DNA from: Natronosalvus vescus
GTDB taxonomy: Archaea; Halobacteriota; Halobacteria; Halobacteriales; Natrialbaceae
Assembly (NCBI RefSeq): GCF_023973145.1
Contig: NZ_CP099546.1
Coordinates: forward strand, 310,001-374,000
Length of the DNA: 64,000 nt
Direction of reading: 5' to 3'
In this document: positions 1 through 64,000 of the stretch, one piece after another
Numbering within the stretch: the first letter of the stretch is position 1
How the letters are laid out: each line of letters begins with the position of its first letter
Notes under the pieces: generated by a model
The model's input: the letters and a program-made list of their open reading frames with translations, nothing else
What the model was told of the DNA's origin: nothing
Database searches by the model: none
Position numbers and translations under genes: made by a program

Positions 1-847
1 CGATTCCGTCGCCGTCCGCGCGGCCGTCCGTATGTGTGAGTTTCTGGGCGAAGCAGTCCACGTCGATGGCCGCGTCGGTGCCGAGGAGACTGACGGTCGC
101 GTCGCCCCAGAAGTCCCACGTCTCCGGCTTGCTCCAGGACCCGTCGAGAGAGAACTGCGTCCCGTCGGTGAGTGTCATCGAGAGGAGGTTCACGTCCTCG
201 ACCGGGATGTCGTGGAACCGCGACCCCGTCTCTGCGTAGACGGTCTCGACGCGTTCGCCGGTCAGCCAGTGTACCAGATCCACGATGTGCACCGTGTGAT
301 CCATCACGGCACCGCCGCCGGAGGCGTCCGGATCGACGAACCAATCGCCCGGCATTTTCCCCCGGTTCGTCCCGGTGATGCTCATGAGCGTGCCGATCTC
401 ACCCGCCTCGAGGGACGTTTTCGCCTCCCGGGCCGGCAGGCTGAACCGCAGCGGCATGGCGACCCCGAGGTGGACGTCTGCGTCGGCACACGCATCGACG
501 ATCGCTCGTGCGTCGTCGACTTCCGGGGCGAGCGGTTTCTCCGAGAGGACGTCGACGCCAGCCGCCGCGGCTCGTTCGATCCAGGATCGGTGCTCGACGT
601 TCGTCGAACAGACGATGACGCCATCGACGCGGTCGAACAGCGCGTCGGACTCGAGGTACTCGACACCGTGTTCGTCGGTGAACGCGCGCCCCCGCGACTC
701 GTCTCGGTCGGCGACGCCGACGAGGGTCGCTCCCTCGAGCGCCTCGAGCTGGGCGGCGTAGGCACCGGCGTGGAGATGGGCGGCCGAACAGATGCCGATG
801 CGGACGTCCTCACCGTTTCGGTCGCCTCCACGAGCGGGGGCAGTCAT
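1..847 (-). CDS. Gfo/Idh/MocA family oxidoreductase (partial, C-terminus off left edge)
   Basis: Reading the minus strand from the ATG at 847 gives MTAPARGGDRNGEDVRIGIC and continues open to base 1, so the C-terminus is missing. The Rossmann start (VRIGIC..HLHAGAYAAQ) and the VLSEKPLAP segment are the usual NAD(P)-binding and E-K-P motifs of this family, which oxidises or reduces sugars and cyclitols. The ATG overlaps the stop of the upstream oxidoreductase by 4 bases (ATGA), so the two are co-transcribed and translationally coupled. The substrate cannot be read from the sequence. Two linked members may act on successive or epimeric intermediates (inference). Confidence 0.88.
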   Translation of the reverse strand, partial: MTAPARGGDRNGEDVRIGICSAAHLHAGAYAAQLEALEGATLVGVADRDESRGRAFTDEHGVEYLESDALFDRVDGVIVCSTNVEHRSWIERAAAAGVDVLSEKPLAPEVDDARAIVDACADADVHLGVAMPLRFSLPAREAKTSLEAGEIGTLMSITGTNRGKMPGDWFVDPDASGGGAVMDHTVHIVDLVHWLTGERVETVYAETGSRFHDIPVEDVNLLSMTLTDGTQFSLDGSWSKPETWDFWGDATVSLLGTDAAIDVDCFAQKLTHTDGRADGDGI

Positions 848-1821
848 GCGACCACCTCCTCGACCGCGACGGGCCGCCCTTCCGTCGCGGAGCGGTTCGC
901 CGCGATCGACAGGCGGAGCGTCTCGATCGCATCTTGGGCAGTGACGGGAGGTTCGGTTCCCGTGCGAACGCTCTCGACGAACGCCTCGAGTTCGCGCTGG
1001 TAGCCGCCCGCGTCGACCGGGCTGGCGGTTTCGGTTCCGCCCGCGGTCATCGTCGTCACGGCGGCGTCGTTGCCGTCGTACTCGAGAAGTCCGTCGTCGC
1101 CGGCGATCTCGAGGGAGTGGGTGAGTTCCTGGCTCTCGGGCAGGCCCCACGACGCCTCGACGTAGCCGACGGCTCCGTCCTCGAACCGGAGGGTGACGTG
1201 GGCGTGTTCGCCGCCGTCCCAGATCGACCGGCGGGCGAAGACCCGGTCGACGTCGCCGACGACCCACCGGAGGTAATCGAGGTCGTGGATCGCCAGGTCG
1301 ACCAGCACCCCTCCGCTGCGGTCGCGGTCGGCGTACCAGTTATCATGTCCCCACGAGGGGAACGGCGACAGCCGTCGAGCGCGAGCGACGCCCGGGGTGC
1401 CGATCCCGCCGTCGTCGACGACCCCCCGGATCCGCTCGTACTGTGGGAAAAACCGCAGGACGTGGCCGACCATGAGCGAGATCCCGCTTTCCTCGGCTAC
1501 GTCCGCGATCGCGCGGGCGTCCTCGAGGGTGCCAGCGATCGGTTTCTCACAGAATGCGTCGACTCCGTGTTCGGCGGCTTGCTCGACGATCGGGCGGTGC
1601 GTCGGTGTCGGCGAACAGATGTCGATGGCGTCGACCGTCCCGTCCTCGAGCAGTTCATCGGCGGATGAATAGGTTGCCGCCTCGAGTCCTGTGCTGTCGA
1701 CGAACTCGTCGGCCGTGCTCGGCGAGGCGACCGCGACGATGGTCGCGTCGTCGATACCTGCGTAGGCGTCGGCGTGGGTTTCGGCCATGAACCCGCTGCC
1801 AACGATACCAATGCGTACCAT
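844..1821 (-). CDS. Gfo/Idh/MocA family NAD(P)-dependent oxidoreductase
   Basis: The 325-residue product begins MVRIGIVGSGFMAETH, a Rossmann fingerprint, then ICSPTPTHRP and FCEKPIAG, the E-K-P motif of sugar and inositol dehydrogenases. The C-terminal alpha/beta domain carries GGVLVDLAIHDLDYLRWVVG with the usual D..H residues. A GTG nine bases upstream is open, but ATG 1821 places the glycine-rich loop at the normal distance. It runs directly into the second oxidoreductase (ATGA overlap). Like its neighbours it probably belongs to an aminosugar or cyclitol pathway. The exact substrate is unknown. Confidence 0.9.
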   Translation of the reverse strand: MVRIGIVGSGFMAETHADAYAGIDDATIVAVASPSTADEFVDSTGLEAATYSSADELLEDGTVDAIDICSPTPTHRPIVEQAAEHGVDAFCEKPIAGTLEDARAIADVAEESGISLMVGHVLRFFPQYERIRGVVDDGGIGTPGVARARRLSPFPSWGHDNWYADRDRSGGVLVDLAIHDLDYLRWVVGDVDRVFARRSIWDGGEHAHVTLRFEDGAVGYVEASWGLPESQELTHSLEIAGDDGLLEYDGNDAAVTTMTAGGTETASPVDAGGYQRELEAFVESVRTGTEPPVTAQDAIETLRLSIAANRSATEGRPVAVEEVVA

Positions 1822-1891
1822 ACCACACACATCGGACGAGGGGGTAAAAACTGTGCCGACGGACGACTATCGATCCCGTTTCGGTTCGGGG

Positions 1892-3406
1892 TTACCGCAG
1901 CGCGCGAATGCCGATAGCCGCGCCGAAAAACTCTCGATCGGCTCGTTCGATGCCGAGTAGCCAGATGAGGCCGCCGTAGGTCACCAGGCCGACGACGATA
2001 CCCGCAGCGAGGAGCGGGATTCCCGAAAGCGGGAAGTGCAGTCCGTACATCGTCAGGCCGGCTCCAGCGCCGGCGGCAAGCGGCTTGAGAAACCCTCGCG
2101 TGTAGGGGTACAGTCCCTCGAGGTACCAGATCTCGAGAAGGCGGGCGACGTTGTTGAGGGCGCCGATGGTAGCGGTCGCGAGCGCTGCCCCGATCAGCCC
2201 GTACTCGAGGATGAAGTAGTAGTTGAGCACGACGTTGCAGACGCCGAAGACCCACTGGTTCGCGAGGAGGACGTACTGGTGGCCCGATATCATCAGGAGG
2301 TAGCCGCTCGGCCCGACCGCGTTGTTGAGCAGCTGGCTGGCCACGAAGAACGCGAGGACGGCCGCGCCAGCCGTGAACTCGGGGCCGAACAGGGCGAGGA
2401 TCTCGGTTCGGTAGAGGGCAGCGACGAGCCCGAGAAAGAGCGAGCTCGTCAGCGTCCAACGCGTGACGATGCTGAAGACGCGATTGAGTTCCTCGAGATT
2501 CCCGTTGGAATAGAGCCGCGAGGCGACCGGCGGAAACAGCTGATTGAAGGCGGCGAGTGGCAACGACAACATCGCCGCGACGATGAGCGTGACGTTGTAG
2601 ATCCCGACGGCGGTCGACGTGAGGAAAAACCCCACCATCAGGACGTCGATGCGACTTCGAAAGATCGCGCCGGTATCCTTCAACACCAGCGGGATCGAGA
2701 GGTTGTAGTACTCCCTGACGTCGCTGGCCGACCCCGCCGACCGACCGATCGACGGCCGGAGCGAGAGGCGCGTCAGCAGGAAGTAGATCCCGACGAGGAA
2801 GACGACGACACTGGCGACCACGAGCGCGGCCATGACGCCGTAAAACGAGAGGCCGAGGAGGAGGGCGAGACCGACGCCGAGCAGTCGCGAGACCGGTTTG
2901 AGAAACTGCAGGAGAAAGACCGAGTACTCGAGACGCTCGAGGCTCCTGAACGTCCCCGCCACGATCTGTACCATCGTGTCGAACACCAGGACGATCGCGA
3001 ACAGGCGCAGGACGTCGACGAGTAACGGGTCGCCGAGGGTGTATCGGGTGACGACCGGGGCTGTGAGGTACAGGCCTGCCGCGACGACGAAACTCGCGAC
3101 GAACGAGGTGGCGTAGGCGAGGCCGAGCATGAACCGCTGCTTTCGTTCGTCGTCTTCGTACTGGGGGACGTACTTGAGGATCGAGTTGGTCGATCCGAGG
3201 TTCGTAAAGACGAGCGCAATTGCGATCAGCGTGTTCGCGTAGGCGAACACCCCGTACATCGTCGAGGTGAGTGCCCGAGTGAGTACGAGGGTGAGGAGAA
3301 ATTGGAGCGCGTCGAGGACTATTCGTCCGATAATAAACACGAGTGCGCCGCGGGAAATCGACTGGAGCGACGCGACGGCTACGTCGCGACTGCGTTCATC
3401 GCTCAT
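1892..3406 (-). CDS. Polysaccharide/lipid-linked sugar flippase (MATE/RfbX-like, oligosaccharide flippase family)
   Basis: The 504-residue product is very hydrophobic with about 12-14 predicted membrane helices. It opens with a short cytoplasmic tail (MSDERSRDVAVASLQ) followed by GALVFIIGRIVLDALQFLLT, typical of the Wzx/RfbX/AglR-type flippases that move lipid-linked glycans across the membrane. A TATA-like box (TATAAAT) at 3434-3440 supports a leaderless transcript. Together with the deacetylase upstream and the sugar oxidoreductases downstream it suggests export of a glycan. No glycosyltransferase is visible in the window, so the cargo is unknown. Confidence 0.85.
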   Translation of the reverse strand: MSDERSRDVAVASLQSISRGALVFIIGRIVLDALQFLLTLVLTRALTSTMYGVFAYANTLIAIALVFTNLGSTNSILKYVPQYEDDERKQRFMLGLAYATSFVASFVVAAGLYLTAPVVTRYTLGDPLLVDVLRLFAIVLVFDTMVQIVAGTFRSLERLEYSVFLLQFLKPVSRLLGVGLALLLGLSFYGVMAALVVASVVVFLVGIYFLLTRLSLRPSIGRSAGSASDVREYYNLSIPLVLKDTGAIFRSRIDVLMVGFFLTSTAVGIYNVTLIVAAMLSLPLAAFNQLFPPVASRLYSNGNLEELNRVFSIVTRWTLTSSLFLGLVAALYRTEILALFGPEFTAGAAVLAFFVASQLLNNAVGPSGYLLMISGHQYVLLANQWVFGVCNVVLNYYFILEYGLIGAALATATIGALNNVARLLEIWYLEGLYPYTRGFLKPLAAGAGAGLTMYGLHFPLSGIPLLAAGIVVGLVTYGGLIWLLGIERADREFFGAAIGIRALR

Positions 3407-3433
3407 CTGCTACCCGTCCGATTTCACCCGGCG

Positions 3434-3440
3434 TATAAAT
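3434..3440 (-). promoter_or_regulatory. TATA-like box for the flippase gene
   Basis: On the minus strand this reads ATTTATAC-like sequence, centred about 30 nt before the flippase ATG. This is the spacing expected for an archaeal promoter producing a leaderless transcript. Confidence 0.5.
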
Positions 3441-3490
3441 ACGTGGCTATCCGGTCACTGTCGGCCGATCACTCGAGGAAGTCCTGCCGA

Positions 3491-4189
3491 TCACTCGAGA
3501 AAGTCGACCGTGGTGTCGTGGAGTCGGGTGAACCCCTCGGCGTACGTCGCTCCTGCCTGTCGACCCAGGGTGTTCGCGGTCGCGCGCATGCTCTCGACGA
3601 AGTCGTCGAACTCGGCGTCGATGCCGCCGTGTTCCTCGAGCCAGGCGACCTGGGATTCGTGACAGAGGGCGGCCTCCTCTTTGATCTCCTGGAAGTCGGT
3701 AACGTCGACGATGACCGTCGGATCGAACGCGGATGTCGGCTTGCCGAAGTAGTAGACGTTGGTCGGATCACAGGGTGGGTGGTCGGTCTCGAGCAGCGGC
3801 AGTGACACCATGTAGTAGGCGTCGGTCACCAGTTTCGAGGTGACGCGGTGGTCGGGGTGCATGTCGTCGGCGAAGTGCGTGAGCACGATGTCGGGGGCGA
3901 CCGACCGGATGCAGTCGACGAGGGCGAGCCGGTTCTCGAGGGAGTACGTCACCCGTCCGTCCTCGAAGTCGAGGAACGTCGTCTCTGCACCGAGTACCTC
4001 TGCAGCGCGGCGGGCTTCGTCCTCCCGGGTCGCGGCGAGTTCCGCCTCGCTGGTGTCGAAGCCGCCGTACTCTCCGCGGGTCATGTAGGCGATAGTGACG
4101 TCGTCGCCACGGTCGGCGTGTTTCGCGAGCGTTCCGCCACAGAAGATCTCGGCGTCGTCGGGGTGTGCAACGATAGCGAGTACCTGCAT
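3491..4189 (-). CDS. PIG-L family deacetylase (LmbE-like)
   Basis: This 232-residue protein starts MQVLAIVAHPDDAEIFCGG; the H-P-D-D motif at residues 9-12 binds the catalytic zinc. The second metal histidine lies in MHPDHRVTSKLV. Family members remove acetyl groups from N-acetylglucosamine-type sugars. The start is set by the immediate zinc motif and a TATA-like box 28 nt upstream; a longer open frame beyond it has no family similarity. It is divergent from the stress-protein gene. In this context it may deacetylate an aminosugar carried by the adjacent flippase pathway, which is inference. Confidence 0.9.
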   Translation of the reverse strand: MQVLAIVAHPDDAEIFCGGTLAKHADRGDDVTIAYMTRGEYGGFDTSEAELAATREDEARRAAEVLGAETTFLDFEDGRVTYSLENRLALVDCIRSVAPDIVLTHFADDMHPDHRVTSKLVTDAYYMVSLPLLETDHPPCDPTNVYYFGKPTSAFDPTVIVDVTDFQEIKEEAALCHESQVAWLEEHGGIDAEFDDFVESMRATANTLGRQAGATYAEGFTRLHDTTVDFLE

Positions 4190-4213
4190 GTCTCTACGTC
4201 TGCCACTGGAGGA

Positions 4214-4220
4214 CATAACG
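4214..4220 (-). promoter_or_regulatory. TATA-like box for the PIG-L deacetylase gene
   Basis: The minus strand reads CGTTATG, centred about 28 nt before the ATG at 4189. It lies in the short divergent region shared with the universal stress protein gene. Confidence 0.45.
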
Positions 4221-4325
4221 TTTCGGCCTCGAGGCACCAGTCGCTGCGTGCCGTAATCGCCGTTATGGTGCCCACACGTCGACGAACGCACGGAAATACC
4301 CCGCCTGTCGTGGTGGAACTGAACG

Positions 4326-4331
4326 TTTATC
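4326..4331 (+). promoter_or_regulatory. TATA-like box for the universal stress protein gene
   Basis: TTTATC lies about 28 nt before the ATG at 4356, the spacing of a leaderless haloarchaeal promoter. It also supports ATG 4356 over the GTG at 4347. Confidence 0.5.
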
Positions 4332-4355
4332 ATCCTGTCCCCGAAAGTGACGGTT

Positions 4356-4811
4356 ATGGAACGCGCACTGATCGTCCACGAGGAATCGCATTCCACGGAA
4401 CCCCTCCTTCGGGAAGCTGCAACCCTCGCCGCAGGGGTCGATGCCGAACTCGTCATTCTCTCGCTGGTGACGCCCGAGGAACTCGACCAGGATCTCGAGA
4501 CGCTCGAGACGATCGCCGACATCGAACACACGGACTACGGGGCCGACACCGTCCTCCAGTCGGCGGTCGTCGCGGCCAAGGATCACGCCGCCGACGTCAT
4601 CGGGGACGTCGACGTCGAGTACACCGCCGTCGCGAGCATCGCCGACGACGGGGCGGCGAGAACAATCGTCGAGACGGCCGTGCAGAACGACTGCGACCAC
4701 GTCTTCCTCGCCGGACGGAAACGCTCGCCGACCGGGAAGGTACTCTTTGGCGACGTCGCCCAGTCCGTGTTACTCAACTTCGAGGGCCGAGTGACTGTCG
4801 AACTGTCGTGA
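4356..4811 (+). CDS. Universal stress protein (UspA-like)
   Basis: The 151-residue protein begins MERALIVHEESHSTEPLLRE and has the alpha/beta Usp layout, ending with HVFLAGRKRSPTGKVLFGDV, which resembles the nucleotide-binding GxxGxxxxG(S/x)V segment of the family. The usual ATP-loop is imperfect (RKRSPTGKVLFGDVAQSVL). Usp proteins are small cytoplasmic stress modulators. The gene ends 111 bp before the acetyltransferase frame and may be co-transcribed with it. Confidence 0.85.
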   Translation: MERALIVHEESHSTEPLLREAATLAAGVDAELVILSLVTPEELDQDLETLETIADIEHTDYGADTVLQSAVVAAKDHAADVIGDVDVEYTAVASIADDGAARTIVETAVQNDCDHVFLAGRKRSPTGKVLFGDVAQSVLLNFEGRVTVELS

Positions 4812-4824
4812 CCGAGGTCACAAG

Positions 4825-5630
4825 ATGACCGGCTATTCGTCCGGTCAGTCCAACCAATCCAATCAGTCCGACCAATCCGACCGACCCTCACCGTCGGCGA
4901 TCTCGTCGACGATTTCCGTTCGATGGGCCTCGAGCGCGGCGACGAGCTCGTCGTCCACGGTTCGCTCTCGAGCATCGGCTGGGTCGAAGGCGGTGCCGAG
5001 ACCGTCGTCGACGCGCTGTGCGCGGCCGTCGGCGACACCAGAACCGTCGTCGTCCCGACGTTCACTCCCTTCGTCGTCCGCGAGGAACCGTTCGACAGCG
5101 CGGAAACCCGCTCTCGAACCGGTGCGATAACCGAAGCGCTGCGGACGCGCGAGCACGCCGTCCGGAGCGATCATCCAACGCACTTCGTCTCGGCTCTCGG
5201 CCCGGCTGCTGAACCGCTGACGGACGGCCACGCACTCGAGCGTTCGCTGGGCCGCGATAGCCCGCTGGATCGCCTCGCTCGCCGCGGCGGGAAGATCCTC
5301 CTGCTGGGTGTCGGTCACGAACGCAATTCGACGATTCACATGGCCGAAGCGCTCGCCGACCTGCCGTACAAGACGGGCACCAACGAGGTGCTGATTCGTG
5401 GCGCGGACGACGCTATCAGAACGGTCGAGGCGGCGACGGTCGGCTGTGGGAAGGGGTTCTCGGCTTTCGAACCGGTTCTCGAGGAGGTGGGGCTCCTCAC
5501 ACGCGGTCGTATCGGTGAGGCCGACGCACAGGTACTTCCAGGAAAGGGGCTGCTCGAGGAACGTCCCGCGTTCGCACTGTGTGACGAGTCGGACTGTTGG
5601 TGGTGTCCTGAAGCGAAGCAAATGGTGTGA
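4825..5630 (+). pseudogene. AAC(3)-family N-acetyltransferase, apparent frameshift near the N-terminus
   Basis: From ATG 4923 the frame gives 235 residues of an AAC(3)/YokD-type acetyl-CoA transferase: ELVVHGSLSSIGWVEGG, SDHPTHFVSALGPA with the conserved histidine, and LLLGVGHERNSTIHMAE. Family homology continues upstream of that ATG (TLTVGDLVDDFRS), but the frame has no start codon back to the stop of the stress-protein gene. ATG 4825 opens a frame encoding MTGYSSGQSNQSNQSDQSDR. Adding one C in the CCC run at 4885-4887 would join the two into 268 residues, the normal family length. So the gene is either frameshifted, mis-assembled, or starts late at 4923. The enzyme may acetylate an aminosugar rather than an antibiotic. 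Confidence 0.7.
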
Positions 5631-5738
5631 GCGCCACGCCAGCGAGATTGATTGGGCAGGTCGCTCGAAGGAACAGAGGGAACGATTCGGTCTGGAAGCC
5701 GGTGGAAACACGTACTCGTGCCACCGGTCGGAACCTCC

Positions 5739-7250
5739 TCAGGAGAGGTTGCGAACCGTCACGTCGCTCTCGTCGTCGGCGACGATCGCCTCGCCGGTGA
5801 CGTCGATCGACGGATTGTTCACCATACCGGTGGCGTTCTGGAAGCTGATACCGTCCCGATCCGCGCCGGACTGGGTGACGCGGAGGTTGTTGACGGTCGC
5901 GTCACAGTTGCCGAGCAGGAGCGCCGATCCGGTACCGGCGTCGCCGGCAACGTGAACGTTGTTGAGCCTGACCTCGTCCCCGCCCTGGAGGTACCGGACG
6001 GCGTGTCGACCGTCGCGGTTGAGTTCGAACCGGCTGTTGACGACCTCGAGGGAGCCGTGGTGGCTCGCCTCCTCGAGGATCCCCTCCCCGTTGGGGTGGT
6101 CGTGGACGACGTCGATGTTCTCGTAGGTGCCGTCGAAACTGTGCCAGATCCAGCCAGCACGGCTGGTGATGGCCCCCCACGGCGTCGCAGGGATCTCCCC
6201 CTCCTCGGTGACGACGGTGCAGTCTTTCGCGTAACTGCCAGGCGACCCGAGACGGATCGCCGTGATGTTGTTGTTCTCGAAGTGGCAGTTCTCGACACGA
6301 ACGGATCCTTCCTGACCGTTGTGCTGGCCGGGCGGTGAGGCGTAGATCGCGTTGTCCGAGAAGTTGGAAAACTCACAACTCTGAAAGAGTAGATCGCCAG
6401 CGTGGTGGAAGGTAACCCAGCAACCGCCCTTGCGGCTGAACGGCTGGACTCCGTCCGGAGCGCGGACGTTCTCAATGACGCCAGTTCCGTCCCGGCCGAA
6501 TACGCCGGGTCCGACGCAGAACGGGTCGTCCAGTATGACGCTCGGGTCGTACTCCGGATCTTGCCAGTGGGGAGTTTCTACGTAGTCGCCCGTCACTTTC
6601 CCGTCGAAGTGAATGTCCTTGATGACTAACTGGTCGGATCCCTGTACGGTTATCCCAGATGAAGTGTCATCGACGGTCTGATCGACGGTGAAGTTTTCGA
6701 TGCGAAGGTCTCGTCCCCAGAGCGTGAAAATCGGGTGTCGACCCCCTTCAGCCGGTCGGAGGATAGCATCTCCGTCACCCTCTCCGACGAGCGCCAACTT
6801 CCCGAGGAACTGCTGCTCTTCCGGGTGAGCAGGACTAATTCCCCACCGAGTAAAGCCGAAACCCCTCGCCCCGGCTTCGATCACGTATTCGCCTTCAGGG
6901 AAGATCACCTTGACACCGCCGTCGTCGAAGTCGATCTCGTCGATGGCCGGCATCGGCCAGCCCTGGGCTGGTGCATAGTGGCTGAAGTCGTACTCGACGT
7001 CGGCGGTCGCCGCCGCGAGCGCGTCGTTGATTGGCTCCGAACCCGTGTTGTCGGCACCGAGGTCGTCGACGACGTCGAGGACGACGTCGTACTCGTCGTC
7101 CGACGCCGCGACGCTTGGGACGCCGGCGGCACCGGCGAGGAGGCCGGCTCCGGCTAGCTGGAGGTACCTGCGCCGGTTTACCGTGGTGTGTTCGATCGTT
7201 CGAGAGTCGTCGCTCAAGCTGTGGTCGTGACTACTGTTGTCAAATGGCAT
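5739..7250 (-). CDS. Secreted right-handed beta-helix protein (Tat substrate)
   Basis: This 503-residue protein has a twin-arginine leader (VNRRRYLQLAGAGLLAGAAG) and an Ala-rich cleavage region, so it is exported folded. The body has repeated beta-helix coils (FTLWGRDLRIENFTVDQT, VRVENCHFENNNITAIRLG, EVRLNNVHVAGDAG), typical of pectate-lyase-fold polysaccharide lyases, glycosidases and epimerases. No catalytic residues can be assigned by eye. Lying between a deacetylase/acetyltransferase group and a sulfatase, it could cut or bind an extracellular polysaccharide (inference). Confidence 0.8.
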   Translation of the reverse strand: MPFDNSSHDHSLSDDSRTIEHTTVNRRRYLQLAGAGLLAGAAGVPSVAASDDEYDVVLDVVDDLGADNTGSEPINDALAAATADVEYDFSHYAPAQGWPMPAIDEIDFDDGGVKVIFPEGEYVIEAGARGFGFTRWGISPAHPEEQQFLGKLALVGEGDGDAILRPAEGGRHPIFTLWGRDLRIENFTVDQTVDDTSSGITVQGSDQLVIKDIHFDGKVTGDYVETPHWQDPEYDPSVILDDPFCVGPGVFGRDGTGVIENVRAPDGVQPFSRKGGCWVTFHHAGDLLFQSCEFSNFSDNAIYASPPGQHNGQEGSVRVENCHFENNNITAIRLGSPGSYAKDCTVVTEEGEIPATPWGAITSRAGWIWHSFDGTYENIDVVHDHPNGEGILEEASHHGSLEVVNSRFELNRDGRHAVRYLQGGDEVRLNNVHVAGDAGTGSALLLGNCDATVNNLRVTQSGADRDGISFQNATGMVNNPSIDVTGEAIVADDESDVTVRNLS

Positions 7251-7474
7251 GCGTGTCAGCAGTCACCACAAAGAAGATCCGCATAATAATACTATTTGAA
7301 CTGTCCTGACATGATGTACCTTCACATGTGCTGACTTTATGTATGGCCGATAGAGCGTTGCCATATCCCGGCCCGAGCGCGTACGGACGGATCTCGATCG
7401 CATCGCCGTTGACCCCGACCGTCGACGCTGTGAGTGCGTCGACTCGAGGGGGGACTCGAACCGGAAGGACGTAG

Positions 7475-7483
7475 AATTATAAG
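7475..7483 (+). promoter_or_regulatory. TATA-like box for the sulfatase gene
   Basis: AATTATAAG is centred 27 nt before the ATG at 7506. This fixes the sulfatase start and argues against the longer open frame that begins upstream. Confidence 0.55.
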
Positions 7484-7505
7484 TCTCGATTCAGTGGAGT
7501 GCAGT

Positions 7506-8978
7506 ATGTCGAATCGACCGAACATCCTGTTTATCATGACGGATCAGCACCGCGGCGACTGCATCGGTGCCGATCCCGACTCGCCGCGAGATCGCGACGG
7601 GCGACCGCTCGTTCACACCCCCAACATCGACAACCTGATCGAGAACGGAGCGATGTTCACGCGAGCCTACACCCCTGCCCCTTCGTGTATCCCTGCGCGG
7701 CGCTCCCTGCTCACCGGCCAGACGCCGTTCACCAACGGGGCACCCGGCTGGGTAACCACCCCCTGGGAGTTCGAGCACACCCTCCCCCAGGAACTTCGCG
7801 ACGCTGGTTACCAGACCAAACTCACCGGGAAGATTCACTCGATCCCGATCCGGAACCACGTCGGTTTCGAGGATATGGAGCAACACGAGGCGCTGTTCGC
7901 CCACCCGGACGACGACTACACGCGCTGGCTCGAGGCCGAGAGCGGCGGCAAGTACGAGGAACTCGGCACCGGGCTGGGTCGGAACTCCTGGGATCCGCGG
8001 CCGTGGCACCTCGAGGAGTACCACCACCCGACGAACTGGACGACGCGTCGGGCGCTCGAGTTCCTCGACCAGCGCGACGACACCCGGCCGTTCTTCCTCA
8101 ACCTCTCGTACGTCCGCCCCCACACGCCGTTCGATCCGCCGCAGGTGTACTGGGACATGTACGTCGACCGGGAGACGCCGGAGCCGTACGTGGGCGACTG
8201 GATCGACGCCGAACACGGCGAGAAGATCCCCGACTACCCGGCGATCGACGCCTGGCTCGCCGACCTCCCGCCGACCATCGTCCATCGGGCTCGAGCCGCG
8301 TACTACGGGCTCATCACCCACATCGACCACCAGATAAAGCGCGTCTTCGACAAACTCCGCACCATCGGCGAACTCGAGAACACGTTCGTCGTTTTCCTGT
8401 CGGATCACGGCGAGATGCTCGGCGACCACCACATGTGGCGAAAGACCTACGCCTACGAGGGGTCGGCCCGGGTGCCGCTTCTCCTGCAGTTCCCCGAGTC
8501 GATGGAACTCCCGCGAAAACGGATCGTCGGCCAACCCGTCGGCCTCGAGGACGTGATGCCGACGCTGCTGTCGGTGGCCGGCGTCGACGTCCCGGAGACC
8601 GTCGAAGGACGGAACCTGCTCGACCTCGTCGAAGAGCCGGATCGCGAGGACTGGCGGGAGTGGTACCACGGCGAACACGCCGCCGGCAGCTACGACCCCG
8701 AGAACGGTACCCAGTACCTGATCGACGAGCAGTTCAAGTACGTCTGGAATCCCGTGACCGGCAGCGAACTCCTCTTCGACCTCGCAGCCGACCCCGGCGA
8801 GGAACGCGACCTCTCCGACGATGGGGATCACGCCGGCGAACTCGAGCGTGCTCGAGACGCGATGGTCGAACGGCTCTCGAGTCGACCCGAGGGGTTCGTC
8901 GAGGATGGGGAACTCGTCCCGACCGACGCGGGCCCGGACGACGTCGGCGACCCGGACGATTGCAGCACGAGTAGCTGA
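7506..8978 (+). CDS. Sulfatase (alkaline-phosphatase superfamily, Cys-type)
   Basis: The 490-residue protein starts MSNRPNILFIMTDQHRGDC, with the N-terminal metal Asp. The signature SCIPARRSLLTG places C61 in C-x-P-x-R, the cysteine oxidised to formylglycine. FLSDHGEMLGDHHMWRK supplies further metal and substrate residues. It hydrolyses sulfate esters. No signal peptide is seen, so it probably acts in the cytoplasm on an imported or intermediate sulfated sugar. No formylglycine-generating enzyme is in the window. The sugar isomerase follows about 100 bp downstream. Confidence 0.93.
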   Translation: MSNRPNILFIMTDQHRGDCIGADPDSPRDRDGRPLVHTPNIDNLIENGAMFTRAYTPAPSCIPARRSLLTGQTPFTNGAPGWVTTPWEFEHTLPQELRDAGYQTKLTGKIHSIPIRNHVGFEDMEQHEALFAHPDDDYTRWLEAESGGKYEELGTGLGRNSWDPRPWHLEEYHHPTNWTTRRALEFLDQRDDTRPFFLNLSYVRPHTPFDPPQVYWDMYVDRETPEPYVGDWIDAEHGEKIPDYPAIDAWLADLPPTIVHRARAAYYGLITHIDHQIKRVFDKLRTIGELENTFVVFLSDHGEMLGDHHMWRKTYAYEGSARVPLLLQFPESMELPRKRIVGQPVGLEDVMPTLLSVAGVDVPETVEGRNLLDLVEEPDREDWREWYHGEHAAGSYDPENGTQYLIDEQFKYVWNPVTGSELLFDLAADPGEERDLSDDGDHAGELERARDAMVERLSSRPEGFVEDGELVPTDAGPDDVGDPDDCSTSS

Positions 8979-9052
8979 TCGCCCTCTCGACGTTCCGATC
9001 TTTTCCCAAAATCTCGCTCTCGAACGGCACGAGCGCCACCTCGAGCAAAAGG

Positions 9053-9059
9053 ACTTTAT
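9053..9059 (+). promoter_or_regulatory. TATA-like box for the sugar isomerase gene
   Basis: CTTTATC is centred about 26 nt before the ATG at 9082. It suggests the isomerase and the broken sulfatase have their own leaderless promoter. Confidence 0.45.
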
Positions 9060-9081
9060 CCCGCCTCGTCTCCTGTGTGCT

Positions 9082-9879
9082 ATGGTACGCACAGCCATTC
9101 AGCTGTTTACACTGAAAGACGTCGACGAACCGGTCTGGCGACTCATCGACCGCGTCGGCGAGTCGACCTTCGACGGCGTCGAACTGTACGGGGCCAACGT
9201 CGACGACCTCGACGACGCAGACCTCGAGCGAGCGAAGATGGCACTGGACGAGGCCGACCTGTCGGTCGCCGGCTGTCACTTCCGCGCCGAAGAGATCGAG
9301 GACGAGTTCGACGATATCGTGCACGTCTGTGACGCGCTCGAGATTCCGAATCTCGTCGTTCCGACCTACGACGGGGACGCGTTCTCCTCGGTCGACGGGA
9401 TCGAGGCCGCCGCTGATCGCCTCGGTACGATCGCCGCCGATCTCGCCGAGCACGACGTCGACTTGCTCTATCACAATCACACGTTCGAGTTCGACGAGGT
9501 CGAGACTGACGACGGCTCCCAGGTCGCGTTCGAGGCGTTCGTCGACCGCGCCGACGGCCGGTTCGGGTTCGAGCCCGACGTTGGCCTCGCGAGCCGCGCC
9601 GGCTACGACCCCATCGACCTGCTCGAGTACACTGCGGGCCAGGCACCGCTGGTTCACCTCACCGACACCGTGCCGGAGGACGACTACCTGCTCCACGCCG
9701 ACGTTGGCGAGGGGGCGGTCGACCTCGACGCCTGTGTTCGCGCCGCGGGCGACACCGGCGCCGAGTGGCTCGTCTGTGAGAACGGTCGGACGGACGACGG
9801 CCTCGCGTCGCTCAAACACGGTAGCGAGACGTTCGCCGACTTCCGCGCTCGTCTCGAGTCGTCGCCACGGAGCCGATGA
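9082..9879 (+). CDS. Sugar phosphate isomerase/epimerase (xylose-isomerase-like TIM barrel)
   Basis: The 265-residue product, [20 protein letters not shown], belongs to the AP-endonuclease-2 type TIM-barrel family. Metal-ligand segments are visible: [37 protein letters not shown]. Members isomerise or epimerise ketoses and inosose derivatives (IolE/IolI-like) and often pair with Gfo/Idh oxidoreductases, as here. The stop overlaps the following sulfatase-fragment start by ATGA. The substrate is unknown. Confidence 0.88.
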
Positions 9880-10298
9880 CCGACACCCCCTCGAAGATTC
9901 TCTACGTCGACACCGACTCGCTCCGGCCGGATCACCTGGGCTGTTACGGCTACGAGCGGGACACTTCGCCGGTGATCGACGACCTAGCGTCGGCGGGGAT
10001 GCGATTTACGAACTATTACGCGACGGACGCCCCGTGTCTTCCCTCCCGGACGGCACTGTTCTCCTCCCGGTTCGTATCCACACCGGCACGATACATCTCG
10101 GCGGACTCACGGCCGACACGCGGCCGCTCGGCGACCACCGAACCTTTCGGAACCTCGACGGTTGGAAATCGTGGATGCAGGCGTTCCGTCAGGAGGGGTA
10201 CTACACGACGTCGATCAGCCCGTTCGTCCAGCGCCACCAGGCCTGGTCGGTCGCGGCAGGCCGACCGGGCACGCGAACTCGAGCGCTGCTACGGCTGA
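9876..10298 (+). pseudogene. Truncated, frameshifted second sulfatase
   Basis: The first ~65 residues are a clear sulfatase N-terminus: [19 protein letters not shown] with metal Asp residues, and [16 protein letters not shown] with C54 in C-L-P-S-R. One base appears missing near 10074: family sequence ([45 protein letters not shown]) continues in the next frame to about 10258. Everything after that is absent: about 130 residues versus 450 or more. The last in-frame residues before TGA 10296-10298 (ARELERCYG) could be the original C-terminus left after an internal deletion. It is translationally coupled to the isomerase but cannot make an active enzyme. Confidence 0.85.
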
Positions 10299-10417
10299 TC
10301 CTCTCTTCTCACACCCAAGTTTCGCCCCCTCACACGAGTATCGATGGTCTCGGAGACCGTTCCGAAAAGTGACCATAGATTGATGTGGTGGTAGTATGAA
10401 CACGAAGGTTGATTCGG

Positions 10418-10726
10418 ATGGATTCGCCCCGAAGAAACAATGGTAGTGGTGGGAGTGAACGGCCGTTCGAGTACGGTTTCAAAGAACACACCTCGGTGAG
10501 TGTCGCGATCGTCGAAGCGATCGCTGCAGTCGAACGCGTTGCGCCGACGACGACGCCGAAAGAACTCGGCTTCACGCTGTACGACTACATTGACACCGAT
10601 GCACTCGACGCGCTCTTCGACGGTCAGCAGGTGTCCGAGTGCCTCGAGGTCGAGTTCGATGTTGACTGTTACGAGATCCGCGTCGAGGGCTCCGGCCGAA
10701 TTCTCGTCTCGACGGGCGAACGCTAA
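10418..10726 (+). CDS. HalOD1 output-domain protein (stand-alone)
   Basis: This 102-residue protein consists almost only of a HalOD1 domain: SVSVAIVEAIAAVERVAP, LGFTLYDYIDTDALDALFDG and VEFDVDCYEIRVEGSG. HalOD1 is a small haloarchaeal output domain found alone or in signalling proteins; its target is unknown. A second stand-alone copy of the same length lies at 24357-24665. The ATG at 10418 is preferred over an in-frame TTG at 10409. Confidence 0.8.
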   Translation: MDSPRRNNGSGGSERPFEYGFKEHTSVSVAIVEAIAAVERVAPTTTPKELGFTLYDYIDTDALDALFDGQQVSECLEVEFDVDCYEIRVEGSGRILVSTGER

Positions 10727-10777
10727 GACGATCGAGGAATCGATAAAAGTCGCGTGTCTCTCGAGCACGCCGGCCGC

Positions 10778-11866
10778 TCAGTTCGACTCGAGCAGCGGTT
10801 CGACGTACTCTGGGGAGTAGCGCAGACAGCGATAGACGTTCCCTATCGACCCCTCCTCGTTGAACGGGCTGACGAAGTCCCAGACGACCTCGCCGTCGGG
10901 CGTGACCTCGAAGAGGTGGGCCTTCGTTCCCTCACAGATCAGCGTGTTGCCGTTCGGGAGTCGCTGGGCCCCGGAGATGAACGGCGCGTAGAAGTCCTCC
11001 TTCGGCGAGCCGGTGTACTCCCAGACGATCTCCTCGCTGAGCGGGTCGAGTTCGATCACGCGCGACCAGCCCCGCTCGGTGCCGTTGTCGAAAATGAGCA
11101 GATTGCCGTTCTCGAGCATGTAGGGGAGGTGCTGGCCGTCGAGTTCGCTGGGCCCCCACGCCCAGACGATTTCGCCGCTGGGGTAGTCGATGACGCCGAT
11201 GACGTCGACGCTCCGGTAGGAGAAGACGATGTTCCCCGGTTCGAAGCGGACGGGGCCGTCTCCCTCGAGTTCTTTCCGGTAGGTGTCGTTCTCGGGGATG
11301 AGCTGGAGCGTGTTGTTGTGGGCCCAGTCGAAGGAGTAGTCGTTCTCGATGCGGTCTTCGACGAAGGCCCACTCGTCGTCGGGGAGAAGTTCCCGGATCT
11401 CGTCGACGTGATCCTCGCCGAACCACTCCCAGTGGAGGTTCTTCTCCCGGTCGATCTCGACGATGTAGGGGTTGCGCTTCAGCTCCGGCCCGAGGTCGGG
11501 CACCATGTTGTCGGTGATGGTGTGACACATGAGATGGCCGTTGTCCATCACCTGATAGTCGTGGTCGATCCGGCAGTGGTACGACCAGACGACGTTGCTG
11601 TCTGGGTCGAGTTCCCGGAGGCCGGCCTGGGAGAGATCGGATCGATCACGTGTCGGGTAGAGGAGGTTGCCGTTCGGGAGCAGCCGGGTGTGTGACTGCA
11701 CGGCGGTTTCGACCTCCCAGCGGTGGACTGGCTCGCCGTCCATGTCGACGAGGTATACCTTCCCCTTTCCGTCGGGGGCCTCCTCGGGAAACTGGTACGT
11801 TTCGTTGAAGAGCGTGTAGCCCTCGTAGTACTGCTCGGCGTCTGCAATTGTAACTCCTGATGGCAT
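10778..11866 (-). CDS. Arylsulfotransferase (ASST)-like beta-propeller protein
   Basis: The 362-residue product starts MPSGVTIADAEQYYEGYTLF and has repeated propeller blades: VQSHTRLLPNGNLLYPTRD, VVWSYHCRIDHDYQVMDNGH, QHLPYMLENGNLLIFDNG, GAQRLPNGNTLICEG. This is the pattern of arylsulfotransferase-type proteins, which move sulfate between phenolic or sugar acceptors. No signal peptide is evident, unlike periplasmic bacterial ASST. A longer open frame reaches 11998 but lacks family similarity. A sulfotransferase-like protein beside two sulfatases suggests sulfated metabolites; the activity is not proven by sequence. Confidence 0.8.
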   Translation of the reverse strand: MPSGVTIADAEQYYEGYTLFNETYQFPEEAPDGKGKVYLVDMDGEPVHRWEVETAVQSHTRLLPNGNLLYPTRDRSDLSQAGLRELDPDSNVVWSYHCRIDHDYQVMDNGHLMCHTITDNMVPDLGPELKRNPYIVEIDREKNLHWEWFGEDHVDEIRELLPDDEWAFVEDRIENDYSFDWAHNNTLQLIPENDTYRKELEGDGPVRFEPGNIVFSYRSVDVIGVIDYPSGEIVWAWGPSELDGQHLPYMLENGNLLIFDNGTERGWSRVIELDPLSEEIVWEYTGSPKEDFYAPFISGAQRLPNGNTLICEGTKAHLFEVTPDGEVVWDFVSPFNEEGSIGNVYRCLRYSPEYVEPLLESN

Positions 11867-12098
11867 GCGTGCTACCGTGTTAGCCGTTCCCAGCCCAGTG
11901 TGATAAGCGTATTCCTCCGGCTTGTCGATTCCGTCTCGGGCGTTCGATCGTTCTACATGTTCGGGTCGTTCGATGCGATTAGCCCGTTCACCGTTCATTG
12001 TACTCTCGAGTCCCGAACGTGGCTAACGAGTCCGTTCAGCACGCTCGAGCACTGAACGATTTCCGGGAGGAAAACCCTTATCAGGTACTGTCTGGGAG

Positions 12099-12668
12099 AT
12101 GCATACAATGGGACGAGTTCGCCTTACCCGTCGCCAGTATAGCGTCGCAATCACCTCCGGTCTCGTCGCCGCGCTTGCCGGCTGTCTCGACGGAGACGAT
12201 GCGGACGACGACCTCGAGCCAGCGGACGACGATGACGCCGTCGACGACGATCAGGAGGACGAGACCGATGGTACAGATTCGGACGACGAGCAGGATGCGG
12301 ACGACCAGGACTCCGATGACGATGCGGCGGCCGACGAAAACGACTACGGCGCGGTCGGTGAACTCACCGTCATCCTCGAGAACGAAGACGGCGATCCCGT
12401 CTCGGACGGCGTCGAGGTGCAGGTCATGCACGACGAGGAGGGCGTCGGTGTCGTTACCGAGGAAATCATCGACGGCGTCGCCCAGGTCGAACTGGTCGAA
12501 TCTGGCCCCTACACCGTCCGTGCGGAGAGCCTCACCGACGAGTTCGAATCGGTCGAGGAGGGCATCGAGGTCGAGGGCGACGAAGAGATCACGCTGGTTC
12601 TCGAGGGTGCGGCGGGTGACGAGGACGTGGATGAGGACGACGGCGAGGAAGAGGACGACGGGGAGTAA
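12099..12668 (+). CDS. Acidic Tat lipoprotein, unknown function
   Basis: This 189-residue protein has a twin-arginine leader (RLTRRQYSVAITSGLVAALAGC) ending in a lipobox cysteine, so it is probably a membrane-anchored surface lipoprotein. A roughly 60-residue Asp/Glu-rich linker follows, then a domain of about 80 residues (GELTVILENEDGDPVSDGVEV...GPYTVRAESL) resembling a carboxypeptidase-regulatory-like/Ig-type beta-sandwich, and a second acidic tail. ATG 12108 is an alternative start. It may be a sugar- or surface-binding accessory protein (inference). Confidence 0.72.
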   Translation: MHTMGRVRLTRRQYSVAITSGLVAALAGCLDGDDADDDLEPADDDDAVDDDQEDETDGTDSDDEQDADDQDSDDDAAADENDYGAVGELTVILENEDGDPVSDGVEVQVMHDEEGVGVVTEEIIDGVAQVELVESGPYTVRAESLTDEFESVEEGIEVEGDEEITLVLEGAAGDEDVDEDDGEEEDDGE

Positions 12669-12959
12669 CTCCAGTGCGCTCCGCGTAGCGTCGGTCACGG
12701 GGAGTTCGCTCGATCGGTGATCGACCCAGAGCTAGACCGCTCGAGCGGACTGACTCGCGGGCCAGTTTTTCGATTCACCCTTTCGCCACGTTCGTCCGTT
12801 CCCGTCTCCACTACGACCACTACCGTGTCCGCTTCGTCCGTTCCCGTATCCGGTTCGCCCGCTCCCGCCCCGCCAATCGGTGTGACCGATGGACTCATGT
12901 ACCAGACCACGTATGTAGCAAGTGATCTAGCACCCCATCGACGGGGTGTCTCAGCACCA
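12669..12959. other. Intergenic region before the DegT aminotransferase, with a small hairpin
   Basis: No gene is recognised here. A perfect 6-bp inverted repeat, CACCCC-ATCGAC-GGGGTG, spans 12931-12948 and ends 11 bases before the aminotransferase ATG. It could be an operator or an RNA hairpin near the start codon. Confidence 0.4.
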
Positions 12960-14195
12960 ATGACCAGGTTAGCACTCAACGGCGGCCCCGAGGCGGCCGC
13001 GGGGCTCGATATTCCGCGGTGGCCTCAATGTACGGACACGAGCAAAGAATACGTTCTCGATGCCCTCGAGTCGGAGAAGTGGTGTCGAATCATCGACGGG
13101 GCGGACTGGGTCGACCGGTTCGAATCCGAGTTCGCCGACTATCACGACGCCGAACACGCGATCGCCGTGAGCAACGGGACGGTCGCGATCGAACTCGCGT
13201 TGCGCGCGTCCGGATTGCAACCCGGTGACGAAGTCCTCGTCCCGGCGTACACCTTCATCGCCACCGCAAGCGCGGTCGCCTGTATGGGCGGCGTTCCGAA
13301 GTTCGTCGACGTCGACCCCAACACGTTCAACATCGATCCCGAGTCCGTCCGGGAGAACGTTACCGATCGGACGGTCGGGATCGTCGGCGTTCACTTCGGC
13401 GGCTATCCGATGGACATGGACGAACTACTGCCGATTGTCGAGGAACACGGCCTGTTCCTCATCGAGGATTCGGCTCACGCGCAGGGCTCCGAGTGGCGCG
13501 GACAGCGGGTCGGCACGTTCGGCGACTTCGGCACGTTCTCCTTCCAGCAGTCGAAGTCCCTGCCGGCCGGCGAGGGTGGTATCGTCGTCACCGACGACGA
13601 CGTCCTCGCCGAGGAGGCTTCGCTCGTCCACAACATCGGCCGCCCCGTGGGCGCGGGATACAAACACACCATGCTCGCGTCGAACTACCGGCTGCCGGAG
13701 CTACAGGGGGCGCTTCTCTGTTCGCAACTCGAGAAACTCCCCGACGAAAACCGCCGTCGCCAGGAAAACGAGGAGCGCCTCGTCTCGGAACTCGACGTGA
13801 TCGACGGTATCCACACGCTACGGAGAGACGACCGAATCACGAACCGCGGCTACTGCGTGTACAACTTCCGCTACGACGCGGACGCGTTCGACGGCCTGTC
13901 GCGCGATCGGTTCCTCGAGGCCCTCAGAGCCGAGGGCGTGCCGGCCAGTCCGGGATACGGGCTCCCCCTCTACAAACAGCCTGCCTTCTCTCGCGAACAA
14001 CTCGGGACGCTCGTGCCGCCGGACACCGAGATTCCGGTCAACCGGCACCTCCATCTCCCCGGCGTCGAGGAGATCATGGAGACGAACGTCAGGCTCTCCC
14101 ACACCGCGCTCCTCGCGGAGGGTGAGACGATCAACGCCATCCCGCGAGCGATCCGCAAGATACAGGAGAACGTCGATCAGTTGCTCGAGTCCTGA
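12960..14195 (+). CDS. DegT/DnrJ/EryC1/StrS family PLP aminotransferase
   Basis: The 411-residue protein contains the fold-type I aminotransferase core of sugar aminotransferases: AIAVSNGTVAIELALRASGL, DEVLVPAYTFIATASAV, LIEDSAHAQGSEWRG and FSFQQSKSLPAGEGG with the PLP lysine K199. Family members aminate keto-sugars or inososes (StsC-like) using glutamate or glutamine. ATG 12960 is preferred: upstream in-frame codons have no similarity, and a hairpin sits between. It is followed by a second aminotransferase in the same direction, implying a multi-aminated product (inference). Confidence 0.93.
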   Translation: MTRLALNGGPEAAAGLDIPRWPQCTDTSKEYVLDALESEKWCRIIDGADWVDRFESEFADYHDAEHAIAVSNGTVAIELALRASGLQPGDEVLVPAYTFIATASAVACMGGVPKFVDVDPNTFNIDPESVRENVTDRTVGIVGVHFGGYPMDMDELLPIVEEHGLFLIEDSAHAQGSEWRGQRVGTFGDFGTFSFQQSKSLPAGEGGIVVTDDDVLAEEASLVHNIGRPVGAGYKHTMLASNYRLPELQGALLCSQLEKLPDENRRRQENEERLVSELDVIDGIHTLRRDDRITNRGYCVYNFRYDADAFDGLSRDRFLEALRAEGVPASPGYGLPLYKQPAFSREQLGTLVPPDTEIPVNRHLHLPGVEEIMETNVRLSHTALLAEGETINAIPRAIRKIQENVDQLLES

Positions 14196-14359
14196 TGGTG
14201 ATTGGTCGGTTTTGTCGAGCACCGATGATACCGGTTATCGAGCCGTGACGTCACCGGCTCCCGATCCGTCACCAGCCGTCAGTATCGAACACTGTAGATC
14301 ACTATCACGCGCCGTGTGAACGAAGCACTTATCATGCCGCGGTGTCACTCGTCTGTGTA

Positions 14360-15700
14360 ATGTCCAGCGGTTCACCGTTAGTGTCCACTGATCGGTCGAT
14401 CACCGAATCGAGACGCCTCGTCGAACGCGCCTCGAAGGTCATCCCGGAGGCGACCCAGACCGGGAGCAAACGCCCTACGCAGTTCGTCCAGGGCGTTTCG
14501 CCCACCCACATCGTACGTGGGGAAGGAAGTCGGCTGTGGGACGCCGACGGCAACGAATACGTCGACTGTAACGCCGCGCTCGGCCCGATTCTCCTCGGCC
14601 ACAACTACCCGGCGGTGACCGACGCGGTGAAAGCCCAACTCGACGACGGGACGATGTTCAGCATGGAACACCCACTCCACGTCGAGGTCGCCGAACTGTT
14701 CACCGAGGTCGTCCCCTGTGCGGAGATGGTTCGTTTCGCCAAGAGCGGCAACGACGTCACCGCCCTCGCGGCGAAGGTCGCTCGAGCGTCCACCGACCGG
14801 GACGTCGTCGCCACGCAGGGCTACCACGGCTGGCCCGATGTCTGGATGGGGAACAAGCCGGGGCTCAACGCCGGGGTTCCCGACGTGGTCGGCGAGTACA
14901 CCGAGGAGTTCGCGTACAACGACATCGAGAGCGTCGAGCGAATCTTCGAGGCACACCCCGATGACGTCGCTGCAATCGTGACGACGCCAGTGAACCTCGA
15001 GATGCCCGAGGACGGTTTTCTCGAGGAGCTTCGAGAACTCGCCGACCGGGAGGGAGCACTGCTCGTCTTCGACGAAGTGCTAACCGGGTTCCGGTTCGCC
15101 CTCGGCGGCGCCCAGGAGTACTTCGGCGTGACCCCCGACCTCGCGTGTTTCGCGAAGGGGATGGCCAACGGCTATCCGATCTCCGCACTCGCCGGGAAGC
15201 GAGAGTACATGGAGGTTCTGAGCCGTGGCGACTTCTTCTACTCGATGACCTACGCCGGCGAGGCGGCGTCGCTGGCGGCGACGAAGGCGTCGATTACCGT
15301 CCAGCGCGAGGAGAACGTTCACGACCACATCTTTACCGTGGGCGAGACGCTCATCAACGGCTACAACGAACTCGCCGCCGAACTGGATCTCGGCGATGTC
15401 ACGCAAGCGAAGGGGCTCCCACCGCGGTTCGTCGTTCAGTTCACGGACGACGAGGGCAACCACGACCAGCTCGTCCGGAGCCTCTTCATGCAGGAGGCCC
15501 ACAAACGGGGCGTCCTCTACACCGGCGGGCACATTCCGACGTACAGCCACACCGACGAGGACGTCGAGTGGATCCTCGACGCCTACCACGAGGCCCTCGA
15601 AATCGTGGGGGACGCTCTCGAGAACGACGACGTCGCCTACAGACTCGAGGGTGAACCAGTCGGCGCGACGCTGCGTCAGCGAACCGGCGAAAACGACTGA
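14360..15700 (+). CDS. Class III aminotransferase, glutamate-1-semialdehyde aminomutase-like
   Basis: This 446-residue PLP enzyme carries RGEGSRLWDADGNEYVDC, FAKSGNDVTALAAKVARA, LVFDEVLTGFR and FAKGMANGYPISALAG with lysine K266. It is most like GSA-type aminotransferases, but the company of sugar genes and the degenerate G/N-D motif (usual SGTEA replaced by SGNDV) suggest a sugar or amino-alcohol substrate rather than tetrapyrrole synthesis. The hemC-cobA-hemD operon is elsewhere (22-24 kb). A TATA-like element (ACTTATC) lies about 30 nt upstream. A T-run follows the stop. Confidence 0.88.
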   Translation: MSSGSPLVSTDRSITESRRLVERASKVIPEATQTGSKRPTQFVQGVSPTHIVRGEGSRLWDADGNEYVDCNAALGPILLGHNYPAVTDAVKAQLDDGTMFSMEHPLHVEVAELFTEVVPCAEMVRFAKSGNDVTALAAKVARASTDRDVVATQGYHGWPDVWMGNKPGLNAGVPDVVGEYTEEFAYNDIESVERIFEAHPDDVAAIVTTPVNLEMPEDGFLEELRELADREGALLVFDEVLTGFRFALGGAQEYFGVTPDLACFAKGMANGYPISALAGKREYMEVLSRGDFFYSMTYAGEAASLAATKASITVQREENVHDHIFTVGETLINGYNELAAELDLGDVTQAKGLPPRFVVQFTDDEGNHDQLVRSLFMQEAHKRGVLYTGGHIPTYSHTDEDVEWILDAYHEALEIVGDALENDDVAYRLEGEPVGATLRQRTGEND

Positions 15701-15719
15701 TACGGAACAGACTGGCGGA

Positions 15720-15725
15720 TTTTTT
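15720..15725 (+). terminator. T-run terminator after the class III aminotransferase
   Basis: Six consecutive T residues lie 20 bases after the TGA, following GC-rich sequence. This is the simple oligo-T type terminator seen in archaea. Confidence 0.4.
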
Positions 15726-15977
15726 GTGACCCGTATGGGCAGCAGTGCTCGTTCGAGCGGTTAGAGACACGAGTGAACGGGTGGCTCGAGTGCCGATCGA
15801 TCGGCTCGAGTCATCGGTGGTTTGGCGCTGACAACGGTCGACCGGATAGTCGCTCACACCGGACACTTGAGCGGGACGACGAAGCGCCGACGGCCGACCA
15901 CCGTTCATCGTGATCCGGGCCCGATCACCGGCACGTACGTAGGTTTATTAACCGCGACGTCAGACGAGTGGATACGA

Positions 15978-17324
15978 ATGGCAACCGCTGACGAACAGCC
16001 ACGCGGAGACGACAGTGGGTCGGACGGAGGCGACGAGAGCGCCCCCGAACGACGCTGTGACGGAGGACGCACCCTCGGGACACGTGAACACGAGTGGCGG
16101 GTCGGCACTGCAACCGTACCGATCACGCCCAATGAAGACGAGCCCCATCGACTCATCGGATTCGGCGCCCGCGAGGGTCACATGGACGGCGTCGAACACG
16201 ACATCTACGCGCGAGCGGTCGCGTTCGAGGACGGCACCGGACGACGGATGGTTCTCGTATCCTACGAACTGCTGTTCGTGTTCGAAACGCAGCGTGCGCT
16301 CCTCGAGCGCGAGTGTGCCGAACGCTGGGATCTCGAACCCGAAGCGCTCCTCATCAATCCCAGTCACACCCACTACGGCCCGGACTACGACGTTCACGAG
16401 GAAGGGCTCGAGGAGGACTACGACCGGGACGACGACCTCGTCGCCGCCTACCGCGAGTTCGTCGACGAGCGACTGCTCGAGGTGATCGGCGCGGCGCTCG
16501 ACGACCTCGAACCGGCCTCGCTCGCCTCCCACCGGGCGAAACTCGCCATTGCGATGAACCGTCGCCGCCCGCTGGAAGGCGGGATCGGATTCGATCCCAC
16601 GCCCGACGGGCCGGTCGACCACGACCTGCCGGTGCTCACCGCTAAAACGGAAGGCGGCGAGGTGAAGGCGCTGCTGTTCGGCTACGCCTGTCACCCGACG
16701 GTCGGGATGGCGTTCTGTAACGAGGTCAACGGCGACTGGCCGGGGTACGCGATGTCGATCCTCGAGGAGGCCTACCCGGAGGCGACGGCCGTCTTCGTGA
16801 TCGGCTGTGCGGGCGATCAGAAGGCCTACCCGCAGGGGAGTCGCGAACTCGTCCGCCAGCACGCCCGAACGGCGGCGACGGCGGTCGAACGCGCGCTCGT
16901 GACCGAACCGCGGCCGGTTCGCGGGCCGTTAAAACTCGCGGCGGGAGGCGTCAACCTCGACGTCGAGAATCCCATCGAGGACGACGACGGAACCCAGATC
17001 GGGATGGAGGTAACTGACCACCGGCCGTACCCCATCCAGGCCGTCGGCTTCGGCACCGACCTCACCCTGCTCTCGTTGTCCGGGGAGGTCGTCGCCGACA
17101 CCTCGCTTCGACTGAAGGACACGCTCGAACCGCCGCTGTGGGTGGCCGGCTACGCGAACAACACGGGGTATCTGCCGACGAAACGAATCCTGGCCGAGGG
17201 CGGATACGAATCCTGGCAGTCCTTCGAGGACGGCCACTACGCGCCGTCGACCGCCGAGCGAATCCACAACAAGGCAGTTTCGCTCGCCGAACGCGTTGGG
17301 GCACAGCGGAGGGAGCGACCGTAA
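15978..17324 (+). CDS. Neutral/alkaline non-lysosomal ceramidase N-terminal domain protein
   Basis: The 448-residue protein has, after a roughly 40-residue acidic N-terminal extension, VGTATVPITPNEDEPHRLIGFGAR, INPSHTHYGPDYD with likely zinc histidines, GYACHPTVGMAF and FVIGCAGDQKAYPQG. These match the N-terminal catalytic domain of neutral ceramidase-like amidohydrolases; the C-terminal Ig-like domain of true ceramidases is absent. Such short proteins commonly sit in sugar-catabolic clusters with Gfo/Idh enzymes and may hydrolyse an N-acyl aminosugar (inference). There is no signal peptide. The stop overlaps the next ATG (TAATG). Confidence 0.85.
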   Translation: MATADEQPRGDDSGSDGGDESAPERRCDGGRTLGTREHEWRVGTATVPITPNEDEPHRLIGFGAREGHMDGVEHDIYARAVAFEDGTGRRMVLVSYELLFVFETQRALLERECAERWDLEPEALLINPSHTHYGPDYDVHEEGLEEDYDRDDDLVAAYREFVDERLLEVIGAALDDLEPASLASHRAKLAIAMNRRRPLEGGIGFDPTPDGPVDHDLPVLTAKTEGGEVKALLFGYACHPTVGMAFCNEVNGDWPGYAMSILEEAYPEATAVFVIGCAGDQKAYPQGSRELVRQHARTAATAVERALVTEPRPVRGPLKLAAGGVNLDVENPIEDDDGTQIGMEVTDHRPYPIQAVGFGTDLTLLSLSGEVVADTSLRLKDTLEPPLWVAGYANNTGYLPTKRILAEGGYESWQSFEDGHYAPSTAERIHNKAVSLAERVGAQRRERP

Positions 17325-18424
17325 TGTCCTCGAAAGACCGGCGCGGTACCCGCTACCGCACGGAACCGGGCCCACGCGTTTCGACCGATTTCACCTACCG
17401 CGGAATCGACGCCGCGATCCTCGAGAACGAAGCGCTTCGCGTGATGGTGTTGACCGGCAAGGGAGGCGACCTGGTCGAGTTCCGTGACAAGCGGACGGAC
17501 GTCGACGTCCTCTGGCGAACGCCGCACAAGTGGACGGCCCCGAGCGACCGGTACGTCCCGTCGACGAATACGACCTGGAACGAACACTATCCGGGCGGCT
17601 GGCAAGTGAACCTCCCGATCGCCGGCGACGGGATGGAGATCGACGGCAGCAGCTACGGCCAGCACGGCGAGAGCGCTCTCCTCCCGTGGGACGCCGAGGT
17701 CGTCCGTGACGACGGCGAGGCCGTGACGCTCCGGCTCACCGTCGAACTCGTCCGGTATCCCTTCTTCGTCGAGCGTGAGTTGACGCTGCGGGCCGGCGAG
17801 TCGAGCCTCCACATCGACGAGTCGGTGACTAACCTCGGCGGGGTGTCACTCGAGTACGTCTGGCAACAACACGTCACGCTGGGGGAACCGCTACTCTCGC
17901 CGGCCGCACGGCTCGATCTACCCGAGGCGACCGGTATCAACGCACCGTACGGGGACGGCTTCCCGAACGCGCGACTCGAAGGAGACGTGGCCTACGAGTG
18001 GCCCCACTCCCCGGGCGCGGACGGTGGCACCGTCGACCTGCGGGACATTCCGCCGCGGTCGGCGACGGTTCACGACCAGTCCTACGCGATCGATCTGTCC
18101 GAGGGCTGGTATGCACTGACCAATCCGGAACTCGATTTGGGATTCGGTCTGCAGTTCCCACACGAGACGTTCGACTGCCTGTGGTACTGGCAACCCTTTG
18201 GCGGCTACCACGAGTCACCGTGGTTCAACCGCACCTACAACGTCGGCCTCGAGCCGACGACGCGTTATCCGGGCGACACACTCCCCGGCGACCTCGGATC
18301 GAACGACCCCCGAGACGTTCTCGATCCCGGCGAAACCGTCGACGCCTCGTTCACCGCCGTCACCTACGACGGCCTCGAGGAAGTGACCGGCGTCTCGCCC
18401 GACGGCACAGTCGAGGGTCGATAG
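17324..18424 (+). CDS. Aldose 1-epimerase/galactose-mutarotase-like protein (DUF4432-like)
   Basis: The 366-residue beta-sandwich protein has LENEALRVMVLTGKGGDLVEFRD, NEHYPGGWQVNLP, YGQHGESALLPWDAEVV and FDCLWYWQPFGGYHESPW, the layout of mutarotase-fold proteins. Histidines at WNEHYPGG and QHGESALL are candidates for the active site. The start codon shares an A with the ceramidase-like gene stop (TAATG), so it is translationally coupled and likely acts in the same pathway, interconverting anomers of the released sugar. Confidence 0.8.
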   Translation: MSSKDRRGTRYRTEPGPRVSTDFTYRGIDAAILENEALRVMVLTGKGGDLVEFRDKRTDVDVLWRTPHKWTAPSDRYVPSTNTTWNEHYPGGWQVNLPIAGDGMEIDGSSYGQHGESALLPWDAEVVRDDGEAVTLRLTVELVRYPFFVERELTLRAGESSLHIDESVTNLGGVSLEYVWQQHVTLGEPLLSPAARLDLPEATGINAPYGDGFPNARLEGDVAYEWPHSPGADGGTVDLRDIPPRSATVHDQSYAIDLSEGWYALTNPELDLGFGLQFPHETFDCLWYWQPFGGYHESPWFNRTYNVGLEPTTRYPGDTLPGDLGSNDPRDVLDPGETVDASFTAVTYDGLEEVTGVSPDGTVEGR

Positions 18425-18524
18425 CGGAGCCGGTACATCGTTTTCTCACCACGAGGGCACCCCACGTCCGTCGATCGCTACCGAACGCGAAAGTTAATGC
18501 CGCCGGGTCGGTTTGTACCGTCCA

Positions 18525-18872
18525 ATGAAACGGTATGAAACGGATCTTCGGGACGACGTCCTCTTCCTCGAGACCGACGAGGGCTGGATCGAGGTCGGAT
18601 CGATGGCCGACATCTGCGAACTCGTCGGCGGGGAGACCTACACGCTCGAGTACGACGAGCACCAGCGGACGGTGTCGTGGCTGGACACGGACGAGGACGG
18701 GACGCTGACGTTCGACGTCCGTGAAACCCTGGCCGAGATGAGCTACGACCGGGAGTTCGTCGCCAACATCGAATCGATCGACGCCGACGCCACCGACGGG
18801 GAATACCCGCTTCGGGCGTCGGTGTTCGCGGATCTGATGACGACCATCTGGGATTCGAAAGGCGATCTGTAG
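18525..18872 (+). CDS. Conserved haloarchaeal protein, unknown function
   Basis: This is a 115-residue acidic cytoplasmic protein (MKRYETDLRDDVLFLETDEG) with no signal peptide, membrane segment or recognised motif. It has a regular alternating beta/alpha pattern. AGTTAATG at 18492-18499, about 30 nt upstream, is a plausible TATA-like element, and an in-frame codon four codons earlier is less likely as start. It marks the end of the sugar-related region. No function can be assigned. Confidence 0.65.
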   Translation: MKRYETDLRDDVLFLETDEGWIEVGSMADICELVGGETYTLEYDEHQRTVSWLDTDEDGTLTFDVRETLAEMSYDREFVANIESIDADATDGEYPLRASVFADLMTTIWDSKGDL

Positions 18873-19076
18873 CGTACGGGTACCTGGACGAAATTTCGCA
18901 GTATTCGACTCCGAATATTCAAAAGTAACTACCCATCCCGAACGAGAGCGCCGAACGGTGGTGATTCGAGGGGCCGGTTCGACCCGACGTCACCAGAGCA
19001 GGCGAACCTGGAACGTATCCTCTCGAATTGCCATTCATTATTCAAGTATGATATACTCCATAGTCAGACACTCCGA

Positions 19077-19586
19077 CTACCGCAGCACCCACGCCCCGTC
19101 GCCAACCGTCCGCTCGCCGGGTTCGCTCGAGGCATCCTCCGTGGTTTCCGCTGGTGAACGCCGATACCGCAATCCGGACTCCTTCAGAAAGCGCCGACAG
19201 CTCGGGATCGAGTACTCGACGTCGTAAGTCTCCTGGATCCAGTTCTGAAGGAGCGCAGGCGTCCACGCCAGTTCTTCGTAGCCGACGTCGGTCGGCGGTT
19301 CCCGAACAGTTCGTTCGAGTATTTCCTGTTGTTCGCCGGAGAGTTTTCGAGGCCTTCCGGATCGATGACTATCGTACACGGCCTGCTCGAGCGACGCCGC
19401 ATCGAGTCGCGTGAGCCAGCTGTAGATGGTTCGCCGTTCGACGCCGTACCACTCGGCGAGTTCGGTCTGTGTCACTCCGTTTTTGTACGCGATGGCGGCC
19501 AACAACCGTTGCGTCGGTTTCTTCCCCTCGACGGCGTCGAGGGCGGCTTGCAGTTGTTCGACGGTAATGTCCTCGAGGTGATCCAT
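19077..19586 (-). CDS. IS630-type transposase N-terminal HTH domain only (remnant or domesticated)
   Basis: The 169-residue protein has an IS630/paired-like helix-turn-helix: VTQTELAEWYGVERRTIYSWLTRLD, then DSHRSGRPRKLSGEQQEIL and AWTPALLQNWIQETYDVEYSIPSCRRFLKESGLRYRRSPAE. The DDE catalytic domain that normally follows is missing; similarity stops near residue 148 and a short unrelated tail ends at a stop. No terminal inverted repeats were seen. A good TATA-like box lies 28 nt upstream, so the fragment may still be expressed as a DNA-binding protein. Confidence 0.75.
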   Translation of the reverse strand: MDHLEDITVEQLQAALDAVEGKKPTQRLLAAIAYKNGVTQTELAEWYGVERRTIYSWLTRLDAASLEQAVYDSHRSGRPRKLSGEQQEILERTVREPPTDVGYEELAWTPALLQNWIQETYDVEYSIPSCRRFLKESGLRYRRSPAETTEDASSEPGERTVGDGAWVLR

Positions 19587-19610
19587 CACCTGTGGTAGAA
19601 TCTGTGAGTA

Positions 19611-19621
19611 AAAAGTTTTAA
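19611..19621 (-). promoter_or_regulatory. TATA-like box for the IS630-type HTH gene
   Basis: The minus strand reads TTAAAACTTTT, centred about 28-30 nt before ATG 19586. A preserved promoter is unexpected for a dead IS fragment. Confidence 0.5.
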
Positions 19622-19663
19622 TGGAAAAGATCGGTGGTCGGGCTCCGCATCGTCGTGTACTGC

Positions 19664-21166
19664 TTACGAAAGCTGCTCGCCGACGATCTCGTCTGCGAGT
19701 TCGATGAACGCCTCCTCCTGCCCTTTCGGTACCGTCGCCCCGGCAGCAACGTCGTGACCGCCGCCATCGCCGCCGACGGCCCGGGAGGCCTCCCCCATCA
19801 CGACCGAAAGGTCGAGCCCCTCGCGGACGAGGCTGTGGGTGCCGCGAGCGGAGACTTTCACCTCCTCGTCGTTCTTGTCGGCGAAAGCCAGGATCGGCAT
19901 TCGCCTGCTGATGCCGGCGTTGCCGACGGCCATGCCGGCCACGATACCGACGATCGTCTCCCGAATCCGGTCGCCCGCGTGGAACCACTGGACGTGATCT
20001 TCTTTCGTGACGCCCTCCTCGGTGACCAGATCGATGCCGTTCGAGAGGTTTCGGCGGTGTTCCCGAAGGAGCTGGCGGGCGCGCTCGAGCGCCCCTTCGC
20101 GATTGCCGAGACAGACGCTCAGCCCGACGTCTGCGCGCTCGTATCGGGCGGTGGCGTTCAACAGCGTGGAGAACTCGCTGGCGTCCCGGAGTTCGGTGCC
20201 GACGGGTTCGGCCGCGAGGACGTAGCTCGTCCCGACGAGGTCGTCGATTTTGTGGGCGGGAACCCCGCTCGTTACGGCCTTCTTGACCAGCGCGCTCGCG
20301 ACGACCTGTTTCTCCTCGCTTGTGAGGTCGGCCCAGCAGCGCCAGTCGCCGTCGCGGCGCAACTCGAGGTCGAGGCCGTCGAGGAACCGAAGGGAACCGT
20401 TCCCGTCGTTGGAGATGCCGGGTATGTTGACGTCGCTGGCATACTCGAGCAGTTTCGGGAGCGGACGGGTCTGTTTCCCGTAGAGTGCGAGGTCGGTGGC
20501 CGTCTCGAGAACGCCGGCCTCGACGCCGTCCTCGACGATGGACGCGTTGGCACCGTGGAGCTCGCCTCCCGAGGCTTGCATGTCGCCGACGGCCCCGACG
20601 ACGGCGAGAGCTGCCAGGTCGCGGTTGTCCGACCGGGCGGTCGTCGCGACGGTGCCACCGTCGGGTACTGTTTCTCTCTCGTTGGCCGTTGAACTGCTTC
20701 CGCCTTCGGACTCGCCCTCAGACTCGGCCTCCGCCAGCGCTCGAGCGAGGACGTAACTCGCGCCCGCCCCGGAGAGTTCGGACGCGCCGTTGATCCCGAA
20801 CAGGAGCGGGTTGAGGTGGAGGTCGGTGTCCGTCTCGGCGGGCTGGTGGTGATCGGCGATGACCGGGGTGAAGTCGCCCGCCGCCTCGTACTCGCCAATG
20901 ACGTCGAGCTGGCCGCTGCCGAAGTCGGTGAACAGGACGGTGTCGTAGTCAGTGTCGGCGATGGCCGCGATGGCGTCCTCGTCGAGCTGTTTTTCGAAGA
21001 CGGTTTCGAACGGGAGGCCCGCTCGCTCGAGCGCGCTGGCGGCGATCGCGGCGCTCGTCAGTCCGTCGGCGTCAATGTGGGAGGCGAGGAGGACGCGGTC
21101 ACTGGCGAGCAGGTGCTCGGCGCAGGCGGTCGCACGTTCCTCGAGGGCTGGAATTGGGCCTGCCAT
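19664..21166 (-). CDS. RecJ-like single-strand exonuclease / DHH phosphoesterase
   Basis: The 500-residue protein starts MAGPIPALEERATACAEHLL. It contains DHH motifs ASHIDADGLTSAAI, VLFTDFGSGQ and PVIADHHQPAET, plus the C-terminal DHHA1 glycine-rich motif GGDGGGHDVAAGA. The family comprises RecJ/GAN-type exonucleases acting in replication and repair. An acidic Ser-rich insertion (about residues 150-190, AEAESEGESEGGSSS) interrupts the DHH domain and looks like a surface loop. The start follows the first Met with family similarity; upstream in-frame sequence has none. Confidence 0.9.
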   Translation of the reverse strand: MAGPIPALEERATACAEHLLASDRVLLASHIDADGLTSAAIAASALERAGLPFETVFEKQLDEDAIAAIADTDYDTVLFTDFGSGQLDVIGEYEAAGDFTPVIADHHQPAETDTDLHLNPLLFGINGASELSGAGASYVLARALAEAESEGESEGGSSSTANERETVPDGGTVATTARSDNRDLAALAVVGAVGDMQASGGELHGANASIVEDGVEAGVLETATDLALYGKQTRPLPKLLEYASDVNIPGISNDGNGSLRFLDGLDLELRRDGDWRCWADLTSEEKQVVASALVKKAVTSGVPAHKIDDLVGTSYVLAAEPVGTELRDASEFSTLLNATARYERADVGLSVCLGNREGALERARQLLREHRRNLSNGIDLVTEEGVTKEDHVQWFHAGDRIRETIVGIVAGMAVGNAGISRRMPILAFADKNDEEVKVSARGTHSLVREGLDLSVVMGEASRAVGGDGGGHDVAAGATVPKGQEEAFIELADEIVGEQLS

Positions 21167-21230
21167 CGGTCTTGGCTGGGGATTGGGTCGGCTTCTGGTA
21201 TAAACCTGCGGTCGCAAAAGGGCTACAGCC

Positions 21231-21974
21231 CTATTCGTGGTAGGTCGGTGCCGCCGCCTCGACCGTCTCACAGGCCAGCGCGTCGAACGTCGCCTCGCTG
21301 GCGACCAGGTCGACGTCGATACCAGCATCGGCGGCGGTCTCTCGTGTTGGCTCTCCGATGACGCCGACGGTCGCTTCGGTCAGCCCCTCGAGCGCTTCGT
21401 CTCGGTTCCCGCGTTCGTCGGCGGCCTCGAGCCAGTGTTCGACCGTCAGCGAGGAGGTGAAACAGGCGGCGTCGAGGGTGCCAGCGGCGGCGCGTTCGGT
21501 GGAGTCGCCGCTCCCGGCCGGTCGGACGAGTCGGTACAGCACGGTTTCGTGGACGTACGCGCCTGCCGCCTCGAGTCCATCGAGCAGGACGGGGCTGCCG
21601 TGATCGCTGCGCGCCACCTCGACGCGAGCGCCGTCGACGGCGCCCTCGAGGGTGGCGACGAGGCCGCTCGAGGTGTACTCCTCGGGGACGGTATCGACGT
21701 CGTAGCCGACTTCGCGGAGCGCGTCGGCGGTTCGCGGCCCGATGGCACAGACGGTCGCCTCGCCCGGTTCCCAGCCGGCGTCCGCGACGAGTTCGGCCCC
21801 GGTTTTGCTCGTCAGGACGACGCAGTCGGCATCAGTCCGGGGAGGGGAACCAGTTGGCTCGACGGCGAGCATCGGATCCGGGACGGCGGTCGCGCCGAGA
21901 GAGTCGATCAGTTCGACGGCGTCCTCGAGGCGCTCGTCGTCGGGGCGGAAGACGGCGACGGTGAGATCCCGCAC
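21231..21974 (-). CDS. hemD: Uroporphyrinogen-III synthase
   Basis: This 247-residue protein cyclises hydroxymethylbilane to uroporphyrinogen III. It shows the weakly conserved HemD pattern: VVLTSKTGAELV, VCAIGPRTADALREVGYDVDTVPEEYTSSGLVATL and CFTSSLTVEHWLEA. It starts at GTG 21974, three bases after the cobA stop, and is last in the hemC-cobA-hemD operon. Position in the operon makes the assignment firm. Confidence 0.9.
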   Translation of the reverse strand: MRDLTVAVFRPDDERLEDAVELIDSLGATAVPDPMLAVEPTGSPPRTDADCVVLTSKTGAELVADAGWEPGEATVCAIGPRTADALREVGYDVDTVPEEYTSSGLVATLEGAVDGARVEVARSDHGSPVLLDGLEAAGAYVHETVLYRLVRPAGSGDSTERAAAGTLDAACFTSSLTVEHWLEAADERGNRDEALEGLTEATVGVIGEPTRETAADAGIDVDLVASEATFDALACETVEAAAPTYHE

Positions 21975-21977
21975 GCG

Positions 21978-22793
21978 TCACACCTCCTGCTCGTCGCTGT
22001 CGGCATCCGTCGGCTCGTTCTGAAGAAACTCGAGCACCGACTCGCGGGTGCCGGCGACGTCGCCGATGACTGTCACCGCGGGCGGTTCGATGCCTGCCTC
22101 GTCCCGAACGTCCACGATGGTCTCGAGGCTGCCCGTCGCGACCCGCTGGCCTGGCCAGGTGCCTCGTTCGATCAGGGTGACCGGCGTCTCGGGGGCCATG
22201 CCGGCCTCGAGCAGGGCAGTGGTGTAGTCTGGCAGTCGGCCGACGCCCATCAGGACGACGATGGTGCCGCCAGTGGCAGCCAGGGCGTTCCAGTCGACGG
22301 TGGATTCGTCTTTCGTGGGATCCTCGTGGCCGGTGACGAACGAGACCGATGAGGCGTGATCGCGGTGCGTAACGGGGATGCCGGCGACGGCGGGGGCCGC
22401 AATCGCGGCGGTGACGGCGGGGACGACTTCGAACGGAATCCCGTGTTCGGCGAGGTACTCGGCCTCCTCGCCGCCGCGACCGAAGACGAACGGGTCACCG
22501 CCTTTCAGGCGGGCGACGCTCTTGCCCTCTCGGGCGAGTTCCACCAAGCGTTCGTTGATCGCCGACTGCGGAGTGCGCTCGCCGCCGGCGCGTTTCCCGA
22601 CGTCCTCGGCGTCCTCCGGGAGCGAGTCGAGAATTCGTGGCCCCGGAAGCTTGTCGTGGAGGACGACGTCGCACGTCTCGAGCAGGCGGGCGGCTTTGAC
22701 CGTCAGGAGGTCGGGGTCGCCGGGCCCGCTGCCGATGAGGTAGACGGTGCCGGGTTCGGGTTCGGCGTCGGTGGTCGACGTGGCGTCACTCAT
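21978..22793 (-). CDS. cobA: Uroporphyrinogen-III C-methyltransferase (SUMT)
   Basis: The 271-residue SAM-dependent methyltransferase makes precorrin-2 from uroporphyrinogen III. Motifs are VYLIGSGPGDPDLLTVKAARLL at the N-terminus and VARLKGGDPFVFGRGGEEAEYL, both diagnostic of SUMT/CobA. Its ATG overlaps the hemC stop (ATGA), and hemD follows after three bases. It feeds siroheme, the siroheme-dependent heme route and cobalamin. Confidence 0.95.
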   Translation of the reverse strand: MSDATSTTDAEPEPGTVYLIGSGPGDPDLLTVKAARLLETCDVVLHDKLPGPRILDSLPEDAEDVGKRAGGERTPQSAINERLVELAREGKSVARLKGGDPFVFGRGGEEAEYLAEHGIPFEVVPAVTAAIAAPAVAGIPVTHRDHASSVSFVTGHEDPTKDESTVDWNALAATGGTIVVLMGVGRLPDYTTALLEAGMAPETPVTLIERGTWPGQRVATGSLETIVDVRDEAGIEPPAVTVIGDVAGTRESVLEFLQNEPTDADSDEQEV

Positions 22794-24001
22794 TCGACGT
22801 CCCCCTGACGAGACGCGTTTCCGTCGCCACCGTCAGCATCACCCGCTTCGCCGACGTCCGCGCCGCCGTCGCCGGCGTCGTCCCCTCGAGCGGCAGCGAT
22901 GAGGTCGGCAGCACCGCGGTCGGCCAGGTCGGTCGCGAATTCACTGGCCGCGTCCGCGTGGGACTCGATGGGAAGGTCGCGGCTGCCGACGACTGACTTC
23001 TCGCCGTCCTGGTCGAACACCTGGACGCTCGCGTGGACGTACGCCCCCTGGACGACCGCGTAGATGCCGATCGGGGCGATACAGCCGCCGCCGAGTTCGG
23101 CCAGAATCGTCCGCTCGACGGTCGTCTCGACCCGGCTTCGCGGGTGGTCGATGGCCTCCTTGATCTCGCGAGCGGTGTCGCCGTCCTCGGCCGTCACGGC
23201 TAGGGCACCCTGTCCGGGTGCGGGAACGAACGTCTGGGTCGGGAGGGGCACGTACTCGACCTGGTCGGTCAGCCCGCTGCGGTCGAGCCCTGCTTCCGCG
23301 AGGACGAGCGCGTCGTAGTGGACGTCGACCTCCCGGTCGAGTGCCCGCTGCTCGAGGTCGGTGAGGCTCGCGTACCAGTCGTCGACGGTGACGGTTTCGT
23401 CGGTACCGTCTTCGCCCTCGCCCTCGCCGTTGTCGTCGTAATCCGGCTTGTAGCTCCCGGTGTCGCCCTTGCGGTTCGCGTCGGCTTCCCGACGCCGCTC
23501 GCGTTCGGCCTGCAACGCCGGCGCAAGTACCTTCTCGAGGCGGGTGTCGACGTTGCCCCGAATCGGTTCGACCTCGAGGTCGGGGCGTTCGGACAGGAGC
23601 TGTGCGCGTCGGCGGAGGCTCGAGGTGCCGACGACCGCCCCCTCGGGCAGTTCCTCGAGCGTCGATCCGTCGGGGGTTACCAGCACGTCGCCTGGTCGGG
23701 CGCGCTCGGGGACGGCCGCCGTCACCAACTCGGCTGGCTGTTCGGTCGGCATGTCCTTCATGGAGTGAACCGCGCCGTCGACGTCACCCGCGAGAACGCG
23801 TTCGTCGAGTTCGCGGACGAACGCGCCGGTTTTCCCTAGCCGGTGGATCAACTCGTCGCGGATCTGGTCGCCCGTCGTCTCGACGGTCTCGAACGCGACG
23901 TCGTAGCGGCGGTTCTCGAGGCCCTCGCCCACGAGTTCCGCCTGCCGTCGGGCGAGCCTGGAGCCTCGTGTCGCCAGCCTGAGCGTCCCCTTGGTTCTCA
24001 T
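22790..24001 (-). CDS. hemC: Hydroxymethylbilane synthase (porphobilinogen deaminase)
   Basis: The 403-residue protein polymerises four porphobilinogens. It has LRLATRGSRLARRQAELV, AVHSMKDMPTEQP, VGTSSLRRRAQLL, EPIRGNVDTRLEK and ELGGGCIAPIG with the cysteine that carries the dipyrromethane cofactor. It is longer than bacterial HemC (about 310 residues): roughly 60 acidic and Gly-rich residues are inserted between VDTRLEKVLAP and YDALVLAEAGL, and the C-terminus has an acidic tail. First gene of the operon; ATG 24001 is set by the immediate TRGSRLA motif. Confidence 0.95.
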   Translation of the reverse strand: MRTKGTLRLATRGSRLARRQAELVGEGLENRRYDVAFETVETTGDQIRDELIHRLGKTGAFVRELDERVLAGDVDGAVHSMKDMPTEQPAELVTAAVPERARPGDVLVTPDGSTLEELPEGAVVGTSSLRRRAQLLSERPDLEVEPIRGNVDTRLEKVLAPALQAERERRREADANRKGDTGSYKPDYDDNGEGEGEDGTDETVTVDDWYASLTDLEQRALDREVDVHYDALVLAEAGLDRSGLTDQVEYVPLPTQTFVPAPGQGALAVTAEDGDTAREIKEAIDHPRSRVETTVERTILAELGGGCIAPIGIYAVVQGAYVHASVQVFDQDGEKSVVGSRDLPIESHADAASEFATDLADRGAADLIAAARGDDAGDGGADVGEAGDADGGDGNASRQGDVE

Positions 24002-24356
24002 ATCACCCAGTCCGAGCCTCGAGTATGAAAAGCGCACGCTCTGGACTCGCCGTGTCGGTGGGCTGACCCCCGTTCGATCTGTGAGCCGATAACGAGTTCC
24101 TGCAGGCTGAAAGGCGATGTCGTTTCGGTCGGCTCGGCCCCTCGTGCCAGGTCGCGACTCGAGTGGCCTCCGAGACCTCGTCGAGCGACCGGTCTTGAGT
24201 GGCACCCGGATCGGTTACCCGCGATCGCAGCGCCGTGGATGGTGCCCTCGTCGCCGTCCCTCGCCTCGACGACGAGCGGTGGCTCACGACGGTCGCCTGG
24301 CCGCGTCTCAACGACGTTCTCTCGCGCTGTCCCTCGAAAATGGGTCTCTCGAACGG

Positions 24357-24665
24357 TCATCCCTCGAGTTCGATAATCACCTGATCGTCCTCGACGACGA
24401 CCGAACACCCCTCGTAGGTGAACGCGATGGTGCACTCCCTCGAGCGTGTCCCGGTCGACGAGAACAGTGCGTCGAGTGCTTCGGGATCGATGGCGTCGTA
24501 CAGCGGTGGCAGCGCCTCCGGCCGTTCTGCGGTGGGGGCGGCCGTTTTACCGGTGGCGGCTGCCACGGCAATGACGACTGCTTCACTCGGCGATTCGTCC
24601 GCAGGGCGGTCGTACCGGTGGTGGGGGGTTCCGGTCGAGCCCCCGGTCTTCTCGAATCGTGACAC
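24357..24665 (-). CDS. HalOD1 output-domain protein (stand-alone)
   Basis: The 102-residue protein (VSRFEKTGGSTGTPHHRYDR) has the HalOD1 pattern: SEAVVIAVAAATGKTAAP, LPPLYDAIDPEALDALFSS, IAFTYEGCSVVVEDD. It is the same length as the copy at 10418-10726 but differs in sequence. Start at GTG 24665 is chosen by length and homology. It is divergent from a Bat-type regulator over about 100 bp, suggesting shared control. Confidence 0.78.
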   Translation of the reverse strand: MSRFEKTGGSTGTPHHRYDRPADESPSEAVVIAVAAATGKTAAPTAERPEALPPLYDAIDPEALDALFSSTGTRSRECTIAFTYEGCSVVVEDDQVIIELEG

Positions 24666-24668
24666 TGC

Positions 24669-24681
24669 TACACCTAGTGTA
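24669..24681. promoter_or_regulatory. Short inverted repeat in the HalOD1/Bat-type divergent promoter
   Basis: TACAC-CTA-GTGTA is a perfect 5-bp inverted repeat with 3-base spacing, just upstream of the HalOD1 GTG. It could be an operator for the neighbouring regulator, but the repeat is short. Confidence 0.3.
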
Positions 24682-24766
24682 TATTGACAAAAAAGCCGCA
24701 CTGTTGACTATGTAACCCCAACATGATTGGTCATGTCGCTTTTACATCGACGCACAAACTGATCTT

Positions 24767-25435
24767 ATGGGATTGATTGCTGAGTTCTCTGTCGAACTCC
24801 CCGCTCTGTGTCACACCTCCACTGCTGTCCCTACGATGCGTCTGTCCGGTATCGATATCGTTCTGGACGACGATCGGCCACACAAATTTGCCTTCACGGC
24901 GTACGGTACCCGTTTTTCCGAGTTCGAGCGCGCGCTGACGACCGATCCAACCGTCTCAGAGCACACCGTTCTCGCGAAAGGTGACGATCGGAGCCAGTAC
25001 GTGGTAACCTACGACCAGTCGACGGTGACCCAGGGCACGTATTACGTCGCAACACAACAGAACATCGTCTACGATCTGGTTTTCCTCCGGGACGGCGAAT
25101 ACACCGTTCACGCCCAGGTGCCCGATCGAGACGCGCTTTCTCACCTCCGCGAGCACTGTTCGGAACACGACATCCCGTTTCAACTCGACCGACTCTATCG
25201 ATCGGAGGGGGTGTCCCTCTCTGCAAACGAACTCACGGCGTCACAGCGCGAAGCGCTGGTGGTCGCCTACGAGAACGGCTACTTCGATTCGCCGCGGGTG
25301 ACGACGCTCGAGGCCATCGGTGACGAGATCGGGATCTCGCGGCAGGCGGTCGCCGATAGGCTTCGACGCGGGCATCGCCACCTGATCGAGTCGATGCTGA
25401 TCAGCGATCCCGATCTCGACCTCGAGGAGATGTGA
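24767..25435 (+). CDS. Bat-type (bacterio-opsin activator) helix-turn-helix regulator
   Basis: The 222-residue protein has an N-terminal sensor-like region (residues 1-150) and the C-terminal HTH_10 domain typical of haloarchaeal Bat-like regulators: LTASQREALVVAYENGYFDSPRVTTLEAIGDEIGISRQAVADRLRRGHRHLI. It lacks the PAS/GAF modules of full-length Bat. CTTTTACA at 24741-24748 is a likely TATA-like element. It may regulate the divergent HalOD1 gene (inference). Confidence 0.85.
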   Translation: MGLIAEFSVELPALCHTSTAVPTMRLSGIDIVLDDDRPHKFAFTAYGTRFSEFERALTTDPTVSEHTVLAKGDDRSQYVVTYDQSTVTQGTYYVATQQNIVYDLVFLRDGEYTVHAQVPDRDALSHLREHCSEHDIPFQLDRLYRSEGVSLSANELTASQREALVVAYENGYFDSPRVTTLEAIGDEIGISRQAVADRLRRGHRHLIESMLISDPDLDLEEM

Positions 25436-25499
25436 CGGGCGATTTGTGTGCGTTCTAGTCATCGAGGGGCAGATTCGAGTGTTTCCACGATAGACACCC

Positions 25500-26435
25500 C
25501 TACTCGAGTTCGTCGACCAGCGGATAGGTCGCCTGCTGGGCGGCCGACAGCAGGACGCGGTCTTTCTCGTAGCCGTGGGCGATCGATTCGACCATGCCGT
25601 CGCTGTCGGTGAGCGGCAGCTGGCGGACGCGCGTCCCTCGCTCGTCTATCTCGAGGACGAGCAGCGCGTGGGGGAACGAGGAGACGGCGGGCACGGTCAA
25701 CTCCCTGACGCCGTCTCCGTCTTCGATGGCCGGAAAGTGGAGGTGGCCGGTGATGACCAGGGCGACGTCGTGGGCGGTGAGTACCTCGAGCAACGGCTGA
25801 GGGTTGGTGAATCCCGGGACGTACCCCTCGACGGGTAACCGCTCGCTCCAGCGGTCGTAGAGCGCGCCGGTTGCCGGAAGATTGTGGTGGACGGCGACGA
25901 TGGTCGCGTCCGCGTCGGTCGCCGCGAGAGCCTCGTCGAGCCACATCAGCGACTCGGCGTCGATGCGTCCGTCCCAGCTTTCAGCGGGCTCGCCGGGTCG
26001 TGCAGCGTGGCTGTCGAGGCCGACGACCTCTAGTCCGCCGATACGAGTACGGAAGGGGAGGCTTCCGGGGGTGTAGCGCCGTTCGAAGGACGCGACCGAG
26101 GCCGTCTCGTGTTCGTCGAACGTCGTCGGCTCGTCGTGGTTGCCGGGAATCGCGACCATCGGTGGCTCGAAGGTGGCGAGTTCGTCGAACCGATCGAACT
26201 CCTCGGGAGCCCCGTTCCGGGTGAGGTCGCCGGCGACGAGTACGCCGTCGACGTCGCGTTCGTTGACGCAGGTGACGGCCGCCTCGAGGTGCCGCTCGGT
26301 GCGGTGAAATACCTTCCAGGTACCCGTTGCGTCGGTTGCGAGGTGGATGTCGGAACAGACGGCGAGCGTGATCGGGTCGGTGGTTCGCGGTCGCTCGAGA
26401 CGAGCCAGCAGGTGTCCCGCGTGGGGTCGGGCCAT
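25500..26435 (-). CDS. Metallophosphoesterase (CpdA-like)
   Basis: The 311-residue protein has the calcineurin-like metal motifs in order: AVCSDIHLA (D-x-H), VLVAGDLTRNG (G-D), MVAIPGNHDEP (G-N-H-D/E), IVAVHHNLPATG and VITGHLHFPA (G-H-x-H). It probably hydrolyses a phosphodiester or phosphomonoester; the substrate is unknown. ATG 26435 is chosen because it gives the usual N-terminal length; an upstream in-frame start four codons earlier is possible. Confidence 0.88.
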   Translation of the reverse strand: MARPHAGHLLARLERPRTTDPITLAVCSDIHLATDATGTWKVFHRTERHLEAAVTCVNERDVDGVLVAGDLTRNGAPEEFDRFDELATFEPPMVAIPGNHDEPTTFDEHETASVASFERRYTPGSLPFRTRIGGLEVVGLDSHAARPGEPAESWDGRIDAESLMWLDEALAATDADATIVAVHHNLPATGALYDRWSERLPVEGYVPGFTNPQPLLEVLTAHDVALVITGHLHFPAIEDGDGVRELTVPAVSSFPHALLVLEIDERGTRVRQLPLTDSDGMVESIAHGYEKDRVLLSAAQQATYPLVDELE

Positions 26436-26529
26436 CGGGCATAGCAACCACGTGGAAGGTGAAAATGGGTGTGGGCTGGTTCGCTGGGTGTTCCAGTTGT
26501 TTTAGTTGGTTCTCGGTTTCCGCTCTCGG

Positions 26530-27357
26530 CTAGATAAGCCCGCTGATGAACGCCAGTCCCATGACGATGAGCACGGCGGCTGTGAGTGTCGGGAAGTGTC
26601 GCGTGTAGCGTTCGACGGTCTCGCGATGGCGTTCGTAGCCAGCGATCAGCAACAACGTCGGCACGATGATTGCGACGATGACCGCCAGCGAGTAGACGAG
26701 CATCAACTCGAGACAGCGCTCGGTGCCGATACAGATGGCCAGGATCTGGATCGGCTCCTCGTGGGCGAATCCGAGCACCAGTGCGGTCGTTCCCAGGGTG
26801 AACAGCCCCCGCTCTGCGTGGGATTCATCGAGGTGCTGGTGGCCGTTTCCAGGGAGGAGTGAACGGAGTTGAGCGAGGCGGCTCGAGTCGTGTTCGTGGT
26901 GGTCGCCGTGTTCGTGTTCGTGGTGGCCCCCGTGGTCGTGGTTGTTGCCGTGTTCGTGTTCGTGGTCGTGACGATGGGCGTGATCGCTGTCCTCGTGGTG
27001 GTTATCGTGACCGTCGTGACCGTCGTGTTCGCCGTGATCGTGCCCATCTCCGAGGTGCCCATGCCCCCCGTAACGGTACTCGTAGAGTCCGAGCAGGATC
27101 AACAGCGTTCCGGCGATATATTTCATCATCGGCCCTTCAGCGAACGCCGCGAAGCCACTCACCCAGAAGTACGCGAGCACTAACACCACGCTGCTGACGA
27201 GGTGGCCGACGCCGAGAATAAGCGCCGCGACGAACCCGTGAAGCCAGCGTCGGGGTCGCTCGAGCGCGTACGTTGCGGCGATCGGCCAGCCGTGATCGGG
27301 TAAGACGCCGTGGATGAACCCGATGGCGATGACGCCGGCGACGACACCCAGTTCCAT
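26530..27357 (-). CDS. NicO/RcnA-like metal transporter with His-rich loop
   Basis: The 275-residue membrane protein has about six helices: GVVAGVIAIGFIHGVLPDHGW with the H-x4-D motif of NicO-type transporters, GFVAALILGVGHLVSSVV, MKYIAGTLLILLGLYEY, then a cytoplasmic-type loop (about residues 96-165) packed with His/Asp (HDHGEHDGHDGHDNHHE), and two C-terminal helices. It likely exports or imports Ni2+/Co2+ or another divalent metal, with the loop as a metal-binding buffer. Direction and metal are not determined by the sequence. Confidence 0.82.
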   Translation of the reverse strand: MELGVVAGVIAIGFIHGVLPDHGWPIAATYALERPRRWLHGFVAALILGVGHLVSSVVLVLAYFWVSGFAAFAEGPMMKYIAGTLLILLGLYEYRYGGHGHLGDGHDHGEHDGHDGHDNHHEDSDHAHRHDHEHEHGNNHDHGGHHEHEHGDHHEHDSSRLAQLRSLLPGNGHQHLDESHAERGLFTLGTTALVLGFAHEEPIQILAICIGTERCLELMLVYSLAVIVAIIVPTLLLIAGYERHRETVERYTRHFPTLTAAVLIVMGLAFISGLI

Positions 27358-27408
27358 GCGTGAGCGTGTCGGCGCGGACGCTAAATCGTTTGGTATCGTG
27401 ACGGGTTG

Positions 27409-27684
27409 CTATCCCGGGGTCTCGGGGGATCGAATCCAGGGAGCGGTCACGACCACGTACACGGCCGCGCCACCAACGAGTATCACGTAATACGCCCAGC
27501 GGGGCCAGGCCGTCGAGAGAAAGAGGAGCGTGAGAAAGATCGTCCAGAGCCCGAGGACGACCAGATCAGTGAGCAGCCGAGCACCTCCGAGGAGGTACCT
27601 CGAGAGCGTTCGGTCGGTCGATCGGGAGCCGGTGGAATCGGTCGGTTCGGAGTCGGTGGAATCCGTGATTTCGGTACGTACCAT
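27409..27684 (-). CDS. Small membrane protein, unknown function
   Basis: The 91-residue product starts MVRTEITDSTDSEPTDSTG. A Ser/Thr/Asp-rich soluble N-terminus is followed by two predicted helices, LLTDLVVLGLWTIFLTLLFL and AYYVILVGGAAVYVVV. It begins 3 bp after the stop of the protease-like gene, so the two are probably one operon. No family was recognised with confidence. Confidence 0.62.
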   Translation of the reverse strand: MVRTEITDSTDSEPTDSTGSRSTDRTLSRYLLGGARLLTDLVVLGLWTIFLTLLFLSTAWPRWAYYVILVGGAAVYVVVTAPWIRSPETPG

Positions 27685-27686
27685 CG

Positions 27687-28859
27687 TTAGAAGTGATAGC
27701 CGTGCTGTTCGGTGAGGTGGTAGGCGGCGATTCCCCAGACGTAGCTCTGACCGGGCCACCACGTGCGGGCGTTGTTGAAACCGGCGATCAGGACGCTGTT
27801 ATCGTCGCCTTCCGGATCGGCGTGGAAGCTCACCGATCCGCTGTCGCCGTCTGTCATGTCGGTTTCCTCTCCCCATCGAAGCTGCCCCCGACGACAGATC
27901 GAACTCGTCACACAGGAGACGGCGTCAATCCCCTGGATGTCGCCGCTCGTTTCCCCCGTTAGCGCGCCGACCTTCCAGAGCGGTTCGCCCCTGGCGACCA
28001 GGTCAGCGAGCCCGAACCGGGTGTACTGACCCGTGATCTCGTAGCGCGCCTTCCCCTCGATGGTACTGCTCGGTTGGTACGCCCCCAGCGGCTCGATCGT
28101 CGCGACGTCGGCGACCGGGTAGCTGCCGACGACGGTCCCGAGTTCGACCCGCGACCCGTCCGAGAAGGGAAGGGTGACGAGTTCTCCTTCGGGGGCGTCG
28201 GATCTCCCAAAGGCGTGTTCGGCGGTCGAAAAGTATCGTTCTTGCCCCTCCGGATCGTACAGCGCCGGGCCAAGGGTTGCCATACTGTCCGCGGTTTCAC
28301 AGGCGTATCCCGCAGGAATCGCCGGGTTCGAGTCCGCTCGAGCGAGCCGCGGTTCAAGCACGGATCGATCCTCCTCGAGATTGTCGAGGTTACGGATCGC
28401 CTCGAAGTTGATCGAGACGCCGTCGGTAATCCGCTCGAGTGCTTCCCGCATTTGGGCCGGGTTGACGCTCACTTCGACGGTGATCGAGGCACTCTCGTCG
28501 CTGTAGCTCCCGGGGACGACGGCACTCCCCAGGTAGCCGGTGATCGTCGACTGGGCGAGCAACTCGTTGTATTCGAACGCCTTCGAGACCCGGTCGTACC
28601 ATGCCGCCGGCACCGACCGCGTACGGGTCTCCATCGACCAGGGGTCGTCCGGATCGGCTCGAACGAGAGCGGTGACGACTGGCACCTCGCCGTCGGGACT
28701 CGAGAGGAAGTCTTCGACCCCGAGAAACTGTGCGAGTCCGAGGGTGTATCCGGATGCGACGAGGGTTCGGAGAAACTCCCGACGATCCATACCGCGTGCG
28801 AGGCGCTCGCGGATCGACGCTAGTCGCTGTCCGGTCGTCTCATCACTGTCAGGAACCAT
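27687..28859 (-). CDS. Tat-exported protein with trypsin-like serine-protease features
   Basis: The 390-residue protein has a twin-arginine-like leader (MDRREFLRTLVASGYTLGLAQ). In the second half, YFSTAEHAFG resembles the catalytic-His motif of chymotrypsin-fold proteases (T-A-x-H), and MTDGDSGSVSF is a canonical G-D-S-G serine motif. AVSCVTSSICRRGQL could supply a disulfide. The first ~170 residues are an N-terminal region resembling a propeptide. A secreted S1-type protease is the best call; the catalytic Asp could not be fixed by eye. It is followed by a small membrane protein 3 bp later. Confidence 0.62.
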   Translation of the reverse strand: MVPDSDETTGQRLASIRERLARGMDRREFLRTLVASGYTLGLAQFLGVEDFLSSPDGEVPVVTALVRADPDDPWSMETRTRSVPAAWYDRVSKAFEYNELLAQSTITGYLGSAVVPGSYSDESASITVEVSVNPAQMREALERITDGVSINFEAIRNLDNLEEDRSVLEPRLARADSNPAIPAGYACETADSMATLGPALYDPEGQERYFSTAEHAFGRSDAPEGELVTLPFSDGSRVELGTVVGSYPVADVATIEPLGAYQPSSTIEGKARYEITGQYTRFGLADLVARGEPLWKVGALTGETSGDIQGIDAVSCVTSSICRRGQLRWGEETDMTDGDSGSVSFHADPEGDDNSVLIAGFNNARTWWPGQSYVWGIAAYHLTEQHGYHF

Positions 28860-29299
28860 CGTCTCGAGGGCCGCTCGTAGATGACGCTCCGACAGGGATA
28901 GCTAATTCTCCCGTACACCGACTGGTCGCTCGTTCAGATCATCCAATCGATACTTAACTACTGTCTGTATCAAGCCCAACACAAAGGATTGGTGACGCGA
29001 ATCGACATGGTGTCTCCGTGCTGGTGACCACGGGGACGCATGGCGCGAACCCCGGTTCCCCCTCGAACCGGGTTCCGTCTCTTCTCCCCTTTCCTGCCGA
29101 TCAGCGCTCGACCCACAGCCGACCGTTGGGCGAGACATACAGCGAATCGTTCGCATTTCGGTTCCGATCGACGCGCCACACGTGCACACGTGGTGGGGTC
29201 GCTCGTGACCACAGGAGGTTGCATCTCGAGTAGGGATCCGTTTCCTGCGGTCACCGCAAAAGGGAAAACGGTTTTTCCCCGCTCCTCGCAGAAATTGCC
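28860..29299. other. 440-bp intergenic region, no gene recognised
   Basis: Open frames here have no coding character. An imperfect hairpin (AACCCCGGTT...AACCGGGTT) lies at about 29047-29073, and CACGTGCACACGTG near 29178-29191 is a near-palindrome. The 3' part, with AAACGGTTTTTCC, is probably the promoter of the carboxyltransferase gene. Confidence 0.4.
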
Positions 29300-31048
29300 A
29301 TGGACGTTCGTATCGGATCGGGTGCATCCGCGGAGGAAGCGTCGGCGATCGGGGCGGCCCTCGCCGAGTACGTCGGCGACGAAGTCGAAGTGTACGTCGG
29401 TGATGGCGAGGAGCCCGCGGCCGTGGCCGAACCGCCGGAATCGGCGACGACCGACGACGGCAGCGAATCGCCGTCAGAACCAGCACCAGCCGCCGACCTC
29501 GGGCCGACCGAACGCGAGGAGAAACTCATCGAAGAGATCGAGGAGATCCTCGAGGGCGGCCACGAGAAGTACAAAGAACAGCTCCCCGATGAGGGGAAAC
29601 TGTTCGTGCGCGACCGTCTCGACCTCTGGTTCGACTCCGACGGCAGCGCGTTCCTCTTCGAGGACGGCCGGTTCGCCGAGTTCGACGCCGACGATCGCCT
29701 GCCCGCGGACGCGCTCATCACGGGCGGGGCGACGTTCGAGGGCCGCGACCTTCACTTCATGGCCAACGACTACACGGTCAAACGCGGCTCGATGGCCGCG
29801 AAGGGGGTCGAGAAGTTCCTTCGGATGCAACAGCGCGCGCTCAAGACCGGGCAGCCGGTGCTGTACCTGATGGACTCCTCGGGCGGTCGGATCGACCAGC
29901 AGACCGGCTTTTTCGCCAACCGAGAGGGGATCGGCAAGTACTATTACAACCACTCGATGCTCTCGGGGCGGGTACCCCAGATCTGCGTCCTCTACGGGCC
30001 GTGTATCGCCGGAGCGGCCTACACCCCCGTCTTCGCCGACTTCACGATCATGGTCGAGGGGATGTCCGCGATGGCGATCGCCTCTCCGCGGATGGTGCAG
30101 ATGGTCACCGGCGAGGAGATCAGCATGCAAGAACTCGGCGGCGCGCAGGTTCACTCCAGCGAATCCGGCTCGGCCGACCTCGTGGCGACCGACGAGGAAC
30201 ACGCCCGGAAACTCGTCGCCCAGCTGATTACCTACCTTCCCGACAACGCCGACGAACAGCCGCCGCAGATGGAACCTCGAGCCCCGTTGCATAGCCCGGA
30301 GGGAATCGACTCGATCGTCCCCCAGCACCCGAACCGGGGCTACGACATGGTCGACGTCATCGAGCGCGTCGTCGACGCGGGGAGCTACTTCGAACTCAGC
30401 CCCGACTACGGCAAGGAGATCATCACCGCTTACGCCCGTATCGACGGCCGTCCAGTCGGCATCGTCGCCAACCAGCCGGCCCACCGCGCGGGCGCGATCT
30501 TCCCCGACGCCGCCGAGAAGGCCGCCGAGTTCATCTGGAAGTCGGACGCGTTCAACATTCCACTGCTGTACCTGTGTGACACGCCCGGCTTCATGGCCGG
30601 CTCCCAGGTCGAGAAGGATGCCATCCTCGAGAAAGGGAAGAAGATGATCTACGCGACCTCCTCGGCAACCGTCCCCAAACAGACCGTGATCGTCCGGAAA
30701 GCCTACGGGGCGGGGATCTACGCGATGGGCGGGCCAGCCTACGATCCAGAGAGCGTCATCGGCCTCCCCTCGGGCGAAATCGCGATCATGGGGCCGGAGG
30801 CGGCTATCAACGCCGTCTACGCGCGCAAGCTGTCGGAGATCGAGGACGACGACGAGCGCGCCGAGATGGAACAGCAACTACGCGAGGAGTATCGCGAGGA
30901 CATCGACATCCACCGGATGGCCAGCGAGGTCGTCATCGACGAGATCGTCCCCCCGAGTTCGCTTCGGGACGAACTGGCCAATCGCTTTGCGTTCTACGAG
31001 GGCCTCGAGAAGGAGTTGCCGAGCAAGAAACACGGCACGATTCTGTAG
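29300..31048 (+). CDS. Acyl-CoA carboxylase carboxyltransferase subunit with extra N-terminal domain (PccB-like)
   Basis: The 582-residue protein's main body (from about residue 95) is a biotin-dependent carboxyltransferase: ARDRL-like FVRDRLDLWFD, LYLMDSSGGRIDQQTG, YGPCIAGAAYTPVFADF, HSSESGSADLVATDEEHA, PLLYLCDTPGFMAGSQVE and KAYGAGIYAMGGPAY. It transfers CO2 from biotin to propionyl- or acetyl-CoA-like substrates. The first ~45 residues (MDVRIGSGASAEEASAIGAALAEY) resemble the small epsilon/PccX subunit and are joined by an acidic Pro-rich linker. The biotin carboxylase and biotin carrier are not in the window. Confidence 0.88.
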   Translation: MDVRIGSGASAEEASAIGAALAEYVGDEVEVYVGDGEEPAAVAEPPESATTDDGSESPSEPAPAADLGPTEREEKLIEEIEEILEGGHEKYKEQLPDEGKLFVRDRLDLWFDSDGSAFLFEDGRFAEFDADDRLPADALITGGATFEGRDLHFMANDYTVKRGSMAAKGVEKFLRMQQRALKTGQPVLYLMDSSGGRIDQQTGFFANREGIGKYYYNHSMLSGRVPQICVLYGPCIAGAAYTPVFADFTIMVEGMSAMAIASPRMVQMVTGEEISMQELGGAQVHSSESGSADLVATDEEHARKLVAQLITYLPDNADEQPPQMEPRAPLHSPEGIDSIVPQHPNRGYDMVDVIERVVDAGSYFELSPDYGKEIITAYARIDGRPVGIVANQPAHRAGAIFPDAAEKAAEFIWKSDAFNIPLLYLCDTPGFMAGSQVEKDAILEKGKKMIYATSSATVPKQTVIVRKAYGAGIYAMGGPAYDPESVIGLPSGEIAIMGPEAAINAVYARKLSEIEDDDERAEMEQQLREEYREDIDIHRMASEVVIDEIVPPSSLRDELANRFAFYEGLEKELPSKKHGTIL

Positions 31049-31251
31049 GCGTCGTCGGCTTTGGAGTCCTCGAGTTGACACGCTGTCCGCCACACTTTGG
31101 CCCACTGTAGGGGATCGACAACCCTGGAATCATCAGGGTAACTTTCTGCTTACTCCGCAGTAACAGCCGCTTACACGCTCACTCGAGGCTCCATAACAAT
31201 AGCCCGGATCGCGGTAGCCGTGAACGCTCTCGGTGGCTGGGATCGACGACG

Positions 31252-31644
31252 ATGCGACGCCGGTTCGACTCCGGTGGGGAGCGTATGCGGTCTGACGGCC
31301 TCCAGTGGCGATGGCACCGCCGCCTCTCGATCGACCTCGAGCAGATGGACGACCTCGAGCGCCTGCTCTGGGTCGTCGTCGGCCTCTCGCTGGTCGGCGA
31401 TCTGGTGACGACGTTCGTCGGGCTACACCTCGGGCTGGCGGAATCGAACCCCGTCGCCCGCAACGCGATCGAACAGTGGGGGGTCTTCGGGATGCTCGCG
31501 CTGAAAGGGTTCGCGGTTGCCGTCGCCCTGCTCTGCCGGACGGTGCTCGAGCAGGCCTACCGGCCGATCATCCCGGCGGCGCTGGCGCTGCCGTGGGTGC
31601 TCGCGGTGTGTATCAACGTGTACATGATCTCGAGCGTGATGTGA
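31252..31644 (+). CDS. Small integral membrane protein (DUF5658-like)
   Basis: The 130-residue protein has three or four helices: LLWVVVGLSLVGDLVTTFVGLHLGL, WGVFGMLALKGFAVAVALLC, IIPAALALPWVLAVCINVYMI. The GDLVTTFxGL...AESNPVAR pattern resembles DUF5658-type haloarchaeal membrane proteins (from memory). Function unknown. ATG 31285 is an alternative start giving a shorter cytoplasmic tail. Confidence 0.65.
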   Translation: MRRRFDSGGERMRSDGLQWRWHRRLSIDLEQMDDLERLLWVVVGLSLVGDLVTTFVGLHLGLAESNPVARNAIEQWGVFGMLALKGFAVAVALLCRTVLEQAYRPIIPAALALPWVLAVCINVYMISSVM

Positions 31645-31739
31645 CTGCGGTGTGTGCGGTCGCCGGAACGGTGGCAGGCACGTTCGCCGGTGTGGTCGCC
31701 GATCACTCGTGATGCAGTCGCCGATCGCCCGCGATTCGG

Positions 31740-33101
31740 TCACCGATCGATCGTAGCCGACTCCGGAATCCGCACCGTCACGTCGGGCTGATTGTCCTGA
31801 TACTCTTCTCTCGAGACGGTGTACCGGTACAGGGTCGCGGGCTCGCCGTCCTGGACGCGCCAGTTGCGCACGCGTCCCTCACAGCCGCCGCCACGAGCCT
31901 CAGTGTAGCGGGTGATCGCCCGTCTGGAGCGCTCGTTCCCCTCGAGTACGGTGACCGTGACGACCTCGAGATCCAGGTGTTCGAACGCGAGTTCCATGAA
32001 CGCCGTCGCCCGCTCGCCCGAGTAGCCCCGTCCCCAGAAGGGTTTGCGCAGCCAGACGCCGAGGGTCATGGTTCGCGCCTCCCAGTCGATGCCGAACCCC
32101 GCGTCTCCGGCGAATTCGCCGTCACCGTCCTCGCCCGAACGGGGGTAGATGGCGTAGGAGCCGCCGGTCGATACATCCCACTTCTCGCTGACGTACTCGA
32201 GGAACTCGAGGGTCTCCTTCGGCGTCCGGTGGGGATCCCAGGTGAGGTACTCGGTGATCTCCTCGATGTCCGGATCCGACGAGCAGATCGCGTAGAGCGC
32301 GAACAGGCCGTCGGCGTCGACCGCGTCGGTGTGGAGCGCCTCGAGGCGAAGCCGATCGGTTTCGATCGTGCCGGGAAACAGCGGGTGGTCGTCGGTCGTC
32401 GCGGTCGTTTCGGCGGCGATGGGGCCGACGGTCGGTTCGGCTTCGGTGCTGACTTTGCTGGCTCGAGTCGTTCGATCCGCGCCTCGAGCAGCGTACTCCT
32501 CCCCTCGACTCGCCTCGAACTCCTCCCGTGCGATCGTATACCGGTGCAGATCGACCGGCTCGTCCTCGAGGGTGCGGACGTTGCGGAGGTGTCCCTCGTA
32601 CTGCCCGCCCGCGCGGTCGACGTACCGGTCGATGGCTCGCCGGGAGCGCTCGTTGTCGGGCAGACAGGAGACGGCGACCGCCTCGAGATCCAGTCGGTCG
32701 AAGGCCACCTCGAGCAAGGCACGAGCGCGTTCGCCGGAGTACCCCCGTCCCCAGAAGCGTTTCCGGAGGACGATGGCCAACTCGGCCAGGTGGCGATCCC
32801 AGTCGACGAAGATGGTGGTCGTCCCAGCGAAATCGCCGGCCCCGTCTTCGCCTTCTCGGGGACGGATCACGTACGTCGCCGCCGCTCCCTCCGCTCGCTT
32901 CTCGGCCACCGACTCGAGGAACTCGAGGGCGTCGTGTGGTGTCTCGTACGGCGAGAGCGGGACGTACTCGAACACCGATTCGTCCTCGAGGCCGTCCCGG
33001 GCATATGCGGCGTACAGTTCGTCGACGTCGATGCGATCCGGATCGGCCGCCTCGAGACGCAAGCGATCGGTCTCGAGTCGATCCGGGAAGAGCGTCGTCA
33101 T
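31740..33101 (-). CDS. Two-domain GNAT acetyltransferase (tandem RimJ/RimL type)
   Basis: The 453-residue protein contains two complete GNAT domains: FPDRLETDRLRLEAADPD ... FWGRGYSGERARALLEVAF at residues 1-205, and FPGTIETDRLRLEALHTD ... FWGRGYSGERATAFMELAF at about 240-445. Each has an acetyl-CoA pyrophosphate loop (R/K-x-x-G-R-G-Y-S-G) and NERSRRAI. A Ser/Thr/Ala-rich linker separates them. The copies are clearly a fused tandem duplication. The acceptor (protein N-terminus, aminosugar or small amine) is unknown. Confidence 0.88.
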   Translation of the reverse strand: MTTLFPDRLETDRLRLEAADPDRIDVDELYAAYARDGLEDESVFEYVPLSPYETPHDALEFLESVAEKRAEGAAATYVIRPREGEDGAGDFAGTTTIFVDWDRHLAELAIVLRKRFWGRGYSGERARALLEVAFDRLDLEAVAVSCLPDNERSRRAIDRYVDRAGGQYEGHLRNVRTLEDEPVDLHRYTIAREEFEASRGEEYAARGADRTTRASKVSTEAEPTVGPIAAETTATTDDHPLFPGTIETDRLRLEALHTDAVDADGLFALYAICSSDPDIEEITEYLTWDPHRTPKETLEFLEYVSEKWDVSTGGSYAIYPRSGEDGDGEFAGDAGFGIDWEARTMTLGVWLRKPFWGRGYSGERATAFMELAFEHLDLEVVTVTVLEGNERSRRAITRYTEARGGGCEGRVRNWRVQDGEPATLYRYTVSREEYQDNQPDVTVRIPESATIDR

Positions 33102-33241
33102 GCCCGTTCGGAAGTGCCGTGGGGTAAAAGTGGTAGCCCAGGCATGCGTGATTTTGACACGCTCTCACCCCCTGTTGACGATAACTATAATCTCTATGCC
33201 AATTCACTACAATTTTTGCAGTAATACAGATGGCCGTTTCG
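33102..33241. other. AT-richer intergenic spacer
   Basis: This is a 140-bp spacer between the GNAT gene start (minus) and the cohesin-domain gene end, locally A/T rich around 33180-33230 (ATAACTATAATCTC). It likely contains the GNAT promoter; no gene is seen. Confidence 0.35.
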
Positions 33242-34117
33242 TCACCGTTTGCTGGGGCCTCGAGCGTCGCGTCCACCGAGGCGAGCAATGCCGGCAAGAG
33301 CGACGAGCGTGGCGAGTAGTACCCCTGCACCGGCGACTGCCGTAAATCCGGAAATCGGATCATCGCTCTCGTCGGTCACCGCTCCATCGGCATCGTCGGC
33401 TTCAGTACCCGCATCGGCGTCGCTTTCGGAACCACTCGTTCCATCGACTCTGCCCTCGTCCGTGTCGTCGCCACCGTCCGTCTCGTTCTCGTCCGCCGTC
33501 ATCGACTCGAGGCTCTCTCGATCGCTCGGATCCGGATGATCGAACGGTTCGTGTGGTTCTCCACCGCCGTCGACCGAGACAGTCACCTCGCGATGGTGGA
33601 TCGCTAACGGGAACTTTCGCTCGAGGTAGACGCCCGAGTCGCCAAAGGAGAGCGTCGTCTCGTGGGCGGGGGCGTTCTCGAGCACGCGGACGGTTACCGT
33701 TGCCACGCGATCTTGTCCTTTGGCACCGTCGGCGACGGGATCACGTCGTTGCTCGAGGATCGCTGTACCGGCCTCGTGGGCGATCACCTGTTCCTCGGTG
33801 ATCTCCGTCTCGTCGCCCTGCTCGAGCCAGTCGCCGGACTCGATGGCGACGATCTCGAGGTAGTCGGGATGGTACTGGCCGACCAGTTCGAACGAGGCGA
33901 CGCCTTCGCCGCCGTGGCCACCCTCGCTTCGCATGACGACGTCGACTTCGAACGTCTCCCCTGGTTCGGCTTCGACCTCGTGGGGCGTCGGGTCGATCAC
34001 GGCGAGTTGGTCGCCTGCGGTGACGGAACCGCCCCCGACTGCGACGATGGCGAGCAGCCCCACCAGGAGGACGGCGACACCTACCCCGGCGAGGGCGAGA
34101 CGCCTGGCACTGGTCAT
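33242..34117 (-). CDS. Cohesin-domain surface protein with C-terminal membrane anchor
   Basis: The 291-residue protein has an N-terminal signal/anchor helix (LALAGVGVAVLLVGLLAIVAV), then a cohesin-like beta-sandwich (residues 35-180: VEAEPGETFEVDVVMRSEGG, VASFELVGQYHPDYLEIVAIES, ATVTVRVLENAPAHETTLSFGDSGV). An acidic linker and a C-terminal helix (TAVAGAGVLLATLVALAGIARL) complete it. It overlaps the upstream lipoprotein by ATGA. Cohesins bind dockerin partners in bacteria; in archaea their role is mostly unknown. It may assemble with the metal-binding lipoprotein encoded upstream. Confidence 0.78.
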   Translation of the reverse strand: MTSARRLALAGVGVAVLLVGLLAIVAVGGGSVTAGDQLAVIDPTPHEVEAEPGETFEVDVVMRSEGGHGGEGVASFELVGQYHPDYLEIVAIESGDWLEQGDETEITEEQVIAHEAGTAILEQRRDPVADGAKGQDRVATVTVRVLENAPAHETTLSFGDSGVYLERKFPLAIHHREVTVSVDGGGEPHEPFDHPDPSDRESLESMTADENETDGGDDTDEGRVDGTSGSESDADAGTEADDADGAVTDESDDPISGFTAVAGAGVLLATLVALAGIARLGGRDARGPSKR

Positions 34118-35337
34118 CTCGAGATCACCGTCGACATCGACGACATGTCGCGAAACGCCGTCTCGTATCCCCGGTGGCGCGAGACCTGCGGCGGGGTGAC
34201 CACCTCGAGGTCGAGGTTGGCTCCATCGGGTTCGGACTCGAGGACGACGCCGTAGTGGTGGCCGAGTTCGTGATCCATCGTCTCCGTGAGCGCGTGACCC
34301 TCGCCCTCGACCGTCACCTCGAGCGCCATCAGCGGGAGGACACAGCGGTTGTAGGGCGTTCGCGGGGAGACCGCGAGATACCAGCCGTCGTCGGCGAACC
34401 GGGTGTCGGACTCGAGGAGCGTGATTGCGAACGCGGCGTCGCCGCTCTCGAGGGTGTCCTGGTAGGTGCCGGGGAGGTCGTCGACCGGCGGGAGGGCGGA
34501 GTAGGGGATGGCGTGGCCGTCGTCGTGGTGCTCATCGCCGTGATCGTCGTGCTGGTCATCATCGCGATCGTCGTGGTGGCCGCCGTCGTCGCCATCACCG
34601 TGCCCCATCGGCTCGAGCGCCCCTCGCTCCCCCCACTCCTCTTCGGGGAAGTACTCGATATCGGTCGCCAGCGCCCGCAACTCGTCGTCGTACTCGAACT
34701 CGAACGCGAACTCGACGGCCTCCTCGAACCGTCCCTCGAACGCCCCGGTCTTGTGGACGCCCACGGGATTGATCCGACCCTCGACGCGATAGCTGCCGTC
34801 GCCCTCGAGGGCAACGTTGTCGCCGAAGTGAAACCCCATCTGCTGGGAGATCATCAACCAGGGTCGGTTCTCCGTGAGGAACTCCCCTTCCCGATAGAGT
34901 TCGAAGACGGGACTCGAGTCTAACGGCAGCACGTGGCCGGTCTCGCGATCCCAGGCGGTGACCATCAGGTGGACGTCGTCCTCGGCGGTCGGGTCGACGC
35001 GTTCGACGTCGGTTCCGTCGGTAAGCCAGAACGGGTGCGGGTAGGTGAGCATCGGCCCGATCAGGTAGTCGCCGGCCTCGACGGGCTCGAGCATCCGCAT
35101 CCGCTCGCGGTGGGTCGGGAGGTAGACGGCCTCTGGTGGGTCTTCGATCTCTGGAAACGCGAGGATGTCGTCGTTGCTGTCGCTGTCGCTGTCGTCACCG
35201 TCGTCGCTCTCTCCCTCTGATCCACCGTTCGAGTCGTCGTCATCGCCACCGAGACAACCAGCCAGGGCGAGCACACTGGCGCTGATGGCGCTAGACTCGA
35301 GCAGGCGACGACGCGAGACGTGACGATCGTCGGTCAT
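34114..35337 (-). CDS. Tat lipoprotein, P19/Tp34-like metal-transport protein
   Basis: The 407-residue protein has a twin-arginine/lipobox leader (SRRRLLESSAISASVLALAGC), an acidic Ser-rich linker, then a domain resembling the P19/Tp34 iron (copper)-binding family: YLPTHRERMRMLEPVEAGDYLIGPMLTYPHPFW and SQQMGFHFGDNVALEGDG. A His/Asp-rich stretch (about residues 250-280, HHDDRDDDQHDDHGDEHHDD) adds metal ligands. Anchored at the surface, it probably binds ferric iron or copper for uptake. The downstream cohesin gene is translationally coupled. Confidence 0.8.
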   Translation of the reverse strand: MTDDRHVSRRRLLESSAISASVLALAGCLGGDDDDSNGGSEGESDDGDDSDSDSNDDILAFPEIEDPPEAVYLPTHRERMRMLEPVEAGDYLIGPMLTYPHPFWLTDGTDVERVDPTAEDDVHLMVTAWDRETGHVLPLDSSPVFELYREGEFLTENRPWLMISQQMGFHFGDNVALEGDGSYRVEGRINPVGVHKTGAFEGRFEEAVEFAFEFEYDDELRALATDIEYFPEEEWGERGALEPMGHGDGDDGGHHDDRDDDQHDDHGDEHHDDGHAIPYSALPPVDDLPGTYQDTLESGDAAFAITLLESDTRFADDGWYLAVSPRTPYNRCVLPLMALEVTVEGEGHALTETMDHELGHHYGVVLESEPDGANLDLEVVTPPQVSRHRGYETAFRDMSSMSTVISR

Positions 35338-35616
35338 TCGATGGGTGAACTGAGTCGATTGAGCGGCTTACCGTTTGTCTTTTCGGCACCCTTTCGTATC
35401 GACCGACATCGTTTCGGAGTGTTCGGGACGGTACCCGTTCGGGTCGCGTTCGCCGCGTCCCGGATTCCACGGTCGTTCGACTCCGCTCACGTCCTGAAAA
35501 AGCGAACAGCTTCGTGAAGCGATAGTCATAAATTGACGTCTTCGAGGGGCGATGAACCCGATCCTCGAGCCAACCAAAATCAGGTGGGCGACGAACGAAC
35601 AATCGACCCGTCCGAA

Positions 35617-37815
35617 TCAGCCCTGCACCTGGTCGTCCTCGTCAGCGCCGCTCACGCGCGAGTAGAGGTACGCGCCGCCGGCACCACCTGCGAGCGCCGC
35701 GAACGGGCCGAATCCGGGCGAGCCGTCCTCGACGTCGTCGGCACCGTCGTCTTCGACGACGACGTCCTCATCGTCGTCAGTGCTGTCATCGTCCGTCCCG
35801 TCGTCATCGTCGCTACCACCCTCGCCATCACCTTCCGAAGCCTCGATCACCGCCGTCGCCTCGAGGCTCGCCTTTAGCTTGAAGAAGTCGTAGCCATCGG
35901 AGGTGGGGACGTCGAAGCCGTAGTCCCAGTGGTCGGCGTCGGGATCGTAGCCGCCGAACACTCGAAGCGCCGGTTCGTCGACGCTCGCGGCGAGCGAGGT
36001 CAGCTCGCCGGTGTCGAAGCGAACCTCGACGGTGTCGCCGTCGGCCGACGCCCCGGTCGCCTCGAGATCCTCGCCCGTACGGACGACCGCGCGGAAGGAG
36101 TCCTCGACGATTTCCGTCCCGCCCTCGGGGAAGGGGAAGGAGACGACGAGTTCCCCGCCATCGAGGTCGACGGATGCCTCGCCGACGTCCTCGTCGACCC
36201 GGATCATCCGGTTCTCGCGTTCGGGTGCGACCGTCCCCCACTCCTCGAGCACCTCGAGGACGTACGGACCCTGGAACTGGCCGGAGTCGTGGACGTGTTC
36301 GGCCTCGCTCAGGACGGGATCGTTGCCGACGACGTAGTCGTTGTTCGCGAGGTAGTAGGTCTCCTCGGGATCGACGGGTTCGCCGTCGACGAACACGTTA
36401 TCGATCCGGGTCTCGTCGTGGTGGCCCCACCACTCGTAGGAGACGCCCGAGACCTGAATCGCCGGCTGGGTACCGAAGGAGTCGTCCGGGTGCGGTCGGA
36501 CTTCGCTCTCGAGGTACTCGACGAGTTGGTCGCCGGTGACCTCGACGACTTCGATCTCGTTGGGGAACGGCAGCGTCTCCATCACCTGTGCGCCCGTGAT
36601 CGGGCCGGCCTCGTAGTAGCCCCCGCGGATACCGCCGCCGTTCTGGACGGCGACGTCGACTTCGATATCGGCAGTCTCGCCGATGGTCGCCATCGCGTCG
36701 GTGATGAGGTTCCCGAAGCCGGTCTCGACGGCGTAGTTGTCGAAGGTGCCGTTGAGATCCGTCTCGCTCTCGAAGAACGGCTGGCCGAGGCGTTCGTCGA
36801 GGTCGCCCTGCCAGTGGTCGCTCAGCTCAGCGAGGGTGGGATCCTCCGCGATGTCGTCGGTGTGGATGGCCGTGATCTGGTCGTACTCCGCGACCTCGTC
36901 GGCGGGCTCCCAGTCCGGTGCGAGGAGGTCGACGCGCTGCCAGTCGACGAGGTCGCCGTCGGCATCGAGGGTGATCGAGCCGACGTGGTTGAACTCGTCG
37001 CCGAACTCGCTGATGACCGTCCCGTCGAGGATCTCCGGTTCGTCGTAGACGACGCCGGAGTGTGAGCCGACGATGGCGTCGAGTCCGTCGACCTCCGCGG
37101 CGAGCGTGTCGTGGACGTTCGTGTTCACGTGTGAGGCACAGACGACGAGATCCGCACCCTCCTCTCGGAGCGCGTCGGCCGCCTCCTGGGCCCCCTCGAC
37201 GTAGCCGAGCACCTGCCAGTCGGCCGGGTAGTCGGTCAGCGTGTGGAAGTTCGTCGACACCAGGCCGAAGACGCCGAGAGTCAGATCGCCGGCCTCGAGC
37301 GTCACCCACCGCTCCGTTCCGGGTACGGGGTCGCCGGCGTCGTCGAGCAGGTTGGCGACGACCCAGGGGAACTCGCTTTCCTCGAAACGAGCCGTCGCGA
37401 CGTCGGCCCCGAAGTCGTACTCGTGGTTGCCAACGCCGACGGCGTCGATGTCCATGTAGTTCATGGCCTCGATCATGTGCTCGCCTTCGTACTCGAGGCC
37501 GAGCATCGAGGGGGCGATGTCGTCGCCGTTTCCGAGAAACAGCGAGTTCTCGGCGTTGCCGAGTACCTCCTCGACGATGGTGTAGTACCGAGCGATGTTG
37601 AGGTCGTGTTCGTTGGCGTCGCGGAATCGTCCGTGGAAGTGGGTGTCGTGGACGATGGTTACCGTCTCACCGCTTGCGGCAACGCTGGCACTCGCGGGGA
37701 CGAGAGCGGCGAGTGAGGCACCGGCGGTCGCGCCGAGAAATCGGCGACGGCTTCGATCGACCGACGGTGTCTGTTTGTCTTCCGAACTGGTATCGAATCG
37801 TGAACGTTGACCCAT
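35617..37815 (-). CDS. Secreted 5'-nucleotidase / UDP-sugar hydrolase, Tat signal and PGF-CTERM-like anchor
   Basis: The 732-residue protein has a Tat leader (RSRRRFLGATAGASLAALVPASASVAA), the calcineurin-type metallophosphatase domain (VHDTHFHGRF, GNGDDIAP, GVGNHEYDFG, VCASHVNT) and a 5'-nucleotidase C-terminal domain (NLITDAMATIG, VAVQNGGGIRGG, LPFPNEI). An acidic Asp-rich stalk then leads to SPGFGPFAALAGGAGGAYLYSRV, a PGF-CTERM-like sorting helix implying archaeosortase processing and lipid anchoring. It likely frees phosphate and nucleosides from extracellular nucleotides. Confidence 0.92.
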   Translation of the reverse strand: MGQRSRFDTSSEDKQTPSVDRSRRRFLGATAGASLAALVPASASVAASGETVTIVHDTHFHGRFRDANEHDLNIARYYTIVEEVLGNAENSLFLGNGDDIAPSMLGLEYEGEHMIEAMNYMDIDAVGVGNHEYDFGADVATARFEESEFPWVVANLLDDAGDPVPGTERWVTLEAGDLTLGVFGLVSTNFHTLTDYPADWQVLGYVEGAQEAADALREEGADLVVCASHVNTNVHDTLAAEVDGLDAIVGSHSGVVYDEPEILDGTVISEFGDEFNHVGSITLDADGDLVDWQRVDLLAPDWEPADEVAEYDQITAIHTDDIAEDPTLAELSDHWQGDLDERLGQPFFESETDLNGTFDNYAVETGFGNLITDAMATIGETADIEVDVAVQNGGGIRGGYYEAGPITGAQVMETLPFPNEIEVVEVTGDQLVEYLESEVRPHPDDSFGTQPAIQVSGVSYEWWGHHDETRIDNVFVDGEPVDPEETYYLANNDYVVGNDPVLSEAEHVHDSGQFQGPYVLEVLEEWGTVAPERENRMIRVDEDVGEASVDLDGGELVVSFPFPEGGTEIVEDSFRAVVRTGEDLEATGASADGDTVEVRFDTGELTSLAASVDEPALRVFGGYDPDADHWDYGFDVPTSDGYDFFKLKASLEATAVIEASEGDGEGGSDDDDGTDDDSTDDDEDVVVEDDGADDVEDGSPGFGPFAALAGGAGGAYLYSRVSGADEDDQVQG

Positions 37816-38173
37816 GAATCACTGCTGTGAAACGAGTGCCTAATACCTTTTCAATTCAACCCTGTCCTGTTGGATTTCTTTATATTCCAGTCCGATGAAT
37901 CCCGGTTCGGCTGGAAATTCCCGACTGAACTCGGCGCACACTCCGGGATCGCAAACACTCGAGTACGGCCAGTTATCGCGAACCCGTTCGTTCGCATACG
38001 GGTCGTTTCCGTCTGTCTCTATTCGTCTCGTGCGTTCTCGAGTCGTATTCCATCCCGGTGACGGCCTCAGCCGTCACGCAGCGATCGATGCTGCCCGGTA
38101 CCCAGTGGCTCAATCCGTCCAGGCAGTGCTTGCAACCACCCGGTTTTTCCGTTTGCTTCCCCTACAGAACGGT
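37816..38173. other. 358-bp divergent intergenic region with a hairpin
   Basis: No coding region. A perfect 8-bp inverted repeat, GTGACGGC-CTCA-GCCGTCAC, occupies 38058-38077. The part next to 37816 is A/T rich (TTGGATTTCTTTATATTCC near 37870) and likely carries the 5'-nucleotidase promoter. Confidence 0.45.
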
Positions 38174-38545
38174 ATGTTACTCATACGCGGTCGTGCCGGC
38201 GGCACCGAACTGACCGGTACGCTCTACGAACGGGGCGAGCAGGCTCCGTCGTTTCGTGGGGCCCCGGACGAAGGGGCGGCCTACGTCTGGATCTGCGACG
38301 AGTTCTACGAGGTCGACAGCGGCGGCACCGTCCAGATCGTCGACGGCCGCGAGATCCACCTCGCGTTCGAATCCCCGATGCCACGAGGCTTCGACACGCG
38401 CGAACAGGCGCTCGAGGCTGCGAAATCGCACATTCGAACGCAGTTCGCCCGCATCGGCGTCGACCCGGGCGCAGTCGAACTCGAGGTCGAAAAGGACGCG
38501 CCGGCGTCCGTACTCGACGACCCGATCGAAGGGGACGTGCCGTAA
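38174..38545 (+). CDS. Conserved haloarchaeal protein, unknown function (DUF7113-like)
   Basis: The 123-residue acidic protein (MLLIRGRAGGTELTGTLYERG) has features FRGAPDEGAAYVWICDEFYEV and MPRGFDTREQALEAAKSHI. No catalytic motif, signal or membrane helix. It resembles a small conserved haloarchaeal family I recall as DUF7113, without a known role. ATG 38174 is used because upstream in-frame sequence is unlike coding DNA. Confidence 0.7.
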   Translation: MLLIRGRAGGTELTGTLYERGEQAPSFRGAPDEGAAYVWICDEFYEVDSGGTVQIVDGREIHLAFESPMPRGFDTREQALEAAKSHIRTQFARIGVDPGAVELEVEKDAPASVLDDPIEGDVP

Positions 38546-38581
38546 CGCTCATCGAAGGAGACGGCCCGTCACGCCGACCAC

Positions 38582-39853
38582 TCAGGCGAATTCGTCGCCC
38601 CAGCGCTTGTCGTCGTAGCTGCGGCGTTCGACCGTATCGAACTGGCGCTCGAGCGTCTCACGGAGCGACCGCTTCTCGGTGGCGCTGATCCGGGCGAGTT
38701 CGTCGGCCTTTTCGATGATCCGTGGCGGCCCGTGGGCGATGGCGACGTCCTGTAAGAGCTGTCTGGTCAGCCGTTCGCGTCGCTCCTCGTCGCGGACGAT
38801 CGCGCAGGGGGCTTCGACCCGGTAGATCAGGTCGTCTCGAGGATCGTAGATCACGAAAAACGCCACCTCGTAGGCCGCCGGCTCGAGCTGTCTCTCGACG
38901 CCGAGGGCGTCGCCGTCTACCGAAAGCGGCCTGTCGACCCCTCCACGAGAACGGAACCAACCGGTGTAGGTCAGACTCGACTCGTCTCGCTCCCACCGGT
39001 CGTCGCCGACGTCCGAGACGTACTCCCCGCGCTCGAGAATCCGGGTGAAAAACGTCGAATCGTCGCTCCAGGGGGCGTCCGCTCCCTTCGATTTTACCGT
39101 TCGGGTGATGACTCGCGTCGCCGGGTTCTTCACGAAGCCAACGAGGGGAACGTCGCGCTCGACGAACGTTTCGACGAGTCGAACGTAGTTCTCGAGCACC
39201 TGCTTCGGACGGGCGTTCTCCTCGAGAAACGTCGCGAGGTCAGGATGTTGATCGGACCAGCGCAGGAGCCCACGCGGGTACAGTGGCCCGTCGAGAACGA
39301 GCAGGTCGGTGACGTCCTCGGCGTGATCGCGGGCGTGTTCGCTCTCGGCCAGATAGAGTGCGAGTGCGTGGACGACGCCTTCGGCGAACCGCGGGAGTGG
39401 CGGGATTTTGACGGCCCGTGATTGGCTGTACCCCTCGTCGAACTCGTCCCAGCTTTCGTCGACGTGGGCGGTTGGGTCGTTCGAGTGTACGGTCGCGACG
39501 ACCGTTCGCGAGCGGTGCAGGTCGAGGTTCGAGGGGGTTCGACTCATCGCCGCCTGGGCGATATCGATCACGAGGCCGTTCTTGAACACCGTCGGGTTGA
39601 TCGTCCCCGCGTCGAGTCCGTGCTCGGTGGGGAATGGACGCTCACAGAGCGCGATTCCCTCACAATCGACGACGTGACGCGAGACGGTCTCGAGTGGCTC
39701 GAGTACCAATCGCCCAGTGTCGTCGACGAGCGGATCGAGAAACTCCGACCAGACCGTCTCGGCGAACTTCCGGTGATCGCGCTCGTCGGCACCGTGGTCG
39801 ATCCGTTGGGCGAGACGCGCGATGCCGTCGAAGTGTACCGGATCGAGTGTCAT
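38582..39853 (-). CDS. nurA: NurA-domain DNA repair nuclease
   Basis: The 423-residue protein (MTLDPVHFDGIARLAQRIDHG) has the NurA layout: LVVLDGPLYPRGLLRW with the catalytic-type Asp, LVGFVKNPATRVI, RVEAPCAIV and YPRGLL. NurA is a 5'-3' nuclease that works with the HerA translocase, and with Rad50/Mre11, in double-strand-break resection. HerA is not visible in this window. It is located downstream, on the same strand, of the SMC-related ATPase, but 698 bp away. Confidence 0.82.
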   Translation of the reverse strand: MTLDPVHFDGIARLAQRIDHGADERDHRKFAETVWSEFLDPLVDDTGRLVLEPLETVSRHVVDCEGIALCERPFPTEHGLDAGTINPTVFKNGLVIDIAQAAMSRTPSNLDLHRSRTVVATVHSNDPTAHVDESWDEFDEGYSQSRAVKIPPLPRFAEGVVHALALYLAESEHARDHAEDVTDLLVLDGPLYPRGLLRWSDQHPDLATFLEENARPKQVLENYVRLVETFVERDVPLVGFVKNPATRVITRTVKSKGADAPWSDDSTFFTRILERGEYVSDVGDDRWERDESSLTYTGWFRSRGGVDRPLSVDGDALGVERQLEPAAYEVAFFVIYDPRDDLIYRVEAPCAIVRDEERRERLTRQLLQDVAIAHGPPRIIEKADELARISATEKRSLRETLERQFDTVERRSYDDKRWGDEFA

Positions 39854-40551
39854 GCCCGACTCCACCGAAGCCACCAGCAAAAAGCCAGTGGTCGGGATCA
39901 CGGTACGGTCGTGGTGCTGCACAGCCGACCGATCTGTCAAACCGACACGCTCGAAGGATTTTCCGCCTGCTGATGTTCTCGGATATAGTCGACCACGAAA
40001 TCTACGACAAATATAATATAACAAACATGCATATCTATCTGTCACCTTGGGTCGATCGGTTCGCCCACAGAGAGGTTCTGTACGCAGGTTCAGAGCCACC
40101 ACGGAGTACTGCTCGACTCGAGCGCGGACGTCCTCCGATGACGGCGAGTTCGCGATCTACTAGCGGGAACGGGCTGAATCACAATACGAGTATCGCTTCG
40201 TACAATCTCGGCTTTCGGTCGTCTGTCTGGCGTTAGACGATGCTGACACTGTACCCGTTCGAACGTCCACACCGGCTGGTTCAGTCGATAAAACTGGCGA
40301 TTTGGCCATACGAAATTGTGCCCCGGATAACTCGAGACGGAGCGAGGTTTCTCGCCACCAATTTTGGTTAATAAATACGATACTTTTGCACTTGTGTATG
40401 GCTTCGGTTAGTATTGCTGTGAGCGGTAGAGGAGACGAGAGTTACACCTGTAGGGGTGTAATATCCGTCTACGAGGACACACTTCCGTCCGTGAATATCA
40501 CGTTCGGTGATTAACCACGCTCATCGGACAAAATGGTCGCTGCCGATCCGT
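39854..40551. other. 698-bp AT-rich intergenic island
   Basis: This spacer between nurA and the SMC-related gene is much richer in A/T than its surroundings at 39990-40040 (ACAAATATAATATAACAAAC) and 40360-40390. Open frames are short. A possible tiny leaderless ORF, 40398-40514 (38 codons, MASVSIAVSGRGDES...), lies about 26 nt after a TATA-like AAATACGATA on the plus strand, but it has no recognised similarity and is weakly supported. Confidence 0.4.
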
Positions 40552-42489
40552 TCAGATCGACGTAATTCGCGTATACCCCTCGTCGAGCGCCTCTGCGTCC
40601 TCTGGAAGCAGCGCCGTCACGACGGTCTCAGCGTACTCGCTGAAGTAGTCGACCAGGCGGGCGATTCGGTTTGAGTCGATCGCCTCGAGCGAGTCGAGCA
40701 GCATGAACGGTACCTTTTCGTACACGTCGTGAACGAGGTACCCAGCGAGCGCGAACACCAAACCTGTCACTTCCCGCTCACTCTCACTGAGGTGATCGAT
40801 CGTGTCCTCGTAGGTGTGGCCATCCTCCGCCTGCCTGACGATGTGGAGCTCGAACGTCGGCCTGTCGACGTGCCTGCGCCCCTCCCTGACCGTCTGCTCC
40901 GTTCGCTCGATCCAGATCCGCTCGATGTTCTCGTACTCGAGCACGTCGAGGACGGCAGCCATGTGTTCGTTGAACGCATCCACCGATTCGCGCTCGAGGC
41001 GGTCGATCCGCGTCCGCAAGTCGGTGAGCCGCTCCGAGACGGCGTCCCGTTCGGCCTGGAGGTCGTCGACGCGCTTGAGTTCGTCCTCGGTTTCTTCGAT
41101 TTCGGCTTCGACGTCTTCGAGGTCGTCCCGGAGCTGGCCGAGACGGAACTCGAGTTCCGTGACGTTCTTCTGGCGGTCGAGCGTCTCGCTCTCGTCTTCC
41201 TGCTCGAGTTCTTCGACCGTCTCCTCGAGTTCTTCGACCGTCTCCTCGAGTTCGTCTTCCCGTTCCGTCAGCGTCTCGATGCGAGCTTTCCGATCCTCGA
41301 TTTCGGTTTCGGTCTCCTCGAGTTGCCGATTCACCCGCTGTCGGCGCTGTTTCGTCTGGCGTGCCTCACGGAGCGTTTGCTTTCGGTCGTCGATTTCCTG
41401 GCGAAGCTGATTTCGTTCCTGGACTTTCTCCTGTCTGAGCGAGCGAAGTCGGTCGATGGTCGCTTCGATCTGTGCAGTGTCGACTTCGGTTCCGCACGTC
41501 CAGCAGACGACCGTCCCGTCGTCGGCTAACAGCTGGTCGGTGAGTTCGCCCTCCTCGTCGTCACTGAGCGCCGCCGTGATCTCGGGGTTCGTCCCATCGA
41601 GCATCTCCTCGTTGAACTGGATGATGCTCTGGAGCTGTGTCGTCTCCGAGTCGAGGTTCGAACGCTGTTCGCGAAGCGTCTCGAGCTCGTGTTCGATCGC
41701 GTCCGGATCCGTCTCGAGCGCATCCGGCAGTTCCTCGAGCTCCGCCGTGAGATCCTCGAGTTCGGATTCGAGCGTGTCGATGCTCCGTCGCTCGGTTTCG
41801 AGCTGGAACTCGGTCTCCTCGAGGTCGCCCCGAGCCGACTGGAGCTCATCGAGTTTTGCGTCGAGTTCGTCGTCGTCTTCGTCGTCGGCCTCGGCTTTCT
41901 TCGCCTCCAGGTCGGCGCGGCTCTCCTCGAGTTCGGCCTCAGTCTCCTCGACCTGCTCGCGGAGCGATTGGCGGCGTTCCTCGAGCGAGGGGAGGGTGGA
42001 CTTCATGGACGTCACCCGGTCGATCTCCTCGTCGAGTTGGCGCTTCTCGGTTTCAGCCTGGTCGATCTGGGCGGTGATCTCGTCGACGTCGACCGGCCGC
42101 ATGATCACTTCGCGTAGATCTTCTTTCTGGCTGACGGCCCGGCGAGCGGTGTTCGACTCGAGCAAGAACGCAAAGAGATTCGCCAGCGTCGGGTCGTCGA
42201 GATACGGATTGCCTGAGCTGACGACCTGGCCGCTTCGCCGTTCGAAGTGACGTTCGTACGTTTCGCCGCCGATCTCGAGTCTGACTGAGCCGGACTCGGC
42301 GTCGGCTTTGAGCGAGACCTGATCGCTGCCGAGTGCGCCCATGATCGACTGCAGAAAGGAGGTTCGGTTCGTTGCATTTCGCCCGGTGAGGATGTTCACA
42401 CCGGGAGATAACTCGACCGTCGTCGAGTCGATTCCGCCGATGTTTTCCACGGCGAGCCGTGGTCGGGTCGTGGTTTCCCCTGAACTCAT
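40552..42489 (-). CDS. Archaea-specific SMC-related protein (Sph-like)
   Basis: The 645-residue protein has an N-terminal ATPase half with GRNATNRTS at the Walker A position, about 400 residues of coiled coil (heptad Glu/Arg/Leu-rich), a central zinc-hook-like CWTCG (C-x-x-C) near residue 345, and a C-terminal half with LSESE (signature) and FMLLDSLEAID at Walker B. It is an SMC/Rad50-like dimer with probable DNA or structural roles. The Walker A lacks the usual G-K-S/T, and Walker B has D-S instead of D-E, as I recall for this family. rdfA would lie immediately upstream but for the IS element at 42571-44094. Confidence 0.85.
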   Translation of the reverse strand: MSSGETTTRPRLAVENIGGIDSTTVELSPGVNILTGRNATNRTSFLQSIMGALGSDQVSLKADAESGSVRLEIGGETYERHFERRSGQVVSSGNPYLDDPTLANLFAFLLESNTARRAVSQKEDLREVIMRPVDVDEITAQIDQAETEKRQLDEEIDRVTSMKSTLPSLEERRQSLREQVEETEAELEESRADLEAKKAEADDEDDDELDAKLDELQSARGDLEETEFQLETERRSIDTLESELEDLTAELEELPDALETDPDAIEHELETLREQRSNLDSETTQLQSIIQFNEEMLDGTNPEITAALSDDEEGELTDQLLADDGTVVCWTCGTEVDTAQIEATIDRLRSLRQEKVQERNQLRQEIDDRKQTLREARQTKQRRQRVNRQLEETETEIEDRKARIETLTEREDELEETVEELEETVEELEQEDESETLDRQKNVTELEFRLGQLRDDLEDVEAEIEETEDELKRVDDLQAERDAVSERLTDLRTRIDRLERESVDAFNEHMAAVLDVLEYENIERIWIERTEQTVREGRRHVDRPTFELHIVRQAEDGHTYEDTIDHLSESEREVTGLVFALAGYLVHDVYEKVPFMLLDSLEAIDSNRIARLVDYFSEYAETVVTALLPEDAEALDEGYTRITSI

Positions 42490-42577
42490 TATCGACCCTT
42501 AGAGAACGATGTACTTATAGACCGTCCCTTTTTCCGGGCGACCGTATTGGAACGATTATACAGAATCGAGGAGAATA

Positions 42578-42597
42578 CCTGACCCTTTAGGGTCAGG
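42578..42597 (+). repeat. Left-end hairpin of the TnpB element
   Basis: Perfect 8-bp inverted repeat with a TTTA loop, immediately before GATGAATCCGACAAC. IS200/IS605 family transposases recognise subterminal hairpins like this. Confidence 0.75.
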
Positions 42598-42712
42598 ATG
42601 AATCCGACAACACCTCCACTGTCCACCGTCGATAACGAGGCCGGATATCCACTATTCACAATCCAAAGCTTTACAATAAGATCAATTATAAGCTATTATA
42701 TAGGCGTTCAGG

Positions 42713-44031
42713 GTGTTGGAAGTCCATCGTACACATCGAGCGAAAATCCTCAACCACTCACAAGTGGAACGGATGCTCGACCGGCACGGATGGTCGGCCA
42801 GTAAACTCTGGAACGTCGCTACCTACCACTCCCGGCAAGTATGGGAGGAGACGGGCGAGATTCCCGACCACGGCGATCTCAAAGACGAGTTGAAGACTCA
42901 TCCAAAATACAAAGGACTGCACTCGCAGTCCAGTCAGCGCGTTCTGGAGGAGCTCGCTGAATCCTTCAACTCGTGGTACGGAAAACGCAAATCCGATGAC
43001 CGCGCATATCCGCCCGGCTACCGCAAGAAAAACTACTACGACTCACAAGGCCGGCGCGTTCACGAAGAACACCCGCGTAGCAGGTGACGTGGAAACAAAA
43101 CGGCATCCGCCACGACTCGAAGAACAACCGTTTTCGGCTCTCAAAAGGCGCGAATCACAAGGAACACCCAAAAGCGTGGGAGTACATCCTCATCGAGTAC
43201 GAAACCCGCCCTGGCATCACCGTCGAGAACGTACAGCAGGTTCGTGCTGTCTACGACCGAGCGAAGGGGCGGTGGGAACTGCATCTCGTCTGCAAAGACG
43301 GGATCGAGACGCCCGCTGCACCCGGCACCGAGTCGGCTGGTGTCGACCTCGGTATCTGTAACTTCGCAGCGGTCGCATACAGCACCGAGCAAGCCGACCT
43401 CTACCCCGGCAACCGCCTGAAACAGGACGGCTACTACTTCCCGAAAGAGATCGCCAGATGTGACAACTCAGGTGGCAAAGCAGCCACCAGACACCACCAC
43501 ACGTGGTCGGAACGCCGCACCCACTTCTTCCACAGCCTCGCAAAACACATCGTAGAGACGTGTATCGAGCGTGGCGTGGGTCGAATCAACGTCGGGAAAC
43601 TCTCTGGTGTTCGAGAGGACGAGAACGGTGACTCGAAAAACTGGGGTCGCCATGGCAACCTCGACCTGCACGGGTGGGCGTTCGACCGCTTTACGAAGAT
43701 TCTCACCTACAAAGCGAAGGTTGCGGGTATCGAGGTCGTAGAAGTGTCCGAACGCGACACGAGTAAGACGTGTTGTATCTGCGGGAGAGAAGAGGATAGT
43801 CAGCGTGTCGAACGTGGACTGTACGTCTGTGAGGGGTGTGATGGCGCGTTCAACGCTGATGTGAACGGGGCGGAGAACATCCGTCTCGATATCAATGAAA
43901 GTAACTCCGAGTCTTCGGCCAGTTTGGACGAAGATAGGAGTACCGGCTGGTTGGCACAGCCCGGAGTCTACCTTCATGACCTCTCCCGAGGATTCCAACC
44001 TCGGGCAGAGGTGGTAGACTGCAAACCCTAA
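42713..44031 (+). pseudogene. TnpB family protein, split by a one-base deletion
   Basis: From GTG 42713 the frame encodes 124 residues (VLEVHRTHRAKILNHSQVER...) ending at HPRSR-stop. The next frame, from GTG 43084, continues the same protein (TWKQNGIRHDSKNN) for 315 residues to 44031. Comparison with the remembered family sequence (HPRST-VTWKQ) indicates one missing base near 43082. The second part has the RuvC-like GVDLGICNFAAVAYS, zinc ribbon CCICGREEDSQRVERGLYVCEGC and third-site FNADVNGAENI. The position usually holding the RuvC-II glutamate reads NVGKLSGVRED. Probably inactive as encoded. Confidence 0.85.
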
Positions 44032-44094
44032 TATCCCAACTCAGCGGTGCGAAGCCGTGGGATTCCTCCGCGTTCCCGCGGAGGAGGATGTCAA
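44032..44094 (+). ncRNA. Right-end structured RNA/hairpin of the TnpB element (candidate omega-RNA end)
   Basis: Downstream of tnpB, GTGCGAAGCCGTGGG and a perfect hairpin at 44065-44084 (8-bp stem, TTCC loop) end in GATGTCAA. In IS200/IS605 elements the guide-RNA scaffold runs through the right end, with the guide derived from flanking DNA. Transcription is not shown by sequence. Confidence 0.5.
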
Positions 44095-44127
44095 AACTCC
44101 GTGCCGTGATCGCTGATCGACGAAGGG

Positions 44128-44727
44128 TTACTCCTGTCTACACCGACACCCACCACGCTCGAGAAACGTCCCGACGTCGTACTGTTCGCCACAGTCTTCA
44201 CAGAGAACGTTCACGTCGACGAGGACGGAGACCGACCCGCTCTCGAGGGCGTCGGTTTCACTGTATCGCGCGATGGTGTCTTCCGTTACTGCGGTTAGCC
44301 GACTCGAGAGGCGCTGGATGGAGTCGGCATCCCGCTCGAGGCGATCCTCGAGGGACGTCCGCTCTGAGGGCTTCTCGGCTCCTCGATCCGAGGTCAGATA
44401 GGTGTGGACGGCCTGGTGGGAGACGAACTCCGTGCGGAGTGTGTCGACGTCGATGCCGGCCCGCTCGAGTTCGCGTTCGGCCTGTATGCGCATCCCCGCA
44501 CTCACGTCGTCGTCGGTGAGCAGTCGGTGAGTGTTCTCGACTTCGCCGTCGAGCGGAGAGAGCCCAGCCCGATTCATCCGCTCGTCGAGCAATCGTTCGT
44601 TGAACCGGGTCGCGAGGGTTCGCAGACTCTCGCGCTCGTAGCCCTCCCCGAGCCACCGGTGCTCGAGCTCCTCTCCAAGGGACTCGAGGTCGTAGGTCTC
44701 GACGAGACGGGCGATTTTAGTGGGCAT
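44128..44727 (-). CDS. rdfA: Rod-determining factor RdfA
   Basis: The 199-residue protein starts MPTKIARLVETYDLESLGEELEHRWLGEGYERESLR. Key segments are LATRFNERLLDERMNRAG, PLDGEVENTHRLLTDDDVSAGMRIQ and FVSHQAVHTYLT, which I recognise as the RdfA family required for rod shape in Haloferax volcanii. A C-terminal C-x-x-C...C-x-C cluster (VLCEDCGEQYDVGTFLERGGCRC) is a likely zinc site. In other haloarchaea, from memory, it neighbours the SMC-related (Sph3-like) gene; here a TnpB element lies between. Confidence 0.82.
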   Translation of the reverse strand: MPTKIARLVETYDLESLGEELEHRWLGEGYERESLRTLATRFNERLLDERMNRAGLSPLDGEVENTHRLLTDDDVSAGMRIQAERELERAGIDVDTLRTEFVSHQAVHTYLTSDRGAEKPSERTSLEDRLERDADSIQRLSSRLTAVTEDTIARYSETDALESGSVSVLVDVNVLCEDCGEQYDVGTFLERGGCRCRQE

Positions 44728-45205
44728 ACCCCCACCCCAACCGGCACGGTCGATCGATCATTAGCAGCCAATGGGTGGGTTTCCTACGTGAATTTATCGA
44801 CTGCGCTGGATGACGTCGTGAACGTCGGCTACCGCTTCGATGTGCGCACTCACTCGTCGTTCCGTGTCCTAACCTCTCCAATCACACAACTACTTCTTAA
44901 ACAGACATGTCTGCCACTCACCCAATCGTCGAAGTAGCTGTCTGATTACTGTCCGTATTTTCTACTCCCTTCTACATCCTGTTCTCGGGGTCTAACTACC
45001 GTTTATTCGAACGCTCCTCTCTGTCCAATCCAGCTCACCCGAAGATCGGCATTCGATGGGCTCGTAAATGAGTGGAACGTGGGGTGGCGTCCTTATTCGG
45101 CGTATGCCGTCGCTATTACCGAGCGATCTCACGGTTGGCTCTCAGATCGGTGAAAACACCTCTGGAAACAAACCATTGGTCTAAAATATCGAATTTATGA
45201 CTTAC
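44728..45205. other. 478-bp intergenic region, no gene recognised
   Basis: Open frames here lack coding character, and no structured RNA was recognised. The rdfA-proximal end (GCTAATGA on the minus strand, about 30 nt upstream) is the probable rdfA promoter. Confidence 0.4.
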
Positions 45206-45547
45206 TCACCAGTCGACGCTCAACGTCCCATCGCCGTGGGGATCGGGCGCAATCTCTTCGTCGGTACGGCGATCGACCACGTGAATGCAGCCGTCGCCCT
45301 TCTTCGCCGGGCAGACCTCCGCCGCGCGGACGTTCTCCTCGAGTTCGTCCTCGCCGATGAAGTACGAGTCGACGCGGGCGAGGCCGGTGGCCAGATCCAT
45401 CTCCCAGTTGTCGCTCACTTCGGCACACTTCCCGGCCCCGAAGCACTTGTTCGCCTCGAAGATGATCTTGTACGGCTTTTCGTCGACTGGCGGCCCGTCG
45501 CTCGAGCCGACCTCGCTCGGTCGCGGGCGGTCGTCTGTCTCGCTCAT
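45206..45547 (-). CDS. Single-cluster ferredoxin
   Basis: The 113-residue protein has KCFGAGKCAEVSDNWEMD (C-x5-C) and AEVCPAKKGDGCIHVVD with a distal C-P. This spacing (first motif C-x5-C, distal C-P) resembles [3Fe-4S] or single [4Fe-4S] ferredoxins such as those serving P450 and other oxygenases. It is a low-potential electron carrier in the cytoplasm; no clear redox partner lies beside it. Acidic, as for halophilic ferredoxins. Confidence 0.82.
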   Translation of the reverse strand: MSETDDRPRPSEVGSSDGPPVDEKPYKIIFEANKCFGAGKCAEVSDNWEMDLATGLARVDSYFIGEDELEENVRAAEVCPAKKGDGCIHVVDRRTDEEIAPDPHGDGTLSVDW

Positions 45548-45719
45548 TACCCGTCTCTCGGGACGCGGTGGTCTTTCGCGTTACGGTCGCCCGGCGACCG
45601 TGCCTGTTCCGGGGGACAGACACCGCTCGAGATCGGGTTCGGGGGTCGACGGTGGTTCTCGAGTGCTCTCGGATGTCACTCGAGGGGCCATCCGGCTGAA
45701 AATCGCAACGATTGCGGAA

Positions 45720-46235
45720 TTACTGGTCGACAGTGACCGACTCGAGCAGGATGTCCTGCTTCGGTCGGTCGTTGGCGTCGGTGTCGGCCGAGCCGATGTC
45801 GCGGACGACGTCCATGCCGTCGGTCACTTCACCGAAGACGGAGTGGCGGCCGTCGAGGTGGGGCGTCGCGTCGAGGGTGATGAAGAACTGCGACCCGTTG
45901 GTGTTCGGCCCGGCGTTGGCCATCGAGAGGGTTCCGGGGCCGTCGTGGGAGAGGTCGTCGTGGAACTCGTCGTCGAAGGTGTAGCCGGGGCCGCCGCGGC
46001 CGGTGCCGGTCGGATCCCCACACTGGATCATGAAGCCCTCGATGATGCGGTGAAAGAGCACGTCGTCGTACAGCGGTTCGTCGGTGACCCGCTCGTCGGT
46101 CTCCGGGTGCGTCCACTCGCGCTCGCCCGTCGCGAGGCCGATGAAGTTCCCCACCGTTCGGGGGACTTTCTCTTCGAACAGTTCGACGGTGATGTCGCCC
46201 TCGGTGGTGTGGAGCGTCGCTGTCGGATTTGCCAT
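45720..46235 (-). CDS. Peptidyl-prolyl cis-trans isomerase (cyclophilin type)
   Basis: The 171-residue protein matches the cyclophilin core: [84 protein letters not shown]. The catalytic Arg (FHR-I-I) and the NGSQFFI loop are intact. It catalyses proline isomerisation in the cytoplasm. Transcribed alone. Confidence 0.95.
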
Positions 46236-46316
46236 ACCTCGCCGGACGAGGGGCGTGGTGAAAACAGTGGTGGTCTCGCGGCCGCTATTGTCGGGGCCTG
46301 AACGCGATCCGGGTGA

Positions 46317-47381
46317 TCAGAACGCGCGCAGTTCCTCGAGCACCGCCGCACCACTCCCGTCGGCGATGACGTCGCGAGTCCGCTCGAGCCCGTCCTCCAG
46401 GTCGTCGACGTCATCACGGGCGAACAATCGGAAGGCGGCGTTGAGCGCGACGGCGTCGGCGAAGTGATCGTCTCGCTCGCCGGCGAGGACGGATTCGGTG
46501 ATCGCGGCGGAGTCGGCGTCGACGTCGTCGACCGCGAGATCCTCGCTCTCCATTTCCATCCCGTACTCGGCCGTTTCGATCTCGAAGTCGTCGAAGTCGC
46601 CCTCCCGCCAATCCGCGACTTTCGTGTACCCTGGCCGGATGTCGTCGTAGCCCTCCATCCCCTGGAACATCAGGACGCGGGAGAACTCGAGTTGCTCGCT
46701 CTCGGCGACGAGGTCGCACATCTTCTTCGCGAACGCGAGGTGGTAGAACGAGCCGAGGTGGACGTCAGCGTTGGCCGGGTTGGCGACGGTTTCGATCGTG
46801 TTGACGAACGTCCGGACGCCCATCCGGTCGCGTCGCTCGTACAGGTCGTGGATCCCGGGGTTGAAGTTCGGCTGGTAGTAGAAGCCGAAGCCGGTCTCGT
46901 CGACCATCTCGGCGGACTCCGTGGGCTCGAGTTCTGTCCGGACGCCGAGTTCGTCGAGGACGTGCTTGTACGCCGTCGCCTTCTGGGTCGGAACGCGGTC
47001 GCCGGAGTGGGCGACGACGGGAGTTCCCGCCGCGGCGGCGACGATGCCGGCGGCGACGCCGAGGACGGCCGTGGTGTGTTTCCCGTCGTAGTTCGCCCCA
47101 CAGTCGACCGGGTCACAGTCCGGTTCGGCGGTCACGACGCTCTCCTCGCGCATGACGTCGGTGAACGCGGCCAGCTCCTCGGGGGTGTTCTTCTTCCAGC
47201 GGTTCGCCAGCCAGAACGCCCCCAGCGTGGTGTGATCGGGCTCGCCCGCGAGGATGCGCTGGAACGCCTCTCGAGCCTGCTCACGGTTCATATCGTCGGC
47301 CGACTTCGGGCCGGAGCCGACGAGTTCGGTCAGCAGGCGTTTCAGCGGCCACTCGCCGAATTTCTGGGTAGCCTGGGTCAT
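46317..47381 (-). CDS. Anthranilate phosphoribosyltransferase-like protein (TrpD2/class II-III nucleoside phosphorylase fold)
   Basis: This 354-residue protein (MTQATQKFGEWPLKRLLTEL) has an N-terminal helical domain (MNREQAREAFQRILAGEPDHTTLGAFWLANRWKKNTPEEL) and the glycosyltransferase fold: DCGANYDGKHTTAVLG, VVAHSGDRVPTQKATAYKHVLDELG, FYYQPNFNPGIHDL, NTIETVANPANAD. It resembles TrpD, but phosphate-loop residues (usual GTGGD-like) read DCGANYDGK, so it is more like TrpD2-type proteins of uncertain substrate. No other trp genes are nearby. Confidence 0.75.
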   Translation of the reverse strand: MTQATQKFGEWPLKRLLTELVGSGPKSADDMNREQAREAFQRILAGEPDHTTLGAFWLANRWKKNTPEELAAFTDVMREESVVTAEPDCDPVDCGANYDGKHTTAVLGVAAGIVAAAAGTPVVAHSGDRVPTQKATAYKHVLDELGVRTELEPTESAEMVDETGFGFYYQPNFNPGIHDLYERRDRMGVRTFVNTIETVANPANADVHLGSFYHLAFAKKMCDLVAESEQLEFSRVLMFQGMEGYDDIRPGYTKVADWREGDFDDFEIETAEYGMEMESEDLAVDDVDADSAAITESVLAGERDDHFADAVALNAAFRLFARDDVDDLEDGLERTRDVIADGSGAAVLEELRAF

Positions 47382-47483
47382 GTCTCGAGGTTCGAACGGA
47401 CGGGGGAAAAGCGTCCCGTTTTGGGTGGAGGTCGCCCGCTCGAGGACGCTGCTCGAGTTGTGATATCCGTGTCGAACCGACAC

Positions 47484-47996
47484 TCAGAGCGTGGTACTCG
47501 ATTCCCGACGCCCCGTCAGCGACGTCGGCTCGAGCCGACAGAACGCGAAGTCGATCTCCCGAGGATGCGTCCCGAAGATGTCGATGAGGGGGATCTCGAC
47601 GCGCTCGAGGCCCGCGAGGGCGTCCGTACCGATCGATTCGCGTTCGATGTCCTCGAATCGGCCTTTGGCGACGACGCTCCACCACCTGTCGTTCGTGCCA
47701 CTCTTGTCGTTCGTACCGTTCTCGCTCTTCCCGTCGATCGCCGCGTCGTCCGGGTCGTCCGTGTCGTAGGCGACGAACGAGACCGCGTGGCCGTCGAGCG
47801 TGTTGGGCGGGTGGTTCGGCGACGTTGCGAGGCGAAAGTAAAACGTCGACTCGAGGGGGTCGTACCCGTAGGACACCGGAATCGTCCGCGGAGGTTCGTC
47901 ACCCTCGGTCGAAAACGACAGCACGCCCGTGCCGCCGGTGCCGAGTACCGACCGCAGTTCGGCGTCCTCGAGTTCGGCGATTTCGATGCGGGACAT
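47484..47996 (-). CDS. Pyridoxamine 5'-phosphate oxidase-family (FMN-binding split-barrel) protein
   Basis: The 170-residue protein, MSRIEIAELEDAELRSVLGTGGTGVLSFS, has the split-barrel pattern of small flavin-binding proteins (PRTIPVSYGYDPLESTFYFRLATSPNHPPNTLDGHAVSFVAYD, WWSVVAKGRFEDIE). Such haloarchaeal proteins may bind FMN, F420 or heme; the substrate is unknown. ATG 47996 is used since upstream in-frame sequence lacks similarity. It is divergent from the siroheme decarboxylase gene. Confidence 0.78.
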   Translation of the reverse strand: MSRIEIAELEDAELRSVLGTGGTGVLSFSTEGDEPPRTIPVSYGYDPLESTFYFRLATSPNHPPNTLDGHAVSFVAYDTDDPDDAAIDGKSENGTNDKSGTNDRWWSVVAKGRFEDIERESIGTDALAGLERVEIPLIDIFGTHPREIDFAFCRLEPTSLTGRRESSTTL

Positions 47997-48190
47997 AGGT
48001 CTCTGTTTGCGCTCAGTGGGGATAATTCCCGTGTGCCCCCGGAACCGGCTTGCACCCGATCGGAACGGTTTGCGGATAACTGGCCGTCGTCTCTCTCGCC
48101 TGGGTATGCCTACACCCGTGCCATCCCAGCACCTGCCCACGGCTCGAGAGACCCGAAAGCAATAGGTACGAACCCTCCCTAGGCTCGCCA

Positions 48191-49267
48191 ATGAGTTCCC
48201 GTCCCCGGCCCCGGTCGACGCTGGACGACTGGCGCGAGGCGATCGACGACGTCGACGCCGCGATCATCGACGGCTACCAGAGCGGCTTCCCCATCGCGGA
48301 ACGCCCCTTTCGAACCCTCGGCAAGGCCCTCGAGATCGACGAGGACGACGCCCTCGAGCGCGTCCAGCGACTCCGCGAAGCTGGCGTCTTCCGGCGGTTC
48401 GGGGCCGTCCTAAATCCGCCGGTGATCGGCTCCTCGACGCTGGCGGCGGTCAAGGCCCCCGACGACCGATTCGACGACATCGCCGAGGTCATCAACGGCT
48501 ACCAGCAGGTCAACCACAACTACGCACGCGATCACGAGTGGAACATGTGGTTCGTGGTGACTGCCGGTTCCCGGGCAACCCGCGATCGCATCCTCGAGGA
48601 AATCGAGGAGCGAACCGGCTGTCCCGTCCTCGTGTTGCCGATGCTCACCGACTACTACATCGACCTCGAGTTCCCGGTCGTCAACAGCGACAGTTTCGCG
48701 CGCGAATCGCTCGAGTCGGGCACCGACGCCTCCGCCACCCGGATCAGCGAGGACGCGGCCGGCGACCTCTCGCGGTTCGACGCCGCATTACTCCTCGAGA
48801 TCCAGGACGGGTTCCCGCTCTCGAAGACGCCCTACGGCGATATCGCGGCTGCCCTCGAGACCGACCTCGACGAACCGGTCGCCGTCGACGACGTCCTCGA
48901 GGCCGTCACCCGCCTCCAGGACGACGGCTGTATCAAGCGAATCGGCTGCATCGTCAACCACATGGTGACGGGGTTCGACGCCAACTGCATGGTCGTCTGG
49001 GACGTCCCCGACGACCGTCTGGACGAGTGGGGCGAGCGGGCTGGCTCGCTCCCGTACGTCACGCTGTGTTATCACCGGCCGCGTCGACCCGACCTCGAGT
49101 GGCCCTACAACCTGTTCACGATGATCCACGGCCGCGATCAGGACGCCGTCGACGCGAAGATCGACGAACTGGCCGACGACTACCTCCCGGTCGAGCACGA
49201 ACGGCTGTACTCGACGCAGACGTTGAAACAGACCGGCGCCCAGTACGAGTCACTGGTCGGTGAGTGA
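48191..49267 (+). CDS. Siroheme decarboxylase, two-domain (AhbA/AhbB-type, AsnC/Lrp-like)
   Basis: The 358-residue protein has two Lrp-like halves: residues 15-170 (DDVDAAIIDGYQSGFPIAERPFRTLGKALEID, LREAGVFRRFGAVLNP, VNHNYARDHEWNMWFV) and about 200-350 (RFDAALLLEIQDGFPLSKTPYGDIAAALETD, DGCIKRIGCIVNHMVTGFDANCMVVW, VTLCYHRPRRPDLEWPYNLFTMIHG). This is AhbA and AhbB in one chain, the enzyme decarboxylating siroheme to 12,18-didecarboxysiroheme for archaeal heme. The conserved His residues (NYARDHEWN and CYHRPRR) are in place. A hairpin follows the stop. Confidence 0.88.
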   Translation: MSSRPRPRSTLDDWREAIDDVDAAIIDGYQSGFPIAERPFRTLGKALEIDEDDALERVQRLREAGVFRRFGAVLNPPVIGSSTLAAVKAPDDRFDDIAEVINGYQQVNHNYARDHEWNMWFVVTAGSRATRDRILEEIEERTGCPVLVLPMLTDYYIDLEFPVVNSDSFARESLESGTDASATRISEDAAGDLSRFDAALLLEIQDGFPLSKTPYGDIAAALETDLDEPVAVDDVLEAVTRLQDDGCIKRIGCIVNHMVTGFDANCMVVWDVPDDRLDEWGERAGSLPYVTLCYHRPRRPDLEWPYNLFTMIHGRDQDAVDAKIDELADDYLPVEHERLYSTQTLKQTGAQYESLVGE

Positions 49268-49299
49268 CGGCCCGACGCCTGCGGCCTGCCCTCCCCCGA

Positions 49300-49341
49300 G
49301 GAACGCGACTCTCGTCGTCCGCCGTCCTCGAGTCGCGTTCC
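49300..49341 (+). terminator. 11-bp perfect inverted repeat after the siroheme decarboxylase gene
   Basis: GGAACGCGACT at 49300-49310 pairs exactly with AGTCGCGTTCC at 49331-49341 across a 20-base loop, 33 bases after the stop. No T-run follows, so it may be an mRNA 3'-end or processing structure rather than a canonical terminator. Confidence 0.45.
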
Positions 49342-49774
49342 CGGCCTGGACGGATTGGCGGATTGCTGGATTGCCGGGCGGTGAAAGCCCCGGGCGCGTG
49401 CTGGCACCGCGCTCGAGCACCGGCGAGAGCGCGCGGTTGACTGCGCGCGAGGGGCGAGTGAGCGACCGCCGGGAGCGAACGAGTCGGCTGGGGAGGGTGA
49501 GGCCGCGTTGGTGGGGGAGTGGTCGGGATCGTTGTCGCCGCGTCTCGCGGGCTCTGTAGCAGGCGATCGGCAGGACAGTGCCTTCATTGGGATTCTCGAG
49601 AACGGTTCTCGACGCACGACACACCACTCGTAACGCACAATTCACGACCACTCGCGGGAGACTGGAGCGAGTCGCTCGAGGCACACGCTACCCACAACCG
49701 ACCAGCGTGACGGCGAGAAAAACCGCACGAACGATCCGAAAGACGGTACAGAGACAGCAACGAGTGGAGTGTAA
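49342..49774. other. GC-rich, palindrome-rich noncoding stretch
   Basis: No gene is recognised. The stretch is rich in GCGCGC and short inverted repeats (for example GCGCGC-GGTTGACT-GCGCGC near 49430-49450). It resembles the repetitive GC-rich intergenic filler I recall from haloarchaeal genomes. The last ~150 bases are less GC-rich. Confidence 0.4.
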
Positions 49775-50035
49775 TTATCGACCGGCGACGTACAGCATCG
49801 GCCCGATCACGACCAGGGCGACACCGATCAGCCGGAAGACGATCATATCACCCGTGGCGCTCACCGGCGTGAGGACGAACAGCGTGCCGACCAGGATCAG
49901 GTTGAGTCCCATGATCTTCATCGACTTCAGCGGCAGCGTCCCAAGAATCGCGAGCACGAGCAACCCCATGAGGGCGTGGCCCATGTGCAACTCGAGCATG
50001 ATATTGTCGATTGTCTGGAGAGGTACCTCGATCAT
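49775..50035 (-). CDS. Small membrane protein, unknown function
   Basis: The 86-residue protein (MIEVPLQTIDNIMLELHMGH) has three hydrophobic helices: ALMGLLVLAILGTLPL, IMGLNLILVGTLFVLTPV and MIVFRLIGVALVVIGPMLYV. It has no charged active-site motif and no known family that I can name. It stands alone between palindromic DNA and the D-lactate dehydrogenase-like gene. Confidence 0.62.
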   Translation of the reverse strand: MIEVPLQTIDNIMLELHMGHALMGLLVLAILGTLPLKSMKIMGLNLILVGTLFVLTPVSATGDMIVFRLIGVALVVIGPMLYVAGR

Positions 50036-50123
50036 TCCTGTACGTATCTCCCCACGATTCGGCCTTTAATACTTCGATTCGGCTGTTGTCCGGTCATCGT
50101 CCCCGGAGCCCGTCCGCGAACCG

Positions 50124-53100
50124 TCACTCGAGGGCCAGGGCCGCATCCACGAACTCGATCGGCGTCTTCGGCAGATCAGCCCGCCGTTCCCGGGTTGTAA
50201 GCTGCGTCCGACAGGACGCACCGGGGGCAACGACCCGGTCGCCGTCGCTCGCCTCCACCTGCTCGAAGAGGATCGAGCCGATGGCGTCGCTCATCGAGGC
50301 GTGTTCGGCCTCGTAGCCGAAGGAGCCGGCCATACCACAGCAGCCCGAATCGAGCGGATCGACCGCGTAGCCCGCCCGGCGTAACACGCCGACGGCGTGG
50401 TGATCCTTCCGGGTCGCCTTCTGGTGGCAGTGGCCGTGGTAGGTGAGCGACTGTTCGGCGGCCTCGAGCGCGAACGAGAGGGTCTTGTCCAGCCCGAACG
50501 TATCGAGGTACTCACAGACGCCGTAGGTGGCGTCTGCGAGCGGCCGTGCGTCCTCGCCGAGCAGATCCAGGTAATCGGACTGGAACATGACCGCGTCGGA
50601 GGGCTCGACCACCACGACGTCCCAGCCCTCCTCGACGGCGGGCTCGAGTGCTGTGAGGTTCTCCCGAGCCGTTTGTGCTGCCTGATCGAGAAACCCCTTC
50701 GAGAACGCCGGGCGGCCGGTGTCGCCAACCTCGACCCCATCGCCGTCGCCCGTGGGGACGTCGACGTGGACGCCGGCGGCCTCGAGCACCCGAACGGTCG
50801 CCTGCCCGGCGTCGGGGTTGTTGTAGGTGGTGAACGTGTCCGGGTAGACGACGACGCGGCGGTCGGCCTCGGCAACCGGCACCTGCGAGCCGCCACGCGC
50901 CTCGAACCAGTCGGTGAACGTGTGCCGGTAGAACCGCGGCAGGGGCTTGTCGGCGTTGATCCCGACCGTCCGCTCGAGGAGCCAGCGCGCCCCCGGCAGC
51001 TTCGGCCCGAGGTTCGACAGCGGCGCGAGCCGCGACCCCAACGCCGAGAGCTCGTGGACGTTCGCGAAGAGTCGGTCGCGCAGGCTCGAGCCGTGTCGTT
51101 GGTGGTGTTCGTGGGTCACCTCGGCTTTGAGCTTCGCCATGTCGACCTCGCTGGGGCAGTCGGTCGCACAGCCCTTACAGCCGATACAGAGGTCGAGCAC
51201 CTCCGCGAGGAACTCGTCGGAAAACGCCTCGTCGCGCTCGAGCCCGCCGCTCATCGCCTGGCGCAGCGCGTTCGCCCTGCCGCGGGTGCTCGTGATCTCC
51301 TCCTGACTGGCACGGAAGGTCGGACACATCACCCCGCCGGTGGTCGACTGGCCGCCGCGACAGCCGGCACAGCCGTGACAGAGTTCGACCATGCCCTGGA
51401 AGCCGTTGTCGACGTCCCACTCGAGCGCGGGGTCGAAGCCGGCCTCGAACGCGTAGTCGGGGCCGAAGCGGTGGTTCTCGGTCATGTCGGTCGGCTCGTC
51501 GTCGCGGAAGACCACCTGCCCGGGGTTGAGCAGCCAGTCGGGATCGAACGCGGTCTTCAGGCGCTGGAAGGTCTCCCAGAGTTCCTCGCCGTACAGCTTC
51601 CGGTTCCACTGGGTTCGCGCCCGGCCGTCGCCGTGTTCGCCCGAGACGGAGCCGTCGTACGCGACGACGAGGTCGGTGGCGGCGTCGGCGAGCGACTCCA
51701 TGTTCTGGAGCCCGTCTTCGGTCTTGGTGTTGACCAGCGGGCGAATGTGCAAGACCCCGGGGCCGGCGTGGGCGTAGAAGCTCGCGTACGTGTGGTGCTC
51801 CTCGAGGACGTCCTGGAAATCGGCGACGAACTCGGGGAGGTGTTCGGGCGGGATCGCCGTGTCCTCGATGAACGCGACGTGTTTCTCGTCGCTCGTCCGC
51901 GAGAGGAGGATCGGGAGCCCGGACTTACGGAGCTTCCAGATCTGCACCTGGTCGGCCTCGTCGTAGGCCTCGATGACGCCGAACGCGCGGCCCTCGACGT
52001 CGAGGGCGAGGCGCTGTTCGGCGGGATCCGGTTCTCCGGTCGGCTCGGCTTCGGGGTGGCGATCGGCGAGCAGGTTCGCCACCTTCCGCTTGCCGTCGAG
52101 GTCGTCCTCGGCGTAGAACTCGACGAGCAACACCGCCCCCGTCCCGTCGGGGAGCATTTCGGTCACGTCGGTGAACTCCGCGGTCTCCTTCGCCAGGTCG
52201 ATCAATACGTCGTCGACCAGTTCGACCGCCGCGGGGTCGTGTTCGACGATCGGGGCCACGTCGGAGACGGCGTCGATCACGCTCTCGTAGGCGAGCAACA
52301 CCATGCTCTTCGTCTCGGGAATGGGCTCGAGCGAGACAGTCGCCTCGGTGACGATCGCCAGGGTGCCTTCGCTGCCACACAGTAGTTTCGCGAGGTTGAT
52401 CGTCCCGCCCTCGCTGGTTCGCTCGCCGATTCCGCGTTCGCTTCCGCGGGCATCCTCGAGCAGCCAGTTGAGGTTGTAGCCGGAGACGTTCCGTTTGAGG
52501 TCGGGGTAGGTTTCCTCGATCAGGTCGCCGTCTTCTTCGAGGATGCGGTGGACTTCGGCGTAGATTCGGGCCTCGAGGTCGTCGCCATCGGCCAGCTCGG
52601 GCAGTTCCTCGAGGGACACCTCGCCAAAGCGGGTGACGGTGCCGTCGGCGAGGACGACCTCGCATTCCTCGACGTAGGCGTCGGTCTTGCCGTACTGCAG
52701 GGAGTGTGCCCCGGTGGAGTTGTTGCCGATCGCGCCGCCGATGGCGCTCTTGTCGCCCCAGGCCGGGTCGGGGGCGAACTTGAGGCCGTGGTGTGCGAGG
52801 CGCTCGTTGAGTTCGCCGAGGATGGTGCCTGGCTGAACGACGGCCCGCCGGCTGTCGGGGTCGACCGCGAGGACGTCGCCCATCTCGCGGGTAAAATCGA
52901 GGACGACGGCTTCGTTGACGGTCTGGCCGGCGAGACTGGTGCCGCCGCCGCGGGGGAGAACCGGAATCCCCCGGCGAGCGCAGTAGGAGACGGTCGCCGA
53001 AACGTCGGCGGTCGAGGTCGGGAAGACGACGGCGATCGGCAGCATCTCGTAGATGCTGGCATCCGTCGCGTACAGGTTTCGCGAGTACGAATCCGCCCGG

Positions 53101-53231
53101 ACGTCGCCGTCGACGACGCGCTCGAGGTCGGCCACGAGCGCGGGGCGGTCGACGTCGTCGCTCCGGTAGTCGTAGGTCACTCGGCTGTCGGTCGCTGGTT
53201 CGTCCGGTGGTGGTGAGATGTGCCCTGACAT
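50124..53231 (-). CDS. FAD-linked oxidase plus Fe-S (CCG) domain protein, D-lactate dehydrogenase-like
   Basis: The 1035-residue fusion has a PCMH-type FAD-binding domain (VLPRGGGTSLAGQTVNEAVVLDF, GGAIGNNSTGAHSLQYG, residues 40-280), FAD-oxidase C-terminal domain (to about 560), a 4Fe-4S segment (LCIGCKGCATDCPSEVD) and a C-terminal CCG heterodisulfide-reductase-type domain (GHCHQKATR, GCCGMAGSFGYE). It probably oxidises D-lactate or another 2-hydroxy acid, passing electrons to the quinone pool. It is divergent from a lactate permease gene, which supports lactate as substrate. Confidence 0.88.
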   Translation of the reverse strand: MSGHISPPPDEPATDSRVTYDYRSDDVDRPALVADLERVVDGDVRADSYSRNLYATDASIYEMLPIAVVFPTSTADVSATVSYCARRGIPVLPRGGGTSLAGQTVNEAVVLDFTREMGDVLAVDPDSRRAVVQPGTILGELNERLAHHGLKFAPDPAWGDKSAIGGAIGNNSTGAHSLQYGKTDAYVEECEVVLADGTVTRFGEVSLEELPELADGDDLEARIYAEVHRILEEDGDLIEETYPDLKRNVSGYNLNWLLEDARGSERGIGERTSEGGTINLAKLLCGSEGTLAIVTEATVSLEPIPETKSMVLLAYESVIDAVSDVAPIVEHDPAAVELVDDVLIDLAKETAEFTDVTEMLPDGTGAVLLVEFYAEDDLDGKRKVANLLADRHPEAEPTGEPDPAEQRLALDVEGRAFGVIEAYDEADQVQIWKLRKSGLPILLSRTSDEKHVAFIEDTAIPPEHLPEFVADFQDVLEEHHTYASFYAHAGPGVLHIRPLVNTKTEDGLQNMESLADAATDLVVAYDGSVSGEHGDGRARTQWNRKLYGEELWETFQRLKTAFDPDWLLNPGQVVFRDDEPTDMTENHRFGPDYAFEAGFDPALEWDVDNGFQGMVELCHGCAGCRGGQSTTGGVMCPTFRASQEEITSTRGRANALRQAMSGGLERDEAFSDEFLAEVLDLCIGCKGCATDCPSEVDMAKLKAEVTHEHHQRHGSSLRDRLFANVHELSALGSRLAPLSNLGPKLPGARWLLERTVGINADKPLPRFYRHTFTDWFEARGGSQVPVAEADRRVVVYPDTFTTYNNPDAGQATVRVLEAAGVHVDVPTGDGDGVEVGDTGRPAFSKGFLDQAAQTARENLTALEPAVEEGWDVVVVEPSDAVMFQSDYLDLLGEDARPLADATYGVCEYLDTFGLDKTLSFALEAAEQSLTYHGHCHQKATRKDHHAVGVLRRAGYAVDPLDSGCCGMAGSFGYEAEHASMSDAIGSILFEQVEASDGDRVVAPGASCRTQLTTRERRADLPKTPIEFVDAALALE

Positions 53232-53280
53232 GAGACAGCTGCCTCGAGGATGTGTGATAGAACGGTAGTGGGCGATATGC

Positions 53281-53286
53281 TTAAAA
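53281..53286 (-). promoter_or_regulatory. TATA-like element for the D-lactate dehydrogenase-like gene
   Basis: The minus strand reads TTTTAA about 52 nt before the ATG, implying a leader of about 25 nt. It lies in the divergent region shared with the lactate permease gene. Confidence 0.4.
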
Positions 53287-53437
53287 GTGGGTTGCCGGGA
53301 TACCTCGAGCAGGGATCAGGATGCGCAATCGTCTCGAGCGCCGTAGCCTCTCGAACGCCCGCTCACCCAGTTCGACGTGATAAACCGTGGTATACACTTA
53401 TTATCTCGTACAGGTCACATTGCGGTGAGTGTTCACA

Positions 53438-53494
53438 ATGAACACGAAACAATCTCATTCGTTCGGTCGGCAGGTCGGTGGTAACGCATGGTGA
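53438..53494 (+). CDS. Possible 18-residue leader peptide upstream of lactate permease
   Basis: ATG 53438 opens MNTKQSHSFGRQVGGNAW and stops at TGA 53492-53494, overlapping the permease start (ATGGTGA). A TATA-like TATACACTTATTATC lies at 53391-53405. It may couple translation of the permease or be chance; the frame is short and has no homologue that I know. Confidence 0.35.
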   Translation: MNTKQSHSFGRQVGGNAW

Positions 53495-55257
53495 TGGACG
53501 TCATCCTGGCGGCGCTGCCCTTGCTGGTCGTCGCCGTACTGCTGGTTGGACTGCTGTGGCCGGCGACCCGGGCGATGCCCATCGCGTGGATTGTCGCCCT
53601 CGTCGTCGGGCTCATCTGGTGGAACAACTCGCCGACGTGGCTCGCGAGTGCCTCGATCGTCGGCGTGATGACGGCGCTGACGATTCTGTGGATCGTCTTC
53701 GGCGCGCTGGTGTTGCTGTACACGCTGATGCAGGCCGGTGCATTCGATCGGATAAACCGCGGCTTCGCCGCGGTGTCGGAGGATCGACGCGTCCAGATCG
53801 TCCTGCTCGCGTTCTTCCTCGCAACGTTCATCGAGGGGGCCGCCGGGTTCGGCACGCCTGCGGCGGTCGTCGCCCCGCTGTTGCTCGCGCTCGGCTTCCC
53901 GGCGCTGGCGGCGGTGATCGCGGCGCTGATCGGTCACATCATCGCCGTGACGTACGGCGCGGTCGGAACGCCGATCATCGTCGGGATCCGCGACCCGCTC
54001 GAGGTCTACGAGGACGAGATCGTCACCGACGGCGGGATGACCGTCGCCGAGTACTCGAACGAGGTCGCGGCGTGGGCGGCGACCTACCACGCGCTGGTCG
54101 GGTTCGTCATGCCACTGTTCGCCGTCGGGATGGTGGTGTACTTCTTCGGCCCGCGGGAGGAACGCTCGATCAAGCCGGCTCTCGAGGTCGCCCCGCTGTG
54201 TCTGTTCGCCGGCATCGCGTTCGCGATTCCGTACTGGCTCTCGGCGTGGTTCCTCACCGCCGAGTTCCCGTCGCTGATCGGGGCGATGGTCGGGGGCGCA
54301 ATCACGGTGGCCCTGCTGCGCGCCGGCTACTTTCAGCCCGAGGACGAGTGGGACTTCCCGCCACGCGAGGAGTGGCCCGCCCACTGGGTCGGAACGATCG
54401 AACCCGGTGCCGAAGGGGTAAACGGCCCCGACACGACCGGCGGTTCGTCGATGTCGCTGTTGAGGGCGTGGTCGCCGTACATCTTCCTCGTCGTCCTGCT
54501 CGTGATCACGCGAGTCTGGGATCCAATTGCCGAGTTCCTCACCGATGCAGACTTCGGTGTCGACGTCGCCACTCCCGTCGGCGAGTTCACGATCGGTATG
54601 GTTCTCGCCTGGGGGGACATCTTCGGGCAGGGACTGTCTGCGGACATCGCGTGGGTCAACGTCCCCGGGTTCTGGCTGATCCTGAGCGCGCTGATCGCGA
54701 TCCCGCTGTTCGGCATGAACGGCGGGCAGGTCAAGGAGGCCTGGAGGGAGGCCGGTGAGAAACTCGTTTCGCCGTTTATTGCCCTCGTGTTCGTCATCGC
54801 GATGGTGCAGGTGATGCTCCTCTCCGGTCAGGCACCCGGGGCGGCGTTCGAGGACAGCATGATCGAACTGCTGGCGATCGCGACCGCGAACTTGTTCGGC
54901 CCGGCCTACCCGTTCATCGCGGCGCTGATCGGCGGCCTCGGAGCGGCGATGGCCGGTTCGAACACCGTCTCGAACATTACCTTTGGCGGTTTCCAGTTCA
55001 CCGCCGCCCACGAACTCGGTATCTCGAGTCAGATCATGGTCGGCACCCAGGCCGTCGGTGGCGCGGTCGGCAACCTCGTGGCAATCCACAACATCGTCGC
55101 GGCGCTGGCGACCGTCGGTCTCGTTGGCCAGGAGGGGCGCGTGATCCGGTTGAACCTGATCCCACTGTTCTACTACGCGATCTTCGTCGGGTTCTGGGCG
55201 ATGCTGTTCGTCTACGTCATGCCCGACGTGCTCCCGGCGGTGTTCGACGTCTACTGA
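53488..55257 (+). CDS. L-lactate permease (LctP family)
   Basis: The 589-residue protein has 12-14 membrane helices and family segments: GAAGFGTPAAVVAPLLLALGFPALAAVIAALIGHIIAVTYGAVGTP, LGAAMAGSNTVSNITFGGFQ, VGTQAVGGAVGNLVAIHNIVAALATVGL. These match LctP-type proton-coupled lactate (glycolate) transporters. ATG 53488 is used; ATG 53494 two codons later is possible. It is divergent from the D-lactate dehydrogenase-like gene, forming a lactate uptake and oxidation unit. Confidence 0.93.
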   Translation: MVMDVILAALPLLVVAVLLVGLLWPATRAMPIAWIVALVVGLIWWNNSPTWLASASIVGVMTALTILWIVFGALVLLYTLMQAGAFDRINRGFAAVSEDRRVQIVLLAFFLATFIEGAAGFGTPAAVVAPLLLALGFPALAAVIAALIGHIIAVTYGAVGTPIIVGIRDPLEVYEDEIVTDGGMTVAEYSNEVAAWAATYHALVGFVMPLFAVGMVVYFFGPREERSIKPALEVAPLCLFAGIAFAIPYWLSAWFLTAEFPSLIGAMVGGAITVALLRAGYFQPEDEWDFPPREEWPAHWVGTIEPGAEGVNGPDTTGGSSMSLLRAWSPYIFLVVLLVITRVWDPIAEFLTDADFGVDVATPVGEFTIGMVLAWGDIFGQGLSADIAWVNVPGFWLILSALIAIPLFGMNGGQVKEAWREAGEKLVSPFIALVFVIAMVQVMLLSGQAPGAAFEDSMIELLAIATANLFGPAYPFIAALIGGLGAAMAGSNTVSNITFGGFQFTAAHELGISSQIMVGTQAVGGAVGNLVAIHNIVAALATVGLVGQEGRVIRLNLIPLFYYAIFVGFWAMLFVYVMPDVLPAVFDVY

Positions 55258-55490
55258 CGGCGTCACCGTCCCGCTGGTTCCGGGTTTGATGGATTCTCTC
55301 GAGGCGATCACCGGGCCACTACGGTGCTGAGCCACTGAAGCGGGGCGCTCGTTGTGCGCTCGAGACCAACTGTGAATGCGAATCCGTCGATGGGTGAAAA
55401 CCGCTCGAGTGGTCGCCGACGCGGGTACTTGTGACCAACTCGATTAAAATCGTGTCCCGAGTATCGTGTACCCGTATTCGCAGACCTCGT

Positions 55491-56873
55491 TCACTCGCGC
55501 TCGCCGGCCCCGAGCGCGCTCTCGCCGACTTTTTCGTGGCCCTCGATGATCTCTTGCCCGTCCATGTACGGACGCAGCGCCTCCGGAATCGTGACCGTCC
55601 CGTCCTCGTTCTGGTAGTACTCGAGCACCGCCACCATCACCCGGGGAAGCGCCAGCCCCGAGGCGTTGAGCGTGTGGAGGTACTCAGCCGATTCGTGGCG
55701 CTCTGGGCGGTAGCGCAGGCCGGCCCGACGGGCCTGGAACGCCTTGAAATTGGAGGCGCTCGAGACCTCGAGCCAGCGCCCGCCTTCCTCGGGGCCGTCG
55801 TCCATGTCGTCGCCGGGGGCCCAGACCTCGATGTCGTACGTCTTCGCGCTGGCGAAGGTCAGGTCGCCGGTACAGAGCTCGAGGATGCGGTAGGGGAGCC
55901 CGAGGCGCCTAAGCACCGCTTCGGCTTCCTCCAGCAGGGCCTCGAGTCGATCGACGCTCGTTGCCGGTTCGACGAAGTTGACGAGTTCGACCTTGTTGAA
56001 CTGGTGGACGCGGACGATACCGCGGGTCTCGGTGCCGTGTTCGCCAGCTTCTCGGCGGAAGTTCGGCGTGTAGGCCTGATGTTTCAGCGGGAGGTCGTCC
56101 TTCAGGAGGATCTCGTCGGCGTACATGTTGGTGACCGGCACCTCTGCGGTCGGACAGAGCCAGAGGTCGTCGTCGCCGTACTCGTCCTCGTTGCTGCCGC
56201 CGAGGCGGTAGGCGTCGTCGGCGAACTTCGGGAGCTGACCGGTGCCCCGCATCGACTCGCTGGTGACCGGAACCGGCGGGAAGACGTCGACGTAGCCCTG
56301 CTCGCGGTGGACGTCCAGCATGAACTGGATCAGCGCGTGCTCGAGACGAGCGCCGTCGCCCTTGAGGAAATAAAAGCCCGACCCCGTCGTTTTCGCCCCA
56401 CGGGCCTCGTCGATGATGTCGAGTTCCTCGCCGAGGTCGTAGTGCGGGGTAACGTCCTCCGGGCGCACGCGCAGGTCGTCGAAGCCCCAGCGGCGGTGTT
56501 CGACGTTGTCCGTCTCGTCTTCGCCGACCGGAACGCTCTCGTCCGGCAGCTGGGGGAACTCGAGCAGTCGCTCCTCGAGTTCGGCCTCGAGTTCGTTCGC
56601 CCGAGTTTCGACCGCCTCGATCTCGGTTTTGAGCGACTGGGAGCGCTCGATGGCCTCTTCGGCCGCCTCGTCCTCGCCGGCCTGTTTCAGCTCGCCGATC
56701 TTCGAGCTGACTTCGTTGCGTTGATGGCGAAGGTCGTCGCCGCGGGCTTTCAGGTCGCGCCACTCCTCGTCTGCCGCGAGGACGGCCTCGAGGTCGACGT
56801 CGTCGGCCCCTCGATTCTCGAGGGCCTCGCGAACCGCCTCGGGCGTCTCACGCAGGGTCGTCCGGTCGAGCAT
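55491..56873 (-). CDS. serS: Seryl-tRNA synthetase
   Basis: The 460-residue class IIa synthetase starts MLDRTTLRETPEAVREALENRG, with an N-terminal coiled-coil tRNA arm (residues 25-110), motif 2 (TPNFRREAGEHGTETRGIVRVHQFNKVELV) and motif 3 (ASGLALPRVMVAVLEYYQ). It is the common (bacterial-type) SerRS, not the methanogenic one. It charges tRNA-Ser. ATG 56873 is set by the conserved start; a longer open frame reaches 56933 but has no similarity. Confidence 0.96.
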   Translation of the reverse strand: MLDRTTLRETPEAVREALENRGADDVDLEAVLAADEEWRDLKARGDDLRHQRNEVSSKIGELKQAGEDEAAEEAIERSQSLKTEIEAVETRANELEAELEERLLEFPQLPDESVPVGEDETDNVEHRRWGFDDLRVRPEDVTPHYDLGEELDIIDEARGAKTTGSGFYFLKGDGARLEHALIQFMLDVHREQGYVDVFPPVPVTSESMRGTGQLPKFADDAYRLGGSNEDEYGDDDLWLCPTAEVPVTNMYADEILLKDDLPLKHQAYTPNFRREAGEHGTETRGIVRVHQFNKVELVNFVEPATSVDRLEALLEEAEAVLRRLGLPYRILELCTGDLTFASAKTYDIEVWAPGDDMDDGPEEGGRWLEVSSASNFKAFQARRAGLRYRPERHESAEYLHTLNASGLALPRVMVAVLEYYQNEDGTVTIPEALRPYMDGQEIIEGHEKVGESALGAGERE

Positions 56874-56984
56874 TGGCCGTCGATTCTGTGCGGCGGGCAA
56901 AAACCGTGTCGGATGTGTGCGGTGCCGAGACACGCGTGCGCTGGGTCGGCCGGCGAGGCGGGAAACGTTTTTTTCTCCGCGGTG

Positions 56985-56990
56985 GGAGGT
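56985..56990 (+). promoter_or_regulatory. Shine-Dalgarno site for the PhoU/TrkA-C gene
   Basis: GGAGGT lies 6 bases before ATG 56997, one of the few clear Shine-Dalgarno sites in the window. It fixes the start of the PhoU/TrkA-C protein and excludes the long open frame running in from 55431. Confidence 0.65.
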
Positions 56991-56996
56991 ACGGAC

Positions 56997-58205
56997 ATGG
57001 ATCCACTCGCGGACGAAGCACCGTCCACGCCGATCGAGTACGAGCCGGTCAGCGTGAAGGACGTGCTGATCGAGATGAAAGACACCGCCGAGCTCTTGAT
57101 AGATCTCGCCTACTCGGCGGTGTTACACCGCAACGAGGATCTCGCACGGGAGGTTCTCCGCCTCGAGTCGCGCATGGATCTCCTCGAGATGCGCGGCCGA
57201 ATGAGCCTCATGATGGCCGCGCGCAACCCGGACGACGCCGAACAGCTGGCCCCGGTGCTCGGGATCGTCGCGGCTGCCGACCAGATCAGCGACGCGGCCG
57301 GCGACATCGCGAAGATCGTCCTCGAGGATATCGGCCTCCCGGATGCGATGCGGGCGGCCCTCCCGGAGGCCGTCGAAACGCTCGTCCGGGGCGTCGTGAC
57401 GACGGACTCGACATACGTCGCGCGCACGCTCAAGGACATCAACCTCGAGTCCGAGACGGGGGTGCGGGTCATCGCGCTCCGGCGGGGCACCGAGTGGCTG
57501 CTCAATCCCGGCCCGGAGACGACGATCGAGGCAGAGGACGTCGCGTTCATGCGCGGGCCCGACGCGGGCATCGAGGAGGTCTACGAGACCATGACGGGCA
57601 CGCCTCACGAGCCGCCGGTGATCGACAAACCGGATTTGCCGGATCTCGAGCGGGCCGTCGACACCATCGTCCTGATGAAGAACCTCTCGGAGCTGGCGGT
57701 CGACCTGGCCTACAGCAGCGTCCTCTTCGACAGCGAGGGGCTCGCCGAGGAGGTACAGAACCTCGAGGTGGAAGTCGACGCGCTCGAGTCGCGGTTCGAG
57801 GCCTGGACGCTCCAGGCGGCCGCCGACGCCGAGGATCCGGTTCGCCTCCGTGGGTTGATCCACCTCGGGAGTGCGACCGAAGTGATCAGCGACGCCGCGG
57901 TCGACATCAGCGAGGGCGTCTTCCGCGACATCGACGTCCACCCGGTCGTGCGGATGGCCGTCGAGGAGAGCGACGAGATCATCGCCCGCGTGGTCGTCGA
58001 GGCGGGGAGCGAACTCGAGGGTCGCACGATCACCGACGGGATGCCCGAGACGGAGACGACGATGTCCGTGATCGCCATTCGCCGACCCGAGGAGGGGTGG
58101 CTGCTGGTCGGCGACGCGGATGCGGACGTGCGGGCGGGTGACGTCTTGATCGCGAAGGGGACGCGAACGGCTGCGGCGGCGTTCGACGAGCTGTCTCGAG
58201 GCTGA
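56997..58205 (+). CDS. Tandem PhoU-TrkA-C protein
   Basis: The 402-residue soluble protein has two repeats, each a PhoU-like helical region (VLIEMKDTAELLIDLAYSAVLHRNEDLAREVLRLE; TIVLMKNLSELAVDLAYSSVLFDSEGLAEEVQNLE) followed by a TrkA-C-like beta region (TGVRVIALRRGTEWLLNPGPETTIEAEDVAFMRG; MSVIAIRRPEEGWLLVGDADADVRAGDVLIAKG). It may be a cytoplasmic regulator of a potassium channel or transporter, with TrkA-C ligand binding. No channel gene is adjacent. Confidence 0.82.
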   Translation: MDPLADEAPSTPIEYEPVSVKDVLIEMKDTAELLIDLAYSAVLHRNEDLAREVLRLESRMDLLEMRGRMSLMMAARNPDDAEQLAPVLGIVAAADQISDAAGDIAKIVLEDIGLPDAMRAALPEAVETLVRGVVTTDSTYVARTLKDINLESETGVRVIALRRGTEWLLNPGPETTIEAEDVAFMRGPDAGIEEVYETMTGTPHEPPVIDKPDLPDLERAVDTIVLMKNLSELAVDLAYSSVLFDSEGLAEEVQNLEVEVDALESRFEAWTLQAAADAEDPVRLRGLIHLGSATEVISDAAVDISEGVFRDIDVHPVVRMAVEESDEIIARVVVEAGSELEGRTITDGMPETETTMSVIAIRRPEEGWLLVGDADADVRAGDVLIAKGTRTAAAAFDELSRG

Positions 58206-58515
58206 ATCCTCGACGTCACTGATCGTCGGGTGCTCCTTTCTCACTGATCGTCGCACTCCTTTTCCACTGATCGTCCAGCCATTCCGCCGCCAGTAACCTT
58301 ACCGGTGAAGGTCGACGTAGTCGCCCTCGAGGAGTGCAAACTCTCGCCGACGGCTGGATCGTTGATGAGTTCCTGAAGGAACGACGCGTTATCACGTCCA
58401 ACGGTTCGAAGCTCGACGGTCGTTCCCTCGAGAAAGTGTGGGCCGGTGATTCAGTGGCGACATTCGCCCGGTTCCTCGAAGATCTCTATCCCGTGTCAGT
58501 AGTTGGCGTGGCCGA
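58206..58515. other. Spacer between the PhoU/TrkA-C gene and argS
   Basis: A roughly 60-codon stretch at 58334-58513 (MQTLADGWIVDEFLKERRVI...) reads like protein but runs on across the argS 3' end in a shadow frame. I see no family for it, and it could be a fragment of a lost gene. Confidence 0.35.
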
Positions 58516-60288
58516 CTACATCGACTCCGGCGCTGCGACCCCCAGCACACCGAGCGCGTTCGCGATGGTGTGCCTCGAGGCCGCGACCAGCGCCAGACGG
58601 GCCTCGCGCACCTCGGGGTCGACGTCGTCGGCGAGGACGGGACACTCCCGGTAGAAGCCGTTGAACGCCTCGCCGAATTCGCGGGTGAAGGTTGCGACCT
58701 GGTGGGGCTCGAGGTCGTCCGCCGCCTCCTCGATCACGGCGGGGAAGCGGGCGATGGTCTCGAGCAGGTGGCGTTCAGCGTCGGTCTCGAGCAGATCGGC
58801 ATCCACCTCGGTCTCGACGTCGCCGTCGACGCCGATGCCGGCTTCGTCCAGAATTCCACAACAGCGGGCGTGGACGTACTGGACGTAGGGGGCCGACTGG
58901 GCCTCGAAGTCCAGCGCCTGCTCCCACTCGAAGGTGATCCCCTTCGTGGGTTGCTTGGAGACGATGTCGTAGCGAACCGCGCCGATCCCGACCTGGTGGG
59001 CGATCCGGTCGACGTCCGCGTCGTCGAGGTCGTCGTCGCGGATGCGGTCGTCGAGGCGGCTCTCGACTTCATCGCGGGCGCGATCGATCGCCTCGTCCAG
59101 CAGGTCGTCCAGCATGATCCCCGTCCCGCGGCGGGTGGACATCCCCTCGCCGCCGGGGAGGTTGACCCACGAGAAGTGGATCGAATCCAGGGCGTCGGTG
59201 TCGTTGCCCAACAGATCGAGGGTCGCCTCGAGCTGTCTCGCCTGGAGTTTGTGATCCTCGCCGAGGACGGTCACCGCGCGGTCGTATGTGTCGAACTTCC
59301 ACTCGTGGTGGGCCAGGTCGCGGGTGGTGTACAGCGAGGTGCCGTCCGAGCGCAGGAAGACGAGCTTCTTCTCGATTCCCCACTCCTCGAGGTCGAGTTG
59401 CCAGGCGCCCTCCTCGAGGACGGCGTACTCGGTCTCGCGGAGGCGATCGGCCAGCTCCTGTGTGCTCCCGTCGCGCATGAACCGGGTCTCCTTGACGAAC
59501 TCGTCGAACTCGGCGGGGAGGCGCTCGAGGCACTCGCGCATGCCGCCGAGCACCTGGTCGACGACTGCCTGGACGCGCTCGTAGGTGGCTTCGTCGCCCG
59601 CCTCGAGGCCCTGGAGGATGGTCTGGATCTCGGCTTCGGCGGCCTCGACGGCTTCCTCGTCGGCTTCCTCGAGGTAGGCGTTCCCCTTCTGGTAGTATCG
59701 GACGAGATCGTACTCGATGCGGTCGCGATCCGAGTCGGACTCGAGGTCGTCCTCGCCGAACGTCTCGTAGGCCCAGGTGAAGACCGCCATCTGGCGGCCG
59801 GCGTCGTTGACGTAGTAGTGGCGCTCGACGTTGTAGCCCGCCACCTCGAGCAGGTTGGCGACGGCGTCGCCGACGATCGGGTTCCGGGCGCGGCCGACGT
59901 GTACAGGTCCAGTCGGGTTCGCGCTGGTGTGTTCGACGACGACCGAGGTGTCGCGGTCGGGGAGCGCGCCGTAGTCGTCGTCGGTGCCGGCGGCGAGCGT
60001 CTCGGCGAAGTAGGCGTCGCTGGGCAGGAAGTTGAGGTACGGCCCCTGGGTCTCGAGGCGAGCGACGTAGGTGAGGTCGTCGACGTCGATTTCGTCGGCG
60101 AGCTGGGCGGCCACCTGCGGCGGGGTGGCTCCCATCTCACCGGCCAGCCGGAAGGCGACGCTCGAGGCCAGGACGGCCGGCACGTCTTCGGGTGGCTCTT
60201 CGATCCCGAGGTCGTCGGTCGGAAGCTCGAGGCGCGAGAGTGCCCCCTCGAGGGCGGCCTCGACTTCCGTGCGTAGGGCGATGAACAT
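58516..60288 (-). CDS. argS: Arginyl-tRNA synthetase
   Basis: The 590-residue class I synthetase has the HIGH-type motif [19 protein letters not shown], the N-terminal Add1 domain ([20 protein letters not shown]), [43 protein letters not shown], and the C-terminal DALR anticodon-binding domain ([27 protein letters not shown]). It charges tRNA-Arg. Full length. Confidence 0.96.
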
Positions 60289-60465
60289 ACCTGCCGTTTT
60301 CGGGGCGCGAGTAAAGGGATGTCGGGTTTCAGTCGGCTCGAGTAATGTCAGGTTTCGATCGGCTCGAGCCGTCGCGCGGCCGCTATTGCTATCGTTTCTA
60401 TAGCGAATACTACTCTATCTAAATCTATTGACTTCAGAAATTATAGTTAACCCATTGCACGGGTT

Positions 60466-62270
60466 TCAGTCATCGAACTCGAGGCCGGTTATCTCGAATC
60501 TGGCTCCGCCGTCGTCGGCGTCCGTGTCGGTGACCCGGATCGACCAGTCGTGGGCGGTGACGATCTGGTCGACGATGTAGAGGCCATAGCCGGTGCCATC
60601 TATCGAGTCGGTGTAACCGAGGTCGAACACCTCCCCCTTCTTCGAATCCGGGATACCCGGCCCGTCGTCCGAAACGGCGATACCGTTTCGGAGGCGCTCG
60701 AGGCGAACGCAGACCCCGACGTTCGCCGACGTGTGTCCGTGTTCCATCGAATTCCGGAACAGGTTCTCGAGCGCCTCCTGCACCCGCTCGGCGTCGCCGT
60801 AGGTGGTTCCCTCGAGGTCGGCCCCCAGGTCGAGGACGGCGTCGTCCGTCGGAACGGATCCCCACGCGCGCTCGACGACGGCGACGAGGTCGATCGGTTC
60901 GACGATCCGGCCGTGACGGGCGAGTTCGAGCAGGTCGTCCGTGAGTCGATCCATCCGCTCGAGCGCCGCTTCGATCTCGTCGGCGTGAGCGGGGTCGCCG
61001 CTCTCGCGGTAGGCCTCGAGGTAGCCCTCGGCCGTGGCCATCGGATTGCACAGGTCGTGGCTGGCGATGCTCGCGAACTGTTCGAGGCGCTCGTTTTGGG
61101 TCTCGAGACGCGCTTCGCGCTCGGCCCGGTCGAGGGCGACCTCGATGTTGGCCGCGAGAATCCGCGCCAGGTCGACGCTGGACGCATCGAGTTCCTCGCT
61201 GGTCGTCTCGAACCCGAGGACGCCGTGGCTCCCGAGGGGTAACAATACGACGGCAGCGTCGTCCCCAAGCGTCGTCGTCGAGCAGTCGCGTCTCGCTCTC
61301 ACGGTGGGTTCGCTCGAAGGCGTCGCGGTATCGGTCGAACACGGATTCGGTGCCGCGGGCCATCTCGAGGCGGCCGTCGGTCGTGAGCGCGATACAGAGC
61401 CGGGGCAGGTCGGGAATGTCGGCGGCGATGTCGGCCGCGACGTCGGCGATGTCGGTGCCAGTCGTCGCCGAGACGAGGTCGCGACTCGCCTCGTGGAGGA
61501 CGTTCAGGATCAGCTTTTGTCGCTGGGTCTTCGTGACGTCGCGGCTGCTACCGAGGACGCCGACGACGTTCCCGTCGTCGTCGTAGCGGGCGGCTTTTCT
61601 CGTTCGAACCCACCGGTCGCGCCCCTGTCGGTCGACGTAGTGTTCGGTCTTGTTGATCACCGACTCGCCGGTGTTCATGATCTGGAGCTCCTCCTCGAAC
61701 AGTTCGGCGGCCAGCTCCGGCTGAAACAGCTCGAAATCGGTGAGCCCAACCATTTGTTCGCGGGTGAGTTCGTACTCCTCGGCCGTCACGCGGCTCACGT
61801 CGATGATTCGGTGTTCGTCGTCCTTCAGGAACACCTGGTGGGGGAGGTACTCGAGCAGGGACTCGAGTCGCTGTTCGGGCGGCTGTAACGGCGCCCCCAC
61901 GCCGGCAGCCGACCGGAGTCGCCGTTCGATGAGCGCGGGATAGTCGGTGCCGACACAGAGGATGTCTGCCGCGCCGGCCCTGAGCGTCGCGCCGACGGGC
62001 TCGAGTTCGTTGACGAGCGAGAAGACGACGACCGGAATCCGGGGGCCGACGCGGTCGACGACTGCCTCGAGCTGGTCGACGCCGTCGACGTCGCTGTCGT
62101 GACAGACGACGATACAATCTGGGACGTCCTGGCGTGACGACACGGTTGGATTCGGTTGGCGTTCGAGCCCTGCCGGCTGGTCGACGACGTCGACGGCGAT
62201 GGTCGGGGCGTGTTCCCGGAGCGTCCGGGCTCACGAGCGTGACGGCGACCGGGCCCGCGGTGTGTTCCAT
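60466..62270 (-). pseudogene. PAS/GAF sensor histidine kinase with two +1 frameshifts
   Basis: The pieces reassemble into one kinase. From ATG 62270 (MEHTAGPVAVTLVS) a single extra C at about 62227-62229 moves to the frame LREHAPTIAVDVVDQ, a receiver-like region, then a PAS domain (LEYLPHQVFLKDDEHRIIDVS) and GAF. An extra G in the four-G run at 61263-61266 shifts into the frame with the GAF end, HisKA (ASIASHDLCNPMATAEGY, phospho-His) and HATPase (NLFRNSMEHGH, DDGPGIPDSKKG, DGTGYGLYIV). Total length would be about 600 residues. As encoded it is broken unless these are sequencing errors. Confidence 0.78.
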
Positions 62271-62416
62271 GGTGACTGTGGTCTCTACGCATGCTCTGTC
62301 CCCTGCGGTCAAAATAGTAGCGCCCCGTCAGGTTCGTCGTGGGCGAATGTGTTCGTTTGGTGGGCGTCACACTGGTTCGAGGCGGAAGCCCACGAGTTCA
62401 CTTGTGGATACTTGAC

Positions 62417-63355
62417 CTATCGCTTCGCGCACCCCGTCTGCATCCCCTCGCTGTTGTACGCCGAGCCGAGGCGTCCTTGCGAATCGATCGCGATCACGCC
62501 AGCGCTCGAGCCCGTGAGTTCGCCGAACTCCTCGATGGCGAGGTCGGTGGCCTGCTGGGCATCGAGTCCGCGCTCAACGTGGCGGGCGACCCGTCTCGAG
62601 AGGGTGACGCGGGCGATGTCCTCGCCGGCTCCCGTCGCGCTCACGCCCGCGGCCGGACAGCAATAGAACCCGGAGCCGACCTGTGGAACGTCGCCAACTC
62701 GGCCCGCGAGGGCGAGCCAGCGCCCGCCCGTCGAGGTCGCCGCAGCGAGGCGCTCGCCGTCGAAGGCAACCGCGCCGACGGTGTCGTGGTCGTGTTCGTC
62801 GCCGACACCGGGGGCCGTGTCCGACCCGTCCTCCTCGTCGCGTCCGTCCGGATCCGTTCGCCCGTACTGGTCGCGAATCCACTCGAGCTGAGCGCGCGGA
62901 TCGTCCCCGGGAGCCTCGAGCTCGGCCCACTTCTCGCTGGTGCGTTCGGACCAGAGGTCGGCGCCGGTCTCGATTCCGTAGGCCGCCGCCAGCGCGACGG
63001 CGTGGTCGCCCGAAACGAACCCGTGCGGGGTCTCTTCCATGACGAGGCGGGCCACGCTCACGGCGTGTTCGACGTCGGCCATCGAACAGGCGGCACCGAC
63101 CGCCCGGTCGCTGGTCATGATGCCGGCGTCGGTTCGGATCCGACCGTCGCTCTGGACAGCGCCTCCAACTCCTGCGTTAAAGCGCGGCGAGGACTCGAGG
63201 ACGTGAATCGCGCGTTCGACGGCGTCGACCGGCGTTTCGGCGGCAGCTCCCGTCTCGGCCGCTTCGTCGAGGACGGCCTGTCGTGGCTCCGGTTCTTCCG
63301 GCGTGCCGCCGGCGCCGCCGTGGACGATCACCTGCATCTGTGGCTGTGCGGGCAT
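62417..63355 (-). CDS. Isoaspartyl peptidase / L-asparaginase (Ntn hydrolase)
   Basis: The 312-residue protein has MQVIVHGGAGGTPEEP, SPRFNAGVGGAVQSDGRIRTDAGIM and, after an acidic linker, DHDTVGAVAFDGERLAAATSTGG, whose Thr is the autoproteolytic nucleophile. The processed alpha and beta chains hydrolyse isoaspartyl dipeptides or asparagine. The linker before the cleavage site (DPDGRDEEDGSDTAPGVGDEH) is unusually long and acidic. ATG 63355 or 63337 are both possible starts. Confidence 0.93.
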   Translation of the reverse strand: MPAQPQMQVIVHGGAGGTPEEPEPRQAVLDEAAETGAAAETPVDAVERAIHVLESSPRFNAGVGGAVQSDGRIRTDAGIMTSDRAVGAACSMADVEHAVSVARLVMEETPHGFVSGDHAVALAAAYGIETGADLWSERTSEKWAELEAPGDDPRAQLEWIRDQYGRTDPDGRDEEDGSDTAPGVGDEHDHDTVGAVAFDGERLAAATSTGGRWLALAGRVGDVPQVGSGFYCCPAAGVSATGAGEDIARVTLSRRVARHVERGLDAQQATDLAIEEFGELTGSSAGVIAIDSQGRLGSAYNSEGMQTGCAKR

Positions 63356-63452
63356 CTCTACTCAGGCGATTTCGCGGCACCCAAATGATTCTTTGTATAC
63401 GCGCCGTCGTTTTCCCACACACTTACCATACCGGCTCGAGTATCGGTCGGCG

Positions 63453-63746
63453 ATGAGTCCGATCGCGTTCCTGGTCGTCTTCTGTGCGGTGATGGCCATC
63501 GTCGCGGCCAGCCGTATCGACTGGTCTCGAGGCCCCGAGATCGGCGACACCGAGGGGATCGCACTCGCCGTTCTCGGACTGACGCTCCTGTCCGCGCTCT
63601 GGCTTTCCGTCGACGAAGGGTGGCTCGGCCTCTCGATCCTGTCGGTGCTGGTCGCCGTCGTTGGTACCGGGGCGCTGGTGTGGGGGATGGTCGTGATCTA
63701 TCACTCGGTGCCGTCCGAGCAGCCATGGGACGGTCACCGCGAGTGA
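63453..63746 (+). CDS. Small membrane protein, unknown function
   Basis: The 97-residue protein (MSPIAFLVVFCAVMAIVAAS) has three predicted helices, with IALAVLGLTLLSALWLSV and LSILSVLVAVVGTGALVWGMVVIY, and a short acidic loop. No family recognised. It lies between the isoaspartyl peptidase gene (divergent) and icd. Confidence 0.62.
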   Translation: MSPIAFLVVFCAVMAIVAASRIDWSRGPEIGDTEGIALAVLGLTLLSALWLSVDEGWLGLSILSVLVAVVGTGALVWGMVVIYHSVPSEQPWDGHRE

Positions 63747-63863
63747 CCACCGTTCGAGACGTCTTGGAACCGCTCGAGGATGCTTGCTGTCGGTTCAGCC
63801 GTCCAGTTGGGCGGCGAACGACTGTGGTCGTACTACCTTCCAGCCAGCGCTAAATGGGAGGCC

Positions 63864-63868
63864 TTTTA
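63864..63868 (+). promoter_or_regulatory. TATA-like element for icd
   Basis: TTTTA lies about 31 nt before the icd ATG in an otherwise GC-rich spacer, a plausible leaderless promoter. Confidence 0.4.
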
Positions 63869-63896
63869 CCCCAAGGTAAACCACCTAGGAACGATC

Positions 63897-64000
63897 ATGA
63901 GCTACGAGCAAGTCGAGGTCCCCGAAGACGGGGAGAAGATTACGCTCGCCGACGAGGAAACTGGCGAGCTCGACGTACCATCGAACCCGATCATCCCGAT
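63897..64000 (+). CDS. icd: Isocitrate dehydrogenase (NADP), N-terminus only (partial)
   Basis: The first 34 residues before the right edge (MSYEQVEVPEDGEKITLADEETGELDVPSNPIIPI) match the N-terminus of haloarchaeal isocitrate dehydrogenase, including NPIIPI that precedes the substrate-loop region. The enzyme oxidises isocitrate to 2-oxoglutarate in the TCA cycle. The catalytic residues are beyond the window. Confidence 0.85.
   Translation, partial: MSYEQVEVPEDGEKITLADEETGELDVPSNPIIP

Follow-up and report, generated by a model that had tools for sequence, protein, structure and literature searches.

The use of glycosaminoglycans by haloarchaea was unknown until the report of Sorokin et al. 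(2026; PMC13260240), and the loci described there are among the closest described counterparts of the gene cluster considered here. Like that cluster, they are PUL-like, lie on plasmids or genomic islands (up to 46 kb) and combine a sulfatase with an ABC importer, and they are directed at sulfated amino-sugar polymers, as we propose for the present locus. However, their enzyme set is a different one, built around PL8 lyase together with GH88 and GH154; the Pfam-scanned genes of our island include none of the three, and the words ceramidase and Gfo are absent from that report. A second counterpart is the GlycDH-OGE-HYD-Gfo operon of Agrobacterium (PMC10628242), in which TIM barrels encoded beside Gfo genes eliminate 3-keto-glycosides. 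It shares with the island the association of a Gfo oxidoreductase with sugar-phosphate-isomerase-like TIM barrels and thus provides a precedent for the elimination proposed below, whereas it comprises four enzymes and lacks an amidase, an aminotransferase and a sulfatase. A mobile island employing chemistry other than that of the glycosaminoglycan loci would broaden the known archaeal diet.

Extent, mobility and conservation of the island

The window, i.e. the whole 64,000-nucleotide stretch of Natronosalvus vescus DNA that was analyzed, holds just the right third of the unit, as 38 kb of the island lie further left. The genes flanking it are 57.8 kb apart in N. vescus (about -38.1 to +19.7 kb in window coordinates), whereas the same flanks are separated by 2.0 kb in two close relatives lacking the cluster (G053 and G033) and by about 1.8 kb in a third (G078), which identifies a discrete genomic island. 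Its right boundary falls within 18873..19671, synteny with the cluster-less relatives being restored at 19671 by a RecJ-like DHH gene, and a domain scan places an IS630-type HTH protein (19077..19586, minus strand) at this end. We had also considered a tRNA-integrated island, an idea that was dropped, since the ends carry neither a tRNA nor clear end repeats. A promoter scan was uninformative, as its sigma-70 models are ill-suited to archaea. Plasmid-borne copies of the cluster occur in other genera, and the loci of relatives are reshuffled and often located on plasmids. With empty sites of about 2 kb and plasmid copies elsewhere, the locus is discrete, mobile and multi-genic in the manner of a PUL, and horizontal movement of a PUL-like, catabolic island of about 58 kb is probably part of the best explanation for it.

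Co-conservation of the gene families in related genomes had been set beforehand as the test on which the preliminary description should stand or fall. Orthologues are clustered in eight further genomes of the Natrialbaceae as well as in Haloprofundus and Haladaptatus; in the Natrialbaceae comparison, 9 families are present in 9/9 loci and 6 further families in 8/9. Furthermore, among 391 haloarchaeal genomes, all nine that carry the ceramidase-like gene also encode both the class III and DegT aminotransferases (hypergeometric p 4e-16, uncorrected for kinship). Clustering in nine genomes of the family together with this 9/9 co-occurrence indicates that the co-localization exceeds chance, and the families accordingly passed the test. 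Gene order is heavily shuffled, with few adjacencies surviving and accessory genes differing between loci, as would be expected if unrelated catabolic clusters had accreted from a common gene pool and no single pathway existed. Nevertheless, the presence of the same 9 families in every locus and the recurrence of the same subfamilies in 9/9 genomes among 391 make such an accretion quite unlikely.

Gene content and a proposed catabolic route

Gene identities were assigned by Pfam/NCBIfam scans, which covered every island gene other than g009 and g019 and some very small ones, and these scans bore out the families named in the preliminary description at their given positions. The idea that the unit concerns an aminated, sulfated molecule likewise held. 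Beyond the window portion, the remainder of the island and its relatives encode ABC importers, a second sulfatase, PLP ammonia-lyases, RidA, an FAA hydrolase and an aldolase, and the clusters include substrate-binding protein (SBP), permease and ATPase genes, as expected of a PUL-like island. These genes, together with the heparinase II/III and GH20 of sister loci, argue for catabolism rather than biosynthesis, and the island probably serves the import and catabolism of a sulfated, N-acylated amino-sugar glycan. From the established island boundaries, co-conservation, retained catalytic residues, neutral-ceramidase fold and linkage of DegT with ceramidase-like and importer genes, we infer a substrate, an order of steps, a direction for the aminotransferases and an elimination chemistry as follows.

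Firstly, an exported beta-helix enzyme would cut the glycan. Right-handed beta-helix protein g040 (5739..7250, minus strand), which the preliminary description did not mention, was recognized by Pfam and bears a twin-arginine signal; it occurs in 9/9 loci and is, judging from its sequence, a candidate secreted lyase or hydrolase. A PDB sequence search with g040 returned no relative. It is the sole depolymerase candidate in this genome's copy, in which the scans revealed neither a canonical glycoside hydrolase nor a canonical polysaccharide lyase; the sister loci of Natronococcus and Halomontanus, which also encode sulfatases, might contribute their heparinase II/III and GH20 to this step, and the Haloprofundus locus contains an annotated GH28-related protein. 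The fragments would then be taken up by a Dpp/Opp-type ABC importer and stripped of sulfate by sulfatases. The preliminary description placed sulfatases in the window; one is indeed there (g041, 7506..8978, plus strand, arylsulfatase-type, above the PRK13759 cut-off), while the second lies about 23-25 kb to the left of it. The CxPxR motif reads CIPAR in g041, where it is invariant (9/9), and CLPSR in g013 of the same genome, making g041 a putative formylglycine sulfatase. The genome search found no formylglycine-generating enzyme and, for a radical-SAM sulfatase maturase, only hits far below the cut-off.

N-acyl groups would be removed by two kinds of zinc amidases, the ceramidase-like one discussed below and a PIG-L family de-N-acetylase (g037, 3491..4189, minus strand), which is BshB1-like and retains the HPDD and HPDH motifs. 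The PIG-L family is represented in 9/9 loci, some copies being paralogues without HPDD. Glycosidic bonds would be opened not by hydrolysis but by oxidation and beta-elimination, using paired Gfo/Idh dehydrogenases and IolE-like TIM barrels. The dehydrogenase candidates are Gfo/Idh/MocA oxidoreductases g034 (341 aa, -178..847, minus strand, starting inside the window and ending to its left; PF01408/PF22725; 8/9 loci) and g035 (844..1788, minus strand), assigned by Pfam and translationally coupled to g034 through a 4-bp overlap that is present in 6/9 loci. Given the families involved and the coupling between the two Gfo genes, we suggest that g034 and g035 could generate 3-keto-glycosides for elimination by TIM barrels such as the Pfam-assigned xylose-isomerase-type g042 (9082..9879, plus strand), which is found in 9/9 loci and adjoins the sulfatase in 6 of them.

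Once freed by the amidase, the amine would be removed by the DegT aminotransferase together with the class III (GSA-like) aminotransferase g047 (14381..15700, plus strand), whose PLP lysine is retained in 9/9. In several loci, the amino-sugar gene context includes a PLP ammonia-lyase of the DgaE type and, together with RidA, a threonine ammonia-lyase, which may also take part. The former is represented by g016, a distant relative of D-glucosaminate-6-phosphate ammonia lyase DgaE (scores of 206 and 200 bits, where the cut-offs are 385 and 600) that shares with it the PLP lysine in SGGK and is itself a partner in 5 loci. The carbon skeleton would exit through an FAA hydrolase and an HpaI-type aldolase. 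An L-fucose/L-rhamnose diketo-hydrolase pathway was rejected: the FAA hydrolase reaches only 140 bits where the cut-off for that activity is 500, and g016 turned out to be DgaE-like rather than a sugar-acid dehydratase.

Several genes of the window are less constant or lack an evident place in this scheme. An arylsulfotransferase-like protein (g044, 10778..11998, minus strand, Pfam) occurs in 8/9 loci, and an AAC(3)-type N-acetyltransferase (g039, 4923..5630, plus strand, Pfam/NCBIfam) in 6/9; the presence of the latter in the island counts against a catabolic reading. The preliminary description passed over both a universal stress protein (g038, 4356..4811, plus strand, Pfam, 3/9 loci) and a HalOD1 output-domain protein (g043, 10418..10726, plus strand, Pfam). 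The small, acidic protein g045 (12108..12668, plus strand), whose N-terminus resembles that of twin-arginine lipoproteins, has no Pfam match, and a small hypothetical protein (g050, 18525..18872, plus strand) is present in 3/9 loci. The Pfam-assigned flippase-like (Polysacc_synt) protein g036 (1892..3406, minus strand) is not a core member and was dropped as such, since it is restricted to 3/9 loci of a single genus, its own and those of G005 and G066.

Sugar aminotransferases of the DegT/StsC type and of class III are known chiefly from biosynthesis, which speaks against a catabolic reading, and the preliminary description left undecided whether the unit makes or recycles its molecule. A biosynthetic route to an aminated, sulfated surface glycan or aminocyclitol would proceed by Gfo/Idh oxidation, DegT/class III amination, AAC(3) acetylation, ASST sulfation and flippase export. 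The flippase, AAC(3) and ASST-like genes all lie in the window, the DegT is nearest to 2-deoxy-scyllo-inosose aminotransferase and AHBA synthase, and the nitrilase-type C-N hydrolases encoded in some loci could clear 2-oxoglutaramate from a glutamine-dependent aminotransferase. However, no glycosyltransferase, nucleotidyltransferase or cyclitol synthase was found among the scanned genes, which extends to the left part of the island the earlier remark that glycosyltransferase and inosose synthase are missing and leaves it without the hallmarks of an aminocyclitol biosynthesis cluster. Furthermore, the flippase is genus-restricted, the conserved genes include neither a glycosyltransferase nor a nucleotide-sugar gene, and the same clusters encode importers, sulfatases, deacetylase, ammonia-lyases and aldolase/FAA-hydrolase genes. 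Haloprofundus even carries its DegT and class III genes co-directionally inside an ABC importer, between the substrate-binding protein and ATPase genes (SBP - GH28-like - DegT - class III - ATPase - ATPase - ceramidase, all encoded by the same strand), and in Chloroflexota aminotransferase genes adjoin an importer. The absence of glycosyltransferases from the scanned genes, the restricted flippase and the importer linkage led us to abandon biosynthesis as the primary reading, and we regard it as decidedly improbable; of the earlier alternatives, the evidence favors recycling and lends no support to making. A class III homologue in the bacterium Methylomagnum was also discarded as a parallel, its neighbors being glycosyltransferases and a neuraminate-synthase-like gene, an unlike, biosynthetic context.

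The DegT-ceramidase-like pair

DegT/DnrJ/EryC1/StrS aminotransferase g046 (12960..14195, plus strand) retains the PLP lysine in its QQSK..GEGG motif, and its closest PDB entries are L-glutamine:2-deoxy-scyllo-inosose aminotransferases (5W71, 2C7T) and AHBA synthase (1B9H), with which it has the PLP lysine and GEGG motif in common, as expected of a cyclitol aminotransferase. The earlier idea of a cyclitol is neither borne out nor contradicted: this kinship would suit it, but the scanned genes include no cyclitol synthase. These nearest solved DegTs aminate cyclitol ketones with L-glutamine, an observation that counts against a catabolic reading. Unlike them, the ceramidase-linked DegTs reside in catabolic gene contexts and form a single, separate clade (100/99), outside of which BtrR branches, although BtrR was the sole inosose-aminotransferase reference and the deeper forks are weak.

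The partner protein, g048 (15978..17324, plus strand), consists of the catalytic (ceramidase-N) domain only and scores 29.0 bits against Pfam PF04734, under the cut-off of 32.1, while its paralogue g004 clears it with 73.3 bits. Despite a structure model of modest confidence (mean pLDDT 69.9), neutral ceramidases alone matched below E 0.001 in the fold search. The HTH, ACHP, GEV and GY segments of g048 align with those of neutral ceramidases (2ZWS, 4WGK), which share the catalytic-domain fold. The ceramidase-like proteins are shorter, at about 430-450 aa versus 646-688 aa in the solved neutral ceramidases, and the gene context of g048 differs in comprising sugar-importer and amino-sugar genes. 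The residues that we take to bind zinc in neutral ceramidase are invariant across 9 diverse ceramidase-like homologues, and g048 is, from its modelled fold and these residues, a predicted zinc amidase. A DUF4432 mutarotase-like protein identified by domain scan (g049, 17324..18424, plus strand) adjoins it in 9/9 loci, and in 8 of these the two genes share 1-4 bp.

In haloarchaea, a Bathyarchaeon and Chloroflexota, a DegT gene lies next to a ceramidase-like gene, in some cases with a sugar importer alongside, and the minimal Chloroflexota module reads SBP - permease - permease - DegT - DegT - ceramidase; among the Chloroflexota genomes with a ceramidase-like gene, the linkage is found in only 3/9. 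The minimal module has no depolymerase, and together with the kinship of the DegT to inosose aminotransferases this would suit the catabolism of a free aminocyclitol or amino-sugar conjugate rather than a polymer, in the manner of rhizopines, whose utilization gene set presumably resembles the combination of Gfo/Idh, IolE-like, aminotransferase and importer genes seen here. We nevertheless consider a small free substrate unlikely, as a sulfated polymer is suggested by the presence of two sulfatases and an exported beta-helix protein and by the sister-locus heparinase II/III and GH20. No catabolic DegT-ceramidase pair was found in the open literature searched. Tentatively, the pair may represent an undescribed catabolic module of Halobacteria, Bathyarchaeota and Chloroflexota, in which an imported amino sugar or aminocyclitol is freed of its N-acyl group by the amidase and then deaminated by the DegT; in haloarchaea, this module would stand at the center of a pathway for a sulfated amino-glycan whose glycosidic bonds are broken mostly without the help of glycoside hydrolases. 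This would provide a testable pathway for two large, little-understood groups, the short ceramidase-N proteins and the DegT aminotransferases outside biosynthesis, and its three-part minimal form (importer, DegT and amidase) is small enough for reconstitution. Ceramidase-N proteins also occur in an amino-sugar context on alphaproteobacterial plasmids, where they neighbor a sugar importer as well as amidohydrolase, 6-phosphogluconolactonase/NagB-like and SIS genes.

Extent and gene content of the island

The window occupies C1:310001-374000 of a complete 3.84-Mb haloarchaeal chromosome; genes were predicted with a codon model and numbered from g000. The families attributed to the window in the preliminary description are present, as confirmed by Pfam and NCBIfam scans, and the window truncates the unit to which they belong. 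The left flank of this unit (-40.3 to -38.1 kb, negative coordinates lying left of window base 1) and its right flank (19671-21211), which carries a RecJ-like gene, are 57.8 kb apart in this genome, whereas they are separated by only ~2.0 kb in two cluster-less Natronosalvus genomes (G053 and G033). The unit is therefore a discrete genomic island. In a third cluster-less Natronosalvus (G078), whose left flank has diverged further, this distance is ~1.8 kb. Either the island replaced ~2 kb of sequence or the relatives lost the island and retained 2 kb; in G053, the inter-flank interval contains a reading frame whose sequence, on inspection, resembles a PHP-domain protein. An IS630-type HTH gene is found at the right island end, and neither a tRNA nor an obvious end repeat was found at the ends.

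Left of the window, the same neighbourhood continues with Gfo/Idh genes (g003 and an additional g014), a second ceramidase-N protein (g004), RidA (g005), Zn-dehydrogenases (g006 and g033), IolE-like TIM barrels (g007 and g031), an IclR regulator (g008), a FAA hydrolase (g010), a dimethylformamidase-like protein (g011), an amidohydrolase (g012), a double amidohydrolase (g020), a second sulfatase (g013, approximately -24963 to -23410), a luciferase-like monooxygenase with a flavin reductase (g015 and g017), a DgaE-like PLP ammonia-lyase recognised via its orthologue (g016), a Dpp-type ABC importer (g021-g023 and g026), M19- and M20-type hydrolases (g027 and g030), and a HpaI-type aldolase (g028). 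The monooxygenase, the flavin reductase, and the N,N-dimethylformamidase-like protein all lie within approximately -28160 to -18942. Their presence in the island hints that oxygenation or C-N cleavage occurs at some step outside the pathway proposed below.

Conservation of the cluster and of the DegT-ceramidase pair

When 120 further genomes of the family were searched with the ceramidase-like protein and, independently, with the class III aminotransferase, both searches returned the identical eight genomes at high identity (74-83% and 63-85%, respectively). Using tblastn of all of the island's own genes together with reciprocal best hits, nine families were found in 9/9 loci, namely the g033 Zn-dehydrogenase, PIG-L, beta-helix, sulfatase (g041), IolE-like (g042), DegT, class III, ceramidase-like, and DUF4432 proteins, although for the class III and ceramidase-like genes this count is by choice, as the loci were selected by them. 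Six more families (g003, g004, g020, the Gfo/Idh pair g034 and g035, and the arylsulfotransferase-like g044) occur in 8/9. The co-conservation that the preliminary description set as its test is observed in related genomes. The AAC(3) gene is present in six of the loci and the flippase in three, all from one genus. Gene order is shuffled between loci, with certain pairs kept: ceramidase-DUF4432 in 9/9, and class III-ceramidase, sulfatase-IolE, and the two Gfo genes (with a 4-bp overlap) in 6/9 each. In G047, the ceramidase and aminotransferase genes are ~70 kb apart on the same replicon. Of 391 genomes of the class, 12 encode the class III gene, 16 encode DegT, and nine encode the ceramidase; each of these nine also has the other two (hypergeometric values of 4e-16 and 2e-14, which ignore kinship). 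One of these nine matches Haloprofundus salinisoli, a member of another family, whose annotated copy is on a plasmid; Haladaptatus carries a similar locus as well.

DegT and ceramidase genes are close same-strand neighbours in haloarchaea, a Bathyarchaeon, and Chloroflexota. The haloarchaeal genes overlap or are spaced by 4-45 bp (G076, G064, a second Natrononativus amylolyticus locus, and Haladaptatus), those of the Bathyarchaeon are adjacent, and two Chloroflexota have gaps of 86-105 bp. The unit in one Chloroflexota genome (G473) reads substrate-binding protein, permease, permease, DegT, DegT, ceramidase, bounded by unrelated genes. Among nine Chloroflexota-class genomes with a ceramidase-like gene, DegT is beside or near it in three and a sugar importer of the G473 type is beside it in four. 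In a tree of 32 DegTs, the ceramidase-linked haloarchaeal, Bathyarchaeal, and Chloroflexota forms constitute one clade (100/99), separate from the other DegTs of the source genome and from BtrR and AHBA synthase; these two references are incomplete sequences taken from alignments, and the tree omits a frameshifted Chloroflexota DegT. In Alphaproteobacteria, the ceramidase-N genes instead neighbour a sugar importer together with genes of the amidohydrolase, 6-phosphogluconolactonase/NagB-like, and SIS families, a context that reads as amino-sugar catabolism.

Several other arrangements were encountered. One Natrononativus amylolyticus replicon (G001 C2) has two distinct DegT-ceramidase loci (187-189 kb and 268-272 kb), one a tight pair lacking a class III gene and the other a full window-type cluster. 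At L100:4482-10133, the strand that carries the Bathyarchaeal pair next encodes a GH106-like protein of 1019 aa (alpha-L-rhamnosidase family). A Planctomycetota MAG has the ceramidase-like sequence embedded in a single, far larger open frame of 1871 aa (L098:7395-13007).

Probable catabolic direction and proposed pathway

ABC importers are encoded within the loci. In Haloprofundus, one strand carries a run that starts with a substrate-binding protein and continues through a GH28-like protein, DegT, class III, and a pair of ATPases to a ceramidase-N gene. In Natronococcus CG52, the DegT and ceramidase-like genes overlap and are accompanied by a sulfatase, GH20, PIG-L, two heparinase II/III proteins, and several Gfo/Idh genes. 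The Halomontanus genes are dispersed over ~80 kb and comprise heparinase II/III, both aminotransferases, an importer, two ceramidase-N genes, and several sulfatases. Genes for RidA, threonine ammonia-lyase, and the DgaE-like lyase are encountered repeatedly. This repertoire is catabolic. The aminotransferases presumably act in the same pathway, putatively in the deaminating direction. Among described systems, the haloarchaeal glycosaminoglycan locus (PMC13260240) comes closest: it shares the plasmid location, sulfatase, and importer, but relies upon PL8, GH88, and GH154, none of which was found among the island genes scanned with Pfam. The open literature searched yielded no description of a catabolic DegT-ceramidase pair, though one may exist in subscription papers. 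We regard the unit as most likely a PUL-like catabolic island with an uncharacterised DegT-ceramidase core pair.

Several enzyme features are retained. In the window's ceramidase-like protein (g048), H130, H132, H239, E370, and Y398 are invariant across nine homologues (lowest identity 24%), and its AlphaFold model (pLDDT 69.9, pTM 0.76) has neutral ceramidases as its only matches below E 0.001 (about 1e-16 to 1e-17); its paralogue g004 matches 2zws in sequence at 5e-11. The PLP lysines are kept in the DegT, class III, and DgaE-like enzymes. Both sulfatases (7506-8978 and approximately -24963 to -23410) have an intact CxPxR motif. Within the whole genome, no formylglycine-generating enzyme (FGE, PF03781) was found and all radical-SAM maturase matches were sub-threshold, so no maturation route is apparent for the sulfatases, whose function is putative; the controls that do have FGE do not include Haloferax volcanii either.

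Judging from family assignments, conservation, and linkage, a plausible pathway would begin with an exported beta-helix enzyme, followed by import and then desulfation of a presumed substrate. PIG-L and the ceramidase-like amidases could mediate de-N-acylation, and glycosidic bond cleavage might proceed through Gfo/Idh oxidation and TIM-barrel elimination, for which there is precedent (PMC10628242). Amine removal would fall to DegT and the class III aminotransferase, and to lyases of the DgaE-like and threonine types with RidA, prior to a final aldol or FAA-type cleavage. Nitrilase-type C-N hydrolases also recur in several clusters (L103:31261-32241 and L104:23345-24328) and are absent from that of the window; these are possibly omega-amidases serving a glutamine-dependent aminotransferase.

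Follow-up and report, generated by a model that had tools for sequence, protein, structure and literature searches.

A tnpA-less TnpB element inserted between rdfA and an SMC-related gene of Natronosalvus vescus, with the predicted promoter of the latter left in place

The window analyzed here, a stretch of 64,000 nucleotides from the haloarchaeon Natronosalvus vescus (NZ_CP099546.1, positions 310,001 to 374,000), carries a TnpB element between a gene for a protein of the rod-determining factor A family (rdfA) and one for an archaea-specific SMC-related protein of the Sph family (ASRP), in the order ASRP gene (minus strand), element (plus strand), and rdfA (minus strand). As far as the sequence tells, this is a real, private, and ordinary insertion, and the functional claim attached to it in the first-pass annotation, namely that it uncouples the two genes and alters the control of cell shape, is unsupported.

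The identities that the same annotation had given to the two flanking genes are borne out by profile searches: the 199-aa product of rdfA (44128..44727, minus strand) scores 256.7 bits against PF21811 (cut-off 27), and the 645-aa ASRP (40552..42489, minus strand) 703.8 bits against NF045487 (cut-off 300), so that each lies above the cut-off of its family. Their separation by the element, put earlier at about 1.6 kb, measures 1638 bp between the stop codon of rdfA and the start codon of ASRP, with the genes in the order described. The rdfA gene is 65-86% identical to its counterparts in seven congeners. A domain search detects a NurA domain in the gene downstream of the rdfA-ASRP locus, and the same NurA-domain gene is found 3' of the ASRP gene in three of the congeners (G002, G006, and G007; L055-L057), which extends the synteny beyond the pair itself. 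The locus resembles rdfA-sph3 (HVO_2174-HVO_2175) of Haloferax volcanii in that an RdfA family gene adjoins an ASRP/Sph gene, but differs from it in that the TnpB element splits the pair and in that no ddfA was identified adjoining it, the neighbor being the NurA-domain gene instead. The match to HVO_2174/HVO_2175 is one at the level of the families, and the counterpart could be a paralog. The same genome has a second RdfA (C1:2043738), also with an ASRP neighbor, in the order smc>rdfA; this second pair is diverged and lies at about 5742-8283 of L235 (G000:C1:2038000-2050000). The claimed role of both genes in cell shape agrees with H. volcanii, where rod shape needs both rdfA and the SMC-like gene, a requirement shown in that species only (PMC10869688).

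Comparison of copies delimits the element to 42556..44094 (plus strand), from TTATAC at its left end to TCAA at its right. The match to two further copies of this genome breaks off exactly at 44094, and the six copies reaching the left end (two in the N. vescus genome and four in two congeners) agree from TTATAC onward and differ before it. Of the bounds originally drawn, 42571-44094, the right one is exact, whereas the left end lies 15 bp further out. TTATAC itself (42556..42561, plus strand), shared by all six copies with unrelated sequence before it, is a probable target/TAM and may be part of either the target or the element. TCAA is found at the right end in 13/13 copies shown, in three of them within flank past the aligned match; the right ends of IS608 and ISDra2 likewise read TCAA. 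The structured ends postulated earlier are recovered in DNA folds as subterminal hairpins at 42578..42597 (z -2.2) and 44064..44085 (z -3.4), both on the plus strand. A TATA-like box, TTATAA, read directly in the sequence at 42686..42691 (plus strand), stands 27 nt before the GTG of tnpB, to be seen alongside the generally known spacing of archaeal TATA boxes. No tnpA is present in the element; the genome contains five Y1 TnpA matches, three without an internal stop and two with a stop inside. Elsewhere the genome also harbors a full copy that is 96% identical and a right-end fragment of 360 bp that is 99% identical, and related copies occur in 115/125 family genomes and among plasmid records (97 of 72,556). 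The element is best classed as an IS200/IS605-type (IS1341-like, tnpA-less) TnpB element and belongs, in decayed form, to a family widespread among haloarchaea. With the IS1341-type (tnpB only) haloarchaeal IS200/IS605 elements with a sotRNA/omega-RNA (RF02656, sot0042) it has in common TnpB domains, end hairpins, a candidate omega-RNA region overlapping the 3' end of tnpB, many copies, and the lack of tnpA; unlike that reference, it has a frameshifted tnpB and an RF02656 score below the gathering score.

In 7/7 congeners rdfA and ASRP stand in tandem, in that order, with spacers of 130, 171, 142, 101, 102, 364, and 59 bp, and the TnpB element is missing from the spacer in all seven congeners searched. 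Once the element is subtracted, the spacer in the window comes to about 99-105 bp, the range reflecting whether or not TTATAC is counted. The spacers of these element-free relatives are short (59-364 bp) rather than large, in keeping with the earlier view of the gap in the window as the work of the element. Among the genomes seen, i.e., the seven congeners, the insertion appears private to this one; a search for another genome from this species found none. An empty site would show whether the insertion came without a target-site duplication. The exact one at rdfA-ASRP is not readable, the congener spacers being too diverged at the junction; for the second copy (L083), the alignment with relatives holds through the left flank as far as the junction, whereas the right flank is too diverged, and the flank of the G006 copy yields no clean empty site in the matches listed. 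By eye, an inverted-repeat-like stretch can be made out in the 364-bp spacer of L060 (G003:C72), possibly a further small insertion at this position.

Adjacency of the two genes in other haloarchaea, stated in the first-pass annotation, is supported by the congeners and by a published survey that reports 42/54 RdfA and 42/50 SMC-like proteins as adjacent (PMC10869688). Our own survey covered 71 RdfA loci (11 named and 60 other ones, a subset of all RdfA matches that leaves out L043, the same place as L059), of which 44 have an ASRP partner nearby and 27 have none in the stretch, with ASRP absent from those 27 by a purpose-made profile as well; two of the loci, L107 and L119, are identical in the upstream sequence shown and may not be independent. 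Tandem rdfA>smc order prevails among the 44 pairs (36 pairs, with gaps of 61-364 bp), the others being convergent (4), divergent (3), or smc>rdfA (1). The short gaps of the tandem pairs would allow read-through; with 8/44 pairs convergent, divergent, or reversed, co-transcription is not a general trait.

The ASRP gene has a predicted TATA box, TATAAG, at 42514..42519 (minus strand), the first base of which is 30 nt before the ATG, and TATAAA or TATAAG is conserved at -30/-31 in its own genome and in 7/7 congeners. Across 37 tandem pairs, including that of the window, TWTAWR is found between -45 and -19 in 20, where shuffling gives an expectation of 2.4 and no more than 10 in any of 1000 shuffles, with 17 pairs not matching this strict pattern; ASRP starts in the survey were projected from alignment and then refined for this promoter analysis. 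A TATA box at -30 fits with the 72% of protein-coding transcripts reported as leaderless in H. volcanii (PMC4983044). A gap of 36 bp separates the element from the ASRP TATA box downstream of it, and comparison of the joined flanks with the congeners indicates that the segment from about -40 to the ATG is kept, aligning with the closest of them. ASRP is predicted to have its own conserved promoter, untouched by the insertion; such a promoter for the SMC gene was recognized in the first-pass annotation as something that would speak against its proposal. For the CsmR site TATCAN4TGATA (PMC13286277), the best match has three mismatches in the spacer of the window, four upstream of rdfA, three to four in six congener spacers, and two in the element, and is uninformative. 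A sigma-70/terminator scan was set aside, its model being bacterial and the host archaeal.

Within the element, a 1-base deletion at 43082..43083 (plus strand), at a base present in 8/8 other aligned copies, splits tnpB into an N-terminal part of 124 aa (42713..43087, plus strand; frameshifted, from the ORF list, with NF040570 at 48.9 bits) and a C-terminal part of 315 aa (43084..44031, plus strand; PF01385, PF07282, and NF040570 at 137 bits), with the GTG start of the second overlapping the TGA of the first. This deletion had gone unremarked in the earlier annotation. The window copy has no intact tnpB reading frame, which bears on activity and is not a criterion for membership of the family, and its tnpB is read as a pseudogene with one base lost. 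In the second full copy of this genome a single-base deletion breaks tnpB elsewhere (43027 equivalent), and the G002 copy is broken at a third position (43101 equivalent); the tnpB of the G006 copy, L077, is intact and encodes 439 aa. The RuvC-II region, INVGKLSGVRED in both the window's C-terminal part (43084-44031) and the TnpB of L077, has no glutamate where the canonical one would stand. The glutamate may have shifted, or the site may be inactive; a literature search for a rearranged TnpB catalytic site found no paper.

Among 75 related tnpB copies, 71 are near full length; 13 of the latter are broken by a frame switch or a stop, with a frame switch in 10, one of which, that of L212 near codon 400, may stem from the alignment itself. 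This count is exclusive of L084 (same genome and match figures as L078, and left out of the tnpB alignments as well), L167 (same place as L077), L079, and the diverged or partial copies of the own genome (L003-L006). In 6/10 frameshifted copies the switch lies between codons 100 and 150, a span picked after seeing the data, and the simulated chance of such clustering is 0.024 for 11 events, 0.013 for 10 copies, and 0.002 for eight single-lesion copies that we selected. The clustered copies, namely L083, L168, L086, L181, L228, and that of the window (43027-43162 equivalents), have independent single-base frameshifts. The clustering is suggestive only, and a mutational cause suffices for it, given the slippage-prone A runs nearby. 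Frame switches in this span leave the C-terminal RuvC part open; it would be very surprising if a TnpB so split, or truncated at its N terminus, functioned with its omega-RNA in a form that does not cut and that is tolerated or favored.

An omega-RNA (sotRNA) region resembling RF02656 is detected at 43899..44085 (plus strand; cmscan E 1.1e-16), its 68.3 bits falling short of the gathering score of 88, which one of seven related loci reaches. On the TnpB model (PMC8612924), and with a length of about 20 nt assumed, the flank at 44095..44114 (plus strand) would be placed as the guide of this RNA, leaving 13 bp between its end and the rdfA stop. As this putative guide lies within the spacer, short of rdfA, it would address the empty site only.

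These features bear on two departures from the reading of the element as a decayed insertion. One is that the element encodes an intact TnpB and that the frameshift arose in sequencing or assembly, for which the lesion, a single-base deletion, and the like deletion elsewhere in the other full copy of the genome would be suitable material; we consider it unlikely, as the deletion at 43082 is outside any homopolymer run and other copies of the family are read intact. The other is that the element has been kept as a host regulator, its omega-RNA or split TnpB acting on rdfA-ASRP via the local guide. A recognizable omega-RNA region, two open tnpB halves, and a GTG/TGA overlap permitting coupled translation would accord with such a role, but the guide sits outside both rdfA and the ASRP promoter, a canonical guide would match the empty site only, the element is absent from the locus in 7/7 congeners, and a frameshift is present in the genome's other full copy too, all of which makes the idea highly improbable.

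The proposal that rod/disk control in this strain is changed through an uncoupling of rdfA and ASRP by the insertion draws on the conserved adjacency of the two genes, seen in the congeners, in the 71-locus survey, and in the published one (PMC10869688), on the need of H. volcanii rods for both genes, and on the 1.5 kb of antisense sequence and the strong hairpin added just past rdfA. Set against the intact, conserved ASRP promoter, the 8/44 pairs that deviate from the rdfA>smc tandem elsewhere, and the second RdfA-ASRP pair of the genome, either pair being a possible match to the H. volcanii shape pair, it seems to us distinctly unlikely. With the conserved promoter of the neighbor intact, and its TATA box at -30 in place, the sequence gives no reason to expect an altered cell shape, and no evidence for uncoupling was found. 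Deletion of csmR in H. volcanii raises both sph3 and rdfA (PMC13286277), which indicates that some co-regulation exists, and such shared regulation of rdfA and sph3 does not require a single transcript. The element could have displaced a regulatory site located more than 67 bp upstream of the ASRP gene.

We propose instead that a tnpA-less IS1341-like element inserted beside TTATAC in the roughly 100-bp rdfA-ASRP spacer, on the opposite strand, downstream of the rdfA stop codon and upstream of the ASRP promoter, probably mobilized in trans by a Y1 TnpA, and that its tnpB has lost one base, the ends and the omega-RNA region still being recognizable. An insertion so placed keeps both coding sequences and the ASRP start signal, and its effect on expression should be near neutral; at most, read-through from rdfA to ASRP would be lost and convergent transcription toward the 3' end of rdfA added. 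A tnpA-less insertion, its tnpB broken, that spares both genes and the ASRP promoter to near-neutral effect is very probably the correct account. The idea of uncoupling, plausible as it was, is hereby settled as unsupported, the insertion being real, private among the genomes seen, and one that spares a conserved promoter. The ASRP/Sph genes beside rdfA have, within the genus and in many relatives, a predicted TATA box of their own at about -30, and for this reason a single shared promoter does not explain the adjacency of the pair.
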